DNA of 64,000 nt from Trichomonas vaginalis G3. Taxonomy: Eukaryota > Parabasalia > Trichomonadida > Trichomonadidae. Positions within the stretch are counted from its first letter, which is position 1, and each line of letters begins with the position of its first letter. This document shows positions 1-64,000 of this stretch, piece after piece. Below the pieces are notes generated by a model. It was not told where the DNA came from. It did not search any database and saw nothing but the letters and a program-made list of their open reading frames with translations. The stretch lies in the NCBI RefSeq assembly GCF_026262505.1, contig NC_067203.1, positions 4,030,001 to 4,094,000 of the forward strand, given 5' to 3'. The position numbers and the translations under genes were made by a program.

Positions 1-106
1 TTAAGTTGAATTGAAATGGTGATCGATTTTCCATTTTAAGTTGATCGGTGAAACTTTTATATCGCAGGATAATTAAAATTGAGATGTGACAATTTTTACT
101 TCAAAA

Positions 107-1387
107 ATGTTTAAGGAAGAAGCAATCAAGAATCGCCTCGCCAGGACAGAGCTTTCCGAACCAATTTTGGATAAGTTCTGCAGATACGTTAAGGTTGAAA
201 CAACAAGTGATCCAACAGTCGAAGACCACAAGCCATCAACAAAAACTCAATGGGATCTTGCTCACATGTTAGTTAAGGAGTTAAAGGACTTTGGCATTGA
301 AGATGTCACAGTTGATGAGCAAGCATACGTTATTGCAAATATCCCAGCTACAAAGGGCTTCGAAGATCGTGCAACAATTTTGTTATGTTCTCATATGGAT
401 ACATCCCCACAATGCAGTGGAAAGAATGTTAACCCACAAGTATTTCGTGATTACGATGGAAAAGATATCGTTGTCAATGAGAATTTCACAATTAAAATTG
501 AAGACAATCCTCTTCTCAAGAATGCTGTTCACGACACAATTATTACAACAGACGGCAACACTCTTCTCGGTGCCGATGACAAAGCAGGCATTGCTAACAT
601 CATGACAGCTCTCGAATACATGTTCAAGACAAAGATGGACCATGGACCACTCCAAATCATGTTCAACGCCGATGAAGAGACAGGCAATGGCATGTTCCAA
701 GTTCCAATGGATAAAATCAAGGCTAAACAGGCTTATACAGTTGATTCAACAGAAATGCCACTTATCGAGTACCAATGCTTCAACGCTTTCATGGCAAAAG
801 TCACATTTACAGGATCTTCCATCCATCCAGGCTACGCTCGTGGAAAATTGGTCAATGCAGCTAATATGGCCGCTCAATTCGTTACAATGCTTCCAAGAAA
901 CGAATCTCCAGAAGCTACAGATGAAAGATTTGGCTTCTTCCACGTCACTGACATGGAAGGACAGACAGAAACAGCTCATGTCAATGTTATCATCCGTGAT
1001 TTCGATATGAACATTGCTAAATCACGCTGCGAACGTCTTAAACAAATCGCAGCTGCCGTTGAAGCAATTTTCCCAGGCGGAAAGGTCAATGTCGACATCA
1101 AATTCCAGTACGCAAACATGTTCGACGGAATGGGACCAGATGCAAAGCCAGTCACCATTCTCGAGAAAGCCTGCCGCAACGCATTCGGTGAGCCAAAGGA
1201 GTCCTTGATCAGAGGAGGAACAGATGGAAGCCACCTCACTCACCTCGGTGTTCCAACACCAAACATGTTCACTGGAGGAATTAACTGCCACTCTAGATCA
1301 GAAATGGCCGTTCTCTCATGGATGGTCGCAAGTACTGAAGTCGTAATCGAGTTGATCAAATTGTGGGCACTTGAGAAAGCTCAGTAA
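107..1387 (+). CDS. pepT-like: Peptidase T-like tripeptidase (M20B metallopeptidase)
   Basis: Host gene of about 426 residues, close to the usual peptidase T length (about 410). Family members release the N-terminal residue of tripeptides using two zinc ions in the cytosol. Expected metal and catalytic residues are visible: H96 and D98 in SHMDTSPQ, D157 in GADDKAG, E190/E191 in ADEETGNG, D213 in TVDSTE and H395 in NCHSRSEM. A conserved RGGTDGSHL stretch lies before the last histidine. The frame is open from a GTG at 86, but the first ATG is at 107, directly after TTCAAAA, and I use that. No breaks are seen. Codon use is richer in C-ending codons than in the element genes, as expected for an expressed host gene. 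Confidence 0.93.
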   Translation: MFKEEAIKNRLARTELSEPILDKFCRYVKVETTSDPTVEDHKPSTKTQWDLAHMLVKELKDFGIEDVTVDEQAYVIANIPATKGFEDRATILLCSHMDTSPQCSGKNVNPQVFRDYDGKDIVVNENFTIKIEDNPLLKNAVHDTIITTDGNTLLGADDKAGIANIMTALEYMFKTKMDHGPLQIMFNADEETGNGMFQVPMDKIKAKQAYTVDSTEMPLIEYQCFNAFMAKVTFTGSSIHPGYARGKLVNAANMAAQFVTMLPRNESPEATDERFGFFHVTDMEGQTETAHVNVIIRDFDMNIAKSRCERLKQIAAAVEAIFPGGKVNVDIKFQYANMFDGMGPDAKPVTILEKACRNAFGEPKESLIRGGTDGSHLTHLGVPTPNMFTGGINCHSRSEMAVLSWMVASTEVVIELIKLWALEKAQ

Positions 1388-1853
1388 ACTTTATCTTTTA
1401 TATGGACATTATTTAAAAATAATCTTTTTCTTATTATCATTATTATTTTGAAGAATCATTCAGTTTGAACATTTTTAGAGTAAGCGTTTTTTAAAGATGC
1501 ACTTGCTGCATATGGCTCCAGAAAGTTGCAAGTATATTCTAATATGAAAATTAATAGTAAATAAAGAATCGAACTTATTATACAATGTTGAGTAGAGAGT
1601 TATATCCACAATTTAATATTTACAAGCAACAAAAATAAAAATGTTTTGTGGAATTAAAATTCCTTTTTCCAAGGACACAACATTGCTTTAATTCAAAGAA
1701 AGTATATCAGCTAAACACACAAGTTTATGTATGTACATATTGTTATAGATAGTTTCCTTTTAAATTCTTTGGACATTTTCAAAATGAATGTTTTCTCTGA
1801 ATATGAAAACATCATGTTGAAGAGAAAATATTTTCATAATAATATATTTTGAT
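1388..1853. other. Host intergenic spacer
   Basis: AT-rich spacer between the peptidase gene and the interrupted BTB/ankyrin gene. I see no convincing gene or RNA. A stretch just beyond it (about 1863-1880) echoes, with one mismatch over about 18 nt, a piece of the peptidase gene at about 1188-1205. Confidence 0.5.
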
Positions 1854-2387
1854 TTGTCTACTGGTGAGCCAAAGGGGTCCATAGGAACAAAATATTATTT
1901 GAGAACCATTCTGATTCTCATAATCTTCAAAAAAATTGACGATAGAAGAAGTTTGGCCTCAATTTTTTTTAAAAAAAAGGTATTGATTCAACTAAATAAT
2001 CAAATACTCCACAAGATTAATAATTGCCAAACTCACGAAAAGGTTATTTTAACAATTAATAACGTCGATATAATGCTTAATAAATACTTCGCTATTGCAT
2101 TTTCACAAATGTTCTATTCAAATTATCTATTAGATAATAGTATTACTAGTGTTAATATCACTACAGAATTAGAATCGACAGAAATATTCAATGCATTAAA
2201 AGATATTCTGCAATATAGGAAATCACAAATTGAATGCAACGAAACTGTATTGAATTGTCTCTTTCATATCGGATTAAAATTAGAAATTAATGAATTAATT
2301 GATTTATACAAAAAGAATGTCATTGATAAAATTAAAATCGACAAAAATAATTGTATTGATTTACTTGAATTTTATTTCGATATATCT

Positions 2388-2389
<2 letters not shown>
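1854..2389 (+). pseudogene. 5' half of BTB/BACK-ankyrin gene, cut by element E1
   Basis: The translated segment from about 2030 to 2389 looks like the N-terminal BTB-like plus BACK-like part of the trichomonad BTB/ankyrin family: a beta-rich start (VILTINNVDIMLNKYF), a middle helix set and FHIGLKLEINELIDLY. The frame ends at codon TCT-GC(A), where the poly-A edge of E1 begins. The continuation lies at 26898-27872 in the same phase. No convincing start codon is visible. The stretch at 1962-1979 is T-run/A-run and may hide a frameshift, so the left limit is the open frame, not a proven start. Function as a protein-protein adaptor is inferred from the family. Confidence 0.7.
2385..2389. repeat. 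Target site duplication of E1, left copy (TCTGC)
   Basis: TCTGC immediately precedes the A-run that starts E1, and the same five bases follow the T-run at the other end (26898-26902). The T at 26898 could belong to either the run or the duplication. Confidence 0.7.
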
Positions 2390-2422
<33 letters not shown>

Positions 2423-2529
2423 AATGGGGCTTCCAGGCACTTCGTGCCTTCTAGCCCTGAGGATGATTGGTATAATGAAGTTTTTTTTTTCTTGGGGTGT
2501 CCTTCCAGGCACTTCGTGCCTTCTAGCCC
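2390..2529. repeat. E1 left terminal inverted repeat with duplicated palindrome
   Basis: After the A-run (2390-2419) comes a GC-rich imperfect palindrome at 2426-2457. The outer arms GGGCT/AGCCC enclose the inner hairpin GGCAC-TTC-GTGCC. Most of the same unit recurs at 2502-2529. The inverted counterpart lies at 26821-26853. Confidence 0.85.
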
Positions 2530-2559
2530 ACATAAATGAAGTTTTTATTCGGAGGTCTT

Positions 2560-2819
2560 CCAGGAGCTTTTCACAAATTATATATGTTTTCATGTTTTGT
2601 CAAGACTTCTTCGTAAATGTTTTGTCATGATTTCATTGTATATGTTTTGTCAAGACTTCTTCGTAATGAGCGTAAATGACCCAAAAATAATGTTTATGTT
2701 AGAATGTTAGATCTAACACGTTTTCTAACATGTTTTCTAACATCGTAGAAAACTCATGATTTCATCGTAAATGTTTTGTCAAGACTTCTTCATCGTAAAT
2801 GTTTTTAACTTCACTTAAA
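2560..2819. repeat. E1 left intergenic dispersed repeats
   Basis: Copies of a short unit resembling TTTTGTCAAGACTTCTTCGT repeat four times. They surround one copy (2697-2743) of the palindromic array with core GTTAGATCTAAC followed by spaced TTTCTAACAT half-sites. The same array recurs at 14461-14725 and, inverted, at 15735-16035. The segment ends with TTCACTTAAA directly before the ATG at 2820, matching a trichomonad initiator-like TCA motif. Confidence 0.7.
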
Positions 2820-5800
2820 ATGCCACGTAAGCTACGTAAGAATATACGTAAGAGGAAGAGAGCATTGAAACATCCAATAGTAAAACTGACACCACAACAA
2901 CAGTTGCAACAACAAATGCTGAATGACCCCACTATGTTGCAACAAATGTCAAGCAATCCTATGCTTTTAAACCGAGTTGTTGGTGCACAGAGTGGAGGTT
3001 TAAGAGCGGCACTTTTAGCGAAAATGGCAGGCTATGGTGGAGCTGCAGACGGAACAGCCTATAACCCTCAAAGTCAAATGAATTTGAGTTCACTCAAAAA
3101 TCAAATAACAGATGTCAAAAAGTCAAACATAGACATACAGAAACAAACAAATAAGTGAAAACGAAAAGAAACTAGAATATGACAGACACACAAAGAAACT
3201 CAATGAGTTAAACGTAGAGAAAAAGAAGAAAGAAGAACAACTGAAAGAACTAAGTACAGAGGAATATGCGAAAAAAGTGTCAGAAAAAGCAGCAGAAGTA
3301 GCAAAAATGGAACAAGATGTTATAAATTTGAAAAACCATACTACTCAATATAAAGTACTGAAAGATGAAGAAATAAAACAAAAAGCCCTGAAGACATATA
3401 TGGATAGCGATGAGTATAAAAAAGAAGTTGAAGCAAATGTAAAGGCAGAAAAACTTTTACAGTTGCAAAACCAAACCGTACAGTATGAAAACTTAGCACA
3501 AGAAAGTAAAAATAACGACGCAGCCATGCAAAAGGCAATGAAAAGTGCAGAATATATAAAAGCTAATAATGACTGGTTAGATGCCCAAGCCAACGCTAAA
3601 GCAGCCCAACTTATAGGGTCAATAAGGACAAAAATACAAGCGGATGAAGATAGTTCAAATGAAGCTTTAACAAATGCTGACTTTAAGAACGCCTTCGAAG
3701 CTCTTCATAGTAAGGTGAAACTAGTGAACGACTTCTCATCTGGAAAGAAACTGAAGTCTGAAGGTTTCGACAAAGAGTTAAAAGAAGTAGCACAAAATAT
3801 GACGAAAATAACAGATGCAGCAACGAGACAGGCAGTTCAAAGTGCCTATGACGCCGTTAGAGCAACTGTTGTGAAAAGTCAAGAAAAAGAGTTACAACAG
3901 ACCAAAACAGACCTAGTAAATGCTTTCTTAAGAACGAAAAGTCAGGTAGGACATTACGCTGCAGATGGAACATATGTGCCAGCTGGTGGAATTTATATAC
4001 CACCAAACCCTCCAAGAGAAGCACCTGCACCAGGACTACCTAGAACATTTACATCGTCACATGGACACAGACACAGGCATGCACCAAAACCAACACAACA
4101 ACCAACACAACAACCAGCACAACAACCAACACAACAACCAGCACAGCAACCAACAGTTCAAAACCCTGCACAACAACAACCACAAACAGAGCAAGGACAT
4201 AAAAGAAGTAGAGAACAAGGAAACCAAGAATTCTTAAAAATGCTTAAAGAAGACTATGGTTACCCAGATACTATTGACTTTAGTGACAGATATAAAGAAG
4301 CTATTAGAAAGTTCAATGAAGGAAATACTGACCCGAACCTATTTAGCTTTATGGCTCAACACCAAATCGGATATAATTTCAAACCTGGAAAATACAAGCT
4401 CGCAAAGGGATATGATTTAATAGCATATCATCCAAATGACATGAACGAATTTACTCCGAGATATTTGGTGTCAGAGCTAAATGACAATTCAACTTTCGTC
4501 ATGAAACGCGTAAAAAATAGAGACGGAACGAAAGAACAGAGGCTTATGAATGCGAATGACTTAAATAGGGAACTTGTTGAAAACGGTCTCGGAATATATG
4601 AAATGCCAGCAGATGAGGTACAAGAAACTCCACAGGAAGAAGTTCAGATACAACCAGACATGGAAGAAATAGTTCAGCAACAACAGCTAGAAGAGCCTGA
4701 AGGAAACGAACAAGTCCTTCCTTTGGAAACTAACTTCACAGAACTAGATGAAGATTTGGAACAGCCGAAAAATCTTGACCCTCAACAAGAGCATGAGGTG
4801 AATATGGAATCTTTCCAAGAGTCTAAGAAAGATTCGGCTGACATAGTAGAAGAATATCGAAAAATGTTTGCCGACATACAAAAGACTCCAACACCAGATG
4901 AAAATATTCAGCATAGAATGAAAGTACTGAAAGAAAATGTACACAAATACAACAACCCTTTTTACTTACGAGCATTTAACGTTCAATCTTCGGATGAACT
5001 CGGTGAAAATAAAAGGTTAAATTTCAAGAAAACATATAGAAATGAAACATTGTTTAAAGTTCATTCAGAACCTAACCAAGATGGAAACAAACCTACTTTT
5101 GTTTCTGCAGACGATGGAACTACAATGAGATGGGGTCATAAAGCTAATCCGGATAGGTGGTTCATAAACTTACAACCACAATTCCAAGAAGTTGTAGACG
5201 CAATGGAAGTCAATGGTGAACCAGATATAGCTGGTATTTTCAGCGCGGCTTTAATGCCATTGAAAGATATGAAAGATGCAGATATTTTGGACCAGTATGA
5301 AATGAACATGGCTGATGGAAATATAACACCTGACGTTCTAGAACATTTATCTCAAAGAACTACACAGAACCATAGAGATGGTATATTTGGTGAAGAGTTT
5401 AGAAAGAAAGTTAGGGAGAGAGAAGGAAGAGAACCTATTGTACATGACCTTGCAAACGAAAGTTTACAAAATGTCATAAAAACTTACTTTGCAGACAATG
5501 AACCGAGAAGGGATGAATATTTAAGTAAACTCAAATGGACAGTACCAAATGAAATGTTAGTATTGAAAAACATGTTCCTTGACAAAATAAAACCAACTAC
5601 AGAAATAAACGACGCAAGACTGAAAGATTGGGTAAAAGCTTTCCCATTCACAAAAGATATAGTTGGTAACATGGAAAGAAAACCAGAATGGCTACAAAAA
5701 CATATATTTGGAAACGAGCATATTCCATATGGACAAGCTATATTTGAAGAGCTTGAACCGGAAACTCAGGAAAGAGTCATGCAAACAATACGCGAAGACT

Positions 5801-5985
5801 CAAATACAAACTATGACAAAATCTTTCTAGGATATAGGTTACCTGAGATGGGCGACCAGAGCCCAAAGGCAAAAAGGACATGGAAAATTTACAACATACT
5901 AGGTGAACATGAGGCAAAGATGCAACAAAACTCAGTCAGGAAGAAAGTAAAGCTTGGTCCACGTGGGTTCTATTATGACACATAA
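2820..5985 (+). pseudogene. Large coiled-coil/Q-P-rich protein upstream of capsid gene, frameshifted
   Basis: I do not recognise the family. The frame starts with a very basic N-terminus (MPRKLRKNIRKRKRALKH), then a Q-rich and M-rich stretch and a glycine patch. It breaks near 3140-3156, where CAAA is present in one extra copy, and continues in another phase to 5985. The second part holds a long K/E/A-rich coiled-coil region (to about 3950), a repeated QQPTQQPA tract (about 4085-4160), and a folded acidic C-terminal half. About 1,055 residues in total. Its place directly before the capsid gene, 32 bp away, suggests a virion component such as a core or DNA-associated protein. This is inference. 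The 4-nt duplication may be a real lesion or an assembly error. Confidence 0.6.
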
Positions 5986-6017
5986 ACCCAACTATTCTAT
6001 ATTTTTACCCATATGAA

Positions 6018-7625
6018 ATGTACGCCGCTCAGAATATAACGCCAACAGTTTTGGATGCTATGAATGGAAATGTTTCCGAATGGTATAACGAATGCGACAA
6101 TGCCATTAGAAGGTCAGAAATAGTTCCTGGAACTTACGAATATACAACTGCTGTTTCTTATGGAAACGTAGGTGAGTTTGGAGAAGGTTCTTCAACAACA
6201 GTAGATATTGCTTGCGACAGGTTTCATATAATTTCTATTGACAACTCTTTCTTATACGTGGAACAAGACATTGAAATAAAACCTTCTGCCAAGTTGTCTG
6301 ACAAGAAAGGTTGCAATGGAATTTTCTATGTCGGATACCAATATGCTCCAGAAGTTTTCATGGGATATAAGATATATTCTAACTCTGACTTAGTTCAAAC
6401 AGTAACATGGGCAAACTATGAATGGTTCGCTTTGAGAAACTCAGTACAACCACAAGCTAGAGAACAAACAGACCAGTATGCAACTATTGAGAAAATAAGA
6501 AGACTTGACCCTAACGTTCCAGGAGTTTATGTTAACCTTTCTGGACAAACTGCAGCAGCAGTAACCAAAGTAAAATTGAAACTTAGAGTTCCTTTGTCAT
6601 CTTTCCTCATCTTCAGGTTTTTAAGATACTTGCCAAACTGGGCAGGAAAAATTTCTATCGAACTTACTCCAAGCAAAAATAACTTAGTCATTGCACCAAC
6701 ACAAGACCCATTCACTCTTACAGAAGTAGTGGGAACAAATAAAATGTCATTCGCCGACTTTTGCAAAAACAAAGTTGACTTAGACTTTGGTTTCTCAAAC
6801 CTCAACACTGAAGTAAACTATTATTTCAATGCTGCTGGAGATGCTTGGGACCCAGTTAAGTTCACATGCGAAAAATTTGAATGCAAGAGAATAGAAAGCA
6901 GACTTGCAGTCTATATGTTGGACCCAGATATTTCAAATGCTTTAGCTGCCAAATATATTGCAGTTCCACTTATGTTCCCTATACACCAAATATCTGTCAA
7001 AGACTTTGCAGGTGAAGTTGGAAACCAAAGTGCTGACCCAGGTGCAAGAACAGATATTGCTTTAACAACTGCAATGAAACATGCAGATACTATGTTTGTA
7101 CTGTTCAGACGAACTATAAATGACTATTCTTGTTTCTACAACCCCGGTATTAAATATCATATAAACATAGATGGCAAATACTATCCAAGAGAAGAATATT
7201 CTACAGTTGAGGATATGAGGTCATACAACTTGACATTAGATGCTATGAACTTTAACAACAACTTCACAACAACCATTAACCCTGAAATGCAAAGTTCTAT
7301 TATGCCATATGTGAAAGTATGGACTCATGCAGGAGCTCAAAAAACTCAATATACAAATGGAGACCGTTCAAACTTTTGGCTTGGCATTCCATTTGCTGAC
7401 TCAGAAGACTTTATGGGTGGTATTTCAACTGTTGGTACTGTACAAATACAATATACTGGTGACAGAGACGGTCCAGATGAATTGAAAGCAAAGAAGTTTA
7501 CAAAACCAATAGCACTTTTCACGGAAGATGCTCTTTTGAAGATTCGTTCGATGAAACCTGCTGGGGCTCCTCAGATTGGTATAACGACAGCTTCCATCGA
7601 GCAGATTTTGGCAGCAGGTCAGTAA
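6018..7625 (+). CDS. Probable major capsid protein (double jelly-roll type), E1
   Basis: A 535-residue protein rich in beta-strand patterns, aromatic residues, N and T, with no signal peptide or membrane segment. Length, composition and position (between the large upstream protein and small structural genes) fit the Maverick/Polinton major capsid protein, which forms the trimeric capsomers of an icosahedral particle. Two similarly sized halves are consistent with a double jelly-roll. I cannot demonstrate the fold from sequence alone. The start at 6018 follows TTTTTACCCATATGAA, a T-rich box seen before many element genes. The 3' end overlaps the leftward gene ending at 7519 by 107 bp. Confidence 0.7.
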   Translation: MYAAQNITPTVLDAMNGNVSEWYNECDNAIRRSEIVPGTYEYTTAVSYGNVGEFGEGSSTTVDIACDRFHIISIDNSFLYVEQDIEIKPSAKLSDKKGCNGIFYVGYQYAPEVFMGYKIYSNSDLVQTVTWANYEWFALRNSVQPQAREQTDQYATIEKIRRLDPNVPGVYVNLSGQTAAAVTKVKLKLRVPLSSFLIFRFLRYLPNWAGKISIELTPSKNNLVIAPTQDPFTLTEVVGTNKMSFADFCKNKVDLDFGFSNLNTEVNYYFNAAGDAWDPVKFTCEKFECKRIESRLAVYMLDPDISNALAAKYIAVPLMFPIHQISVKDFAGEVGNQSADPGARTDIALTTAMKHADTMFVLFRRTINDYSCFYNPGIKYHINIDGKYYPREEYSTVEDMRSYNLTLDAMNFNNNFTTTINPEMQSSIMPYVKVWTHAGAQKTQYTNGDRSNFWLGIPFADSEDFMGGISTVGTVQIQYTGDRDGPDELKAKKFTKPIALFTEDALLKIRSMKPAGAPQIGITTASIEQILAAGQ

Positions 7626-7938
7626 GTTGTTCTTGAACTGACTTCTCTCCGTCAAATATTGACAGTACGCCAGTCTTAACATAGTATTGTATTAAAAACT
7701 TACCTTTAGAAATATCGGTCAGTTTTGTTGCTATATTTTTGTCTGCTTCATGAACTTTCACCATCTCGGTTATACCAACTTTCTTTGCTTTATGAAAATA
7801 TTTTGGTTCAGCAAAGACTGCTATTCTATAACATTTTCCATTGTTTGTATAAAGAACTACTCTGTCAATGAACTTGTATTGTTTGTGTGTGTAAACTTTG
7901 TTCTGCTTCAATTCGAAGAGATACTCAAATACGTCCAT
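7519..7938 (-). CDS. Conserved-looking small element protein, unknown function
   Basis: A 139-residue soluble protein, mixed alpha/beta, with a K/Y-rich N-terminal half and a serine/glutamate tail. Not recognised. It is divergent from the gene at 7957, and only 18 bp (containing TTTTTATTCTAAGTAAA) separate the two start codons, so they probably share a promoter. The C-terminal 35 codons overlap the end of the capsid gene on the other strand; this tail could be an extension over an older stop. The uninterrupted frame and the good start context support a real gene. Confidence 0.65.
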   Translation of the reverse strand: MDVFEYLFELKQNKVYTHKQYKFIDRVVLYTNNGKCYRIAVFAEPKYFHKAKKVGITEMVKVHEADKNIATKLTDISKGKFLIQYYVKTGVLSIFDGEKSVQEQLTDLLPKSARWKLSLYQSEEPQQVSSNESSKEHLP

Positions 7939-7956
7939 CTTTTTATTCTAAGTAAA

Positions 7957-8538
7957 ATGTCATTTCCGAAAAATAGAAGCGTAAGTGTTTCAAAAGGTTT
8001 AATGGCGGTGGCAGATGTGAAGTTAAATTCACCAACTCAAACAAACAGTCAAAGTGTTGTTGTCAATGTCAAAGAAAGAGATGTTGAAGTGGGGAAACCA
8101 TACGAAGACGAAGATGGTATAACAATAGTTCCTGTAAAAGAACAACCAACATACCCTGAAGTTAGCAGAGACTTAAGTTCTGTTGCAGATATTCGAAATG
8201 ACTACCAACAACTGAAAGACAAACTTCAAACTCAGGAGAAGATTTGTCAAGCTTTAAGTATAATGTTAAACTTGGTCGAACACAACCCTGTAAAAATGAA
8301 CTCATATGTCATCGCACCTCATGAAATTTTGAAAGAACTATTGAAACTTTTGACAGAGGCAGATGATATAAACATCAAAGAAATAGAACCCGACATTAGT
8401 TGCTGTGGTGTTTCATATAATGTCATTGACAAGATATACGTTATGAAAGGAGGTGAAACGTTGAACTTAAAATATAGTTTCCCAGACGTCATAAAAATAT
8501 TTGACGACCACAACATTTCATTAAAATTTACTTGCTAA
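7957..8538 (+). CDS. Conserved structural-module protein with SCCG motif (E1 copy)
   Basis: A 193-residue protein. The open frame continues upstream, but ATG 7957 sits just after the T-rich box, and the upstream codons overlap the divergent gene. The N-terminal half is low complexity and extended; the C-terminal half is helical and contains ISCCGVSYNVIDKI followed by a short beta/alpha segment. The same pattern (VSCCGTVAKI, then similar spacing to a final YKISL-like end) occurs in the E2 protein at 47139-47786, so this is a conserved element family. Function unknown. Position among capsid genes suggests a virion or assembly role. Confidence 0.75.
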   Translation: MSFPKNRSVSVSKGLMAVADVKLNSPTQTNSQSVVVNVKERDVEVGKPYEDEDGITIVPVKEQPTYPEVSRDLSSVADIRNDYQQLKDKLQTQEKICQALSIMLNLVEHNPVKMNSYVIAPHEILKELLKLLTEADDINIKEIEPDISCCGVSYNVIDKIYVMKGGETLNLKYSFPDVIKIFDDHNISLKFTC

Positions 8539-8544
8539 GTAAAA

Positions 8545-9342
8545 ATGGCAGAAGACATAGTGGTTTATACTATTACGACTAAAAACCCTGAGTCATATAA
8601 TTCTATAACAACAAACTTACAAAGTCCTCAAGGACGATATTGTAAACTGACCTTAAACACGATGACGACTAAAGCCTGTTTTGCTCTTTTGACACCAGAA
8701 GACTTTATTGTTGTGAATGGTAAAAAATACTTCTTTGAAGATACTTACTCAGATATACCACCAACAGGTTTTGTTGACTTATTTAATACTTTACGTACGA
8801 GTGTAACATGTGCTGCAACTAGAGCAGGTTTCATTATGTTTGGATGTCCGACTGAGTTTACTATAAACAATATGAGCTATAATACAAAACTTATATCTGG
8901 TTTTTACTACCAACAGTTTCCTATAACAGGAAAAGGTGTCATACAAGGAATGTCTATTCCATTGACTTTAAGTACACCTATTTTATATATTGTTTCAAAC
9001 TTAGGTTCAAAGTGTTATTCGAATGTCGACAGAAACTACTATGACCAAAAGATACTCATGCGTATAAACAATACTTTCTCTGCTGGTTTGCCTATTGTTC
9101 ATTCGAATGCAGAATTTTCAACCTTAGTGAACTCAAACACTTTGGCAAGTATAACGTTGACATTAGTTGACGCAAACTTTGTTCCTGTAAAACTTTTATG
9201 TCCTATGTATTTGTCAATGACGGCAGAAAGTTTCGAATTGGAAGATGCAACCGGTGAAAGTATTGTATTACAAGAACAACTTCAACAACAAATAGCTCAA
9301 GAACAACAAATGCAACAAATGCAACAACAAAGTCAAGAATAA
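8545..9342 (+). CDS. Probable minor capsid/penton-class protein (E1)
   Basis: A 265-residue beta-rich protein with a Q-rich coil at the C-terminus (about residues 245-265, QQQ and QQMQQ repeats). It begins 7 bp after the previous gene, with AAGTAAAA before the ATG. In Mavericks the second capsid protein is about this length and forms a single jelly-roll penton. The beta-rich profile and the position two genes after the major capsid gene fit that role, but no diagnostic motif is visible. The E2 candidate for the same role is 45934-46644. Confidence 0.5.
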   Translation: MAEDIVVYTITTKNPESYNSITTNLQSPQGRYCKLTLNTMTTKACFALLTPEDFIVVNGKKYFFEDTYSDIPPTGFVDLFNTLRTSVTCAATRAGFIMFGCPTEFTINNMSYNTKLISGFYYQQFPITGKGVIQGMSIPLTLSTPILYIVSNLGSKCYSNVDRNYYDQKILMRINNTFSAGLPIVHSNAEFSTLVNSNTLASITLTLVDANFVPVKLLCPMYLSMTAESFELEDATGESIVLQEQLQQQIAQEQQMQQMQQQSQE

Positions 9343-9370
9343 AAAAAATATTTTTTTTATTTTTATAAAA

Positions 9371-10606
9371 ATGTACAGAATAGATGTTTCAGATTTTTAT
9401 GACTTCCAAGCATTCAGAAATATGTGTCCATTTCGAGACTATAACAAAGCAGTCGAGAATTTGAAACGTTTAGTCATTTATGTCGACTCTGCCCCAGAAT
9501 GTTATGTCATGAAAGAATGGGATGTTGTCTTTAACAAACCTAAAGCGACAATAGTTTCAGAACAAGAATGTAGACAGAAACTTAAGAAAATAAAAGTTGT
9601 ACAAGTTGGAATGAAGATGTTAGATGCTTGGGATATCTTATTGTCAAAGTTAGAAGATTTTTCAGTTCGAGGTATAAAGTTCTATACACCTTCTCCAAAC
9701 TTCTATTCTATCTTCACTGGATATAAATACGAACAAGTAGAATGGAAAGAAAATATTATAGAAGCTTGGTTAGACCATGTCAAAGAAATTATATGCAATG
9801 GAAACGAAAGAGTCTATGAGTATATCTTATGTTGGTTTGCAAACATCTTACAACATCCAAGTGCTAAAAATGAAACTGCTCTCATTATAATTGGAAAACA
9901 AGGAACTGGTAAGAACACATTCTTTACAGATATCTTATGCAAACTGTTAGAAGGTTATTCGAATCCGAATATGACAAACTTAGAAAACATCTGTGGCAAG
10001 TTTAACTCCTCAATAGAGAATATGAAACTTATAGTTTGCAATGAACTTCAAAGTATAGATACAACAAAAGTTTTGAACTCAGATGCTTTGAAGAGTCTTA
10101 TAACAGACAAAGTTGGAGTTGTTGAAAGAAAGTATAAAGACCAAAGAGTTTGTGAAAATGTTGCAAACTTCATTATGGTTTCAAACAATGTTGTTCCGAT
10201 GAAGTTAGAAAGTTCTGACAGAAGATATGTAGTTGTCAGAACGTCAGATTCTCATATGCAAGATACAGAATATTTTGACGACTTAGCAGAAACTTTGACA
10301 TCTGACTTTTACAACCACTTGTTCTCATATTTCATGACATTAGATATTTCAAAGTTCAATCCAAGACAAATTCCACATACCGAAGAAAGACAAACATTGT
10401 TAGAAGCAAACAAGAGTGTATATGAACTGTTCATAGATGAGACTAACTTTGAGTGTTTAGATGAAAGGTCATTGTACGATTCATATAAACAGTATTGTCA
10501 AGAGTATGGTTATATGGCAGCGTCTAAACGAACATTCTTGGCAAATGTCAAAAGTCTTTTAGACATACAGAACGGCGTATATACAAAGAAAAATTTTTAT
10601 GAGTAA
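9371..10606 (+). CDS. SF3/D5-type replicative helicase, without primase domain (E1)
   Basis: A 411-residue protein. Walker A is GKQGTGKNT (about residue 174), Walker B lies in LIVCNELQS, and the SF3 motif C is NFIMVSNNVVP. Downstream an arginine-finger-like region (SDRRYVVVR) is followed by a winged-helix-like C-terminus. The region before the P-loop resembles the D5 N-terminal domain. The same block forms the C-terminal half of the 769-residue E2 protein at 40669-42978. The E1 version lacks the archaeo-eukaryotic primase domain, and I find no separate primase gene in E1. It should unwind element DNA during replication. The frame is intact. Confidence 0.9.
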   Translation: MYRIDVSDFYDFQAFRNMCPFRDYNKAVENLKRLVIYVDSAPECYVMKEWDVVFNKPKATIVSEQECRQKLKKIKVVQVGMKMLDAWDILLSKLEDFSVRGIKFYTPSPNFYSIFTGYKYEQVEWKENIIEAWLDHVKEIICNGNERVYEYILCWFANILQHPSAKNETALIIIGKQGTGKNTFFTDILCKLLEGYSNPNMTNLENICGKFNSSIENMKLIVCNELQSIDTTKVLNSDALKSLITDKVGVVERKYKDQRVCENVANFIMVSNNVVPMKLESSDRRYVVVRTSDSHMQDTEYFDDLAETLTSDFYNHLFSYFMTLDISKFNPRQIPHTEERQTLLEANKSVYELFIDETNFECLDERSLYDSYKQYCQEYGYMAASKRTFLANVKSLLDIQNGVYTKKNFYE

Positions 10607-10642
10607 ATTTTAAAAAAAATCTTTTTTTATCCGATAGAAAAG

Positions 10643-11062
10643 ATGGCAAAATTCATCTCAGTAAATAAGTACATGACAGAAGTCAAAGAAGAACTAGACC
10701 CATTCGCTTATTTGAATGTTTACTTCTACCATTTTGAAAAGTCTTTATTCAGCAAAGTTTGGAACATCGAACCAGTTAAGTTTGCTATTGTGACTAAAAA
10801 TGGTGCGAAATTTGAAGACTTAGACATAGAAGGTTTGTTAACAGTCAAAGAAAATTTTGACAGAAGGTTTTCAAACCTTAAAGAAGGCAAAGCATACAAA
10901 CTTGTTATACCTTATGAACCAAAGAAAGCAGACGACTATGAATATTATGAGTCTAAGATAGTTGAAGTTCAAGGTAAATTGGGTAAAAAGATTTTAGAGT
11001 CTAAGCCAGTGTTTGCTCCTAAAGAGGAAGAGAACATTGACATTGACCCAGAAATGTTCTAA
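10643..11062 (+). CDS. Conserved small element protein of FxxVN family (E1 copy)
   Basis: A 139-residue soluble protein with an acidic tail (EEENIDIDPEMF). It starts after a T-rich box (TTTTTTTATCCGATAGAAAAG). The N-terminal half aligns by eye with the E2 protein at 52258-52737: FISVNKYM versus FVTVNQLM, then an aromatic-rich segment followed by NIEPVKFA versus NIKPIAFA. Two divergent elements retaining it implies a needed function, which I cannot name. Single-stranded DNA binding or virion assembly are possibilities only. Confidence 0.75.
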   Translation: MAKFISVNKYMTEVKEELDPFAYLNVYFYHFEKSLFSKVWNIEPVKFAIVTKNGAKFEDLDIEGLLTVKENFDRRFSNLKEGKAYKLVIPYEPKKADDYEYYESKIVEVQGKLGKKILESKPVFAPKEEENIDIDPEMF

Positions 11063-11078
11063 AAATAAAATTTTATTT

Positions 11079-11537
11079 TTACATGTCAAATTTCTTTTTC
11101 TCTGGAACTGGTTCAGGTTCTTTTTTCTCTTCTTCTACTTTCTTTTCTTTCTTTTCTCTCTTCTTCTTCTTCTTCTCTGGTGGAGTTATGTCAAATTTGG
11201 CGCAACCATATTTATGTAAAAGTTCTTTGTCCTTTAATAGCTCTTCTATTCTGTTTTCTATTTCATCTTCAAGAACAGCGCATGTGTCTTCTTTGCATTC
11301 TAAGAACTTTTGTTGGACTTCATCTTTCCAATCGGTGTCATCTCTGTCAACAAGTCTGTCATTGACAAATTTTAAGACTGCTCTGCTTAATGTTTTATGG
11401 TTCTTGTCATATTCCCAGAAACAGAACTTTAGAACAAATTCACCTTTCTTGTTTACACTATGTAAGATTTTATGGTCGACAGATGTTTTGCTGTCAAAAA
11501 GCTTGTCTCGAATATAGATAGCGAAATCGCTAGACAT
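11079..11537 (-). CDS. Small basic-tailed element protein, unknown
   Basis: A 152-residue protein with a mixed, charged N-terminal domain and a long lysine/glutamate tail (about residues 118-150, including KKKKKKREKKEKK). Such tails often bind nucleic acid, but no domain is recognised. It is convergent with the 10643 gene (17 bp apart) and divergent from the ATPase gene; 36 bp holding an A/T-rich box separate the two starts. The antisense open frame at 11083-11517 is a shadow of this tail. Confidence 0.7.
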   Translation of the reverse strand: MSSDFAIYIRDKLFDSKTSVDHKILHSVNKKGEFVLKFCFWEYDKNHKTLSRAVLKFVNDRLVDRDDTDWKDEVQQKFLECKEDTCAVLEDEIENRIEELLKDKELLHKYGCAKFDITPPEKKKKKREKKEKKVEEEKKEPEPVPEKKKFDM

Positions 11538-11573
11538 TTTCTAAAAGATAAAAATTTTAATTTTTCTAAAAAT

Positions 11574-12449
11574 ATGTTAGAAAAAAAGTTTGCTGACATT
11601 GACAAAAAATTTGAGAATGTTTTAAACAAGAACAAGAGGAAGTTAGAAAATGCTCAGATAAAACCCATACATGAAAAGTTCTTATTTGCTCAGAATGGTA
11701 TAACAGGTCTAATCGCACCACCTGGGTCGGGTAAGACTTTCACTTATCTTAAAATGGCTGCACAACAACAAGAACTAGATGAGAAGAACCCATTCTATGA
11801 GTTAGTTGTTATTTGTTCGACTTCTGGTCAATTTGACCAAACCGTCAATTCGTTCAAAGATATTATAAAGAAGTCTAAGTTAGTATGTATAAAGGATACT
11901 GAGTTGTTAGATTGGATAAAGAAGTACCAAAGAAGAGTTTTGAAGTATAATGCTATAAATGAGTATATAAATTCGAAGTTTAAAGACCCTAATGAGGAAA
12001 TGCAGAGAATATTAGAGAAGAAACACTTCAGAAACAAACAGAAAGAGATAGAATACATTTCGAAGAAATTGCAATCTTACGATTGGAAGACTTACCCTCA
12101 TAGATGTCTTCTTATCTTAGATGACTTTGCTTCTCATCCTTTGCTTAAGAATAGAGAACAAGATATGTGTCGAATTCTTAAGAAGCTCAGACACTTTAAC
12201 ATCTCAGTTGTCATTTGTGTACAGACAGCAAAGAGTTTAAGTAAAGATGTTAAAAGAATACTTACTGACATTATACTTTTCCCTGGATTGTCCGAAGACG
12301 ATTTCATGGAACTTATGAAAGAGTCCATGGCAGGTAAGTTTGACAGACATGAACTATGGGAGAAGTACAAAGTCATACAAGACCCTCATACTTCTTTCAG
12401 AATTCATATCTACGCAAACAAAGTTCAAATTGTAAAAAGTCAAGCTTGA
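11574..12449 (+). CDS. FtsK/HerA-superfamily genome-packaging ATPase (A32-like), E1
   Basis: A 291-residue P-loop ATPase. Walker A is APPGSGKT at residues 48-55, Walker B is CLLILDDF with D183/D184, and a late VVICVQTAKSL strand fits the sensor region. Maverick ATPases of this family pump DNA into preformed capsids. The open frame extends to 11472, but that would overlap the divergent 11537 gene; ATG 11574 follows TTTTTCTAAAAAT and gives a normal N-terminus. The last 13 codons and stop are partly duplicated at about 12880-12901. The frame is intact, whereas the E2 homologue (48807-49614) is broken. Confidence 0.9.
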   Translation: MLEKKFADIDKKFENVLNKNKRKLENAQIKPIHEKFLFAQNGITGLIAPPGSGKTFTYLKMAAQQQELDEKNPFYELVVICSTSGQFDQTVNSFKDIIKKSKLVCIKDTELLDWIKKYQRRVLKYNAINEYINSKFKDPNEEMQRILEKKHFRNKQKEIEYISKKLQSYDWKTYPHRCLLILDDFASHPLLKNREQDMCRILKKLRHFNISVVICVQTAKSLSKDVKRILTDIILFPGLSEDDFMELMKESMAGKFDRHELWEKYKVIQDPHTSFRIHIYANKVQIVKSQA

Positions 12450-12901
12450 AAAATAAAGAGTTTAGTCTTAGTCTGTTGTGGTGCTGGGGCTGTCGGTTCT
12501 TCTGGCTTTGGAAGACATTCAGGAAGAGGAACGTCGGACATTCGTTTGTGTCCTGTCGGATGGAAGAACTTTTTCTGTCGGATGGAAGAACTTTTTCTGT
12601 CGGAAGGAAAAACTTTTTCTGTCGGAAGGAAAAACTTTTTCTGAAGTTCGACCAAAAAGTTCTCAATTTTCGAAAATTTGAATGGTTTACGGACGAACAA
12701 CAGGAAAAATTTTTCCTGTTGTCGGGAATTTTTTTTCCAGTTGTCGGGAAATTTTTTTCCAGTTGTCGGGAAGGACTTGGAATGTCGGAAGGAAGAACTT
12801 GGAATGTCGGAAGGAAGAACTTGGAGTGCCAGAAGGATTTGACAAGACAATTTACCTTATAGAGCTACCTGAGCCATCTGAAGTCAAGCTTGAAAAATAA
12901 A
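12437..12901. repeat. Tandem minisatellite bounded by a duplicated gene end
   Basis: AAGTCAAGCTTGAAAAATAA (end of the ATPase gene, 12437-12456) recurs at 12881-12900. Between them lie head-to-tail units built from GTCGGAWGGAARAACTTTTTCT (about 12565-12640), then GTCGGGAATTTTT-type units (12720-12770) and GTCGGAAGGAAGAACTTGGA units (12785-12830). Several frames stay open because of the repeat period, but none looks like a gene. ACGTCGGACATTCGTTTGTG here (12532) is repeated at about 16770. Confidence 0.8.
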
Positions 12902-12909
12902 TGGTTCAT

Positions 12910-13716
12910 CTACTCTGCTTGTTTGAAGTTGTCAAAATACTCTGTTATTTTTTCCTTTAACAATGGCAAATCTTCTTTGAATGTAAGAATTGTACAACCT
13001 TTAATATCATAGTGTGTTTGAGGTAACGTATCTTGAACTATTTGTTTCACATCTTCATTCGGTGTCATTGAAATCGGTAAGTTTTCGCGATAGAACCAAT
13101 TTCTGTCAGATTTGTAAATCTTAGCAAGGTCGTAAAAGCTTTTGTTGTTTCTTCTGACTAAATGCAACATAACCATATCTTTATCTTCTTCATTTTCCAT
13201 CTCTTCAGTATAAATCATATACTTATAGTTCTTTTCCTTTCCTTTTGGTACCGAACGTGGTATTCTTTTCTGAATGCTTTTGTCTTTTGCTTCAAGCTTG
13301 TTTTCCATCTCTTCACGTTCTTGTCTATGAATTTCATCTAACATCATGAAAATATAACAAGCGTAACGAGGTGAAGCCCACATTGCAACAGCATTTACAA
13401 GAAGTCTATGAACATAATATCCTCTAAAACCAGGAGCCAAATTCTTGCGATTTTCGTACGGAATCTCTACCCTCGGTTTTCCGAGGGTAGCAAACATATG
13501 AGGAAATTCTTCTAAAAGTTCTTTTGTCTGTTGGTTTTCAAACCAATGATATGCTTGCTTTGTAGAACGAAGAGCGTTCAAAATACTTTGCATTTGGTAC
13601 ATATCGTCTTTGACTGAACGAATGAGACGGAGTTGTTTGTTAAACTGTATGTACTCATATTCTTCATTTATAGCTTCATGGACTATAACTGTTGTTGTGT
13701 TCTCTGTTGTTGACAT
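12910..13716 (-). CDS. KilA-N domain protein (E1)
   Basis: A 268-residue protein. The KilA-N-type block spans roughly residues 30-150: a helical start, YHWFENQQTKELLEE, then FRGYYVHRLLVNAVAMWASPRYACYI, the hallmark ending of the domain. A helical, charged segment follows (EIHRQEREEMENKLEAKDK), then a C-terminal domain with MIYTEEMENEEDKDM. KilA-N proteins are DNA-binding accessory proteins of phages and large DNA viruses. The open frame extends 23 codons upstream; ATG 13716 removes an unlikely hydrophobic leader. A perfect 10-bp-stem hairpin sits inside the gene at 13467-13490. A decayed paralogue is at 16137-16728. Confidence 0.85.
   Translation of the reverse strand: MSTTENTTTVIVHEAINEEYEYIQFNKQLRLIRSVKDDMYQMQSILNALRSTKQAYHWFENQQTKELLEEFPHMFATLGKPRVEIPYENRKNLAPGFRGYYVHRLLVNAVAMWASPRYACYIFMMLDEIHRQEREEMENKLEAKDKSIQKRIPRSVPKGKEKNYKYMIYTEEMENEEDKDMVMLHLVRRNNKSFYDLAKIYKSDRNWFYRENLPISMTPNEDVKQIVQDTLPQTHYDIKGCTILTFKEDLPLLKEKITEYFDNFKQAE
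13467..13490. repeat. Perfect intragenic hairpin in the KilA-N gene
   Basis: CTACCCTCGG-TTTT-CCGAGGGTAG: a 10-bp perfect stem with a TTTT loop, GC-rich against the AT-rich surroundings. The paralogous pseudogene has a similar TTTT-loop hairpin at the equivalent place (16498-16520). Confidence 0.85.
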
Positions 13717-13806
13717 ATCTGTCTTTATATTCCGGATAAAAAAATAAATAAAAATAAAACTAACTTTATTTTTTCTATCTTTCACAAAAGACCAAAAATA
13801 AACGCT

Positions 13807-14418
13807 TTACATGTATTTTTCAGCAACTTCGTCAAATAATTTTATAGCTTTATCTATCTCATCCACTTCAAACGTTTCTTTACCTTTTATGGGAGCACCA
13901 TACATTTTCTCAAACTTTTCAAGTAGTTCTGTTTCAGCAGCTCTCATATCGTTAACGAACACAACCTTGACTCTATTGACTGTACTGTCTATCTTTGAGT
14001 TATATTATATGTTTCCTATCTTATATCTCTTTGTATTGAAGTCCTTCGGTTTCTGAACGATGTAAAGTAAGCCTTCACTGCAACGTTCCGTATCGAATGA
14101 ACCATATGTTATGAAGTTATATCCAACAACTGGGTCTAACCATAACAAAAACTATTGGTATAAGACTTTTGTCTATAAGATATGCTGTAGTTCCATAGAA
14201 TCTTACCGATATCATAAGCCTAGGATTTCTTGTCAAAATTTTCTGACTAGAAGCAGTTCTAACCCAGTCGTGGGATGTTTTCTTTCCAAATGGAGATATA
14301 ATGTCTGACAAGAATATTTGTTTATTTCTTTGAGTATCTTACGTTTAAATCACCAATTCTAACCAATTTAGTGTTATTGTCTATCTTTTTAACTGTTTTC
14401 AAACTCAGTGTTTGTCAT
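13807..14418 (-). pseudogene. Decayed element gene, unknown family
   Basis: Leftward coding remnants in shifting frames. They begin at an ATG (14416-14418) preceded by the T-rich box with GTAAGAACAGAA, include LVRIGDLNVRYSK near the start, then FITYGSFDTERCSEGLLYIV, and end with an intact helical piece starting NDMRAAETELLEKFEKMYG and stopping at 13807. At least four frame changes or stops. The product is not recognised. The same GTAAGAACAGAA leader precedes the KilA-N remnant at 16728. Confidence 0.55.
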
Positions 14419-14449
14419 TTCTGTTCTTACATACAAAATAAAAAAATAA

Positions 14450-14730
14450 ATAAAAATAATGTTTATGTTAGAATGTTAGATCTAACATGTTTCTAACATG
14501 TTTCTAACATGGTCTAAAACAACATAAAATTCATGAAATTTCATACGGAATTCAGCAAAAATAATGTTTATGTTAGAATGTTAGATCTAACATGTTTTCT
14601 AACATGTTTTCTAACATGGTCTAAAACATACAAAACTCATGAAATTTCATACGGAATTCAGCAAAAATAATGTTTATGTTAGAATGTTAGATCTAACATG
14701 TTTTCTAACATGTTTTCTAACATAACTATT
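14450..14730. repeat. Three tandem units of about 105 bp with palindromic core
   Basis: Units begin at about 14461, 14565 and 14672. Each has AATGTTTATGTTAGAATG, the palindrome GTTAGATCTAAC, one or two TTTCTAACATG half-sites, and a TTCATGAAATTTCATACGG spacer. Related copies occur at 2697-2743 and, inverted, at 15735-16035. Confidence 0.85.
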
Positions 14731-14820
14731 TACAAGCGTTTTACATGGTATAATGTTTGCGATGGTTCATGACTCTAAACAGTTTCGTAGCTTCAATTCT
14801 TCTTTTAGTACATCGAATGT

Positions 14821-15123
14821 TTAACTATGCCGAAGGTTTCTTATATACTTCTTCTTGACGTCAGATAATAGGAAATCGTCAGCAGTTGGATAGTTTTTGT
14901 TCAGAAATTCTAACATGTTCATTTTATCTTCTGCTGGTTTTTCTGCTTCTTTCTTTAAATCTGCATAGTCGTTTCGCATACGTTCTATCTCTTTGACGGA
15001 GTAGTTATATTTCCTCATTGCTGCTTTACATTTTGAACATTGCGGATTCATTTTTGCGTTATATTCTGAAACCTTACCTGCTAAAACAACTAAGGCGTCA
15101 ATGGTTTTCTTCATCTCGAACAT
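14821..15123 (-). CDS. Hypothetical helical protein with CxxC, possibly 3' part of a split gene
   Basis: A 100-residue helical protein with CSKCKAAMRKYNYS (residues about 29-42), a possible metal-binding or structural pair. A basic continuation (KRRIEATKLFRVMNHRKHYTM, in another frame down to about 14743) suggests the present C-terminus results from a frameshift. It starts 8 bp after the stop of the gene at 15132, so the two may be an operon-like pair or pieces of one older gene. Not recognised. Confidence 0.5.
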   Translation of the reverse strand: MFEMKKTIDALVVLAGKVSEYNAKMNPQCSKCKAAMRKYNYSVKEIERMRNDYADLKKEAEKPAEDKMNMLEFLNKNYPTADDFLLSDVKKKYIRNLRHS

Positions 15124-15131
15124 AGCGGGTC

Positions 15132-15644
15132 TTATTTGTTCGTTCCATACCTTACCCTACTATCTTTATCTCTTATTTCCCAAACACATTTTGCAACTAA
15201 CGAAACAAAGTTGTCGTAGGTCTTAAACTCCCCAGATTTGTATATGTCAGAGATGTTCTTATATACCATGTCGCAATCTTTGTCCATAACTTTATGGTTG
15301 CAATGAAATCCTAGAAACTCATAGTTTACCTTTCGTATGAACTTCTTTATTTCTACTGAGTCAGTTGCTTTGACTTCTATTTCGTCAAATTCTGGAATAG
15401 TAAGCTTTTGTTGTTGGATTTCAGGAAGTTTAGGTAGATGGTCAATAATATCCTGCATTTCATAAAGATATTCTTCATCTGTTTCATCTTTTGCAGTGCA
15501 ATCTAAATCTCCTTGGAGAAGTTCTTGCTTTATCTTCTGGATTTCTGTTTCGAAAGTATATGAAGAAGGAATGAAGCTTTTCATCTCTACTAACATTGAA
15601 GTTGGGTTCATGACTAACGAGTTTGGTGCTGTAGTTGCTAACAT
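15132..15644 (-). CDS. Hypothetical acidic element protein
   Basis: A 170-residue soluble protein with an acidic middle (DETDEEYLYEMQDIID) and a folded C-terminal half (VNYEFLGFHCNHKVMDKDCDMVYKN). Not recognised. The start is preceded by TATTTTTATTGTAAGAAC, the element's T-rich box plus GTAAGAAC leader shared with 14418 and 16728. The next leftward frame starts 8 bp beyond its stop. Confidence 0.6.
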   Translation of the reverse strand: MLATTAPNSLVMNPTSMLVEMKSFIPSSYTFETEIQKIKQELLQGDLDCTAKDETDEEYLYEMQDIIDHLPKLPEIQQQKLTIPEFDEIEVKATDSVEIKKFIRKVNYEFLGFHCNHKVMDKDCDMVYKNISDIYKSGEFKTYDNFVSLVAKCVWEIRDKDSRVRYGTNK

Positions 15645-15689
15645 GTTCTTACAATAAAAATAAAAAATATTTTTTTAAAAAAAACTAAC

Positions 15690-16070
15690 TTTATTTTTTA
15701 TTTCGGGAAAATTCATGAAAATTCAAGAGTTTTAGACCATGTTAGAAAACGTGTTAGAAAACATGTTAGATCTAACATTCTAACATAAATTATATTTTTG
15801 GTGTAAAATTCATGAAAATTCAAGAGTTTTAGACCATGTTAGAAAACGTGTTAGAAAAACATGTTAGATCTAACATTCTAACATAAATTATATTTTGGGT
15901 CATTTACGCTCATTCCGATGAAGAAGTCTTGACAAACATTTATGAAGAAGTCTTGACAAAACATTTACGAAGAAGTCCATGAAAAATTCAAGAGGGTAGA
16001 AAAGAGGTAGAAGACAGGTTAGATCTAACCTTCTACCCTAAAATATATTTTTGTCGAAAAAAAATGGTTC
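15690..16070. repeat. Inverted-orientation copies of the GTTAGATCTAAC array
   Basis: Two units (about 15735-15785 and 15832-15885) with ATGTTAGATCTAACAT preceded by spaced ATGTTAGAAAA half-sites, then a diverged third unit at about 16005-16040 (GGTTAGATCTAACC). Between them are copies of GAAGAAGTCTTGACAAA, the inverse of the repeat near 2590-2800. TGGGTCATTTACGCTCAT (15897-15914) is the inverse of the motif at about 2668-2685, which also occurs in E2 near 40338. Confidence 0.8.
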
Positions 16071-16136
16071 ATTTACTCACAATATTTTTGTACAAAACGA
16101 CCCCAAACTTTTAACTTCTTTCTGCAGCTTCTAATG

Positions 16137-16728
16137 TTATCTTAGCGAGTTCATATTCTCTAAATTCTCTCTTAAATCTTCTTGTTCCCATTGGTCTAGT
16201 TCGTATGGAGAATCTCTATAACCAGAACATATCTCACGTTCATGTTCTATTTGTTTTTCATGCATTTTTCTAACTTCTTCTTCAAACAAAGGTTTTGCAT
16301 TCTCTACTGTATCTTCAAGTTCTTCTTCATCTAACTTCTCATGAACTTTCTTGTCTATGGAGTCCATAATTTTCCAACTGCTATACAATATTTGGAGAAG
16401 CCCACATTGCAATATAGTTTACGAGTCTGGGTCTACATACATTCCTCTAACCTGTTTGATTTCATCCGGAATTCCTGCATGAACTTTGTATAAAAAGCAA
16501 CCCCCGTTTTCCGCGGGTTGGTATATTCTTCACAAAATGCCTTAAAATACTCTTCCCAGGACTTATTTTCCAACAACCTTCTAAAGTCTTTCCTAAACTG
16601 CTGACACATCTTTGTTGCATTTATATAACCATCCTTGTCTCTACGTAAGACTTCAATACCGTTGTAAGTGCCTTTGTGAATGTTTCGCCATTAGATTTGT
16701 TCGTGAACGTTTTTGCTTCGACTGACAT
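16137..16728 (-). pseudogene. Decayed KilA-N domain gene
   Basis: Leftward remnants start at ATG 16726-16728 after the GTAAGAACAGAA leader. In shifting frames they show the classic KilA-N start (GIEVLRRDKDGYINATKMCQQF), then a short LVNYIAMWASP-like end, then a helical charged tail (KVHEKLDEEELEDTVENAKPLFEEEVRKM) open from 16412 to 16137. Several frameshifts and stops. It is a diverged paralogue of the intact gene at 12910-13716. Confidence 0.75.
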
Positions 16729-16810
16729 TTCTGTTCTTACAATAAAAATAAAAAAATATTTTTGGTGGGACGTCGGACATTCGTTTGTGGCTTAAACCGT
16801 CGGACCACAA

Positions 16811-17146
16811 CGATAAAAATCTCTGCTACTAGCAGTACTGCTACTGACAGTAGCAGTACTTTTACTGACAGTAGCAGTACTTTTTCTGACAGTAGCAGTA
16901 CTTTTACTGACAGTAGCAGTAACTTTTACTGACAGTAGCAGTACTTTTACTGACAGTAGCAGTACTTTTACTGACAGTAGCAGTACTTTATCGTCGAAAA
17001 CCCTCTCAAATTTTCCTTTTTACTGCAACTAGCAGTACTTTTACTGACAGTAGCAGTACTTTTTCTGACAGTAGCAGTACTTTTACTGACAGTAGCAATA
17101 CTTTTACTGACAGTAGCAGTACTGCTAGTAGCAGAGATTTTTATCG
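16811..17146. repeat. Fold-back minisatellite with 28-bp perfect inverted ends
   Basis: The 28 bases at 16811-16838 (starting CGATAAAAATCTCTGCTACT) are exactly the reverse complement of 17119-17146. Between them are two tandem arrays of a 21-bp unit, ACTTTTACTGACAGTAGCAGT: about eight copies at 16839-16995 and about five at 17040-17120, separated by a unique spacer. The unit contains the near-palindrome CTACTGACAGTAG. This looks like a MITE-like or fold-back insertion, not a CRISPR, since there are no distinct spacers. Confidence 0.9.
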
Positions 17147-17149
17147 TCC

Positions 17150-17329
17150 AACTTTACAAATGTAAACTTATATCGTTCTATTTTCTTCACTAGGGTCTAA
17201 CACCAAAGTAACCTTACAAATGTAAACTCCTATCGTTCTATTTTCTTCACTAGGGTCTAACACCAAAGTAACCTTACAAATGTAAACTTATATCGTTCTA
17301 TTTTCTTCACTAGGGTCTAACACCAAAGT
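17150..17329. repeat. Three tandem 60-bp repeats
   Basis: Units start at 17150, 17210 and 17270 and are almost identical. Each contains TTACAAATGTAAA (palindromic) and CACTAGGGTCTAACACCAAAG. No reading frame is maintained by design. It sits between the fold-back minisatellite and the tRNA-like unit. Confidence 0.95.
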
Positions 17330-17373
17330 AACGCTATGTACATGAAATTTCACTGCATAAAAGGAAAAAACCT

Positions 17374-17447
17374 GCGCGAATCGGGATTTGAACCGAGGTC
17401 TTCGACGCCTTTAACGAGGTAGCCCATACCACTGAGCTATGAGCCGC
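17374..17447 (-). tRNA. tRNA-like Pol III gene or degenerate tRNA (anticodon uncertain)
   Basis: On the minus strand a 74-nt segment carries a good A box (TAGCTCAGTGGTATG), a good B box (GGTTCAAATCC) and a T6 terminator a few bases downstream (17365-17370). The D arm pairs (GCTC/GGGC). The acceptor strands pair only for the outer three positions, the T stem is one base out of register (TCGG/CCGA with an 8-nt loop) and the anticodon arm pairs poorly, with TTAA in the loop region. Either a decaying tRNA, perhaps Leu-like, or a tRNA-derived Pol III RNA. It lies inside E1, between repeats and the 17528 gene. Confidence 0.5.
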
Positions 17448-17527
17448 TTGCATATTCACAAAAATAAATTGTTTTCATGAGTTTTCTACGATGTTAGAAA
17501 AAATGTTATTTTCTAATATCTTCACAT

Positions 17528-18388
17528 TCAGTACTTTTTCAGCACTTTTCCGTAGTTGTATATGAAAGACAATTCGAGATAAAAGTCGTAGTACAATGGT
17601 ATAATATGCTGCACACCGTTTGTTGTGAACCAAACTTGAAAGTCAGAGAAACTGTTACTAGGTGGTTCGTAGAATTTAGAAGCAAAGTCATAAAAGTCCT
17701 TACCAATACATAGAAAACTATTGTTGCTTGAACTGAAACTTGCATGACACATAACATTTTGAGGGTCAAACACGTTTCTATAAACTGTCAAATCTGCTGG
17801 TGGACGTATAAATTTAAACGGACCGTCAGGTGGCAATGGTTCGTTCTGGTTTAGTAACCGAAGAAATTGTGCCCAAGAACGTTTGTCTACTTCCCAAAAT
17901 AAAAACTGTGTACTTCTTGGAGGGTTAATTTCAATCCTTTGAAATGAAACGGTGGAATTCATCTTGTTGTATTCTAGTTTCAGATAGTATGTTCCATTTA
18001 GTAAAGAGTCGTATTTTTCTTGAAATTCCCAATAATATTTGTTCATTTGAGTTTGAAAGTCATTTAGAGTTTTCTCAAGACTTTCGTCTGAACGAACTGT
18101 AAAGATTCTCATTTCGTCAAATTTGTCTATTAGACCATCAGAACCTTCATACTGCCCATGAAAATATACTACGAACATAAAAGCGTTAGTTCTTTTTGAA
18201 AACAAAACTCTTCTAAATCCTATTGCCTTTGCATCTGAAGGACTTTGAAGCCAACGAATTGGATAGTCAAACCTGTATGAACGGGATGAAATTTCTTCAT
18301 CTGAAATATTTCTACCGGCATTTGTAAAGATATAGTCTAACGGTTTTGTATCTGCTACTTTTGTTCTTTGTTTTTCAACCTGAAACAT
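17528..18388 (-). CDS. Conserved element protein, 286 aa, with a decayed paralogue
   Basis: Soluble, aromatic-rich, beta-rich protein; not recognised. The N-terminal part has KPLDYIFTNAGRNIS and YRFDYPIRWLQSPSDAKAIGFRR, and the C-terminal part SFSDFQVWFTTNGVQHIIPLYYDFYLELSFIYNY. Both blocks recur in the frameshifted gene at 24342-25188 (for example YRFDYPLRWLRDPS and SISDFQVWFTTDG), so E1 holds two copies of one family. The beta-rich character would fit a virion surface or accessory capsid protein; this is inference. The start has a T-rich box (TATTTTTAATATATTAA). Confidence 0.75.
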   Translation of the reverse strand: MFQVEKQRTKVADTKPLDYIFTNAGRNISDEEISSRSYRFDYPIRWLQSPSDAKAIGFRRVLFSKRTNAFMFVVYFHGQYEGSDGLIDKFDEMRIFTVRSDESLEKTLNDFQTQMNKYYWEFQEKYDSLLNGTYYLKLEYNKMNSTVSFQRIEINPPRSTQFLFWEVDKRSWAQFLRLLNQNEPLPPDGPFKFIRPPADLTVYRNVFDPQNVMCHASFSSSNNSFLCIGKDFYDFASKFYEPPSNSFSDFQVWFTTNGVQHIIPLYYDFYLELSFIYNYGKVLKKY

Positions 18389-18429
18389 TTAATATATTAA
18401 AAATATATGGTTTTAAAAACGTTTTAAAA

Positions 18430-18482
18430 TGGTATGCAATGTTTTACTTCATGCAATGTTTTACTTCATGCAATGTTTTATT
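18430..18482. repeat. 17-bp tandem repeat at the 3' end of the PolB remnant
   Basis: ATGCAATGTTTTACTTC is repeated head to tail about three times, covering the stop region of the last polymerase fragment. Confidence 0.85.
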
Positions 18483-20602
18483 TCTGTGCCGTCTTCAAGC
18501 ACACCCCAGTACTTACGCTTGGAGAGGACATGAACTTCGGAAAATACCTTATCTAGCTTAAAACAGCCCATCTTCTCACCGACCATACCCATTTCAATGA
18601 GTTTGTTGTATCCTTCTTCGTTCGTCATGAGTGCGTCAATGTTCTCATAGTAAACCTTCACTTTCGATTTGACTTCGGAGAAGAATTTGTTGTACTCGTC
18701 AAGGACTGCTTTTGCGAACTGAGGGTAAGACCAATGTTCGACAATAGGTTTTAATGTGGTTACTAAGCCACTTTCACCTTCGGTAAATTCGTATTTCAAA
18801 ACAAAAGGAGAAAACCTTTCAACAAAGTTGTCGACCTTCTCATAATGTTTCTCTTCATCTCTTGAGGTTTTTTAATGGAATACCCCCATGTCGAATTCAT
18901 AAGCAATTTTAATGTCATTGCAAGTTTGGGGTTTGAAGCTTTCCTAATATCATACAGTTGTTTGTATGACTTTTCCAACTGTATAGTTCCTTCCCGGGAA
19001 CTCACCATCTTCGTTTGGAATTCCAGTCGGGATAATATTGGACGAACCTCATGTATGCGGCGTTAAGGTCGACATAGTAATATTTTTTCATCTGAGTCGA
19101 ACTTATCGCATCCAATCGGACCAGTTTTTGGAAATTCAAGCGAGTCTCTTATCTCTGAGAAACTTCTCCTGTTATCTCATAAACATCGTCGAAGCAACCT
19201 GTTTCATATAAAACCTTCTGACCTAACTCTGATGCTCTCCAATACAATTTGACGTCGATTGGATGTCTCAATGGAGTTTGTTTATAGCATCTTGAAGTTC
19301 TTGCAACCTCATTGGAAGTTCTTCTGGTTCAGGTTGGTATCCGAACAATCCAACTCCTTTTGGAACTGTGTACTTCTTTTGTACTAGAACTTTGTCTGGA
19401 ACAACTTTTGGTCTTGCTAACAGTGAAAAGTTTGTTTCGTCTTTGGTACAAAACTTTCTGTCAGCTTGTCATCTGGAATCGGTTCCAACAAACCTTTCTC
19501 GAAAAGAATGTTAACAGCTCTGACAATGTTGCACTTGCCTTTTCCGAACAATGGGTTTGTAAGACTTTCGTTCAACATGAAGTGGTTGTGGACAAGTACA
19601 ATCTTCAACCATGGTAAGTCTTGTCAACAACATAGTCGTCATGTGAAGAACCTTTAGCTGTAGGTATGTTGACTCGGATATTCACATTTGCCAACGGTGC
19701 AATCTTGTCAATTGAACCTCGAGAATGTACCTTGTCTTCACACATGACTCAAGATACTTCATCTTCTCATCTGTAACAAGACCAGAGTTCCTGAGACATG
19801 TAAGAATGCAAGGTTCGTTGACAATTTTTTCAATTGAATTGTAATTCCATACCTTGTCAAGTCAATGTCAGACTTATTTCTGAACGGAAGTATCCAGCAT
19901 GTTGTCTGACTGCTTGAGGGTTAGGTTGATACATTCGAACTTCACGCTTACAATTCCTTCAATTGCATTCAAAATATCAGTCGGAGTCAACCATTTGTCT
20001 CTCTTTGTAGTCTTGAAAGCGTCAAGAAGTTGTGCGGCTGTTGTGACATTGCCATGTGCATAGTAAATATGACCATCTAAATCTGTTACGGTTAGTCTGA
20101 GATTGTGTCCTTTCTTATTTCCGTCTTGTATGGCAGCAAGTACACCCATGAAGCCTTCTTTGTTCTTCCTTCGTCAAAGTTTACTGTAAAGGTTCGACCA
20201 GATGTAATTTGACTTCTAACTTCACGATACTTTTCATATGCATATCTTGTTCTTTCCATGGGCATGACCATCCTCTGCACTACCTTTTTTCCTTCTCAAA
20301 GGATGCAATTGTTCGTCATGTTTCCAGTAGAATCTGGCAAAGCCGTCGTGTCCTTCAACTTGAGGTTCACTAACATCGAAAGGCATGTCCATAAGACGTT
20401 CTTCTTCTAACCTCTCTAGTCTGTTTGGATAATTTGCACGTGCTGTTTCCAAATCCATTTCGTAGCGAAGACCAGACAATTTGTCATAGACTTTTATGGG
20501 TCTTCCCTTCCTATATTTAAACTTCTTCGAAACTCTCCAACCATATCTTTGCAACTCTGCTTTTATTCTAGCAGATTTTCTATCCATTCTATACGGGGGC
20601 AT
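18461..20602 (-). pseudogene. polB-like: Decayed protein-primed family B DNA polymerase (E1)
   Basis: Leftward remnants of a roughly 700-residue polymerase in shifting frames. Motif A appears as YYYVDLNAAYMRF near 19060, motif B as LKLLMNSTWGYSIKKP at about 18890, and motif C as VYYENIDALMTN near 18645 (N where the first catalytic D is usual). The first fragment (20602-20234) is intact and basic (MPPYRMDRKSARIKAELQRYGWRV). At least six frameshifts or stops lie between. Family members copy linear element genomes from a terminal protein. No HNH module is seen here, unlike E2 and E3. The broken frame means E1 cannot now supply its own polymerase, unless another copy does. Confidence 0.8.
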
Positions 20603-20635
20603 TTTTATAAAAATAAAAAAATATTTTTTTTCTCT

Positions 20636-21007
20636 TTACTTAACATAACCGCCTGCTGCCATAAGTCTTTGACGCCAACCCATACCAGCTAATGAAGGTT
20701 GACTTGGTTTAGTATTGAAACTAAACTTTGGTTTTGGTTTATCTTCAGTTTTTGGTTTTTCTTCTTCTATCGGTTTTTCGTCACTTTTCGGTTCCTCTGA
20801 CTTTTCCCCACCTGCAGGAACAGTTGTGTCGTCAACATCTTCATAAATATCATATGCCATCTGTTTTTGTTTTCCTTTCAACTTTTTGTGTTTGTTGTAA
20901 AGTTTAGAATATTTCGACTCTAAGTCAATGAGATGTTCTATAATGAACTGTTGATCGGTGAAGTAAACTTTTCCATCTGTTGTCTCATAAACTCCTTCAG
21001 ACTTCAA
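20636..21007 (-). CDS. Hypothetical element protein with proline/acidic linker
   Basis: A 123-residue protein with a helical N-terminal third (FIIEHLIDLESKYSKLYNKHKKLKGKQKQ), a KPEEK-type charged linker with repeated PK/EEKPK, and a short conserved-looking end (GMGWRQRLMAAGGYVK). Not recognised. Its ATG overlaps the stop of the 21219 gene by 4 bp, suggesting a co-transcribed pair. Confidence 0.65.
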   Translation of the reverse strand: MKSEGVYETTDGKVYFTDQQFIIEHLIDLESKYSKLYNKHKKLKGKQKQMAYDIYEDVDDTTVPAGGEKSEEPKSDEKPIEEEKPKTEDKPKPKFSFNTKPSQPSLAGMGWRQRLMAAGGYVK

Positions 21008-21219
21008 TATTTTATTTGTGAGAGTCTGTTTCTTTTTGAGATACTAGCCGTTCCATTTCTATGAAAAGTGACTTTGTAGTTAGGGTTTGTATTTCCAGAC
21101 CTGGCACTTTCTATTATTGAATTTTTCTCTTCATCTGTAAGTTCTTTGACAGGTTTTGACAATGGTTCTGAACTTTTTGTTTGTGGTGTCAAATCTACCG
21201 TTTCAACTTCTTCGGTCAT
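21004..21219 (-). CDS. Small hypothetical element protein (71 aa)
   Basis: A short hydrophilic protein: a T/E/K-rich N-terminus, then PNYKVTFHRNGTASISKRN. It starts after TTTTTACTGAGATGAA. The same leader precedes the next small gene (21393), so these small genes share a regulatory sequence. Not recognised. Confidence 0.6.
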   Translation of the reverse strand: MTEEVETVDLTPQTKSSEPLSKPVKELTDEEKNSIIESARSGNTNPNYKVTFHRNGTASISKRNRLSQIKY

Positions 21220-21237
21220 TTCATCTCAGTAAAAATT

Positions 21238-21393
21238 TTAGTTTGGTTTGTTTTCAACTGGTTGTTGTTGTTTTTTAAGTCGGTCTAAAACTTCCTGAGG
21301 TATAGGGAGGACTTGACAAACACGTGGTGGTGTAACTGCTGGAAGCCGACAAATCCATCTTGAACCCATTTGTCTCAATGCTGTATTGTTCAT
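21238..21393 (-). CDS. Very small element protein (51 aa)
   Basis: A 51-residue frame starting MNNTALRQMGSRWICRL and ending with a Q-rich tail (KKQQQPVENKPN). The start has the same TTTACTGAGATGAA leader as the neighbour at 21219, and the spacing between genes is 18 bp. No domain is recognised. The shared leader is the main evidence that it is a gene. Confidence 0.55.
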   Translation of the reverse strand: MNNTALRQMGSRWICRLPAVTPPRVCQVLPIPQEVLDRLKKQQQPVENKPN

Positions 21394-21453
21394 TTCATCT
21401 CAGTAAAAAAATTTACATTCCCCACGTTTGAGGCGGTTGCGGTTGGTTGTTGT

Positions 21454-21811
21454 TTACCACTGTTGTGCATGGTTATATCCTCTGTTAAAGAATCTTTCAC
21501 CTTGGTCCATATAGTGCCCTGCTTGGTTATAGTAGTCATTTGCTTTGTTATAGTAGTTTCCTGCTTGTCTTCCTACATTGTCCATCCATCCTTGAACTTT
21601 TCCTCTTGTTTCAGGATTTGGAATAAGATTTGCTGCATCTCGTGCTACATCCCAACCTTTCTGTACAGTTTGTATAATAGGCTGTGCTTTCTCTTCAGTA
21701 TACCTAATGTACTCAAAATCTTCCTTCCAATTCCAAATGCACCTCTGGCTAGTGTTCCCACTGCGGGCAAAATCTGGATGCAACTCCTGCTAATGCGCCA
21801 AATAAACCCAT
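21454..21811 (-). pseudogene. Frameshifted protein with amphipathic, glycine-rich N-terminus
   Basis: The ATG at 21809-21811 begins MGLFGALAGVAS. The frame then shifts more than once through a basic, glycine-rich stretch, and the rest is open to 21454, with KGWDVARDAANLIPNPETRGKV and a Y/Q/N-rich tail. An amphipathic small N-terminus is typical of membrane-active minor virion proteins such as adenovirus pVI-class; similar N-termini occur at 25435, 51349 and 51824. The role is inferred. Confidence 0.5.
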
Positions 21812-21827
21812 TTCTTATGGGTTAAAA

Positions 21828-22785
21828 ATGACGAATCCAAACAAGGACCCTATGTTTCTAAGGCAACAAAGAAAGCACTCATGATAAAAATCTTTAGTTC
21901 AACACCAAATGCTTGGTTTATGGATATCTTGGAAAACATTCCGAGGTATAGAGAAGATGGACCACCATACTGGTTAAATTTGTTGGTCAAAACACAAGAT
22001 ACTGTGAAGCCATACCATTACAGTCCAAAATATTTTAGATGTAAAAACTGCTTTGACAATATTCGTTGACAAATACCATCCAAAAAACTGACATCTGACT
22101 GTGAAAGTTCTTTCAAATCAGATGATATTAAAAAACTATCTGCGTTCAAAAAATGTAAACCAATATTTCATTGTCGACCAAAACCATTCTGCTCTTGGTG
22201 TCATTGACAGTTGTATAAAAATCTTAAGAGACTTAAACCAACCACAAAGGTGGTGAAGCAAATGAAATGTCATATGACGACAAATACAGACATTTCTCCA
22301 TGGCAAAGATGAGACAAGTTTTAAATATTTACAATACCCGTAAACAAAAAGGTTGGGAAACCACCCCCCGAAGAAATGAAAAACAACCCCGACTTAGAGA
22401 AAGACTATATATTTAATAGTTTAGTCAAAAGAGACAAACAAGAAAGAATGCCAGGCTTCAAACTTAAGAAAGGCGACAAAGTAAAAATAGAAATACCTAA
22501 ACGCGACCCATATGAAAATACTATTGACTATGACAACATGGGAACTCGACAGGTACTCACGTTCGTGTTCGTAAAAATAGAAGAAAGTATACAAGAGAAT
22601 ATTATGAAGTTTTAGGCAAACATGGCAAAATGTACACACTGCAAGCAGAAGATAAAAACTACTATTGTCAGACCTCGTTTCAAACTTGTCAAAGTTCAAG
22701 GTGGTATACTTTTCAAAGACAGTTCCTAACAAATATAAAGACAACTCCTGACGAATATGCTAAAGAAGTTGAAAATGACGACTAA
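21828..22785 (+). pseudogene. Decayed Maverick RVE integrase (E1)
   Basis: Rightward remnants in shifting frames. AWFMDILEN holds the first catalytic Asp, then FVDKYHPKKLTSDCESSF the second, and ALGVIDSCIKILRDL stands at the third position (Asp instead of the usual Glu). A C-terminal SH3/chromodomain-like segment follows (FKLKKGDKVKIEIPKRDP), and the end is YTLQAEDKNYYCQ. Multiple 1-2 nt shifts and stops. The intact E2 homologue is at 38277-39791. The last codons overlap the end of the convergent fibre gene. Confidence 0.75.
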
Positions 22786-24323
22786 GCAATTCTATACCAT
22801 GCGTAAACTGTCATGTAAGGTGGCATGTAGTCTTTACTTTGTCCGTTGTTTGTGTATATCCTGTAACGCGATGTGTATGGTTTCCATCTCCCTGAGTGTC
22901 ACTCCAGTAACAATTTTATAGCAAACTGAACGTCGTCTTTAACATCATATCCTTTACCTTTTTCAAGGCGTGCCAATCCCAAAATTTATGCTTATGCCAA
23001 CCTGCTTGAGATGTACTTAAATCTACGTAGTGACTGTGTGCAGGTAGGTTTTCACCTGAAATCGTTTTACTTCCGCCTGTTTCCTTTGAAGAGTTTGCAC
23101 AATACAAAAAACCTGTCGACTATTTGAGTCCAAGTTCCGAGACCAAGTACTACTTCTGGTCTGGTAGAGTTCATTGACGTATAAATAGAGCCTATAGGAT
23201 ATAATGTTTGAAGTATTTCTGTCTTTAATGTTTGAAGCTCTGTTTTGTCTGCTTTCTTGTCATATAAATCTTGAGCAGTGAATTTAGTATTATGTTCATC
23301 CTTCATGACATAAACATCTTTACATCTAATGTTTCTCATCGTCGTTATGTCGTCATCCGATGTTAAACCTTGTGGAAAGTTAGGAGGTTTACAATATATT
23401 GCATCCCCACCAGTTTCTTCAACCGTTCCTTCAATACTTTCTATAGCAACAGTTGCGAAGAAATCGTGTGTATGTCCAACGTCACTTTTCCTGTTTAAGG
23501 TTTCTTGTAAGTTTGTAATATTTGCAATGGTATGTGTATGGTTCTTATCCGCTTTAAGGTCTAAACATCCTGAAACCCACCCTGTATTGGCTTTACCTTC
23601 TAAAATCTTCGATGTCCGTTCATTATACCATTCAACCCTTTCTTTAATTTCATTGTCTTTTTCATCCACATATTCCTTATCTGCCTTCTTCACTAACGCA
23701 CTAGCCATACAACCCCTATCTACCTTCTCCTCTAACTCACTGTTGACATATGTTTTGTCAGCTTTCTTTTCAAGGCTAACGTTTAAGTCTGTTATTTCAG
23801 ATATAGAATGTGTATGTCCAACGTCACTTTTCCTGTTTAAGGTTTCTTGTAAGTTTGTAATATTTGCAATGGTATGTATATGAGTCTTTTTAGAATATTC
23901 GTTTTCAGCTCTTGTCACTTCACTTGACATTTTATTGTCAACATATGTTTTGTCCGCTAGTTCAGGATGAGTATGTTCTTTCGTTGCATATGTTGCATCT
24001 GCTCTGTCATGTTCTTCTTGAACTTTTTCAATGACATACTCTTTGTCAGCTTTGTTGTCAACATCTGCTTTCAAAAGAAGTTCAGATATAGGTTTCTCGT
24101 TTAAAGTTCCTTTTGTTGGATTTACACAGACAGTATGGTTCTTACTGTCTTGAAACAGAAACTCGTCTGTCATTGGGTTTATCGTCAGTTTTAAGTTTCC
24201 TTCTTTCAATGACTCAGATATCTTAGAATAGTTTGAAAAGTTTGTTGTGTTCTTATTTAGAGCTTGTATAATGAGTTGTCGGTTGTGTTGTATTTCTCTC
24301 ATAGACGCTGTTTCATTTGACAT
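22782..24323 (-). pseudogene. Fibre protein with phage tail-collar-like C-terminus, frameshifted (E1)
   Basis: Open from 24323 to about 23100 (418 residues), then two frame changes before the end at 22782. Repeats of a KADKEYV/KADKTYV unit and of HTHTIANITNLQETLNRKSDVGH make a fibrous shaft. The C-terminus has LYPIGSIYTSMNSTRPEVVLGLGTWTQI, then TGGSKTISGENLPAHSH, and ends DYMPPYMTVYAWYRI. This is the collar/fibre-tip pattern known from phage tail fibres and baseplates. The E2 homologue (43771-45909) is intact and very similar at DNA level. Likely a receptor-binding spike of the particle. Confidence 0.85.
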
Positions 24324-24341
24324 TTTTATTCTAGATAAAAT

Positions 24342-25188
24342 ATGCTTCCAATAGAAAAAGAAAATTCAAGAGTTGCTACAACTAAACCATTAGATGAACT
24401 TTTTACGAATGTCGGTCAAAAGTTTGAGACAGAGACCGTAAAGCATGAAGGCTATCGTTTTGACTACCCGTTAAGATGGCTAAGAGACCCATCCGTCACA
24501 AAAGCTATTGGCTTTCGTAGAATGAAGTTCATTTCAGAAGCCATACATGGTTTCCCATTTACAGTCGGTTTTGAAATTCGATACTATAACAAAGAAAAAC
24601 GTATGTATGAGAAATTTGAACAGGGAAAACTTTTACAAGTTAGTTTGCTTGTAAACTTAGAAACAACTCTTCAAGTTTTCAAGAAAAATAAACGATATCT
24701 ATCTCGAATATGCAAAACAGTACAACATTGACGAGAGAGAGTACCATCTCGATATTATATATGACAGGAAAAATGCAACTGTTAAAATCAATAGAATAGA
24801 AGACCTTGGAGAAAACGTTTATATTTCTACAAAATATAACAACTTGGCATGGTATAGATTTATGAGGATGTTAAATCAGCCTGCAGAATATCCAGTACAC
24901 CCGGACTTTTATGAAGTCGAAAACCCTAATGGAACATATGAAAATATTTTCGACCCAGATGCTATTATTGTTCATGCTTCATTTTCTGGTGCGCAAAACT
25001 CTTTTTTATGCTTGGCAAATGACTTTTACGAAAAACCTACAAAGCTATATGAACCACCAAGTGGAAGTATTTCAGACTTTCAAGTATGGTTTACTACAGA
25101 TGGAAGAAAAAGAATAATTCCATTATACCATGTGTTTTACTTAGAACTTAGTTTCATATACAACTACTATCGAACGGTAAAAATATAA
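24342..25188 (+). pseudogene. Frameshifted paralogue of the 286-aa protein
   Basis: The first frame (24342-24731) matches the N-terminal half of the gene at 17528-18388 (KPLDELFTNVGQ, YRFDYPLRWLRDPS, AIGFRR). After a shift in an A-rich stretch near 24685 the second frame continues to 25188 with SISDFQVWFTTDGRKRIIPLYHVFYLELSFIYNY. It is divergent from the fibre gene, with 18 bp between starts containing TTTTTATTCTAGATAAAA. A single indel could be a lesion or an assembly error. Confidence 0.75.
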
Positions 25189-25192
25189 TTTT

Positions 25193-25435
25193 TTAATACG
25201 GTTGAGGTGTTGGATTTGGTTGCCAACTTGACTGTGGTGCAGGTTCAGGCTGTTGTATTACAGGAGCTTGTTCTTCTGGTTCAGGGTCTTTAGGTATAAT
25301 ACCAACGAACTGACCTACTCTTTTACCAATATTTTTGACTCCGTTCCAAATTCCTCTTCCTACGGTTTTTATTCCATTCCATATACCTCTTCCAACATTT
25401 CGAAAGAAGTTTCCAATACTACTGAAGAAACCCAT
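25193..25435 (-). CDS. Small amphipathic virion-type protein (E1)
   Basis: An 80-residue protein. The N-terminal half repeats an amphipathic pattern (FFRNVGRGIWNGIKTVGRGIWNGVKNIGKRVG) with W, I and V on one face and R/K on the other; the tail is proline/glutamine-rich. Small proteins of this kind in adenovirus-like and Maverick genomes help release particles across membranes. Function here is inferred from the pattern only. Compare 51349-51564 and 51588-51824 in E2. Confidence 0.65.
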   Translation of the reverse strand: MGFFSSIGNFFRNVGRGIWNGIKTVGRGIWNGVKNIGKRVGQFVGIIPKDPEPEEQAPVIQQPEPAPQSSWQPNPTPQPY

Positions 25436-25452
25436 TTACTATATGTAAAAAT

Positions 25453-25815
25453 CTAATGTCCACCTAGTCTCTTACGTTTCCTGTTGAGTTCCATAGCATT
25501 CTTTAACTGGAGCTCATACATTCTGTTTCTCCTCTGGTAGAAAACATATTCTGGGTCAACTCCTGTGTTCGCGTCATCTGCATAAAGTTGTTTATATCCC
25601 ACTTCAGGGTTTGTATAAAACTCTTTCCATCTCATATTTGCATACCATGGTGGCAAACCTAACGCAGCGTCATTTGACATGGCAGTTTGCATTTGTACAT
25701 CTGTTGGCACTTGACCATAGTTTGCCATTGCAGTTTGTATTCTAACTTCATTTGGAATATTCTCTGGGTTTGGTTGTCCAGGTTGCTGTGCATTCGCTAA
25801 GTTCTGTGCGTCCAT
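25453..25815 (-). CDS. Hypothetical element protein with a repeated sequence
   Basis: A 120-residue protein with a repeated segment (NEVRIQTAMANYGQ and TDVQMQTAMSNDAA, about residues 27-52) and a basic C-terminus (MELNRKRKRLGGH). Soluble, unrecognised. It begins after TATTTTTATCTAATATTAA. Its first 68 bp overlap the tail of the 25969 gene. Confidence 0.6.
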   Translation of the reverse strand: MDAQNLANAQQPGQPNPENIPNEVRIQTAMANYGQVPTDVQMQTAMSNDAALGLPPWYANMRWKEFYTNPEVGYKQLYADDANTGVDPEYVFYQRRNRMYELQLKNAMELNRKRKRLGGH

Positions 25816-25969
25816 TTAATATTAGATAAAAATATCTCTTACGAGTACATATACTGAAATTTGCAGGCATTGGTTCATCTTCATATTCTCTGTACTTTTC
25901 TGCCACGTCAAATAAATAAATGACACAATGGAAAAAACCTAAAACAAGTAGTCCTATTTCAAACCACAT
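25748..25969 (-). CDS. Small membrane protein (73 aa)
   Basis: One N-terminal hydrophobic helix (MWFEIGLLVLGFFHCVIYLF) is followed by an acidic/basic tail. The upstream leader is TTTTATTAGTAAGTAA. The last 23 codons overlap the next gene, so the C-terminus may have been extended past an older stop. Possibly an envelope-associated or membrane-linked protein; not recognised. Confidence 0.5.
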   Translation of the reverse strand: MWFEIGLLVLGFFHCVIYLFDVAEKYREYEDEPMPANFSICTRKRYFYLILNGRTELSECTATWTTKPREYSK

Positions 25970-26012
25970 TTACTTACTAATAAAATTTCTTTGTTATGAC
26001 ACTTTCTCCAGT

Positions 26013-26769
26013 TTATAGACCTCTCTCATATTCTATCTTGTCATATATAAACTCATAGTCATGTATGTCCTCTAACCATCTCATGACACTTTCCAAACCA
26101 CTTTTATCGGATGTAAAGTAAAAGCATGGATGGTTATGTAAAACGTCTAAAGTTTCTAAAGAGTCTCTCAAAGTCCAGTCTACTTGGTATTGAAAATCCC
26201 ATGTGTTATAGAACGGCGGGTCCACTATAAAGAAAACATTTTCCTTGTCTTTATATTTTTCATACAACTCTGTCCAATGACATCTCACAAACTCTATACC
26301 CTCAATATATTTTTCTATGTTCTCTTTGAAAACATTTGTATAGTTAAGATATAAAACTTTTGACATAAGTGTTTCAATGTCATGAACTCTTATAGCACCA
26401 CTATATAATAGTCTAGAGATATACTATCCAGTCAATATACTCTGCCTTTTTCAAAACCTCTCTGACAGTATTTTTCTTATCTAATGGTATACGTTCCATC
26501 TTACCTATAGGTATCTTTTCTTTTAACTCTTTCAATATTTTGTTTGTGTCTGGTATATGTTTGAGACGGTTCATATAGTTGTCGAAGTCATTGCATATAA
26601 TCTTTGAGTCAGGAAATACAGTATGGCACAAATGGGATATATAGAAACTTCCACCGAACAAATCTACAAATGTTAGACCATTCGGTAGTTTCTTAAGTTC
26701 TCTCAATAGAATATCTTTACATCTACTCTTATTTCCAAAGAAGGGTAACGGTGGTTTTGTAAAATTCAT
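26013..26769 (-). pseudogene. Dam/D12-class DNA N6-adenine methyltransferase, frameshifted
   Basis: First part (26769-26413): KPPLPFFGNKSR, the SAM-binding start of D12-class methyltransferases, then FVDLFGGSFYISHL. The frame ends at 26413; a short stretch in another frame bridges to the second part (26366-26013), which holds the catalytic NVFFIVDPPFYNT (DPPY-type, here DPPF) and a late FYFTSDKSGLESV. A length of about 250 residues fits the family. It would methylate adenine in element or host DNA. One frameshift, so its activity is doubtful. Confidence 0.8.
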
Positions 26770-26820
26770 TTTATATATATAATAAAAATGTTTTTTCCTG
26801 AAAAGTGACAAAATTTCTTA

Positions 26821-26857
26821 GGGGCTAGAGGGCACGAAGTGCCTGGAAGCCCCACTA

Positions 26858-26898
<41 letters not shown>
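26821..26898. repeat. E1 right terminal inverted repeat
   Basis: GGGGCTAGAGGGCACGAAGT and the following bases to 26853 are the inverse of the palindrome at 2426-2457, then ACTACC and a T-run to 26898. The order (palindrome, six-base spacer, homopolymer, host) mirrors the left end. Confidence 0.85.
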
Positions 26899-26902
26899 CT
26901 GC
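26898..26902. repeat. Target site duplication of E1, right copy (TCTGC)
   Basis: TCTGC follows the T-run and matches 2385-2389. The downstream host codons continue in the same phase as the upstream half-gene. Confidence 0.7.
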
Positions 26903-27872
26903 TGAAGACAATATATTTGAATGTGCAGATTTCATCACTTCTCATTTCTTCGAAATTGATGAAGATAAACTCAGATCAATTTCGAAAAAACTCGGACTTG
27001 ACATTCTTCAAAGAATAATCATGAGTGATAAATTAAGAATTATTGATGAAGATTCCTTAGCAAAATTCGTCATATCTCTCACAAAAGAAAGCGAAATTTT
27101 TAATCAATTGATTGAGAATATTCATTTGGAATTTTGTTGCAAACAAATTATTGATGAAATTCAAAAATTAAGTAACACAAATAACTATCATTTTATTATT
27201 AATTCTTTCCATGATTCTTTATTGAGAACAAGGCCTATCAAATGCAATCATTATCGTTATAATATTCAAGACGAATTTTTACAAAAGGTTTCTGAACTAA
27301 GCGATGCAAATGATTTCTCAAGTGTTTATAAATTCTTAAATGAATTATCAGAAAAGGATAATAAATTTATGACGTCAATTGCATTAGAAAGACTTAGCCA
27401 AACGAAAAATCCAGATGGATTTTATCTTATTCATGAAGCATCTAAAAATGGCAATCTCAAACTTGTTAAATATCTTGTTGAATATGGTTGTGATAAAGAA
27501 TTACGTAGTAGAAGTACATTTACTCCACTTATTTGGGCATCAAGATATGGCAAACTTGAAGTTGTTAAATATCTTATCTTTCTTGGGGCTGATATAGAAG
27601 CAAAGACAAATGATGGAAGGACTCCACTTATTTCGGCATGCTATAATGGCCATATTGAAGTTGTTAAATACCTTATATCTATTGGAGCTGATAAAGAAGC
27701 AAAGAATAATGATGGTTATACTCCACTCATTCAAGCCTCAATTAATAGTTATCTTGATGTTGTCAAATATCTTATTTCTGTTGGAGCTAATAAAGATGCA
27801 AAAGATTTTAATGGGAACACTTGTTTAGCTTATGGAAGTTATGAAATAAGAAGCTATATTTCTTCAATTTGA
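26899..27872 (+). pseudogene. 3' half of BTB/BACK-ankyrin gene, cut by element E1
   Basis: Open from the E1 border (SAEDNIFECADFITSHF) to 27872. The first about 180 codons are the BACK-like helical region (KLGLDILQRIIMSDKLRIIDEDS). Then come four or five ankyrin repeats with the usual pattern (DGRTPLISACYNGHIEVVKYLI, DGYTPLIQASINSYLDVVKYLI) at roughly residues 150-280. An internal ATG at 27021 could allow expression of the ankyrin part, but there is no promoter evidence. The family is very large in trichomonads. Confidence 0.85.
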
Positions 27873-28294
27873 TTAAAAATATAAAATTAATTTAATTTTT
27901 AATCATTCTGGGGTAAGCATTTTATTTGAAAATTTTTGTTTGATATAAATGTTGATCAAAATTATTCGTTGAGATGTGATACTACTTTAAAATCATAGCT
28001 AGGAATTACATTCTCCTTCAAGATATGAAGTTGGATGTAGTTTCTTTCGAAATGAACTCAGAAATAAAATTCAATTCCGATCTTATATTTTATATCAAGC
28101 CTTTCCTTTGACAATCACAAATTTGTTTCTAAAATATTACGGAAAAAAAATTGGTGACTATGAAGAGGTGATTCTAATGTATAGAGACATTTAAAGGAAA
28201 GTATGATATATGAAACTACTCATCTACAGCAGAATGCATGATGAAGTGCCAATAGATAAATTAGAGATAAAAAGTGACAATTTCTCAGTTAAAA
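27873..28294. other. Host intergenic spacer
   Basis: AT-rich spacer. I see no gene. At its right end TTTCTCAGTTAAAA lies directly before ATG 28295 and resembles a trichomonad initiator (TCA core a few bases before the start). Confidence 0.5.
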
Positions 28295-28933
28295 ATGGAT
28301 CCATTCATTTACGATGAAGTTATTGAGATATTTAACAAATTTGCTAAGCGACCAACATCTAGACTTCTATATAGGTTCGGCCATGAAGCAAATTTAACAA
28401 TTAAAATGGAAGATATTCAAGATAGACTTGTAAACAAAAAATACGCAAGTCCATTCGATTTTGCAATAGATGTTCGTGAAATTTTATATCGTGCTCAAGA
28501 AAAATATGTCAATGATGTTCGCACTACGTTAGTTTTAGAAGATATATCATTATATTTTGAAAAAAAGGCTGGCTCAATTCCAAGAACAAGAGCAGAAAAG
28601 TTACAAAAACTCATCAAAAAGGATATCAACAAGTTCTCTTTAATAAAAAGAGCGATGTCATTATCTGCATACTCTCCACAAGTTAGCACTCCAATTCCAG
28701 CTAAAATACCAGTATCTAAATCAGTTCATGGACCTCCAGCACCTCTTGTTCAAGAAATTCAAAGACTAATTAACGAAGTAACAGATGTATCCGTTTTGGC
28801 TGAAATGTGCAGGATTTTAAAGACTCATATACCTGGTTTTGAGCTTCAGGAAACTACTACTATTGATGTTAAGAATTTATCTGCTCAATGCATTGAAGAT
28901 CTTAGAAATCTTCTCACAAAATCAAAAAAGTAA
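28295..28933 (+). CDS. Bromodomain-like protein (host)
   Basis: A 212-residue host protein. Residues about 5-105 have the helical pattern of a bromodomain: a hydrophobic first helix, then LTIKMEDIQDRLVNKKYASPFDFAIDVREILYRAQEKY, corresponding to the ZA-loop end, the Y-S-x-x-x-F-x-x-D-V helix and the position where the acetyl-lysine Asn normally lies (here Q/K). A short linker leads to a C-terminal helical segment resembling an NET-like module. If correct it binds chromatin, though the missing Asn weakens this. ATG 28295 was preferred over an upstream GTG. Confidence 0.55.
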   Translation: MDPFIYDEVIEIFNKFAKRPTSRLLYRFGHEANLTIKMEDIQDRLVNKKYASPFDFAIDVREILYRAQEKYVNDVRTTLVLEDISLYFEKKAGSIPRTRAEKLQKLIKKDINKFSLIKRAMSLSAYSPQVSTPIPAKIPVSKSVHGPPAPLVQEIQRLINEVTDVSVLAEMCRILKTHIPGFELQETTTIDVKNLSAQCIEDLRNLLTKSKK

Positions 28934-29608
28934 TGTATTTTATGGTACAATCGTAAATCTTTGTGTAATTCAACTTTTTTTATGAGGAACATTTTTCCTT
29001 AGCTCTCTCAGTCTTGAAAAAACTTATGAATATAACAATGCAAACTTTGAAAGATTCTCTATTCACGATATCAAGAGGACCATGTATATGCGTAACCATC
29101 ATATCATAGATGTTCATATTCACACCAGTTATAAGGTTTCATATCTTGAGCATACAAGAAAGTTTCAGCCTTTCATACTCTCACACTTATAAACCACTAC
29201 AGTAAAGTTCTGAATTGAGCCATACTTGAATTTTTGCTTATGGCGACAAGAATAATTCATACAAATAATAAATCTATTATTTTCCTTTTATTGAGATTAT
29301 ACATCCATATTATGTATCTCCTCACTTTCTAGCATTATTAGCAATGATGCCGTGTGATATTAATAGTTCTACTTATTCTTTATTATTACTTTTTGATGCA
29401 CCATGAAGAATTGACTATCCATCATTTCCTATAGTTTCAACATTGGCATCATTTGAAACATTGCTTTGTATGGTTCTATTAATTTTAATACGAATTTATC
29501 TTCAAACACTTACATGTGATATTGTAAAATCATTCATGGATTATGGTTTCTTTTAATTTACAAACAAAATAATAATAAGATTATAAAGAATATTGGTCGT
29601 ATATTAGT
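28934..29608 (-). pseudogene. Decayed ankyrin-repeat gene remnant (host)
   Basis: No open gene. On the minus strand between about 29050 and 29530, in broken frames, there are ankyrin-like pieces: NDANVETIGNDG followed by a stop, then LHGASKSNNKE and VELLISHGI, and further left IHGPLDIVNRESF, a phrase like the N-terminal region of trichomonad ankyrin proteins. Numerous stops. I read it as an old ankyrin gene. Confidence 0.5.
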
Positions 29609-30733
29609 TCAACGAAAAGTTGAATCGAGTTTAAATGGACATACATATGTATGGTAACTTTCAGTTAAGGAGCTGATTTGGATAGTTTCATCACATGAAA
29701 TTGTAGCAAGCTGCTGCGATTGGCTATGATATGCCATACATATAATCCCTTTATCATGTCCGCGGAATTTTGCAATTCTTTGGAAAGTTTTTTCCCAAAT
29801 CTCCCATGTTGATGGAGAATTGACGTTTGCTACAATTAGGCCCCAATGATCATCCCATACAATAGAAGATATTGGAGATCCTGTGCAAACAGAACGTACT
29901 TCAGTACCAGTTTTGATAGAAAACATTCTCATCACACCATATTTGCTTAAATCTCCTGTCACCAGGTAGTTGCCAGGAAGTGTAGCTATAGCTACTACGG
30001 CAGCATCATGTGTAATGCATCCTATCTGAACGAATTCAGTGTCATAAATTAATATTCTCTTCTTAGAATCAGCAACGATCATACTATCTCCTTCTTTTGA
30101 CCATGCAATTGCACAAACTTTTGCTCCTGGAAGAGATATTTTAACAAATTGTGAGCAATTACGCTTATAAACATAGATAATGCCATCATCTCCACCTGTG
30201 GCAAAGTAATTTTTGTAAGCAGCGAGTGCCGTTGCGATAGCACGATGATTTTGAAATTTAACAATCGATTTTTCTCTGGATGTATGCCATACTTCGATTT
30301 TACCTCCAGAAGAAATTACAAGGTCGTCGTCCCACCAGCACAATCCTTCAATTATTGAAGAAGATTCAAAAAGTCCTCTTTGATCTCCATCATAGTATAA
30401 ATATACTTTATTTGCAAGTGCTATAGCTAAAACACCTGAATCTGAGTATGAAATAACTTGATTTGGTATGGTCGAATAAACATCTGGAGCACAAAGAATT
30501 TTGGATTCTACATTTGGAAGTCTTCTACTACTACTACTACATCTTGGTGATGAACTTAAAGGTGAGTGTGGAGATGACGAGGAAGATGATGAAGATCTAG
30601 TTGGAGAACGGTGTGATGGAGAAAATCGATCTCTTCCAACAGAAGGACTATTAGTAAACTTCGGAGATGATGAAAATGTTGTTGTACTTGGACTTTTACT
30701 TCTTCTGGGGCTTCGAAATGGACTTGAATACAT
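29609..30733 (-). CDS. Cdc20/Fizzy-family WD40 protein (APC/C activator-like)
   Basis: A 374-residue host protein. The N-terminus is a serine/arginine-rich tail with SP and RSP sites (about residues 1-75). Then SKILCAPDVYSTIPNQVISYSDSGVLAIALANKVYLYY matches the Fizzy-family entry into the propeller (ILDAP...LDWS..N.LAVAL...VYLW). Seven WD-like blades follow. The family activates the anaphase-promoting complex in the nucleus. No clear C-terminal IR dipeptide is present (it ends STFR), which makes this a diverged member. ATG 30733 is the first ATG; the frame extends five codons to a GTG. Confidence 0.75.
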   Translation of the reverse strand: MYSSPFRSPRRSKSPSTTTFSSSPKFTNSPSVGRDRFSPSHRSPTRSSSSSSSSPHSPLSSSPRCSSSSRRLPNVESKILCAPDVYSTIPNQVISYSDSGVLAIALANKVYLYYDGDQRGLFESSSIIEGLCWWDDDLVISSGGKIEVWHTSREKSIVKFQNHRAIATALAAYKNYFATGGDDGIIYVYKRNCSQFVKISLPGAKVCAIAWSKEGDSMIVADSKKRILIYDTEFVQIGCITHDAAVVAIATLPGNYLVTGDLSKYGVMRMFSIKTGTEVRSVCTGSPISSIVWDDHWGLIVANVNSPSTWEIWEKTFQRIAKFRGHDKGIICMAYHSQSQQLATISCDETIQISSLTESYHTYVCPFKLDSTFR

Positions 30734-30905
30734 TTGCTTAACGTACACTAAAATTTCATACCAAAAAAATTATTTCACGCATATTATTTAGATACAAAAT
30801 GATACCAATATATAGTAATGTAGCAAAGCATCATTTTCCTACTGAGATCATCTAAAAATTCATATTCTTTGAGTCTCAAGAATAATTAAACGTACACTTA
30901 TATTT
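30734..30905. promoter_or_regulatory. Shared divergent host promoter region
   Basis: The 172 bp between two divergent starts. TTAACGTACACTAAAA (30739-30754) and TTAAACGTACACTTATA (30887-30903) are near copies placed next to each start codon in the same orientation, suggesting a common factor site. Confidence 0.45.
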
Positions 30906-33290
30906 ATGGAATCGATTTTTGAACCAATTTCCCAAATAATTGAACGAGCAGACCCGAACTCAAAGGAAATTATTGATGATGTAGTAAATAATTTCATTTC
31001 ATCCTTCAGTTTTACGACAAAATCATTAGTATTAGCAAATAACGATCCTGAATTCGCAAGATTAATCAAAAACTTAGCAAAATTAATGGTTAAGACAATA
31101 ATAAAAGATGAAAAATGCATAGAATTAATAATACTAAAGTTTTTCATTCGACTTTGTAAATTACCACATCTTACCAAGATAGTAAGTCAAGAAATAAATC
31201 TTGACCTCTTAATTAGTATGCTATTTAATGAAGAATCACTCAAAAAAGAAGCAGTTTATGCTGAATACTTTCACTTAATTTCTCTTTTAACGATAAATAA
31301 TATTCCAATTATCACAAACAGATCAACATTCGATACATTATTCAAAAATATATATGTATGCCTACAAGTTCCAGAAATTCGCTATTGGGCTTTAATAACG
31401 ACAAATAATTTTGCAAGAAATTCTCAACAATTTATGTCATTTTTACGTATGAACCATAACTTCAATCCTTTCAAACGATTAATTAATGATCTTTTGATCA
31501 GTGAAGATCGCAATATTATTGGAGCGGCATTCTCAGCAGCCACAGCTTTATCACCTATTACAGAAGATTTTCAGACAGCCTTCATTGCAGCACAGAAGCT
31601 TTGTGAATCAGATAATCCTAGAGAACTGTTTTTAGCATCGTTATCACAAAGTATTCTACAGATTGAAAAAGACAATGGAATTAGCAGCGCTCTTTATTGT
31701 GCATTGTTTATTTCACTTGGAAAATCATGCGGTATTGATGCATCTGAAGCAGCAAACGCTTTGACTCAAATGAATCCTATATATTGTGAGCAATTAACAA
31801 AAGATGAAATAAGAACTTTCATAATGAGATTAATTAATATTCAAGAAGGATTTGTTTCTTTGGCTCACTGCGGTTTACTTTATAAGCTTGTTGATGCAGT
31901 TCCAGAATATATCTCAGCGCTAAGAGATCCATTTGATATCTTTTATTCAGCATTACAAAATTATATGAGATATGATCCTTCAATTACATCAACAGAAACA
32001 TATATGTCACTATTATATATCATGAGATTATTCCTAAATTCACCCGGAATCAAAGATAAGTTACTCGTTTTATTAACAGATCATCAAGAATATATATTTA
32101 GTGAATTTGAAAGAAGAATAACCCAAGAAAACTCTGCATTATCAGCTTCATTATTCCATTTCTTAATGGATTGCTCACTCTTTATTGGCGGGTGGACTCC
32201 AAGAATCAAGCAAATAATAGTTAATTCTAAATTTGCCTCATTATTGTGTATCTCATTATTATCATCAAATAGTAAGAGAGAGATATCAAGTGCTTTATTA
32301 GCAATGCAATTATTACTAACAGATAATTCAACACAATATATTTTCTTTGAACAATTCACAGATTCTATTTATAAGATGAATTCGAAAGCGTATTTTCCCG
32401 TTGAAAATATTGAAGATGCTTTGAGAAAAGAGCAAAAATCTCGTGAAATTGAAATAACTGATTACACATTAAAGAATATAAACTACGAAAAAACAATTGA
32501 AGAACTAAAGAAGAAATACTATATTTCCCAAAAGCAAGTGTCAAAGCTCGAAAACACAATTCATGAATTAAATAGAGTCAACAAATTAAAAGACCAAGAT
32601 TTGAAAAACAAGGATATTTTAATAAGCGAATTAAATAAGAAGATTGAAGGTTCTGTTAGACAAGTAGCAAATTCTAAAGAGGATAATGCAAAGCTAGCTC
32701 AGAAGATTAATTATTACAAGAAGAAAGTTACAATTATCAATGACTGCCTAAATGAAAACCGGTCTTTGAAGAGTCAAAATGAAATTTTATCCAAGAAGGT
32801 TGATACTATTTTAACACAAAATGGAACTTTGGAAGCACAACTTACTAAATTTAAAGAAGCATTTGATCAACAAAATAAGAAATATATAACAACAGCCAAG
32901 AAAACTGCAGACTTAGAAGTTCAAATTGAAAAGTTATCCAAGAAGAATGCAATTCTTGAAAAAGATCTCGCTTCAAGTGTTTCCTTGAGCGAGAAGCAGA
33001 AGATAGAAATTATTCAAGTAACTTCTCTTAGAGATGAATGGATGGGTAAATCAACTAAATTTGATGAATTAAATCAATCATTAATTAAGGAAAATAATGA
33101 ACTTAAAGCAACAATCGAATCCAATAACAGTGTCATTGAATCAACAACAAAACAGATAGAGATCTTGAAGCAAACAGTTGAGAATCTAAAGAAAGAGAAT
33201 AAGAAACTATGCGGATATGTTACATTTGATAATCGTGTGATCACGGCCCAAAAGCAAACTGTTGAAAAGATATTAACAACATCGAAATAA
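30906..33290 (+). CDS. Helical-repeat plus coiled-coil protein (host)
   Basis: A 794-residue protein. Residues 1 to about 500 are alpha-helical with armadillo/HEAT-like spacing and no transmembrane segment; residues about 505-790 form a long coiled coil rich in K, E, Q and N (for example KKNAILEKDLASSVSLSEKQK). The architecture recalls golgin/p115-like tethers and other trichomonad coiled-coil proteins; I cannot name it. No frame breaks. E2 is inserted 15 bp after its stop codon, so its 3' processing signals may be affected. Confidence 0.85.
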   Translation: MESIFEPISQIIERADPNSKEIIDDVVNNFISSFSFTTKSLVLANNDPEFARLIKNLAKLMVKTIIKDEKCIELIILKFFIRLCKLPHLTKIVSQEINLDLLISMLFNEESLKKEAVYAEYFHLISLLTINNIPIITNRSTFDTLFKNIYVCLQVPEIRYWALITTNNFARNSQQFMSFLRMNHNFNPFKRLINDLLISEDRNIIGAAFSAATALSPITEDFQTAFIAAQKLCESDNPRELFLASLSQSILQIEKDNGISSALYCALFISLGKSCGIDASEAANALTQMNPIYCEQLTKDEIRTFIMRLINIQEGFVSLAHCGLLYKLVDAVPEYISALRDPFDIFYSALQNYMRYDPSITSTETYMSLLYIMRLFLNSPGIKDKLLVLLTDHQEYIFSEFERRITQENSALSASLFHFLMDCSLFIGGWTPRIKQIIVNSKFASLLCISLLSSNSKREISSALLAMQLLLTDNSTQYIFFEQFTDSIYKMNSKAYFPVENIEDALRKEQKSREIEITDYTLKNINYEKTIEELKKKYYISQKQVSKLENTIHELNRVNKLKDQDLKNKDILISELNKKIEGSVRQVANSKEDNAKLAQKINYYKKKVTIINDCLNENRSLKSQNEILSKKVDTILTQNGTLEAQLTKFKEAFDQQNKKYITTAKKTADLEVQIEKLSKKNAILEKDLASSVSLSEKQKIEIIQVTSLRDEWMGKSTKFDELNQSLIKENNELKATIESNNSVIESTTKQIEILKQTVENLKKENKKLCGYVTFDNRVITAQKQTVEKILTTSK

Positions 33291-33299
33291 ACATGTTTA

Positions 33300-33305
33300 T
33301 ATATT
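33300..33305. repeat. Target site duplication of E2, left copy (TATATT)
   Basis: TATATT before AGTAGTATATG; the same six bases follow the right repeat at 52965-52970. A six-base duplication is typical of Mavericks. Confidence 0.9.
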
Positions 33306-33517
33306 AGTAGTATATGTTGAAGGGTTGTGTGACTTTTTTTGTAAACGTAAGAATTCATACAATATTGAACGATTTTGTATCATTTTTTTTAACATATGAA
33401 GTAAAAAATGTATGATTCTTACGGTTTTTATTCTTACGTTTTTGAATAAATCAAGATTTAAAAAATTGACTTCTTACGTAAAATTAAAACTAAGTTAAAT
33501 TTATTTTTTTATTTTAT
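33306..33517. repeat. E2 left terminal inverted repeat
   Basis: About 210 bp, starting AGTAGTATATGTTGAAGGGT. Inverse of 52753-52964; I saw no mismatches over most of the length. Includes two TTCTTACG motifs. Ends within T-rich sequence that also serves as the promoter box of the first gene (ATG 33523). Confidence 0.95.
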
Positions 33518-33522
33518 AATAA

Positions 33523-34146
33523 ATGAGTATAACAACTAATTCATTGAAATCTTTAAAGTTCACTAATTCAGAATTAGAAAATATTTTAGAAAATTTTGGA
33601 GACGGTTCTTATCCAACATATATGCAGAATGTGAAAGAGTTTTCCAGATTGTTGAATGAATTTAAATATAACGGGCCAATTACTAAAAAGGCTATAATGA
33701 GATATTTATATCCCAAAAAAGTTGAAAAACAGGAGAATATTCCTCTTTATGGTCCAGAGGACCTGGGCTCAGAGAGCCTTGAAACACCTCCTGAATATTT
33801 TGAAGAAAAAATTAAACAAGATGAATATTATAACGATGAGATTGAGAAATTGGAACAATTAAGAAATGAAATAGATGAAAAAATTAAGGAATTAAGAGAA
33901 GTTGAAAAATATAATGAAAATGAAGTAGAGGGTTTAATGAATATCCCAGCTTCAGAATCAGAAGTTCAGAAATCTCATGAAGAAAGATATAAAAATTATG
34001 TCTTAGAATCAACACAAAATTTATTAGATGGTGAAATAGATGAAACACTTTCGGAAGAAGGTATTAAATTTATTCGTAAACATAAGTTACAATTTATTGA
34101 TAAGAAGAATACCCTTGTATCTTACTTTCACCCCTCTCGATTCTGA
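33523..34146 (+). CDS. Acidic helical element protein, unknown (E2)
   Basis: A 207-residue protein. The N-terminal about 65 residues are helical; the middle is a coiled-coil-like block (EKLEQLRNEIDEKIKELREVEKYNENEVE) and the rest acidic. The E3 protein 58054-58602 is almost identical from that block onward but clearly diverged before it. The segment PLYGPEDLGSESLET is absent in E3 and is encoded by the double-hairpin module at 33751-33778. The C-terminus here reads past the place where the E3 version stops (FIDE), so the last about 15 residues are probably a frameshift product. Function unknown. Confidence 0.7.
   Translation: MSITTNSLKSLKFTNSELENILENFGDGSYPTYMQNVKEFSRLLNEFKYNGPITKKAIMRYLYPKKVEKQENIPLYGPEDLGSESLETPPEYFEEKIKQDEYYNDEIEKLEQLRNEIDEKIKELREVEKYNENEVEGLMNIPASESEVQKSHEERYKNYVLESTQNLLDGEIDETLSEEGIKFIRKHKLQFIDKKNTLVSYFHPSRF
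33751..33778. repeat. 28-bp double-hairpin module in the 33523 gene
   Basis: GGTCC-AGA-GGACC, then TG, then GGCTC-AGA-GAGCC: two perfect 5-bp-stem, 3-nt-loop hairpins. The orthologous gene in E3 lacks it. Related modules lie at 38624-38651, 45850-45877, 52238-52265 and 63216-63243. Confidence 0.85.
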
Positions 34147-34666
34147 AAATTCAAAAAAGCACTGAAAAACGTGACATATGCAACTAATACGATTAAGAAA
34201 GAAGATCATGATATTTACACAAATTATTATTTAAATAAATGCACAGGTGTTGATAAAGTTTTTGATTTATTAGATAAAATATCAAAAGAAACCATTGGAA
34301 CATATAAAATTTTGTGTGATTGGTTTCATTATTGAAGATACTAATAATGTTTCATATGAAAGAACAGCACCGAAGGAAGACGAAGTGGAAAGGTCTATAC
34401 CATTCGTTATTAAGAACATAAAAGATATGAAAACTTATAAACATTATATTTATTCATTTATTTCAGAAAAAATGGAAGCAACCCATAAAACATCTTCTCA
34501 TCATTTTATAGCTATTCATACATTCCTTTTCAAAGTTGTGAAATTAAATAAGACAGGAATTAGATTTAATGTATCAGGGTACGCATTCTTGAGTAAATTA
34601 AAATGTATTCGTCACGTCGCAGATGATAAAAATTTATGTGTTCTTAATTCATTTTACGGACTTTAA
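34117..34666 (+). pseudogene. Broken copy of the 184-aa element protein (E2)
   Basis: Nearly identical at DNA level to the intact E3 gene 58609-59163, but the start codon region is altered, a base is missing in an A-run near 34145, and a second shift lies near 34318 where E3 has GATTGTGG. From about 34320 the frame is intact to 34666. Product unknown (see 58609). Confidence 0.75.
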
Positions 34667-34707
34667 AAAATAAACTTTATTATTTTATTTTTTTTATTCT
34701 TACATAA

Positions 34708-37700
34708 ATGAACAAAAACGGAACAGCTAAAATGAATGATAATCAAATTAGAGCAGAAGGTAGAAGGTTATTTAAACGCTTCTATAACATTCCTGATGGT
34801 GTTAATCCTAAAACTCGTAGAAGTTATTTAAATGAAGCAATAGATCATATGAAGGGTTTGACATTTCATCAGAAGTGAGAGGTTAGCGAGAATGTTAAAT
34901 GTTAATATTGATTTCTATTATTGTGATCCTCAACCAGAAGACGTGGACATTAAATAAGGTAGACTTTCCATTAGTGGAATCAATAATGATAGATCCAGAA
35001 TTTGAAACAGTAAATATTTTATTAACACAGAGTCCATGTGGAAAACTTCACGCTGACAGAATAACAGACGTTGAAGCACTCACCGGCTATAAAGTTTGCC
35101 CCTTGCAAAGAAGAAGTTTATTCTATCCGTGATGATCCAGAAAGGAAAAACCAAAGAAGATTTTTAAAGCATTGTGAGAAATGTAAAGAAAATAATGGAA
35201 GATTAATTCAAGACGTTCAATTGCAAAAGACACAGCAACCATATGCACCACATATTACGAAACAGAAGATATATCAGTGGTTATTAGCTCATAATTTGCA
35301 GGAATATTATCAAACGACAAGATATTATATTACTTTTGACTTCGAAACATTAGAGACTAAAGAAGAATTACAACTTTCTGAGTGTGCAACTTTGAATGCT
35401 TACTTAAAACCATTCATGGTATCATCAACGGTTAAATTAAACGATAAAACATATACGAGGAATTTTTGCTTAACTTCGAGTGATTCTTTTATTTCTGATT
35501 GGATTGAGTTTTTATTTTCAACCTGTTCATTAGTTGCTAAATCAAATATTGAACAATATGAAGAATTAATGAAGTCGCAAACGGACCAAACGGCGGGGAC
35601 TTTGTCTCATACATTAAATGAAAAAAGAAGGAAGCATTTAAAGAACTTTTAGATGAAGAATTTAATAAAGTGAATATCATAGGTTTTAATTCGGGAAAGT
35701 TTGATTTAAATTTAATTCTTCGTGATTTAAATACTGCAAAATGGAAGATAAAATCAATGCTGGGTTCTTCTTCTCAATTTAAGCAAGTCATAGTAAAGAA
35801 AACAAACTGTCCATATGAATTAAGATTTATTGACATCAGAAATTATATAGCGGGTGGAACATTAGACCAATTCACTCAAGATTTCGGAAACAATAAATCA
35901 CGTGTTAAATCCTTTTTCCCTTATCAATTCATCACATGGGAGAATTACGAAGAAGAATTATATAAAAAGGAACCATTCACTCAAGATTCATTTTATTCAG
36001 CATTAACACAAGAAACAATATCCGATTCAGATTATCAAATATATCTCAATGATGCTAAAAATTTTGAGAATAGATTAGAATATTTTATTCATTATTGCAA
36101 TAAAGACGTTGAAATTATGATTGACCCAATTGATAAAATTATCGAAGAAACATTTGTTTATAAAATTGACATGCTTCATAATCTTTCTTTATCATCGAAT
36201 GCTTCAATGATTCGTTACGCTTAGCATATAAAGACTTTAATCCTAATGAAAATATCCTGAGAAGAAGATGAATCAAGTTTTGAATTAACAAAAAAGTATT
36301 GGAAATATAAAATTGAATCATATAAGAAACAAGATGAAAAAGCAGAAAGGGATACTAAAAAAATGTTTCAATGGATGATTCAATACTATCACGATTTAAT
36401 CCTTTCATCTAAATGCAAAATGTGTGGTAAAGCGTTTACATATGCAAATAAACCAACATTGGATAGAATCGATAATGAAAAACCACATACCAAAGAAAAT
36501 TGTCAGTTAATGTGTTGTTATTGCAATGTCGTAAAATCAAATAAAGATGAAGATGTTCAACGTTTAAGAATCAATTTAAGAAATTATGCATTAAAAAATA
36601 ATTTACCAATGACTTTAGATTCAGTTGAAGCTTATCACATTCTCCGTAATGGAATTACTGGTGGTCTATCAAATGTTCAACATCGTGTTAATCTTAAAGG
36701 AATCACGCACATTAATAAACTTTCATATAATCCAGAAACTAAAACTGTATCAAATGAGGACACCACCAACATTATGACTCATTTCGTTGGAGTTGACTTT
36801 AATTCATTATATCCTTCATCATTTTCATCTAATCCTCATGATTTCATTCAATATACTGACCATAAAATGTATATGCCGGGAAGATTGAATGGTGTTATCA
36901 TTTGTGATACAGCAACAAAGAAAGCAAAAGCACTGGGAATAATTAAGAAGAAAAATACTTTATTCGTGGCTGAAGTAAAGGGTCACATTGATGAAAAATA
37001 CATTAATGATTACATAAACTTTTTACCGATAATAAGAAACTTAGATATTATCACAGATGAAAAAACAATTGGCAGTTTTATGTATAATTACATGAAATCA
37101 AACAATTTACCGGTTGACCAGAAACAGAGAAAATTAACTCAGTTAGCATCAACACACAACCAATATCAACCATTTTCTTCTTATTATCTTTGGTATCTAA
37201 TAGACAGATTTCATTTTATCATTGATGACATTCAATCAATTTTAACATTTACTAAAAACAGTTGTTTTAATGAATTTGCGAACAAATTTATGAACGAAAG
37301 ACAAAAAGCTGAATTAGAAGGAAATAAAGGAAAAAGTTTATTTTGCAAGATTTCACTTAATGGATCATATGGTTACGATGCAATGAATACACAAAATTAC
37401 GCAAAGACTAAAATAATGAATGCACAGAAGGCACGCGTTGCATGTATGTCAAATAAGTTTAAAAACATAAGAGAAATAGGTGAAGATACATATCAAGTGA
37501 TGCTTAAAGATAGATTTTATAGATGTGATACATGTTTACAAGAGGCATTCTTCACTTTAGATAACGCAAAATACTGGTATTTGGTTTTCATTTATGATTT
37601 TATGTATAAATGCATGGATGTTAATCGTTTTCATTTCATTGAAGGTGATACTGATTCATCTTATTGGGCTATTGCTGGCGATCCAAGTCTTCCTAACACT

Positions 37701-38174
37701 CAAGCATTTCAGGCGATTGTAACCGATAAACAATTTTATGATAAAAACATTTTCAAATTCGCACCTTTTGATTTCTTCTGTTTTGATGAGAAATTTAAAC
37801 CTAAATTAAAGAATAAAGCTGAAGAAAAAGCACATGAGAAAAAATTATTGGGTTTAGCAATTGAGAAACAAGGTGATAACATGGTTGCTTTATGTCCTAA
37901 GTGTTATACATCATTCAACGGTTCAATTGATGGAAGTGATTTTAAAAAGATTGCACAAAAAATGAAAGGTGTTAGTTTACGACAAAATAAACAATTAACA
38001 CCTAAAAATTATTTGGATATAATAAATGATAAATTGATATTTGATGGTCAGAATATTAATTTACAACTTAAAAACGGGTCAATGACTCGCTTAACAATCG
38101 GTAAGACTGCATTAACAGGAGCACACACTAAGGCTGTATGTTGTGAAAATGGATGTTGTATGCCATTTATTTAA
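34708..38174 (+). pseudogene. polB-like: Protein-primed family B DNA polymerase with inserted HNH module, frameshifted (E2)
   Basis: Over 1,100 codons in total. In order: a basic N-terminus (MNKNGTAKMNDNQIRAEGRR), a CxxC-type zinc site (KVCPFCKEE-like), Exo I FDFETLE (35335), Exo II IIGFNSGKFDLNLI (35675), Exo III YCNKDVEIM (36100), an HNH-like module (36405-36545), Pol A VDFNSLYPS (36793), Pol B SLNGSYGYD (37357) and Pol C EGDTDSSY (37640). The C-terminus has CPKCYTSF and CCENGCC. The 3' part from 36363 to 38174 is open. The 5' part has about six 1-3 nt shifts. E3 carries a close copy with different breaks, so an ancestral intact gene is clear. Confidence 0.9.
36405..36547 (+). other. HNH/endonuclease VII-like module inside PolB (E2)
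   Basis: Encodes SSKCKMCGKAFTYANKPTLD, then RIDNEKPHTKENCQLMCCYC, then NVVKSNKD. The CxxC...LDRID...H...N-C...CxxCN spacing is the HNH-endonuclease zinc-finger pattern. It lies between Exo III and Pol motif A. Same in E3 at about 60990-61133. Confidence 0.85.
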
Positions 38175-38276
38175 TAAAATACCACAGAAGAGACAAAAGG
38201 AACCGTTAATGATGGTTTTGATACTATGATTCAAAGAGGTGGGCACCCTTAAAACATTGATTTTATTTTTATATAA

Positions 38277-39791
38277 ATGAATAACACAGATTTAAAAATT
38301 TTAATTGATGATTTAGTATTTAATCAAAATTTTCTTAATTATTATGATTTAAAAGCATATCTCCAAAAATATAATAATAATATAACGGGTGATGATATGG
38401 AATATTATTATCCATATTATAAAAATGAAATTTTGAAATATCATAATAAAATAATTTCTGAAATTAAAGACAAAATTAAAAATAATGAATATATAAAGGG
38501 AAAAACTAAATCACAGCTTAAACAGTTGAAAGATTTCAAAAATAAAGTATTAACAGAAGAAGATATTGATGAATTATATAAATTATATAATCCTGAGCCG
38601 CAAAAAAAGGAACAAAAACAAAAGGAACAAAACACCCAGGTCCTTCAGACCATAAATGATGCACAAGCTTTAATTTATGATTCATTAGTTAAACCATATT
38701 CAGCCCGACTTTTAAATGAAGATCAACTTTTGGAATTCATCCTTCAACATAAACTCGAAGCGGGAAAGTATATCAAACCTTTATATACAGCATATTTAAA
38801 ACAAATGAATAGAATACATCCAGAATTAATGAAGGAAGGAATGAAATCCAAAATCAAAGCAGATAAAATTAAACCACTTACAACACCAAAACCTCCAACA
38901 GTAGTACCTCCTCCTTCAGTTAATCCTTCATCATTCACTTTATTATATCCATTTCAAACATTAAAGAAACAAAAAGATTTTAAAAAGGATTTCAAGATAT
39001 TAAATAAACCAATTGACCCGAAAATTCAACCATTAAAGGAAAAATTTAGTCGACCTTCATTTGCTCCATATCCATATTCATACGAAATCGATCATCTGGA
39101 ATATTCAAAAGGAAACGTTACTTATTTATTTGCCATTAACATTAACACTAGATATTTATATTGCATTCCGGTGAAAGGGAAAACAGAACAGGAAACAAGA
39201 AGAGCTATACAATACTTACTAGATCATGAAAGAGTAGATAATATCAGGGGTGATGGTGATAAAGGATTTCAGGCAGCTATGACTCATTATTTCCCACAAA
39301 TTAATTTTTACTTTTCATCCTCTCCATATACGTTTCATAATAAAATAGTTGATGCGGTAATGAGAACTCTTAGAGATGCGTTAGGGGTTAACGGTCAGAT
39401 ATACTGGGATGGAAATCATGACTCCATCATACAGCAGTTAGTATATTATTACAATAATACATGGCATAGAACTATAAACATGAAACCGGTGGAAATGAAA
39501 AATGATATTTCAAAAGAATGGGAATATATTAGAAAGCAAATGGAAAGGTTAAATGATGTTAAACGTGAACAAATTAATTCGGGGCTCATGAATTTTAAAC
39601 AAGGGGATAAAGTTTTGATTCATCTCGATTATGGAAAAACTGATAAATCAATGACAAAAAGAAGACGAAGATTTGACACAATAGCTGAATTTGTTAGATA
39701 TATTAACGGCAATGCATTAGTTGAAGTTGACAATAAATTAATAGAAATTCCGATTTATTTTATTACTCCATTATATTTAAATAATATTTAA
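38277..39791 (+). CDS. Maverick RVE-type integrase (E2)
   Basis: A 504-residue protein. Residues 1 to about 245: helical, charged N-terminal domain with a low-complexity linker (PKPPTVVPPPS). Residues about 260-400: RNase H-fold core with YSYEIDHLEY (first Asp), RGDGDKGF (second Asp) and HNKIVDAVMRTLRDAL (third acid is Asp, not Glu). Residues about 440-504: SH3/chromodomain-like tail (FKQGDKVLIHLDYG). It inserts element ends, making 6-bp target duplications. The double-hairpin module at 38624-38651 encodes NTQVLQT inside the N-terminal domain. The frame is intact. Confidence 0.92.
   Translation: MNNTDLKILIDDLVFNQNFLNYYDLKAYLQKYNNNITGDDMEYYYPYYKNEILKYHNKIISEIKDKIKNNEYIKGKTKSQLKQLKDFKNKVLTEEDIDELYKLYNPEPQKKEQKQKEQNTQVLQTINDAQALIYDSLVKPYSARLLNEDQLLEFILQHKLEAGKYIKPLYTAYLKQMNRIHPELMKEGMKSKIKADKIKPLTTPKPPTVVPPPSVNPSSFTLLYPFQTLKKQKDFKKDFKILNKPIDPKIQPLKEKFSRPSFAPYPYSYEIDHLEYSKGNVTYLFAININTRYLYCIPVKGKTEQETRRAIQYLLDHERVDNIRGDGDKGFQAAMTHYFPQINFYFSSSPYTFHNKIVDAVMRTLRDALGVNGQIYWDGNHDSIIQQLVYYYNNTWHRTINMKPVEMKNDISKEWEYIRKQMERLNDVKREQINSGLMNFKQGDKVLIHLDYGKTDKSMTKRRRRFDTIAEFVRYINGNALVEVDNKLIEIPIYFITPLYLNNI
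38624..38651. repeat. 28-bp double-hairpin module in the integrase gene (E2)
   Basis: GGAACAAAACACC, then CA, then GGTCCTTCAGACC. The second hairpin is nearly perfect, the first degenerate. Present also in the E3 integrase (63216-63243). Confidence 0.8.
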
Positions 39792-39811
39792 TTTTTTTTA
39801 TTTTGTAAGAA

Positions 39812-40075
39812 ATGAGTGACAACAAAGCAGTCAAGAGTCCAGACGATGAATATATAAAGAAACTAAACAGAATTAAATCAAAAATATGCTATTACAAAAA
39901 GAAGCCACAATGCGGTGGAGCTGAAAACGATGAAGAAATAATCGAAAAATTAGAAACTTACCGTTCAATCCTTAAACTGAGTGAAGCAAAAATAAAAGAA
40001 TTTAATAGAATAAATAAATTGATTGGAAGAGATGAATTTAATAAAGATGAATTTTTAAACTCAATCCAAATTTAA
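39812..40075 (+). CDS. Small helical element protein (87 aa)
   Basis: An 87-residue charged helical protein (KLNRIKSKICYYKKKPQCGGAE, then helices). Starts 20 bp after the integrase stop with TTATTTTGTAAGAA before the ATG. Overlaps the convergent small gene by 4 bp. Not recognised. Confidence 0.65.
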   Translation: MSDNKAVKSPDDEYIKKLNRIKSKICYYKKKPQCGGAENDEEIIEKLETYRSILKLSEAKIKEFNRINKLIGRDEFNKDEFLNSIQI

Positions 40076-40236
40076 TTTTTATTCCTCTTTGACAACATCT
40101 CTCTTTCCATCATTACTGCATAACCACATTTTCTCAATTTTAGTGGTTTGTTATTTTTAGCAAGTTCTCGCATCATTTTTATCGTTTCCTCCCTTGTTAT
40201 GATTCGTGGTAAATTTTGAGCTTGTGGGGTATTCAT
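40072..40236 (-). CDS. Very small basic element protein (54 aa)
   Basis: 54 residues: MNTPQAQNLPRIITREETIK, then MMRELAKNN, then a basic tail. The leader TTTTTATCATAA precedes the start. It converges on and overlaps the end of the 39812 gene by 4 bp. No family recognised; the leader and compact packing support it. Confidence 0.55.
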   Translation of the reverse strand: MNTPQAQNLPRIITREETIKMMRELAKNNKPLKLRKCGYAVMMEREMLSKRNKN

Positions 40237-40319
40237 TTATGATAAAAATAAAAATTTAAATTATGCCGTTCTAAAGTTTGTGACAACATGACATTTTGAC
40301 AACAGTCCCGGAAATGATT

Positions 40320-40650
40320 TGTCATGACTTCATCGTAATGAGTGTAAATGACCCAAAAATAATGTTTTCATTAATGGTTTCAGGTTATTCAATAATGAAT
40401 TATTTTTGAAGAACTGAAGGTGTCACTACGTCACCATGTGTCACTCGGTTATTTAACTTCTCTGAAAAAATGAGACAACATGACATTTAGACAACATCAC
40501 AGGATTAATGAGGAAGGCATTTATGAATTATTTTTGAAGAACTGAAGGTGTCACTACGTCACCATGTGTCACTCGGTTATTTAACTTCTCTGAAAAAATG
40601 AGACAACATGACATTTAGACAACATCACAGGATTAATGAGGAAGGCAAAA
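40320..40650. repeat. Two direct 128-bp repeats downstream of the primase-helicase gene
   Basis: Units start at about 40395 and 40523 and are practically identical. They carry GGTGTCACTACGTCACCATG and GTGTCACTCGG, i.e. three spaced GTCAC sites, and TCTGAAAAAATGAGACAACATG. They are inverted relative to the four 160-bp units at 43031-43670. Before them, TCGTAATGAGTGTAAATGAC followed by CCAAAAATAATG matches an E1 intergenic repeat. Confidence 0.9.
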
Positions 40651-40668
40651 ATAAATTCCAATCATACT

Positions 40669-42978
40669 TTATAAAGCTTCATTTACAGGTATTTCATCGT
40701 CAGTAAATGAATCCTCATTATCGTTTGGTTCAACCTGTTTATATAATCCTTTCATTTCTTCTTTCAAAACATAACACCATGTTTGTTTACCATCTATTCT
40801 TACCTGTTTCTTATCACATTTATCCTTAATGCTCATTTGGAAATTCTTGTCTTTCATGTCTGATGGTTTGCAGAATAGAGCTTTTTTACATGTCATACCT
40901 GCACTCAATTCATCATAATGTGTATTTATCCATACATCTAAAGGATTTGTTGATAACTCGATTAAATCTTGTTTGGCTTCAGTCATCGGAATGATTCGTA
41001 CATTAAATGATGAAAGGTCATATTGCATAAAATATGTTAAAAGGTTATCATAAAATTCCTTAGTGCATGAATCCATTAAATTCTTGAAGTAATCAAATTG
41101 ACCCTTGAATTTACCATTAACCCTTAAAACTACGTATCTTCTGTCTCCAACTTCAATTTTGACAGGGTAGACGTTGTTAGTTACGAAAATGAAGTTTGCA
41201 ACGTTCTGTGCTGTTCTTCTGGGTTGATTCTTTTCATTAATTCTAATCTCATTATCCGTAATAATTGATTTCAAAGCGTTGAAGTTTGCAAGTCTGTCTT
41301 CACCTACATTCTTGAGTTCATTAAGTACAAGAAACATTTTATTTTCAACTACTGAGTTGAAATTACCCGTTAGCTCACTTATTTCAGTAATGTTTTTACA
41401 TGAATAACCAGCGAGAAGTTCAGAAATAATATCTGTAAATCTGTTTTTACCTGTTCCCTGAAGTCCTTTCAAAATAATTGCTGTTTCATTCTTGATTCCA
41501 GGATGTTGAATCATTGATGCAATCCAGCCGAGAAGGTATTTATACACTTCATCGTTATTATCACAAATGGCTTCTTTAATGAAATTCATAAACATCTCAA
41601 TTTTTGAGTAATCTGGTTTTTCGAGAATGTTGTATTTATAACCCTGAAACGTTGAGAAAACATCTGGAGAATCAGATTTAAAGCAAACACCCTTAACGGT
41701 TAATGAGGATAATTGATTTAGTAGTACATCCCATGCTGTTATTGTTTTACCTTCTTCTTTAAATAATTTAATCATTTTAAGTGACTCTTTCATGTTTGAC
41801 TGAAGAACAAATGATATTTGATTCATTTTGTCGTGGATATTATAGTCCTTTTGAATGAAATATTTATTTCCACAATCTACAAAACGGATTACACGTGATA
41901 AATCCTCAATTACTTCAGAACTGTTTTTATACTGATGATTTTCAGCCTTGCGTCTAATATCTGTTATCAAAAACGAGTCATCAAGTTTGATATCAAATGT
42001 TATTTTTGGCTTACGTAATAAAGGCAAAACGTATTCATCATAATATTCCTTTTGATATAGTTTTAGAATCTTCACCAAAACAAATGGAGAAGTCATTAAA
42101 TGTGCATATCTACTACGTGCTTTTTCAAAATTACTTTTTGCATTTTCTGTTAAACTGCAGAAGTTATAAACGTTATCGTATGCTTCATTAATTAAATGAT
42201 TAGGTAACGAATTAATTGCTTGAAACAGTGTGAATAATGTAACTTCTTTTTCTAAATTCATGTTTCCACCGTCATTATGTACTTCAAAATCACAGATGCC
42301 ATCAACTATGCTCTGGGCAAGTTTATCGTCAATGTTTACATCTTTGTTTTCATTCATGATATTCTTTATTTCTTCGTTCTTCTGTTCAACTCTTACCTTA
42401 ATATTCAAATCATTTAATATATCATTCACTGTTCTGGTTAATGTTGAATCATAACTTCCACGAATGAATGAGTATGTATTGATTGGTTCTGATGCATTCT
42501 TGCGAACTCTTGAATCAGCCATAACTACTAATGAACGCTTTGAATCATCAATAGAAGTCATTATGTCAATATCATAATCATTGCAGGAATAACATTTAAT
42601 CATTCTGTTCGAAACTGCATAGAAGAAATTAGTGTTGCAATAAATGTGAAGACCTCCTGAAGCGGTTTTAACGATAACATCTTTATCCGAAAGTTTTGAT
42701 AAAATGTCTTTTCTAACTGTTTCTTTAAGTTCATCATTGTACGATTTATTGATATCAACATCTATAATCGTTAAATTTGAAATTTTATTTACTAATAAAG
42801 CTGTACCAGTTTTCCTTCCTCTTCCTCCATCATGTTTGAGGTAGTTATGTAAATCAATCTTGTTTTCACCAATTCTTTCGTTGAGGGTTTTAGTTTCTGC
42901 CACAACTAATTCCTCAGCTAATGAATCAATAACTTTTTCATCAGAAACGATATAGTTGTTGTTGTTTGTTGCTGTCAT
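40669..42978 (-). CDS. Archaeo-eukaryotic primase fused to SF3/D5 helicase (E2)
   Basis: A 769-residue protein. The N-terminal PrimPol domain shows IIDVDINKSY (catalytic DxD), ASGGLHIYCN (sxH motif) and DYDIDIMTS (third acid) at roughly residues 65-150. A helical linker follows. The SF3 helicase has GLQGTGKN at about residue 504, Walker B FLVLNELKN, motif C NFIFVTNNVYP and the GDRRYVVLR arginine region. It primes and unwinds element DNA. Flanked on both sides by GTGAC-containing repeat arrays. Intact; the leader is TTTTTATTCCTATATAA. Confidence 0.93.
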   Translation of the reverse strand: MTATNNNNYIVSDEKVIDSLAEELVVAETKTLNERIGENKIDLHNYLKHDGGRGRKTGTALLVNKISNLTIIDVDINKSYNDELKETVRKDILSKLSDKDVIVKTASGGLHIYCNTNFFYAVSNRMIKCYSCNDYDIDIMTSIDDSKRSLVVMADSRVRKNASEPINTYSFIRGSYDSTLTRTVNDILNDLNIKVRVEQKNEEIKNIMNENKDVNIDDKLAQSIVDGICDFEVHNDGGNMNLEKEVTLFTLFQAINSLPNHLINEAYDNVYNFCSLTENAKSNFEKARSRYAHLMTSPFVLVKILKLYQKEYYDEYVLPLLRKPKITFDIKLDDSFLITDIRRKAENHQYKNSSEVIEDLSRVIRFVDCGNKYFIQKDYNIHDKMNQISFVLQSNMKESLKMIKLFKEEGKTITAWDVLLNQLSSLTVKGVCFKSDSPDVFSTFQGYKYNILEKPDYSKIEMFMNFIKEAICDNNDEVYKYLLGWIASMIQHPGIKNETAIILKGLQGTGKNRFTDIISELLAGYSCKNITEISELTGNFNSVVENKMFLVLNELKNVGEDRLANFNALKSIITDNEIRINEKNQPRRTAQNVANFIFVTNNVYPVKIEVGDRRYVVLRVNGKFKGQFDYFKNLMDSCTKEFYDNLLTYFMQYDLSSFNVRIIPMTEAKQDLIELSTNPLDVWINTHYDELSAGMTCKKALFCKPSDMKDKNFQMSIKDKCDKKQVRIDGKQTWCYVLKEEMKGLYKQVEPNDNEDSFTDDEIPVNEAL

Positions 42979-43030
42979 TTATATAGGAATAAAAAAATAA
43001 AAATAATTTTAAAACTAACTTTATTTTTGG

Positions 43031-43720
43031 ACTGCATCAAATTTTCGTAAATGTTGTCTAAATGTCATGTTGTCTCATTTTTTCAGAGAAGTTAATTAAC
43101 CGAGTGACACATGGTGACGTAGTGACACCTTCAGTTCTTCAAAAATAATTAATTATTGAATGACCTGAAAACATTAACATAAACATTAACGATAAAATTT
43201 ATTTCCAGGACTGTTGTCAAAATGTCATGTTGTCTCATTTTTTCAGAGAAGTTAATTAACCGAGTGACACATGGTGACATAGTGACACCTTCAGTTCTTC
43301 AAAAATAATTAATTATTGAATAACCTGAAACCATTAACGTAAACATTAACGATAAAATTTATTTCCAGGACTGTTGTCAAAATGTCATGTTGTCTCATTT
43401 TTTCAGAGAAGTTAATTAACCGAGTGACACATGGTGACATAGTGACACCTTCAGTTCTTCAAAAATAATTAATTATTGAATAACCTGAAACCATTAACGT
43501 AAACATTAACGATAAAATTTATTTCCAGGACTGTTGTCTAAATGTCATGTTGTCTCATTTTTTCAGAGAAGTTAATTAACCGAGTGACACATGGTGACAT
43601 AGTGACACCTTCAGTTCTTCAAAAATAATTAATTATTGAATAACCTGAAAACATTAACGTAAACATTAACATAAACATTAACGTAAACATTAACGTAAAC
43701 ATTTATTTCTGTAGTTCATC
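43031..43720. repeat. Four tandem 160-bp iteron-like repeats plus a short-repeat tail
   Basis: Units align at 43071, 43231, 43391 and 43551 (exact 160-bp spacing). Each holds CCGAGTGACACATGGTGACR followed by TAGTGACACC, i.e. three GTGAC sites 8-10 bp apart, and an A/T-rich TAATTAATTATTGAAT segment. After the last unit ACATTAACGTAA/ACATTAACATAA repeats every 12 bp (43664-43706). Inverted relative to the copies at 40395-40650. Confidence 0.95.
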
Positions 43721-43770
43721 CATTACTTCATTACCTAATTAATTACAGACATAAAATATATTTAGTTCAT

Positions 43771-45909
43771 TCAATAAATGCGGTACCATGCGAATACAGT
43801 CATAAATGGAGGCATATAATCTTCACCCAAGCCTGTTGGATTTGTTGTGAAAGTGTGTGAATGATTTCCTGTGGTTCCACAGAAAATACCTGCGCTTGAA
43901 TCTACTGGGTCGCTTGAAATATCATATCTATCCATTCCCTGTCTATCCGAACCTGCTGCAAGATTTCTATAACCTCTTTTTGTTATTGAATGTGAATGAT
44001 TACCTGTTGTGTTTGTAGTTCCTGTATGAGTGTGCGGTGGAAGGTTTGCTTCAGTAATTTTCTTCGAACCTCCTGTTTGCTTTGAAGAGTTCGCACAATA
44101 GAGGAATTTATCTACAATCTGTTCCCACGCACCAAAACCTAAAACTTTTGAAGGATTTGTTGAGTTCATTGACGTATAAATAGAACCAATGGGGTAAATC
44201 ATCTCAAGAATTGTATTTAATCCATTATGAATATTGAATTTATTATATAATATTGAATTTGGGTGAGTATTTAAAACTGGTCTTGTTATCAATATTAACG
44301 TATTATTTTTGAAAATTGCTTTTCTAACATCTTGAAATTTTGTGATTTCAGACCAGTTTCTTCCATCACTACTGATATTTACTAAATCACCACATCCTAA
44401 AGCAATGAAATACCCATCAATATAAAATAAATTTGTAAATCTATAATTTTGAGTAAATTTTGGAGTGAATGAATAAACCAATTCCCAATTTGATAAATCC
44501 TGTGATAAATAAATATGTCTGTTATAACTTACAGGATATGAATAGACCATTTCACCTGAAACGAGAACATAAACATTTGATCCATAACATAAAGCTTCAA
44601 TGTCTCCATCAGCTTGAAAAATTTGTTCAAATTGACCTTGTGATATTGAAGATGATCTATAAATTTTATCATTTTGTAGGATAAAATACATGTTGTTAAT
44701 GTAATACCACTTACTTGTATAATCAATTTTCAAATCTGATGACATCATACTAAACATATAATAATTTATCCCATCCTCACTAATGAAAATTTGATTGACT
44801 TCATAAATTAGTACCCATTTATTATTAACACATCTAATAGGATTATTTGGATATTTAAATTTAGCATCTTGATTTAAATTACATTTGAACCATTGGATAC
44901 AATCGAATGAATAACAAGGGCAAAAATCATCTTCAACCGTTATCATTCCCATAAATTTACCGTTATTATATTCAACATATAAAATTATTGGATTAATGAT
45001 TGGCTTTCGTGTATCAGGATTCAAAACAGATGGAGTAAATGATTCATAGTTTTTAAAATCATTTGTTTTAAAATAATAAAGCACTCCAGCTGTATAAAAT
45101 AAATACATGGTCACTCCATCGAAACATATCCATTCAAAAGAATCTATATCAAAGGTTTTATCTGATGATTTCATAAAATTTAAAAATGGCGGAGTAAAAT
45201 AGACCTCTGATTGTTTTATTTCTTCATTAACAAATGATATATTAGCTTTCTTCATTAACTCACTATCCACACATTCCTTATCCGCTTTCTTCTCTAACGC
45301 AGCAGCAACACATTCCTTATCCGCTTTAAGGTCTAAACATCCTGAAACCCATCCTGTATCAGCTTTAGTTTTTAAAATCTTTGATGTCCATTCATGATAC
45401 CATTCAACCATTTCTTTAATTTCATTATCTTTTTCGTTAACATATTCCTTATCCGCTTTCTTCTCTAACGCAGCAGCAACATATTCCTTATCCGCTTTCT
45501 TCTCTAACGCAGCAGCAACACATTCCTTATCCGCTTTCTTCATTATGTCATTTAGGAAACCTTTTATGAATTCCTCATTTAAATTAAATCTTCCAATCTT
45601 CAAAACTTTAGGAAATGCATTTAATGCGTAATATCTCTGTTCTTCTGGTGGAATTGATGTTATATCATCCGTTATTCCTTTAATTTTTGAATTCATAAAT
45701 AAAATTTCTTTTATATTTGATATCACTGCACCACCTTTGCAAACGAATTCGAAATGGTCATTTTTCAATACTATCTCCAAATCTCCATATTTCAACCTTT
45801 GCGTTTGTTCTGCCGTCTTTGAATTATATGCATATATGGCGTATGTAATGGTCTGAGGGACCTGGGTGCTTTGTGCCTTAAGTTGTTGTGGTTGCTGTTG
45901 TTTAATCAT
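43771..45909 (-). CDS. Fibre/spike protein with phage tail-collar-like tip (E2)
   Basis: A 712-residue protein. N-terminal domain (about 1-125), then shaft repeats of ALEKKADKEYVAA type, with EKDNEIKEMVEWYHEWTSKIL and TGWVSGCLDLKADKE in common with the E1 fibre. A middle beta-propeller-like region (about 240-560) has repeated W/Y-rich strands such as EDGINYYMF and SSDGRNWSEI, similar to exo-alpha-sialidase-type Asp-box repeats. The tip begins near residue 570 (YPIGSIYTSMNS), then TGGSKKITEANLPPHTH, and ends DYMPPFMTVFAWYRI. Likely the host-recognition spike; sialidase-like activity cannot be claimed. The module at 45850-45877 encodes STQVPQT near the N-terminus. Confidence 0.88.
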   Translation of the reverse strand: MIKQQQPQQLKAQSTQVPQTITYAIYAYNSKTAEQTQRLKYGDLEIVLKNDHFEFVCKGGAVISNIKEILFMNSKIKGITDDITSIPPEEQRYYALNAFPKVLKIGRFNLNEEFIKGFLNDIMKKADKECVAAALEKKADKEYVAAALEKKADKEYVNEKDNEIKEMVEWYHEWTSKILKTKADTGWVSGCLDLKADKECVAAALEKKADKECVDSELMKKANISFVNEEIKQSEVYFTPPFLNFMKSSDKTFDIDSFEWICFDGVTMYLFYTAGVLYYFKTNDFKNYESFTPSVLNPDTRKPIINPIILYVEYNNGKFMGMITVEDDFCPCYSFDCIQWFKCNLNQDAKFKYPNNPIRCVNNKWVLIYEVNQIFISEDGINYYMFSMMSSDLKIDYTSKWYYINNMYFILQNDKIYRSSSISQGQFEQIFQADGDIEALCYGSNVYVLVSGEMVYSYPVSYNRHIYLSQDLSNWELVYSFTPKFTQNYRFTNLFYIDGYFIALGCGDLVNISSDGRNWSEITKFQDVRKAIFKNNTLILITRPVLNTHPNSILYNKFNIHNGLNTILEMIYPIGSIYTSMNSTNPSKVLGFGAWEQIVDKFLYCANSSKQTGGSKKITEANLPPHTHTGTTNTTGNHSHSITKRGYRNLAAGSDRQGMDRYDISSDPVDSSAGIFCGTTGNHSHTFTTNPTGLGEDYMPPFMTVFAWYRIY
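45850..45877. repeat. 28-bp double-hairpin module in the fibre gene (E2)
   Basis: Plus strand: GGTCTGAGGGACC, then TG, then GGTGCTTTGTGCC. Read on the coding strand it is the same module as in the integrase (ending GGTCCCTCAGACC) and is translated in the same frame to give TQVPQT. Confidence 0.85.
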
Positions 45910-45933
45910 TTATTATGATTTAAAAATAAATAT

Positions 45934-46644
45934 TTAATCCGTTATCTCATCACCTATTTTTTCTATTTGAAATTGCCATAATATTTCATTCATGAATTCT
46001 AAATCACAATCAAATAGGTCAGTTACTCTAAATTTAATATTTGATAAATCTTTTGAATGAAGAATAAATGAATTCCCGGATAATTGAAACGGATATGATA
46101 AAGAAAATGTGTTTAAGTTGATGGATAAAATGTTTTGTATTGATGGGTAAGAGTTAGGGTCTAATGTTTGATGTGAAAATCTCATTGGGGTATTAACTTT
46201 ATCACATTTGATTAAAATGAAATTGGAACCAGTGTCAGAATACAAAACATCCCCAACATCTTTTTCAAAATTTAATATCCCCAACAATGAACGAAGATGA
46301 GGAGTACAAAATTTAATTTTCAGCGGAAATTTAATAAGGTTATTTATTTCATCAAGTTCAAAAAGTTTATCAGGTTTTGATTTAAAATTTTCTTCATACC
46401 ATACGATAAATGATTCATTTAAATAACTTAAAATCATGTTAATATCCCATTTCGCTATCACATTATTTATATACATATCATACGTTTTTTCATGGTCATC
46501 TTTAATAAATGATATATAATCTGAAGGGTCTAAAAGAATGGGATTAAATTTACCACTCACAGAAACGAGAGTAACATTATAAATTCCGCTAACTGTTAAA
46601 TTTAATTCACAGTTATTATTCGAAATAATATTGATAATTGACAT
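45934..46644 (-). CDS. Probable minor capsid/penton-class protein (E2)
   Basis: A 236-residue beta-rich protein with no membrane segment. Strand-like pieces include CELNLTVSGIYNVTLVSV at the N-terminus and NIKFRVTDLFDCDLEF near the end. Size and position next to the fibre gene fit the single jelly-roll penton that would anchor a fibre, but this is inference. Divergent from 46664, with 19 bp between starts. Confidence 0.5.
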   Translation of the reverse strand: MSIINIISNNNCELNLTVSGIYNVTLVSVSGKFNPILLDPSDYISFIKDDHEKTYDMYINNVIAKWDINMILSYLNESFIVWYEENFKSKPDKLFELDEINNLIKFPLKIKFCTPHLRSLLGILNFEKDVGDVLYSDTGSNFILIKCDKVNTPMRFSHQTLDPNSYPSIQNILSINLNTFSLSYPFQLSGNSFILHSKDLSNIKFRVTDLFDCDLEFMNEILWQFQIEKIGDEITD

Positions 46645-46663
46645 TTTTATTACGATTAAAAAT

Positions 46664-47142
46664 ATGGTAAAGCGTTATTTTCCAGTGATAAATAAAACTA
46701 GAATAAGATTACCTCAAGAATTCATAAATTCAACGAATAAGAAATTCATTCATGTTATAAATTTTAGTGTTTTCAGAAAATATGAGTCGATGTCATATTC
46801 ATCATCGGTTATATTTCACTTCATTCAAATTTAGTTCAATCAAACCCATATAATGACCATTTCATAAGATTTTCAGATGGTATTAAAAATGTAATTGATA
46901 GATTAAAATATGAACAGATTGACAATATCGAATTTTTGGAATTTTGGTTTAAATATCCTGATGGAAAAAAGATTGAAGTTAAAGATAAAGCTGATACTAT
47001 AACAAAAACAATTACAATGACCGATCCAGATAGTGGGGAACAAAAAGAAATAAAACAAACGATAGAAACTGGTGAAAGGTCAATTATTATTGATTATGAT
47101 TCAAAGGATTATTATTCAATAATGTTAATGCTTGAATATTAA
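46664..47142 (+). pseudogene. Frameshifted element protein of about 155 aa, unknown
   Basis: The first frame begins MVKRYFPVINKTRIRLPQEF and runs to a stop near 46834; a one-base shift around 46818 leads into the frame that continues HSNLVQSNPYNDHFIRFSDGIKN and on to 47142. The later part has WFKYPDGKKIEVKDK and a C-terminal YYSIMLMLEY. Beta-rich; not recognised. The T-rich leader TTTTTATTACGATTAAAAAT lies before the start. Confidence 0.6.
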
Positions 47143-47786
47143 ATGGCCTTAACAAAGAATTTTTCAAGTGATATTTTATATTCATCAACTATTTTATTAT
47201 AAATATCATTATATGTTAAATGAAGTTCAGTTGTTGTTCCGTTCTTTGATATCTTAATTGTGCTAATATCCTTTATAGGATTTATTTTTGCAACTGTTCC
47301 GCAGCATGAAACCTCATCATCTATGAAAAATTGAATCTTAACGTCTGAATCTTGAACATCACAAAGAATGGCGATAATGTGAATTAATGATTCATAAGGT
47401 AAAATAATTAAACCGGATTGATCAATTAAATTTATTATTGAATCATAATTATTAATTATTATATCACGGTAAATTTTCATTAATTCTGAATTAATGTCTA
47501 TTTTATATGGCGCATTGCGACTGGAATCGTAGATTCCTGGGTTCTCGATGTTTGATGAAAGAGGCGGGGGGTATGTTGGATAAGTGGGAATTTCAACAGG
47601 TTCTTTACCGGGTTCATCTTCTTTATTTTGCTCCTCCTCCTTTTTCGGTAAGTCACGAGTTAATTCAGGACTAACATTAACTTTAACATTTTGAATAATT
47701 CGTGATTTATCATCATTTACGTTATAACCAACCGTAATCTCTGCTTTTGCGTTTGTGTTCTTTTGACTTGTGAAACGTCTTCTCAT
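47139..47786 (-). CDS. Conserved structural-module protein with SCCG motif (E2 copy)
   Basis: A 215-residue protein with a proline-rich, charged N-terminal half (PVEIPTYPTYPPPLSS) and a helical C-terminal half with VSCCGTVAKINPIKDISTIK, matching ISCCGVSYNVIDKIYVMK in the E1 protein 7957-8538. The two cysteines are strictly placed. Function unknown; kept by two divergent elements, so probably essential for particle formation. It converges on 46664-47142, with stops overlapping. Confidence 0.75.
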   Translation of the reverse strand: MRRRFTSQKNTNAKAEITVGYNVNDDKSRIIQNVKVNVSPELTRDLPKKEEEQNKEDEPGKEPVEIPTYPTYPPPLSSNIENPGIYDSSRNAPYKIDINSELMKIYRDIIINNYDSIINLIDQSGLIILPYESLIHIIAILCDVQDSDVKIQFFIDDEVSCCGTVAKINPIKDISTIKISKNGTTTELHLTYNDIYNKIVDEYKISLEKFFVKAI

Positions 47787-47870
47787 TTATAATTGAATAA
47801 AAAAAAGAAAAATATATTTAAAGTTTTATTTAGTTGTTACGGTAATATCCCAAGGTTCATCATTGTTTGC
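47787..47870. other. Short spacer with T-rich promoter box
   Basis: Contains TTTTTTTTATTCAATTATAA on the minus strand directly before ATG 47786. No gene. Confidence 0.4.
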
Positions 47871-48449
47871 TTATACTTTCTTTGTAACTGCACCAATTAT
47901 GTTATTGATATTGCTTTGAGTTTCTTCCAGTCTTATTTTATCATTTACAATATCTTTAATCATTTCATTACATGCATTCTTAAAACCATCTGATTTTTCT
48001 AATTTACGTCTATCACTTTCTTTAATTAAATCAAAGTTATAACCTTGTTGAGAATAAAGTGGTTTCTTTATCAATTCCTTGAACGCTTCTGAAAGTGAAG
48101 ATGAAGAAATTCTTGCCACTTGAATTGGTTTAAATTCTGCTTTCATTGCTTCTTTCTGTTCATTGAACACTGGATCGAATAAAGCAACTTTAAAGAATTT
48201 CTTAGCTGGAATTTCAGGTCTCAAATTTGCATATTGACCATCAAACTGATTAACATATCGTGGTAATCCATCCGGTCCCTCTTCAATAGCATTTAATTCT
48301 TCATTGAAATAAGAATATGGATTATAACGGTATGAATTAATTGGACCATTTTCACCTTCTCCAATGTATTGTTTAACAGCTTTTCCATTTTCATCAAATT
48401 GCATAGGATAACGTTCATTATATGCTTTACGTTTAGGATAATCAGTCAT
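47871..48449 (-). CDS. Hypothetical element protein (192 aa)
   Basis: A soluble, charged protein with Y/N/P-rich N-terminal half (NSYRYNPYSYFNEEL, LPRYVNQFDGQYANLRPEIP) and a helical C-terminal half. Not recognised. It starts 1 bp after the stop of the 48451 frame, so the two may be translated together or be fragments of one longer protein, comparable in context to the large E1 protein next to the capsid gene. Confidence 0.65.
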   Translation of the reverse strand: MTDYPKRKAYNERYPMQFDENGKAVKQYIGEGENGPINSYRYNPYSYFNEELNAIEEGPDGLPRYVNQFDGQYANLRPEIPAKKFFKVALFDPVFNEQKEAMKAEFKPIQVARISSSSLSEAFKELIKKPLYSQQGYNFDLIKESDRRKLEKSDGFKNACNEMIKDIVNDKIRLEETQSNINNIIGAVTKKV

Positions 48450-48450
48450 T

Positions 48451-48766
48451 TTAATTTATACCATTTATGACTTTAATATTACCTTGACCATCAGTAACGA
48501 AAACTTCATTTATACCATCAGGTTTTCCATTTGGACCCGTAATGTCTGCTTCATGTGCTTCCCAATTTGGTCCATGACGTTTGGCATATGCTTGAGCTTC
48601 TGGTAATGTTAAAACGTTTCTCATTTGTTTAACATCTTTTGAAGACCGCAACAATGTGGACTAATTCTTTCATTCCGTCTGGAACTTTCATAGTTCTATT
48701 ATATGCACCCTTTTTGTTTGTCCCTTGTTTTAATGGAACCTGTAGAAGATTTGCTATTTCTGTCAT
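48451..48766 (-). pseudogene. Frameshifted small element protein
   Basis: Starts [20 protein letters not shown] at ATG 48764-48766, changes frame near 48655, and continues LPEAQAYAKRHGPNWEAHEA then DITGPNGKPDGINEVFV to 48451. The second part resembles a short D/G-rich structural motif. About 105 residues if uninterrupted. Unknown function. Confidence 0.6.
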
Positions 48767-48806
48767 GTTTAATTATAAATAAAAAATAAAAATTAATTAT
48801 AAAAAG

Positions 48807-49614
48807 TTAATCAAATTTAACACCTTTATTTAAATCAACTATTATTTTTCCATGTTCACCTAATTGTGATATTGTGTGTAAAGTTCATTAATGCTCATTG
48901 GTAAATTCACTTGATAAAGCATAACGTTCAACTGTTGACGACTAAACCCACTGAAAATGAAAAGGGTGACAGGTTTGATTTAATGTTTGTGCTTAATGCT
49001 TTGAAGTATTGAACAGCCATGAAGAATGAACACTGAATGTGTCGACATTGAGTTAATAATGATTAAAATATGATTTCTCATTTGTTATTAGTTTTGATTT
49101 CACGCATCATCTAGAAAAATTAGTGAATGCAAAAATTCTCTATCAAAATTTGAAATAGAAAGTGTTTCAAATAATTCATCCCGTTGTTTATCAATAATTT
49201 TATCCTCTAATCCTTGCTTCTTGATTGTATTATATAATTCTTTATACATTAAAAAGTTTTTTAAATAATCTTCTGCTTCTTCTTGTGATAAATAAATAAT
49301 TGGAATTTTGATTAAATGCTTTAAAGATTCAAATGTATCATCTGAAGGTGAACCTGAACGGTTGATATAAATTAACACATGTGAATGGGGGAAGTGTTAG
49401 CAATAATGATAATTTGTTTTAATATCGTTAATGTTTTACCTTTATTTTGTTTACCAATTGCTGCAGTGATTGAATTTAAGTAACATTCAGAATATGGAAT
49501 TTTCATTAATTTTTCCTTAGATAGAGCATTTCTATTATCACTCAATACTTCATTAATCATATCATCTATGTAGGTATTATATACATCTGTTAATTCTTCA
49601 GAATTGAAATCCAT
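48807..49614 (-). pseudogene. Decayed FtsK/HerA-type packaging ATPase (E2)
   Basis: Fragment 1 (49614-49372) has a Walker A-like AAIGKQNKGKT. Fragment 2 (49378-49100) covers the middle and ends at the Walker B region HSLIFLDDA followed by a stop. Further left, in shifting frames, FFMAVQYFKALSTNIKS and FSGFSRQQLNVMLYQVN match the late region of the E1 ATPase (VVICVQTAKSLSKDVKR, FPGLSEDDFMELMKE), ending near 48807. At least three breaks. The element therefore lacks its own intact packaging motor. Confidence 0.8.
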
Positions 49615-49638
49615 TTAATCAAAAATAAATTTATAATT

Positions 49639-51279
49639 TTAAACATTTCTATTCATCAATATTTCATCATATGAACTTCTATACTGTGGTGGTGTACCTG
49701 TTGGATGATATTTCAAACCTTCATCCGGTGTCCATGTCCAATACGTAGTCCTAGTAAACCAAACCTGAGGAGGATTTGTCACCTTTGAACAGTAAGTGTC
49801 ATTTTCACCCTGAATGATTGGATAAGCTTTCACTTGTACTGTAACTTGTGAGTTGAAAGTTTCTAATCCATCAAAGAATATACCCGCTCCATCACGTTGA
49901 ACTGGAATAGTGCATAAGAATGAAGTTTGGTCTTTCCATGTTCTAGCTAATGGCGTGCCATTATCATCATTCAGTGGTCTAGTTAATGAGTCCTCGTATT
50001 CTTCTGTGCATTCATTCACTCCATCTAAATCAGAAGCTTGAAGCATACGTGTAAAGAATATGTCACCCACTGTGGTCATCGCTTGATCGGGGAAGTTTCT
50101 GGAATCTATAGTGACCTGAAGACCTCGAAGCATTGGATTTTCTAAAACCGTTCTTTGCATTGCATTCTTCGGAAATGTTAACACAACATCTGTAACATTA
50201 TGAAGAGCGTATGAGAAATCTGAGCTAATACCTTCAGGAGTGATGCAACCTCCATTTAGTGAACGAACGTCAATATGTTGAGCTGGAATCATGAATGGAT
50301 CTTCCTTACTGAATAAACGTGGTATTGCTTTAACTGATTCTTCAATTAAACCGTATCCTGGTGTAATGCATTTATCCTCTAAAACTTCCATCTTTGTGCA
50401 TGAAATAATAACGTCATCAACTGTTGCGTCAGCAGATGTAGCGGCTAAGCTTGTAATTAATTTGACAGGAAGTCCGATTTGTTGGAATTTGCGATCATAT
50501 TTATAAACATGATTCATAATCTTTTCATAATTTTCATCAGTTATCTTTTCATAAACGTAATTTTGTAAATCAGCAACTCTTAACGGGTCAACCTGACAAA
50601 ATACTAAAGTATCCCTGAAAACATAATATTTAAGAATGATTTCACCAAATGATTTAGGATAATCATCGAACGCCTGAAATGCTAACAAATCATTTACCGG
50701 AATAATCATATCAAAAGTGACATCAACTTCTTCATTTGCTTTCTTGAAAACTTCTGAAGGGTCAATATATTTACCACATACTGAGTTATCATATTTTTGA
50801 ACATTATTATATAACGAATGAACAAACTTTTTAACTTTCCTTTCTGATTTTGGTTTATATGTTGCAAATGTGAAAGATTCACGGGCGCAATCCATCTGAA
50901 GATAACCGGCATCACCTCTTTCGGTTTCTACTTCTAATTGTTTAAAGCTTTGATTTGATGATTTGTAACCAACGAATAAACGCATACATTTAAAAGCGGT
51001 ATCGCATGTGAAAGCTTTATTTGAAACTAGAGTTGCTTTAACTTTGCGTTTAATATATGTGTCACCTAATTGGTTCACATCATGAGCTGGATTTGTAATT
51101 CTTAAATGTGTTTGTTTATCATCAAAATATGGAGTATCAGAGTCATAGCATGAACTTTCAAGTTCTCTATAATATCTTCTACCATCATTCTTCGAGAATA
51201 TTTCATTTATCTTTTCGAATGAATGAAATACATTTCCATTAATCGGTTTAGTGTTTGGCACCAAATAGTTAGTCGTCAT
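49639..51279 (-). CDS. Probable major capsid protein (double jelly-roll type), E2
   Basis: A 546-residue, beta-rich, N/T/Y-rich protein without hydrophobic helices, nearly the same length as the E1 candidate (535) and placed next to the ATPase gene and small amphipathic genes. Two halves of similar size are visible (second half from about SADATVDDVIISCTKME). Little obvious identity with the E1 protein, so the two elements have diverged capsids. The assignment rests on length, composition and context. Confidence 0.7.
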   Translation of the reverse strand: MTTNYLVPNTKPINGNVFHSFEKINEIFSKNDGRRYYRELESSCYDSDTPYFDDKQTHLRITNPAHDVNQLGDTYIKRKVKATLVSNKAFTCDTAFKCMRLFVGYKSSNQSFKQLEVETERGDAGYLQMDCARESFTFATYKPKSERKVKKFVHSLYNNVQKYDNSVCGKYIDPSEVFKKANEEVDVTFDMIIPVNDLLAFQAFDDYPKSFGEIILKYYVFRDTLVFCQVDPLRVADLQNYVYEKITDENYEKIMNHVYKYDRKFQQIGLPVKLITSLAATSADATVDDVIISCTKMEVLEDKCITPGYGLIEESVKAIPRLFSKEDPFMIPAQHIDVRSLNGGCITPEGISSDFSYALHNVTDVVLTFPKNAMQRTVLENPMLRGLQVTIDSRNFPDQAMTTVGDIFFTRMLQASDLDGVNECTEEYEDSLTRPLNDDNGTPLARTWKDQTSFLCTIPVQRDGAGIFFDGLETFNSQVTVQVKAYPIIQGENDTYCSKVTNPPQVWFTRTTYWTWTPDEGLKYHPTGTPPQYRSSYDEILMNRNV

Positions 51280-51348
51280 TTATTATTAAATAAAAAATCA
51301 AAATTAAAAGATGAAAATGAATTTTTAATTTTAATGAAATAATCAACT

Positions 51349-51564
51349 ATGGCTGCAGGTATATTTAAGAAACTGTGGGATAAAGTAAAAAGAGGAGCGC
51401 ATAAAGTTTGGGAAACAATGAAGAAAGGAGCAAATTGGATATTTAAGAATAAAGAAGCAATTAGTGACGTTGCTGAATCAATAACACCAAAAGCCGCCCC
51501 AATAAGAGAAATATTAAATAAAGGAGAAAAAGTTTATCAAAGACTTCAACCGATACTAAGATAA
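51349..51564 (+). CDS. Small amphipathic virion-type protein (E2, rightward)
   Basis: 71 residues starting MAAGIFKKLWDKVKRGAHKV, then W and I residues spaced along a basic amphipathic helix, with a helical tail. The first residues match the convergent gene at 51824 (MAAGFFKKLWDGIKKAAGWV), indicating duplication with inversion. Likely membrane-active or core-associated, by analogy with adenovirus-type minor proteins (inference). Confidence 0.7.
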   Translation: MAAGIFKKLWDKVKRGAHKVWETMKKGANWIFKNKEAISDVAESITPKAAPIREILNKGEKVYQRLQPILR

Positions 51565-51587
51565 AAATAATATTTATTTATTTTCCA

Positions 51588-51824
51588 CTATTTACCTCCT
51601 ATTTTATTAAGTATTCCTTCAGCAATTCCACCAATTGCGTTACCTGCTTGTGCTCCCATCGCTGGATTACCTGCTTTAGTACCTAATACTCCACCTATGA
51701 TAGTTCCTGCCGTTTTCGCTACTGGTGCCAAAAAGTTTGCAACGGGTTTAATAATATTTTTATGAACCCAACCCGCAGCTTTCTTAATTCCATCCCATAA
51801 TTTTTTAAAGAATCCTGCCGCCAT
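51588..51824 (-). CDS. Small amphipathic glycine/alanine-rich virion-type protein (E2, leftward)
   Basis: 78 residues. A basic amphipathic N-terminus (MAAGFFKKLWDGIKKAAGWV) and a G/A-rich hydrophobic C-terminal half (VAKTAGTIIGGVLGTKAGNPA, then further GNAIGG) that could insert in membranes. Converges with 51349-51564. Confidence 0.7.
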   Translation of the reverse strand: MAAGFFKKLWDGIKKAAGWVHKNIIKPVANFLAPVAKTAGTIIGGVLGTKAGNPAMGAQAGNAIGGIAEGILNKIGGK

Positions 51825-51890
51825 TTCTGATTTAATATTAATTAAAAAATTTATTTCATCACTTATATTCTAATTTTTATTTAATGATAA

Positions 51891-52261
51891 ATGAAACCAA
51901 TTTTAAAAATAAATAAACAGGAGGAAGAAATAAATGAAAGTGAAAATGTTCAACAAAAAAAACGTTGTTAAACCAATTACTGAAACAAAATTTTTCATCT
52001 GTTGAAGAATTTAATGACTATTATGCTAATAAAAAATTATTTGAAGAATTGACAACGTGTAAATTGAATAAAATGTTTAAAGTTGATGGATTCAAAATTT
52101 CAAAAATAAAAGGAGTGGTTAGTTTGAAATCTATTCCTCAATCAAGAATCACCTCATTAATGAAAATAGATGATTTAACAAAAAGAATAGAAATTATTGA
52201 AGAGCGAATAAATCAAATTATTGATTTCATAAATCATGACTCGTTGAGCCCGGGTCCTTAA
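51891..52261 (+). pseudogene. Small charged protein with an A-run frameshift (E2)
   Basis: ATG 51891 starts MKPILKINKQEEEINESENV. An A8 run at 51953-51960 shifts the frame into LLNQLLKQNFSSVEEFNDYY and on to 52261. Helical, charged, about 123 residues. The stop and last codons lie in a degenerate double-hairpin module (52238-52265). Unknown function; the shift in a homopolymer could be an assembly error. Confidence 0.6.
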
Positions 52262-52265
52262 AGCC
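52238..52265. repeat. Degenerate double-hairpin module at the 3' ends of convergent genes
   Basis: GACTCGTTGAGCC, then CG, then GGTCCTTAAAGCC. Same 13+2+13 layout with weaker stems; overlaps the stop codons of the 51891 and 52737 genes. Confidence 0.6.
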
Positions 52266-52737
52266 CATCACTGAGTTCAAGGTTATATTCATCAAATATT
52301 TCATTATTAAATGCAACTTCTGCTAGTTTATTTATTTTTTCAATACGATCATTTGAAAGTCTATCGTTTAATTTTTTCTGAAGTTTTTCATTTTCTAGTT
52401 CTGAAACTTTATTTGGATGATATTTAAACTCGTTAAATTCTTTTTCCTCAGTTTTGATCATTAATTTACAAAGAACTTTTGTGGTTGGAATTCGTTTAAA
52501 CCATTTATCATTAATATTTGTTATAAATTCAATATTCGGAATTAATTCCCAAATTTTTGCATTTTCAATTAATTTATTATCAAATGCAAAAGCAATAGGT
52601 TTAATATTAAACTTACCTTTATAATATAAACTTTCTACATAATCATCGAAATAAACATCTACTTGTTTAATATTTTCAAGAATTGGTGAAAGAACATCCA
52701 TTAATTGATTGACGGTTACGAATCTTGATCCACTCAT
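52258..52737 (-). CDS. Conserved small element protein of FxxVN family (E2 copy)
   Basis: A 159-residue protein with FVTVNQLMDVLSPILENIK at the start and FDDYVESLYYKGKFNIKPIAFAF, matching the E1 protein 10643-11062 (FISVNKYM, NIEPVKFA). The C-terminal third is a charged helix. First leftward gene from the right repeat, as 33523 is the first from the left. Unknown function. Confidence 0.75.
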   Translation of the reverse strand: MSGSRFVTVNQLMDVLSPILENIKQVDVYFDDYVESLYYKGKFNIKPIAFAFDNKLIENAKIWELIPNIEFITNINDKWFKRIPTTKVLCKLMIKTEEKEFNEFKYHPNKVSELENEKLQKKLNDRLSNDRIEKINKLAEVAFNNEIFDEYNLELSDGL

Positions 52738-52752
52738 TTTCTTACGAATTAA

Positions 52753-52964
52753 AAAAAATAAAAAAATAAATTTAACTTAGTTTTAATTTTACGTAAGAAG
52801 TCAATTTTTTAAATCTTGATTTATTCAAAAACGTAAGAATAAAAACCGTAAGAATCATACATTTTTTACTTCATATGTTAAAAAAAATGATACAAAATCG
52901 TTCAATATTGTATGAATTCTTACGTTTACAAAAAAAGTCACACAACCCTTCAACATATACTACT
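52753..52964. repeat. E2 right terminal inverted repeat
   Basis: Inverse of 33306-33517, ending CATATACTACT. Followed by the TATATT target duplication (52965-52970). Confidence 0.95.
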
Positions 52965-53144
52965 TATATTTGTATTAAAATAATAGAGTTCTTTTTTCTG
53001 TGAAGTTTTAAAGTAATTAGAGATACTTATTCATTGAATTTTTGACAAAATTAGTATTAAATATCTGCGATCATAAAAAAATGCTATACTTATTTAGCAA
53101 AAAATTCAAAATAAGAATAAATCGATGTAAAATAAGTCGTGTAT

Positions 53145-53522
53145 TTATGGAAGAAGTTCAATCAAAAGTCTGATTTGGCAAGGTGTCTTATCTGGCTTAA
53201 CATCTGGATAAAGCTTGACTGGGAACCATGCGCATTGGAATTCACCTACTTTGAATGATCCAAGAGGAATGACTATTTCTCCGATTGGGTCATCTTTGGA
53301 AATTGCGTCTTTATCCATGAGTCTTAAGTGGAGTGTATCCTTAGATGTAGCGTTAAATTGGAATCTCTTATCCCATACTGGGTTTTTCTCATTCTTTCTA
53401 ACTTTGGTTTCAACAACCTTGCCATCATTGACCTTAACTTGAACGTATGGGTCTGACCATCCAACAACGTCAACTTTTGGAACTCCACGAGCTTCCATAA
53501 CAACTACTTGAAGCTTGCTCAT
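53145..53522 (-). CDS. Single C2-domain protein (host)
   Basis: A 125-residue protein made almost entirely of one C2 domain: KLQVVVMEARGVPKVDVVGW, then SDPYVQVKVNDGKVVETKVR, then NPVWDKRFQF, and LRLMDKDAISKDDPIGEIVI. Aspartates for Ca2+ (SDPY, MDKDAISKDD) are present. Such small proteins bind acidic membranes in a calcium-dependent way. A TTTCAAAAAATAA leader precedes ATG. Intact. Confidence 0.93.
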   Translation of the reverse strand: MSKLQVVVMEARGVPKVDVVGWSDPYVQVKVNDGKVVETKVRKNEKNPVWDKRFQFNATSKDTLHLRLMDKDAISKDDPIGEIVIPLGSFKVGEFQCAWFPVKLYPDVKPDKTPCQIRLLIELLP

Positions 53523-54115
53523 TTATTTTTTGAAATATCGGTTTTTCGGAATTGAAAAGTTTAATAATTTGTTACTGTATATTAAGAGTTGAGTTTGTTA
53601 CTTCGATTTTTGAAAATTTTAAATTTGAGAACGCGTGTCATATTTTCCTTTGAAAATTACGAAAAGTATCGGATCTGATTTACTCCATTTATGTTATTTT
53701 TCATTAATACTTCAAAACTCAATTCATGAAAAATTGAGAAGGTTTTTCATCGCAAAAATGATCTAAAAAAGGTACTTGAGATGATGAAAATAAACACATT
53801 GACATAAGACCAACGATTTATGAATATTATTGTGTTTTATTTAGCACATTTCTCTATAATTCAAAATTTCAAATATATTGCTAATAAATTGCCGCTCAGG
53901 GTTGATTGGAATTTTTATGGACACTTTACATAATGTAATTAACTTATCTTATTGGTTTTCAGTTAGATAGAGATTGCTATGGACTAATTACTATATTTAT
54001 TGGAATGAAAAATGTTTAAATGTTTAAATTCTATAGTATTAAATATGGTTTTAATTATCAAACATATTTGATAGACTTGCCCAAAATTTAGATAATATTA
54101 AAAGTTGGCATAAGT
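53523..54115. other. Host intergenic spacer
   Basis: AT-rich spacer. I see no open frame, RNA gene or element remnant in it. Confidence 0.5.
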
Positions 54116-54451
54116 CTACTCTACTGTAACAGAAAATCCACCTGTGATGCAGCCACAAATATCAACCTGTACATGGCCGGAGTTTCGAAGATATAATACA
54201 TCTCCTTCAGTAAGCTTTAAATCTAATGATGTACTTTCAAATTTTCCAACTGTGAATGGAACCAATGCAAATTCGGGGCCATTATTTGTTTTTGCATAGA
54301 TAACAACACGGCCATTTTTAATTTCATCGTTTTCGAAATGAAGTGAGGCATTAGTTAGAGAAGCAACAACATGCTCAGGAATAGTTACCTTTGCTTGTGA
54401 CTTTGGTTTGACTGAGACATGCCAGAATGCATTGAAATCATCGCCAAGCAT
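54116..54451 (-). CDS. Nucleoplasmin-like domain protein (host)
   Basis: A 111-residue beta-rich protein. FWHVSVKPKSQAKVTIPEHV resembles the start of the nucleoplasmin-like domain of FKBP/HD2-type proteins (FWGVxVKPGxxxKV), followed by LTNASLHFEN, and an end with GHVQVDICGCITGG. No acidic tail or FKBP catalytic domain is attached, so it is a stand-alone oligomerisation domain, possibly a histone chaperone. The family call is moderate. Confidence 0.6.
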   Translation of the reverse strand: MLGDDFNAFWHVSVKPKSQAKVTIPEHVVASLTNASLHFENDEIKNGRVVIYAKTNNGPEFALVPFTVGKFESTSLDLKLTEGDVLYLRNSGHVQVDICGCITGGFSVTVE

Positions 54452-54953
54452 TTCAAATTTTTTTTTTCACTCAGTGTTTGTGTGAAGAATTTGATCTGAA
54501 TAAGCTTGCCATCAGACGAAGATTCTCCCATTGTTCGCATGATTAAACGTTAACTCTCAGGGGACACAAATGCGTATTTGGTTTTAGAATTGTAAAACAT
54601 TTTTAATTTTTATTTGATTTTTGAAGTGCGTTTATTTACACTCATGTAAAGCATGTGCCTGTATCTATGGGTGATGTGGTTCTAGTAAAAATGAATGTAT
54701 ATTTAAATTCTAAATATCTCGATCAATTATATTCTAATTTGCTAACTTTTTCTTTCTAGAGTCTTCCAGCAATAGCAGATATCAGAGTCTGAACTTTAAG
54801 TCTTAAATCAGCTTTTTCATATTTTCATATTTTTGCTGAACCTTGATTTTTTGAATTTTTTGATGTATTTCTCAACTATTTCTATTGGAATCTCGAATAT
54901 TTTAATCCATCATAGAATTATGAACTGCACTCAAAAATAATTTTTTTATATTG
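54452..54953. other. Host spacer with a short minus-strand orphan frame
   Basis: On the minus strand an ATG at 54541 opens about 30 codons (MRTMGESSSDGKLIQIKFFT, then QTLSEKKN) running out of frame into the 54451 gene. Possibly the truncated start of another gene or a chance frame. The rest is AT-rich, with nothing else seen. A TGCACTCAAAAATAA stretch lies about 25 bp before ATG 54954. Confidence 0.35.
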
Positions 54954-56915
54954 ATGTCTGATTATTATATCCTTACAGAATTAGAGCAGTTCGTATCAAA
55001 AATATCTCGTTTTAAGTACTTGTGCTGCGCCTTATATGCAAATAAAGTTGCTTTCGGCGCATCTGCTGGCAGTGTTCATTTATATTCACTGACAGAAGCT
55101 TCATCACCTATAGTTGTTTCAATCCCTTCAATAGTTACTGCTATACAACTACTTTCCTTCTCACCAGGAGGAAAATTTTTAGCGGTTGGCGGAAATTCAT
55201 CACTTCATTTCATCGAAGATCCACTTACAAACCCAGTAGTGAGTTATTCAGTCGATCTAAAAGGAAAAAGACCAACTACATTAGACTGGATATCAGAACC
55301 TCCACCGAAAATTTCAAGAACTCCCTTTTTATTGATTGGCGATGAAACAGGTGGAGTTTGGACAGTTAGACATCAATCTGCCGACTATATTACCACAGTA
55401 AATTCTCCAATTGTTCAATTACAATATATCTCAGAAGAATCAATACTTGTTAGCGCTAAATCAAGTCCTTGCTTCATTAAAGCAGGAAATGTTGTTAACA
55501 TTCGTGGTAAAAAAGTTACCGGCGACTTCGGATCCTTATATTCTCCAACACATAACGCGATATTCTTTTCAAAACCCGAATCTACACTTCTTATAGCATC
55601 TCCAGAAGGAAAACCGCAAGCTAAGATTGTTCTTGCCGAACACAATACAATTCCAGAGACTTTTTCATCAAATCTTTCATATCTTTTATTATGTTCAACA
55701 TTTTTAATTTCAGTTGGTCCGAACTGTCTTGCATACATCGTTAATTTAAACAACGGTACTCCAGAAGGCACTATCATACCAAATTCCGAATATTGTGATT
55801 TCTCATCTTACAAAAACTACGCATTACTCATGTGGAAGGACAAATTGACCTTGTTCAAGGCATGCGAGAGCAATGAAGAGTACTACAGATACCTTGTTGA
55901 TCAAAAACAGTACGAAAAGGCTCAAGAATTAGCAATGCATGACAATGTCAAGGACATGAAGCTCTTAAAGCTCATGGAAGTCAATCCTTCAGAGAAATTC
56001 GAACAATATCTACAGAAAGTTGACTTCGAAAGCCAGCCACAACCTTTACAAGCCGTGGATCCAGAATTTTACGGTTTGGTCACTTCACTTGATGTTCCTG
56101 ACACAAAGACGATAGAAAAACTCAAGTCCATGTTACAACAATTAGCACTTGAACCAGAAGTTGTTTCAAAAGTTCGAAACTATGTCATTAAAAATCCAAA
56201 TGAATATTTTAATTGGGAAAAGTTTTTGAATCCCGATGACATTGTTTCCAACATCAATTCCTCACCAGAGAATTCCCAAATTGTCACTAAGATTGCTGCC
56301 AAAGGGTCATCACAACTCTGCCGAATGTTGGCATCGATTTCTTCATTTGACATTTCAATTTTGGTGGCAAATTCTCCTCCAATTTATCTCCACAACGTTG
56401 ATGAACAGAGGAAATCGCTTTTCATAGATATGATGGCAAAGAAAGACGTGTTCTCCGCATACGCAAAGAAGGAAGAACCAGAAGAAATTTTAGTTGAATC
56501 TCCATACGCTGAAAAAATAAAAAATATTAATCCAGAAAAAGTGACACCTTTTGATGTGATGTCACTTTTGAAGTTAAATGAGTGGGAGCAGAACATTACT
56601 AATGAGGTAACTGAGTTATGCAATCTTGCGGAAAGATATAATTTGTCACGAGAAGACAGAGGAATTCCTCCTTGGGTTGATCAAATGATTTCGGCTGAAA
56701 AAAGTGAAATTTCTTTCGACCAAAACGCAGTGAAATCGACTGCAGGAAATTGGGGAGTAAGAGCTGACCTCTCTGTATGCCAGGTTTGTGGTTTACCTCT
56801 AAATCTTGGAGAAAATACAACTAGCGCGGCAACTTTCCCTTGTGGACATACATTCCACATTAGCTGTCTTAAAACAAGATACTGTCCTTCTTGCTATTCA
56901 AATAAGCTGAAATAA
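54954..56915 (+). CDS. HOPS/CORVET-type vacuolar sorting protein with RING-H2 end (Vps11/Vps18/Vps41/Vps8 class)
   Basis: A 653-residue protein. The N-terminal about 300 residues form a WD-like propeller (LLSFSPGGKFLAVGGNSSLH, FLLIGDETGGVWTVR). The middle is helical, with YYRYLVDQKQYEKAQELAMHDNVK, a hallmark of class C Vps subunits. The C-terminus is a RING-H2: CQVCGLPLNLG, CGHTFHISCL, CPSC. It would act in endosome-lysosome tethering. Most like Vps11, though shorter than typical Vps11 (about 900). ATG 54954 is the first ATG. Intact. Confidence 0.8.
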   Translation: MSDYYILTELEQFVSKISRFKYLCCALYANKVAFGASAGSVHLYSLTEASSPIVVSIPSIVTAIQLLSFSPGGKFLAVGGNSSLHFIEDPLTNPVVSYSVDLKGKRPTTLDWISEPPPKISRTPFLLIGDETGGVWTVRHQSADYITTVNSPIVQLQYISEESILVSAKSSPCFIKAGNVVNIRGKKVTGDFGSLYSPTHNAIFFSKPESTLLIASPEGKPQAKIVLAEHNTIPETFSSNLSYLLLCSTFLISVGPNCLAYIVNLNNGTPEGTIIPNSEYCDFSSYKNYALLMWKDKLTLFKACESNEEYYRYLVDQKQYEKAQELAMHDNVKDMKLLKLMEVNPSEKFEQYLQKVDFESQPQPLQAVDPEFYGLVTSLDVPDTKTIEKLKSMLQQLALEPEVVSKVRNYVIKNPNEYFNWEKFLNPDDIVSNINSSPENSQIVTKIAAKGSSQLCRMLASISSFDISILVANSPPIYLHNVDEQRKSLFIDMMAKKDVFSAYAKKEEPEEILVESPYAEKIKNINPEKVTPFDVMSLLKLNEWEQNITNEVTELCNLAERYNLSREDRGIPPWVDQMISAEKSEISFDQNAVKSTAGNWGVRADLSVCQVCGLPLNLGENTTSAATFPCGHTFHISCLKTRYCPSCYSNKLK

Positions 56916-57247
56916 TTTAATTATTTATATAAAGTTTGTTTTATTGTTTCTTATAATAAATAATATATATACAATAATCTTTTTTCATTTTCTAGTTTTT
57001 TTGAAATAAGTGAATGTTCTCAATTATATTTTAATTTAAATTAACACTTTTTGTGCGTTTTTTAACAGGCTTCAATCCTGTTAAATATGCAGCAAAAGTG
57101 TAATTCTCAGGCTTGTGATTATTTTTGCTTTTAATGCCGAACAGCATGTGAATCAAAAATAATCGAATGAGTGAGAATTATAAAATATAAATCAATTTGA
57201 AAATGTATTGTGGTAAGTTTTATTAAAACTCATTATTTTATTGTGAT
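56916..57247. other. Host intergenic spacer before E3
   Basis: AT-rich. Contains a possible inverted pair (AACAGGCTTCAATCCTGTT near 57064-57082) but no gene. The expected E3 target duplication would start TGTGAT (57242-57247); its partner is outside the window. Confidence 0.4.
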
Positions 57248-57390
57248 AGTAGTATATGAGTGCGGGTTGTGTGACTTTTTTTGTTTCATCTATATATAGA
57301 CGATGCATTAAAATATATTTATTTATAAATCATTAAAAAATTAACATTAATTTTAAAATAATTTATTTTTTTATCTTTTATAAAAGAAGC
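57248..57390. repeat. E3 left terminal repeat (length uncertain)
   Basis: The first about 36 bp are related to the E2 repeat; the rest is different, including two copies of CTATATATAGA-type palindromes (near 57288 and 57391). The right copy lies outside the window, so the limit is a guess. Confidence 0.6.
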
Positions 57391-57399
57391 TATATATAG

Positions 57400-57690
57400 A
57401 TGATGTCAGATATTCCGCGATTAATTAAACATTGTTTAAATCCTGAATGGGTTAAACTTCAATTTAAAAATGAAGATTGTGAATTATTAAATGAATATGA
57501 AAGCCAAAATAAGCTAATGAGGTATAAATATAATGATAAAGAATATTTAATTTCATGGAATCAATGGAGTCATAATCAAAGACCTCATAAACGAGAAGAA
57601 GAAATTGAAAATAATGAAATGGAAATCATTGATGACATTAAAGAGGATGGAATCCTAAATTTTGTAGAAAAACCTTTAGAACTAAGTTAG
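57400..57690 (+). CDS. Small element protein (96 aa), E3-specific
   Basis: 96 residues: helical, with LIKHCLNPEWVKLQFKNEDC, a middle NDKEYLISWNQWSHNQRPHK and an acidic tail. Two ATGs (57400, 57403). Not recognised. A decayed tandem copy follows at 57700-57965. No counterpart in E2. Confidence 0.6.
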   Translation: MMSDIPRLIKHCLNPEWVKLQFKNEDCELLNEYESQNKLMRYKYNDKEYLISWNQWSHNQRPHKREEEIENNEMEIIDDIKEDGILNFVEKPLELS

Positions 57691-57699
57691 GAGATATAA

Positions 57700-57965
57700 A
57701 CGTAGAGTATTAAATCTGAATATCTTAAACATTTATTTAAAAGGAAGACTGTGAATTATTAAACGTTAATGAATATGAAAATGCTAAATCAAAACTGAGA
57801 TATAATATATTGGAAGTGATGAAAGGTGTAAAGATAAAGATAAAGTTTATACAGTTTCATATAATAACTGGCACACGTTAGGGATAAGAAAACATTTAAG
57901 AGATTATGGTAAAAGTTCCGAATTCTTCAAATCTAGTATGTACGAGAGAGTATGAAGATTAGAAA
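57700..57965 (+). pseudogene. Decayed tandem copy of the 57400 gene
   Basis: DNA similar to the first gene in shifting frames: SEYLKHLFKK, DCELLNVNEYENAKSKLRYN and later VYTVSYNNWHT. Several stops. Indicates a local duplication in E3. Confidence 0.55.
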
Positions 57966-58053
57966 TCATGATATAAACATAATGAAAAAAAAAAATAAAA
58001 AATATTAAAATTCATGTCTTACATTTTTTGAATAATTTATTTTTTTAATTCGT

Positions 58054-58602
58054 ATGAAAATGAGTGTCAAGACTAACGACGTTAAAAAATTGGGATTCAC
58101 AAACGAGGAAATAAAGGATATATTAGAGGAGGCGAGTTATGAAGTTAATAAATATTATTTAAGAAATTGTCAAAAATTCGCGGAGTTATTAAATGATTTA
58201 GATTATGATGGAAAAATGAATAAAGATGATGTTATAAATTTCTTATATCCCACATCTGAAGAAGAAAAACCTAAAGAACCTGATGTTTTCCCTGAATATT
58301 ATGAAGAACGGATTAAAGATGATGAATATGATGAAATTGAAAGACTGGAAAAAATAAGAGATGAAATAGATGAAAAAATTAAGGAATTAAGAGAAGTTGA
58401 AAAATATAATGAGAATGAAGTAGAGGGTTTAATGAATATCCCAGCTTCAGAATCAGAAGTTCAAAAATCTCATGAAGAAAGATATAAAAATTACTTTTTG
58501 GAATCTACTAAAAATTTATTAGATGGTGAAATAGATGAAACACTTTCAGAAGAAGGCACAAAATTTATTCATAAACATAAGTTACAATTTATTGACGAAT
58601 GA
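58054..58602 (+). CDS. Acidic helical element protein (E3)
   Basis: A 182-residue protein. The second half (IDEKIKELREVEKYNENEVE onward) is almost identical to the E2 protein 33523-34146; the first about 95 residues are only distantly similar. It lacks the module-encoded insertion of E2. It ends HKLQFIDE, probably the natural end of the family. A T-rich box (TTTTTTTAATTCGTATG) precedes it. Function unknown. Confidence 0.75.
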   Translation: MKMSVKTNDVKKLGFTNEEIKDILEEASYEVNKYYLRNCQKFAELLNDLDYDGKMNKDDVINFLYPTSEEEKPKEPDVFPEYYEERIKDDEYDEIERLEKIRDEIDEKIKELREVEKYNENEVEGLMNIPASESEVQKSHEERYKNYFLESTKNLLDGEIDETLSEEGTKFIHKHKLQFIDE

Positions 58603-58608
58603 GATACC

Positions 58609-59163
58609 ATGTATATACTTTCACCTCCTCTTGATTCTGAAAAATTCAAAAAAGCACTGAAAAATGTAACATATGCAACAAATACGATTAAGAAAGAAGA
58701 CCATGATATTTACACAAATTATTATTTAAATAAATGTACAGGTGTTGATAAAGTTTTTGATTTGTTAGATAAAATATCAAAAGAAACAATTGGTACATAT
58801 AAAATTTTATGCGATTGTGGTTTCATTATTGAAGATACTAATAATGTTTCATATGAAAGAACAGCACCGAAGGAAGACGAAGTTGAAAGGTCTATACCAT
58901 TCGTTATTAAGAATATAAAAGATATGAAAACTTATAAACATTATATTTATTCATTTATTTCAGAAAAAATGGAAGCAACCCATAAAACATCATCTCATCA
59001 TTTTATAGCTATTCATACATTCCTTTTCAAAGTTGTGAAATTAAATAAGACAGGAATTAGATTTAATGTATCAGGGTACGCATTCTTGAGTAAATTAAAA
59101 TGTATTCGTCACGTCGCAGATGATAAAAATTTATGTGTTCTTAATTCATTTTATGGACTTTAG
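58609..59163 (+). CDS. Conserved element protein (184 aa), unknown
   Basis: Starts MYILSPPLDSEKFKKALKNV. Mixed alpha/beta with a CDCG pair near residue 68 and a histidine-rich stretch (THKTSSHHFIAIHTF, about residues 124-138). I checked for a cysteine-protease triad because Mavericks usually encode one; an H and C are present but not in a recognisable order. Intact here, broken in E2 (34117-34666). It starts 6 bp after the previous stop, so probably co-transcribed. Confidence 0.7.
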   Translation: MYILSPPLDSEKFKKALKNVTYATNTIKKEDHDIYTNYYLNKCTGVDKVFDLLDKISKETIGTYKILCDCGFIIEDTNNVSYERTAPKEDEVERSIPFVIKNIKDMKTYKHYIYSFISEKMEATHKTSSHHFIAIHTFLFKVVKLNKTGIRFNVSGYAFLSKLKCIRHVADDKNLCVLNSFYGL

Positions 59164-59955
59164 CCCTGGACTTTAAAAAAATAAACTTTATTTTTATTTA
59201 TTTTTTAATTTTTTATTCTTACATAAATGAACAAAAACGGAACAGCTAAAATGAATGATAATCAAATAAGAGCCGAAGGTAGAAGGTTATTTAAACGCTT
59301 CTATAACATTCCTGATGGTGTTAATCCTAAAACTCGTAGAAGTTATTTAAATGAAGCCATAGATGCATATGAAGGATTTGACATTTCATCAGAAAGTGAG
59401 AGGTTAGCAAGAATGTTAAACGTTAATATTGATTTTATTATTGTGACCCTCAACCAGAAGACGTAGACATAAATAAGGTAGACTTTCCATTAGTGGAATC
59501 AATAATGATAGATCCAGAATTTGAAACAGTAAATATTTATATATTAACACAGAGTGGTGGAAAACTTCACAGAATTACAGACGTTGAAGCACTCACAGGA
59601 TATAAAGTTTGCCCCTTTTGCAAAGAAGAAGTATATTCTATCCGTGATGACCCAGAAAGGAAAAACCAAAGAAGATTTTTAAAACATTGTGAGAAATGTA
59701 AAGAAAATAATGGAAGATTAATTCAAGACGTTCAATTGCAAAACACACAACAACCATATGCACCACATATCACGAAACAGAAGATATATCAATGGCTATT
59801 AGCTCACAATTTGCAGGAATATTATAAACCAACAAGATATTATATTACTTTTGACTTCGAAACATTAGAGACTAAAGAAGAACTTCAACTTTCTGAATGT
59901 GCAACTTTGAACGCTTACTTAAAACCATTTATGGTATCATCAACTGTCAAAATAA

Positions 59956-60019
59956 AGCCGCAAACGGACTCTTTGAGTCCTGAAGGTCTTTCAGACCGAA
60001 GCGGCGAGGTCGTAGACCG
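59956..60019. repeat. Palindrome-rich 64-bp insertion in the E3 PolB
   Basis: Between GCCGC (59957) and GCGGC (60001) lie GGACTC-TTT-GAGTCC (59966-59980) and GGTCT-TTC-AGACC (59985-59997); GGTC-GTA-GACC (60008-60018) follows. Absent from the E2 gene; keeps the frame. Belongs to the same hairpin class as the 28-bp modules. Confidence 0.85.
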
Positions 60020-60150
60020 TGATAAAACATTTACGAGGAATTTTTGCTTAACATCAAGTGATTCGTTCATTCTGATTGGATTGAATTTTTATTTTCAACC
60101 TGTTCATTAGTTGCTAAATCAAATATTGAACAATATGAAGAATTAATGAA

Positions 60151-60185
60151 GCCGCAAACGGACCAAACGGCGGGGACTTTGTCCC
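60151..60185. repeat. GC-rich hairpin in PolB shared by E2 and E3
   Basis: GCCGCAAACGGACC, then AAACGG, then GGGAC-TTT-GTCCC (60173-60185, perfect stem). The E2 copy is at 35578-35608, where the stem has one mismatch (GTCTC). Confidence 0.75.
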
Positions 60186-62856
60186 ATACATTAAATGAAA
60201 AACAGAAGGAAGCATTTAAAGAACTTTAGATGAGGAATTCAATAAAGTGAATATCATAGGTTTTAATTCGGGAAAGTTTGATTTAAATTTAATTCTTCGT
60301 GATTTAAACACTGCAAAATGGAAAATAAAATCAATGCTGGTTCTTCTTCTCAATTTAAGCAAATCATTGTAAAGAAAACAAACTGTCCATATGAATTAAG
60401 ATTTATTGACATCAGAAATTATATAGCGGGTGGGACATTAGACCAATTCACTCAAGATTTCGGAAACAATAAATCACGTGTTAAATCCTTTTTCCCTTAT
60501 CAATTCATCACATGGGAGAATTACGAAGATGAATTATATAAAGTGGAACCATTCACTCAAGATTCATTTTATTCAGCATTAACTCAAGAAACAATATCCG
60601 ATTCAGATTATCAAATATATCTCAATGATGCTAAAAATTTTGAGAATAGATTAGAATATTTTATTCATTATTGCAATAAAGACGTTGAAATTATGATTGA
60701 CCCAATTGATAAAATTATTGAAGAAACATTTGTTTATAAAATTGACATGCTTCATAATCTTCTTTATCATCGAATGCATCAATGATTCGTTACGCTTTAG
60801 CATATAAAGACTTTAATCCTAATGAAAATATATCCTGAGGAAGAGATAGAATCAAGTTTTGAATTAACAAAAAAGTATTGGAAATATAAAATTGATTCAT
60901 ATAAGAAACAAGATGAAAAAGCAGAAAGGGATACTAAAAACAATGTTTCAATGGATGACTATCAATACTATCACGATTTAATCCTTTCATCTAAATGCAA
61001 AATGTGTGGTAAAGCGTTTACATATGCTAATAAACCAACATTAGATAGAATCGATAATGAAAAACCACATACCAAAGAAAATTGTCAGTTAATGTGTTGT
61101 TATTGCAATGTCGTAAAATCAAATAAAGATGAAGATGTTCAACGTTTAAGAATCAATTTAAGAAATTATACATTAAAAAATAATTTACCAATGACTCTAG
61201 ATTCAGTTGAAGCTTATCACATCCTCCGTAATGGAATTACTGGTGGTTTATCAAATGTTCAACATAGAGTAAATCTTAAAGGAATCACGCACATTAATAA
61301 ACTTTCATATAATCCAGAAACTAAAACTGTATCAAATGAGGACACTTCCAACATTATGACTCATTTCGTTGGTGTTGACTTTAATTCATTATATCCTTCA
61401 TCATTTTCATCTAATCCTCATGATTTCATTCAATATACTGACCATAAAATGTATATGCCGGGAAGATTGAATGGTGTTATCATTTGTGATACAGCAACAA
61501 AGAAAGCAAAAGCACTGGGAATAATTAAGAAGAAAAATACTTTATTCGTGGCTGAAGTAAAGGGTCACATTGATGAAAAATACATTAATGATTACATAAA
61601 CTTTTTACCGATAATAAGAAACTTAGATATTATCACAGATGAAAAAACAATTGGCAGTTTTATGTATAATTACATGAAATCAAACAATCTACCAGTTGAC
61701 CAGAAACAGAGAAAATTAACTCAGTTAGCATCAACACACAACCAATATCAACCATTTTCTTCTTATTATCTTTGGTATCTAATAGACAGATTTCATTTTA
61801 TCATTGATGATATTCAATCAATTTTAACATTTACTAAAAACACTTGTTTTAATGAATTTGCGAACGAATTTATGAATGAAAGACAAAAGGCTGAATTAGA
61901 AGGAAATAAAGGAAAAAGTTTATTTTGCAAGATTTCACTTAATGGATCATATGGTTACGATGCAATGAATACACAAAATTACGCAAAGACTAAAATAATG
62001 AATGCACAGAAGGCACGCGTTGCATGTATGTCAAATAAGTTTAAAACATAAGAGAAATAGGTGAAGATACGTATCAAGTGATGCTCAAAGATAGATTTTA
62101 TAGATGTGATACATGTTTACAAGAGGCATTCTTCACTTTAGATAACGCAAAATACTGGTATTTGGTTTTCATTTATGATTTTATGTATAAATGCATGGAT
62201 GTTAATCGTTTTCATTTCATTGAAGGTGATACTGATTCATCTTATTGGGCAATCGCTGGCGATCCAAGTCTTCCTAACACTCAAGCATTTCAAGCAATTG
62301 TTACCGATAAAAAATTTTATGATAAAAACATTTACAAATTCGCACCTTTTGATTTCTTCTGTTTTGATGAGAAATTTAAACCTAAATTAAAGAATAAAGC
62401 TGAAGAAAAAGCACATGAGAAGAAGTTATTGGGTTTAGCAATTGAGAAACAAGGTGATAACATGGTTGCTTTATGTCCTAAGTGTTATACTTCATTCAAC
62501 GGTTCAATTGATGGAAGTGATTTTAAAAAGATTGCACAAAAAATGAAAGGAGTTAGTTTACGACAAAATAAACAATTAACACCTAAAAATTATTTGGATA
62601 TAATAAATGATAAAGTAATATTTGATGGTCAGAATATTAATTTACAACTTAAAAACGGGTCAATGACTCGCTTAACAATCGGTAAGACTGCATTAACAGG
62701 AGCACACACTAAGGCTGTATGTTGTGAAAATGGATGTTGTATGCCATTTATTTAATAAAATGCCACAGAAGAGACAAAAGGAACCGTTAATAATGGTTTT
62801 GTACTATGATTCAAAGAGGTGGGCACCCTTAAAACATTTATTTTATTTTTATATAA

Positions 62857-64000
62857 ATGGATAACACAGATTTAAAAATTTTAATTGATGATTTAGTACT
62901 TAATCAAAATTTTCTTGATTATTATGATTTAAAAGCATATCTCCAAAAATATAATAAAAATATAACGGGTGATGATATGGATTATTATTATTCGTATTAT
63001 AAAAATGAAGTTTTGAAATATCATGATAAAATAATTTCTAAAATTAAAGACAAAATTAAAAATAATGAATATTCAAAGGGAAAAAGTAAATCACAACTTA
63101 AACAATTGAAAGATTTCAAAAATAAAGTATTAACAGAAGAAGATATTGATGAATTATATAAATTATATAAATTATATAATCCTGAGCCGCAAAAACCAAA
63201 GGAACAAAAACAAAAGGTGCAAAACGCCCAGGTCCTTCAGACCATAAATGAAGCACAAGCTTTAATTTATGATTCATTAGTTAAACCATATTCAGCCCGA
63301 CTTTTAAATGAAGATCAACTTTTGGAATTCATCCTTCAACATAAACTCGAAGCGGGAAAGTATATCAAACCTTTATATACAGCATATTTAAAACAAATGA
63401 ATAGAATACATCCAGAATTAATGAAAGGAGGAATGAAATCCAAAACTTCATCATCCAAATCAAAGCAGATAAAATTAAACCACTTGCAACACCAAAACCT
63501 CCAACGACAGTACCCTCCTCCTTCAGTTAATCCTTCGTCATTCACTTTATTATATCCATTTCAAACATTAAAGAAGCAAAAAGATTTTAAAAAGGATTTC
63601 AAGATATTAAATAAACCAATTGACCCGAAAATTCAACCGTTAAAGGAAAAATTTAGTCGCCCTTCATTTGCTCCATATCCATATTCATACGAAATCGATC
63701 ATTTAGAATATTCAAAAGGAAACGTTACTTATTTATTTGCCATTAACATTAACACCAGATATTTATATTGCATTCCGGTGAAAGGGAAAACAGAACAGGA
63801 AACAAGAAGAGCTATTCAATACTTACTAGATCATGAAAGAGTAGATAATATAAGGGGTGATGGTGATAAAGGATTTCAGGCAGCTATGGCTCATTATTTC
63901 CCACAAATTAATTTTTACTTTTCATCCTCTCCATATACGTTTCATAATAAAATAGTTGATGCGGTAATGAAACTCTTAGAGATGCGTTAGGGGTTAACGG
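62857..64000 (+). pseudogene. Maverick RVE integrase, frameshifted and cut by the window end (E3)
   Basis: Residues 1 to about 370 match the E2 integrase very closely, including YSYEIDHLEY and RGDGDKGF and the third-acid region HNKIVDAVM. Then two bases (GA) present in E2 are missing at about 63969, giving an early stop at 63990; the following bases resume the E2-like sequence. A second local difference in the linker (about 63450-63500) changes the frame twice. The double-hairpin module lies at 63216-63243. Confidence 0.85.
63216..63243. repeat. 28-bp double-hairpin module in the integrase gene (E3)
   Basis: GGTGCAAAACGCC, then CA, then GGTCCTTCAGACC. Orthologous to 38624-38651; the first arm differs at three positions while the second is identical. 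Confidence 0.8.

Follow-up and report, generated by a model that had tools for sequence, protein, structure and literature searches.

Hairpin units at the locus

The window, 64,000 bp of the Trichomonas vaginalis genome, holds short double hairpins inside and beside genes of Maverick elements. A first-pass annotation listed five 28-bp stretches of this kind, and all five are real. The first (S1; 33751..33778, plus strand) is a 13+2+13 double hairpin within an ORF for a 207-aa protein of unknown function (33523-34146). Its stems are perfect Watson-Crick, with 5+5 pairs (pairs are counted here out of 5+5, G.U allowed, on the better strand). Two further modules represent one site (S5) in two copies, E1 (38624..38651, integrase ORF 38277-39791) and E3 (63216..63243, integrase ORF 62857-63990). 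Both have 5+4 pairs and lie on the minus strand, which in E1 is the strand with TG between the hairpins. The module at S6 (45850..45877, plus strand) lies near the N-terminus of a fibre-like ORF coded on the minus strand (43771-45909) and has 5+5 pairs, three of them of G.U type. The fifth (S7; 52238..52265, minus strand) is an older pair with 4+5 pairs at the ends of two convergent genes, and comprises two members of a hairpin array that other copies carry in longer form. The shared reading phase reported for the integrase and the fibre is likewise found, giving TQVLQT in the former and TQVPQT in the latter.

The set is wider than these five modules and takes in further sites, 13+2+11 units, half-units of 14-15 bp and a nested cluster. 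The cluster (S3; 59957..60018, plus strand) is a 63-bp insert relative to E1, in which GCCGC..GCGGC encloses two hairpins and is followed by GGTCGTAGACC; its fold is calculated at -26.6 kcal/mol (z -3.0). At S4, GCCG..CGGC followed by GGGACTTTGTCCC lies at 60151..60185 (plus strand) in E3 and at 35574-35608 in E1, and no empty copy is seen among the copies compared. S2 holds no unit in E1 (34655..34664, plus strand, at the 3' end and stop codon of ORF 34295-34666), and comparison of copies places one 14-bp hairpin unit there in E3 (59154..59167, plus strand). Other copies have 29-31 bp at S2, where the second hairpin comes in two alternative forms; two distinct hairpins, equal in length, occupy one position. 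Three sites are empty in the window: S8 (43334..43335, CCAT/TAACG, in one of the window's repeats), S9 (52085..52086, in ORF 51965-52261) and S10 (46489..46490, in ORF 45934-46644). S11, in copy L031, has a strong double hairpin with no clean edges.

The eleven candidate Maverick sites share one layout: a 13-nt hairpin, 2 nt, a hairpin of 13 or 11 nt, and a T. Stem sequences differ among them but stay complementary, with 27/33 inner pairs matched versus 12.6 after shuffling, in a permutation test whose p value is only indicative because it pools hairpins recognised as such with others taken by position, some of them related to one another. Several hairpins are common to unrelated sites (S2/S7, S3/S10, S3/S8/S2-alternative, S5/S6 and S3/S4), and S3, S4 and S10 make up a separate class. 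Unit length is near constant at 27-31 bp, the number of hairpins per unit varies, and units stand in unrelated genes as well as in intergenic DNA. The coding units at S1, S6, S9 and S10 (30, 30, 27 and 27 bp) are in frame in unrelated genes, a few 11- and 26-bp variants breaking the frame. The encoded peptides vary by site and none is conserved.

Filled, half-filled and empty copies

Five sites offer clean filled/empty pairs: S6 (30 bp, fibre), S7 (30 bp, DUF4108 3' end), S8 (31 bp, intergenic), S9 (27 bp) and S10 (27 bp). The empty copies of S6 are clean (GTAA/TAAG); among the 17 sequenced of 40 scored copies, four are empty, two carry 15 bp, nine 12 bp and two 11 bp. The S7 pair is formed by the window and copy L020, other copies having an additional hairpin unit, either double (30 bp) or single (14 bp). 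At S8, L007 has a 31-bp double hairpin between clean flanks, and L030 and L035 have the same unit with a different left flank. S9 is filled by a 27-bp in-frame unit in L013, L018 and L024 and by 26 bp in L036, and S10 by a 27-bp in-frame 13+2+11 unit in L027. Against the gradual divergence that the first-pass annotation named as refuting its case, these edges are clean, and the pairs support its view of a mobile micro-repeat gained or lost as a whole in unrelated genes. That annotation also observed that the E3 orthologue of the 33523 gene has no module. This is correct, although the pair alone shows no clean edge, since the E3 flanks have diverged. The outgroup protein P0206 lacks the S1 module as well, and the fibre outgroup P0100 lacks that of S6, indicating that both modules were gained. 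Filled and empty states are scattered over the S6 tree (4/25 inner branches well supported, direction of change not given), and some empty S6 copies may therefore be deletions.

In four of the five clean sites (S6, S7, S8 and S9) the unit is inserted at the dinucleotide AT, versus an AT frequency of 0.123; S10 does not follow AT. The rule was noticed post hoc and is weaker over all eleven sites (7/11, counting sites with no known empty copy). Beside the hairpin foot, AT at these four clean sites is the only shared feature, and a conserved tetranucleotide is not found. Nor do the S6, S7, S9 and S10 pairs show the terminal inverted repeats and target-site duplication of a MITE, the repeat being at most 1-3 bp and ambiguous.

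Each hairpin might instead arise in place, through template switching or fold-back synthesis that copies a short arm onto itself during Maverick replication, with inter-Maverick recombination spreading the products and no mobile unit involved. A constant shape with site-specific stems would fit such copying, and so would the two equal-length hairpins of S2 and the states of S1, where 30 bp occur in 6 distinct places and 15 bp in 4, the 15-bp state being an imperfect hairpin that joins the outer arm of one perfect hairpin to that of the other. Identical hairpins nevertheless recur at unrelated sites, the inserts carry two hairpins at near-constant lengths between clean edges, and the empty S9 and S10 sites offer no arm to copy from, which together make an origin in place rather unlikely.

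The integrase and fibre copies

The likeness between S5 and S6 spans 42 bp and so runs past the 28-bp module, and the relative P0148 aligns without a gap through the integrase stretch. Judged from the P0148 alignment, the integrase module looks old and may be native protein sequence, at least in part. Both observations would suit a brief tract of gene conversion between integrase and fibre, or selection for a peptide (QxAQVLQTI) that the two share, with no hairpin element at all. Such an account is improbable: S1, S2, S7, S8, S9 and S10 encode either other peptides or none, the second stem is perfect (GGCGC-TTT-GCGCC) in several S6 copies, and the fibre outgroup has no module. No integrase relative is found in IMG/VR; two exact 17-mer matches there fall in GC-rich sequence (52% and 62% GC) and appear coincidental.

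A structural RNA signal, the other possibility raised initially, is not supported: at both the integrase and the fibre sites, folding is weaker on the mRNA strand than on the antisense strand. Copies lose pairs, and the compensatory stem changes proposed as a check do not appear as two-sided replacements. Non-Watson-Crick cells at S6 (21/80) are all G.U on the TG strand; selection on one strand is not argued from this pattern, S5 having 6 mismatches in 60 cells. The position of S7, where both convergent stop codons fall inside the hairpins, and of S2 at a stop codon would suit transcript-end or other Maverick regulatory signals. With S1, S3, S5, S6, S9 and S10 inside ORFs, several sites rich in empty copies, decaying stems and no Rfam match in the window, a regulatory role appears very improbable.

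Abundance in the genome

The first-pass annotation staked its case on an excess of copies over a control, and the excess is present: the pattern GG-N9-CC-YR-GG-N9-CC has 1,291 matches in the whole T. vaginalis genome versus 50 in the reversed control. GGTCCNNNGGACC has 154 matches versus 2, and AAGCCGCAAACGGAC has 115+100 versus 0. Among 50 double-pattern matches listed, all 42 places examined have flanks from four Maverick gene contexts. Most copies therefore reflect Maverick amplification and are mostly not independent insertions; the units multiplied with their hosts, and independent insertion events are few, about ten. Two patterns aimed at other stems give 12 matches versus 37 in the control and 52 versus 3. 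Classed by matched letters only, they comprise mutated versions of contexts already seen, one unrelated repeat (GGAAAGCC...), some pieces of the poly-A-side hairpin and single sequences. GGCACTTCGTGCC, at 2436, 2508 and 26831 of the window, was set aside, since there it forms the interior of a single, longer hairpin beside poly-A tracts, outside the Maverick genes studied.

Within the window, the GG/CC pattern has 4 matches versus 0-1 per sequence in 20 Markov sequences, and GC-rich 5-bp hairpins number 17 (control median 7, maximum 18). Scanning for structure alone, with G.U allowed and composition disregarded, shows no excess (104 matches versus 66-106 in 20 controls). Under strict criteria, 118 kb of Maverick loci yield 17 double hairpins versus 0.1 expected, 8 of the 17 lying outside the sites by which the loci had been chosen, and 40 kb of random genome yield 0 versus 0.25 expected. 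The sites lie in Maverick genes on large contigs of the 180.9-Mb genome, not in mitochondrial DNA. As far as the DNA was sampled, the units are confined to T. vaginalis Mavericks.

Proposed entry and spread of the units

The evidence points, with moderate confidence, to non-autonomous double-hairpin micro-elements that enter beside AT without clear target duplication and then decay or shrink. Such units would encode nothing themselves. The form that enters next to the dinucleotide may be a folded single strand; strand-displacement replication of the Maverick, or a putative enzyme that recognises structure, would be the most plausible route. Pfam scanning of 18 window ORFs finds no moving enzyme and no HUH/Y1 transposase. 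Once a unit is inserted, its stems would decay, and slippage or hairpin deletion would shorten it. Coding copies would persist mostly at lengths that are multiples of three, in a linker, tail or end of the protein. A more tentative proposal, possible but doubtful at present, is that the element is defined by its shape, the folded double hairpin of fixed 13+2+13/11 layout being what is copied or recognised while stem sequences turn over.

Relation to known hairpin elements

Miniature double-hairpin mobile DNA is known mainly from mitochondria. The short hairpin elements of mitochondrial genomes have long been puzzling, and few comparisons are close enough to catch a single event. To our knowledge, no enzyme has been assigned to them. 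The bypass inserts of Magnusiomyces mitochondria also form hairpins.

Mitochondrial double-hairpin elements, repetitive hairpin-forming elements and yeast GC clusters are described as short GC-rich hairpin inserts, some of them double hairpins, patchy among close relatives and with no known enzyme (PMC2800124). The Maverick units likewise have two short adjacent hairpins and a presence that is scattered between close relatives. Unlike those organelle elements, they belong to virus-like DNA within a nuclear genome, are nearly fixed in length and include coding copies that keep the frame. Rickettsia RPEs, to which the units were first likened, are described as palindromic inserts, in frame within unrelated genes (PMC10969869). 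That likeness holds for in-frame placement in unrelated genes, and so for a similar way of working only: RPEs are bacterial, about 150 bp long and have a conserved peptide per family, whereas the Maverick units have neither that length nor such a peptide. REPINs and IS200/IS605 ends pair short hairpins near a short fixed flank and undergo single-strand processing (PMC6006769). The Maverick units are also paired short hairpins near a short flank, but their hairpins are smaller than in these bacterial systems, with no tetranucleotide guide seen and no HUH/Y1 enzyme among the window ORFs scanned. The translational bypass inserts of Magnusiomyces mitochondria are many, short and located in protein-coding genes (PMC5009743). 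The Maverick units are similarly short inserts in protein-coding genes, yet most coding units keep the frame, whereas bypass inserts disrupt it and need compensating translation.

No published description of double-hairpin units in Trichomonas or Mavericks was found in the open-access literature. If the element is indeed defined by shape, it would be a parasite of a parasite, lodged inside a large virus-like element, and, as far as the literature was searched, a micro-element without precedent among nuclear and virus-like DNA genomes. The abundance of Mavericks in T. vaginalis allows filled, half-filled and empty sites with almost identical flanks to be set side by side, and such comparison makes the route by which hairpin units enter and leave directly testable. 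Should recognition be by shape, single-stranded replication intermediates would be the likely entry route, and the units would be a source of small in-frame protein insertions.

Double-hairpin units in Maverick-like elements

The window, from a 180.9-Mb assembly, contains genes of at least two Maverick-like elements, E1 (from ~30.9 kb) and E3 (from ~58 kb). In both elements the type B polymerase ORF (36363-38174 in E1, 60822-62051 in E3) has an HNH endonuclease match near its start, possibly a nested homing element. All five 28-bp double-hairpin stretches named in the first-pass annotation are found. Sites S1 (33751, in the 33523 gene), S2 (3' end of ORF 34295-34666 in E1, 59154 in E3), S5 (integrase, 38624 and 63216), S6 (fibre gene, 45850) and S7 (52238-52265) share, read with TG at the centre, a common frame, AT-GG-N9-CC-TG-GG-N9-CC-TT, from which they deviate slightly, for example at S2, where the first hairpin has 12 nt. 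The common layout of the units is a 13-mer, 2 bp and a second 13-mer or an 11-mer, then T. Stems are unlike from site to site but complementary, with 27 of 33 inner pairs matching versus 12.6 when arms are shuffled among the 11 hairpins.

Individual hairpins recur at unrelated sites. At one position, S2 has two alleles with different hairpins, GGCACTTTGTGCC and GACTCTCTGAGTC, and the pair formed by GGCACTTTGTGCC and a GGACTTTA hairpin is common to S2 and the unrelated S7. The hairpin GACTCT[T/C]TGAGTC is common to the unrelated sites S3 (59957-60018), S8 (empty in the window, 43334-43335) and the S2-alternative; GCGGCG[A/G]GGTCGTAGACC is common to S3 and S10 (empty, 46489-46490), GCCGCAAACGGAC to S3 and S4 (60151-60185), and GGTCTGAAGGACC, similar to a hairpin at S3, to S5 and S6. 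S3 may be read as a unit of the S10 type whose first loop holds an extra double hairpin. At 2421-2530 and 26800-26890, a larger hairpin (GGGGCT..GGCACTTCGTGCC..AGCCCC) adjoins poly-A tracts; it was set aside as a separate repeat family.

Excess over chance

Genome copy number exceeds the reversed control both for GGTCCNNNGGACC (154 sites versus 2) and for GG-N9-CC-YR-GG-N9-CC (1,291 versus 50), which answers the copy-number check proposed in the first-pass annotation. The 42 places inspected, among 50 listed, share four flank contexts, so most of this excess reflects Maverick amplification; independent events number about ten. Two genome patterns for other stems, assessed from the matched letters alone, revealed no clear new context.

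Under strict criteria (nine or more pairs, all Watson-Crick; GC-rich; spacer of 2-3), 39 Maverick loci (118 kb) yield 17 double hairpins versus 0.1 expected, nine of them at sites used in choosing the loci and eight elsewhere (three at S9, two at S8, one each at the S2-alternative, S10 and S11). The strict scan gives none, with 0.25 expected, in 20 random stretches (40 kb), at least one of which, L107, partly matches the fibre gene; the sampled loci make up a small set of ~190 kb. S11 (L031:2900-2950) is a strong double hairpin, GAACCCAGAAGGGTTC-GG-CGTCTCGAAGAGACG, with no clean flank alignment to the window. In the window, the single strict match lies at 33751, and a loose scan by structure alone shows no enrichment (104 matches versus 66-106 in controls).

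Filled and empty sites

Whole-unit differences between filled and empty copies, the clean presence/absence that was proposed as a check, occur at S6, S7, S8, S9 and S10. Forty candidates were scored per genome search. Of the 40 scored S6 copies, 17 were sequenced: four lack the insert (GTAA/TAAG), and the insert measures 15 bp in two, 12 bp in nine and 11 bp in two. Short states are over-represented in this set because the query was the empty state. S6 measures 30 bp in the window and at 13 loci picked for the pattern. The fibre-like protein (43771-45909) ends in a domain matching the C-terminus of the phage baseplate protein Gp10 (PF21939, E 1.4e-24), here in an element of a eukaryote; close to the end of its gene, L035 and L005 hold further GC-rich inverted repeats, including GCGTTCAATGAACGC and a long imperfect hairpin within a 39-48-bp indel.

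The S7 unit (30 bp, at the 3' end of the DUF4108 gene) is clean in L020 and missing from the window; L024 retains 14 bp, one hairpin, and L059 a longer, degenerate array. With the window state as query, all 40 scored copies have the window's length. The convergent ORF 51965-52261 (+) and DUF4108 gene 52258-52737 (-) end at S7, with both stop codons inside the hairpin array. At S8, L007 holds a 31-bp unit whose flanks are clean when aligned with two repeats of the window; this unit is also present in L030 and L035, where the left flank differs. The L007 unit lies within one copy of a ~160-bp tandem repeat present in the window at 43069-43654 and 40374-40632, inverted copies ~3 kb apart. S9 (52085-52086, ORF 51965-52261) is 27 bp in L013, L018 and L024, 26 bp in L036, and missing from the window, L020 and L039. 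S10 (ORF 45934-46644) is filled, at 27 bp, in L027 only, and empty in the window and at least L005, L006, L007, L009, L030, L038 and L086.

S1 is 30 bp at six distinct places and 15 bp at four; judged by length, full copies make up 35 of the 40 scored, with four exceeding the empty query by 13-14 bp and one falling below it. S2 is 0 bp in E1, 14 bp in E3 and 29-31 bp in L001-L004, L011, L042 and L051; when the E1 state served as query, all 40 scored copies, judged by length, came within a few bases of it. S3 is 63 bp in E3 and without insert in E1, and all 40 copies scored with the filled query are identical, so the filled form has itself been amplified. The S5 module lies in a linker rich in repeats and prone to small indels; it is missing from L097 and shortened in L098, L099 and L101.

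Direction of change

S1 is absent from P0206, an outgroup of the 33523 gene, and, as first described, from the E3 orthologue; the outgroup fibre P0100 begins MLKNQIDYATYAYN and lacks the module. S1 and S6 are thus gains of this lineage. P0148 (66% identical) aligns gap-free across the S5 module peptide, so the integrase stretch may be old. S6 may derive from this stretch; S5/S6 similarity extends over 42 bp. In the S6 tree, which has few supported branches, states are scattered (9 changes versus a shuffled mean of 12.8), as expected if Mavericks recombine. Assembly error is unlikely, since the same peptide is present in P0002, a protein whose TVAG_ name marks the older gene set.

Proposed insertion route and decay

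Of the five sites with a clean empty copy, four (S6, S7, S8 and S9, not S10) have AT at the point of insertion (AT dinucleotide frequency 0.123), and no clear target duplication is seen at clean empty/filled sites. Unit size is probably intrinsic, since S7 and S8 are 30 and 31 bp without frame selection on the unit. Mavericks probably replicate by strand displacement. A folded single strand inserted during such replication would fit the AT, the unit size, the lack of duplication and the confinement to Mavericks. No moving enzyme was found among 18 ORFs scanned.

Once inserted, copies at S5 and S6 lose pairs, and the compensatory stem changes sought as a check do not appear there: no two-sided compensation is seen. 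Shrinkage removes 15-18 bp from a unit, and at S1 the loss lies between CAGAG repeats. A structural RNA signal, one of the roles first proposed, is disfavoured at S5 and S6 because the antisense strand folds more strongly than the mRNA.

Relation to known hairpin inserts

No description of such units in Trichomonas or Mavericks was found among the open-access papers listed in the searches. The closest known systems are mitochondrial double-hairpin elements and GC clusters (PMC2800124), RPEs (PMC10969869), REP/IS200 hairpins (PMC6006769) and bypass inserts (PMC5009743). None of these systems is a full match, and the units would represent a variant of the hairpin insert.
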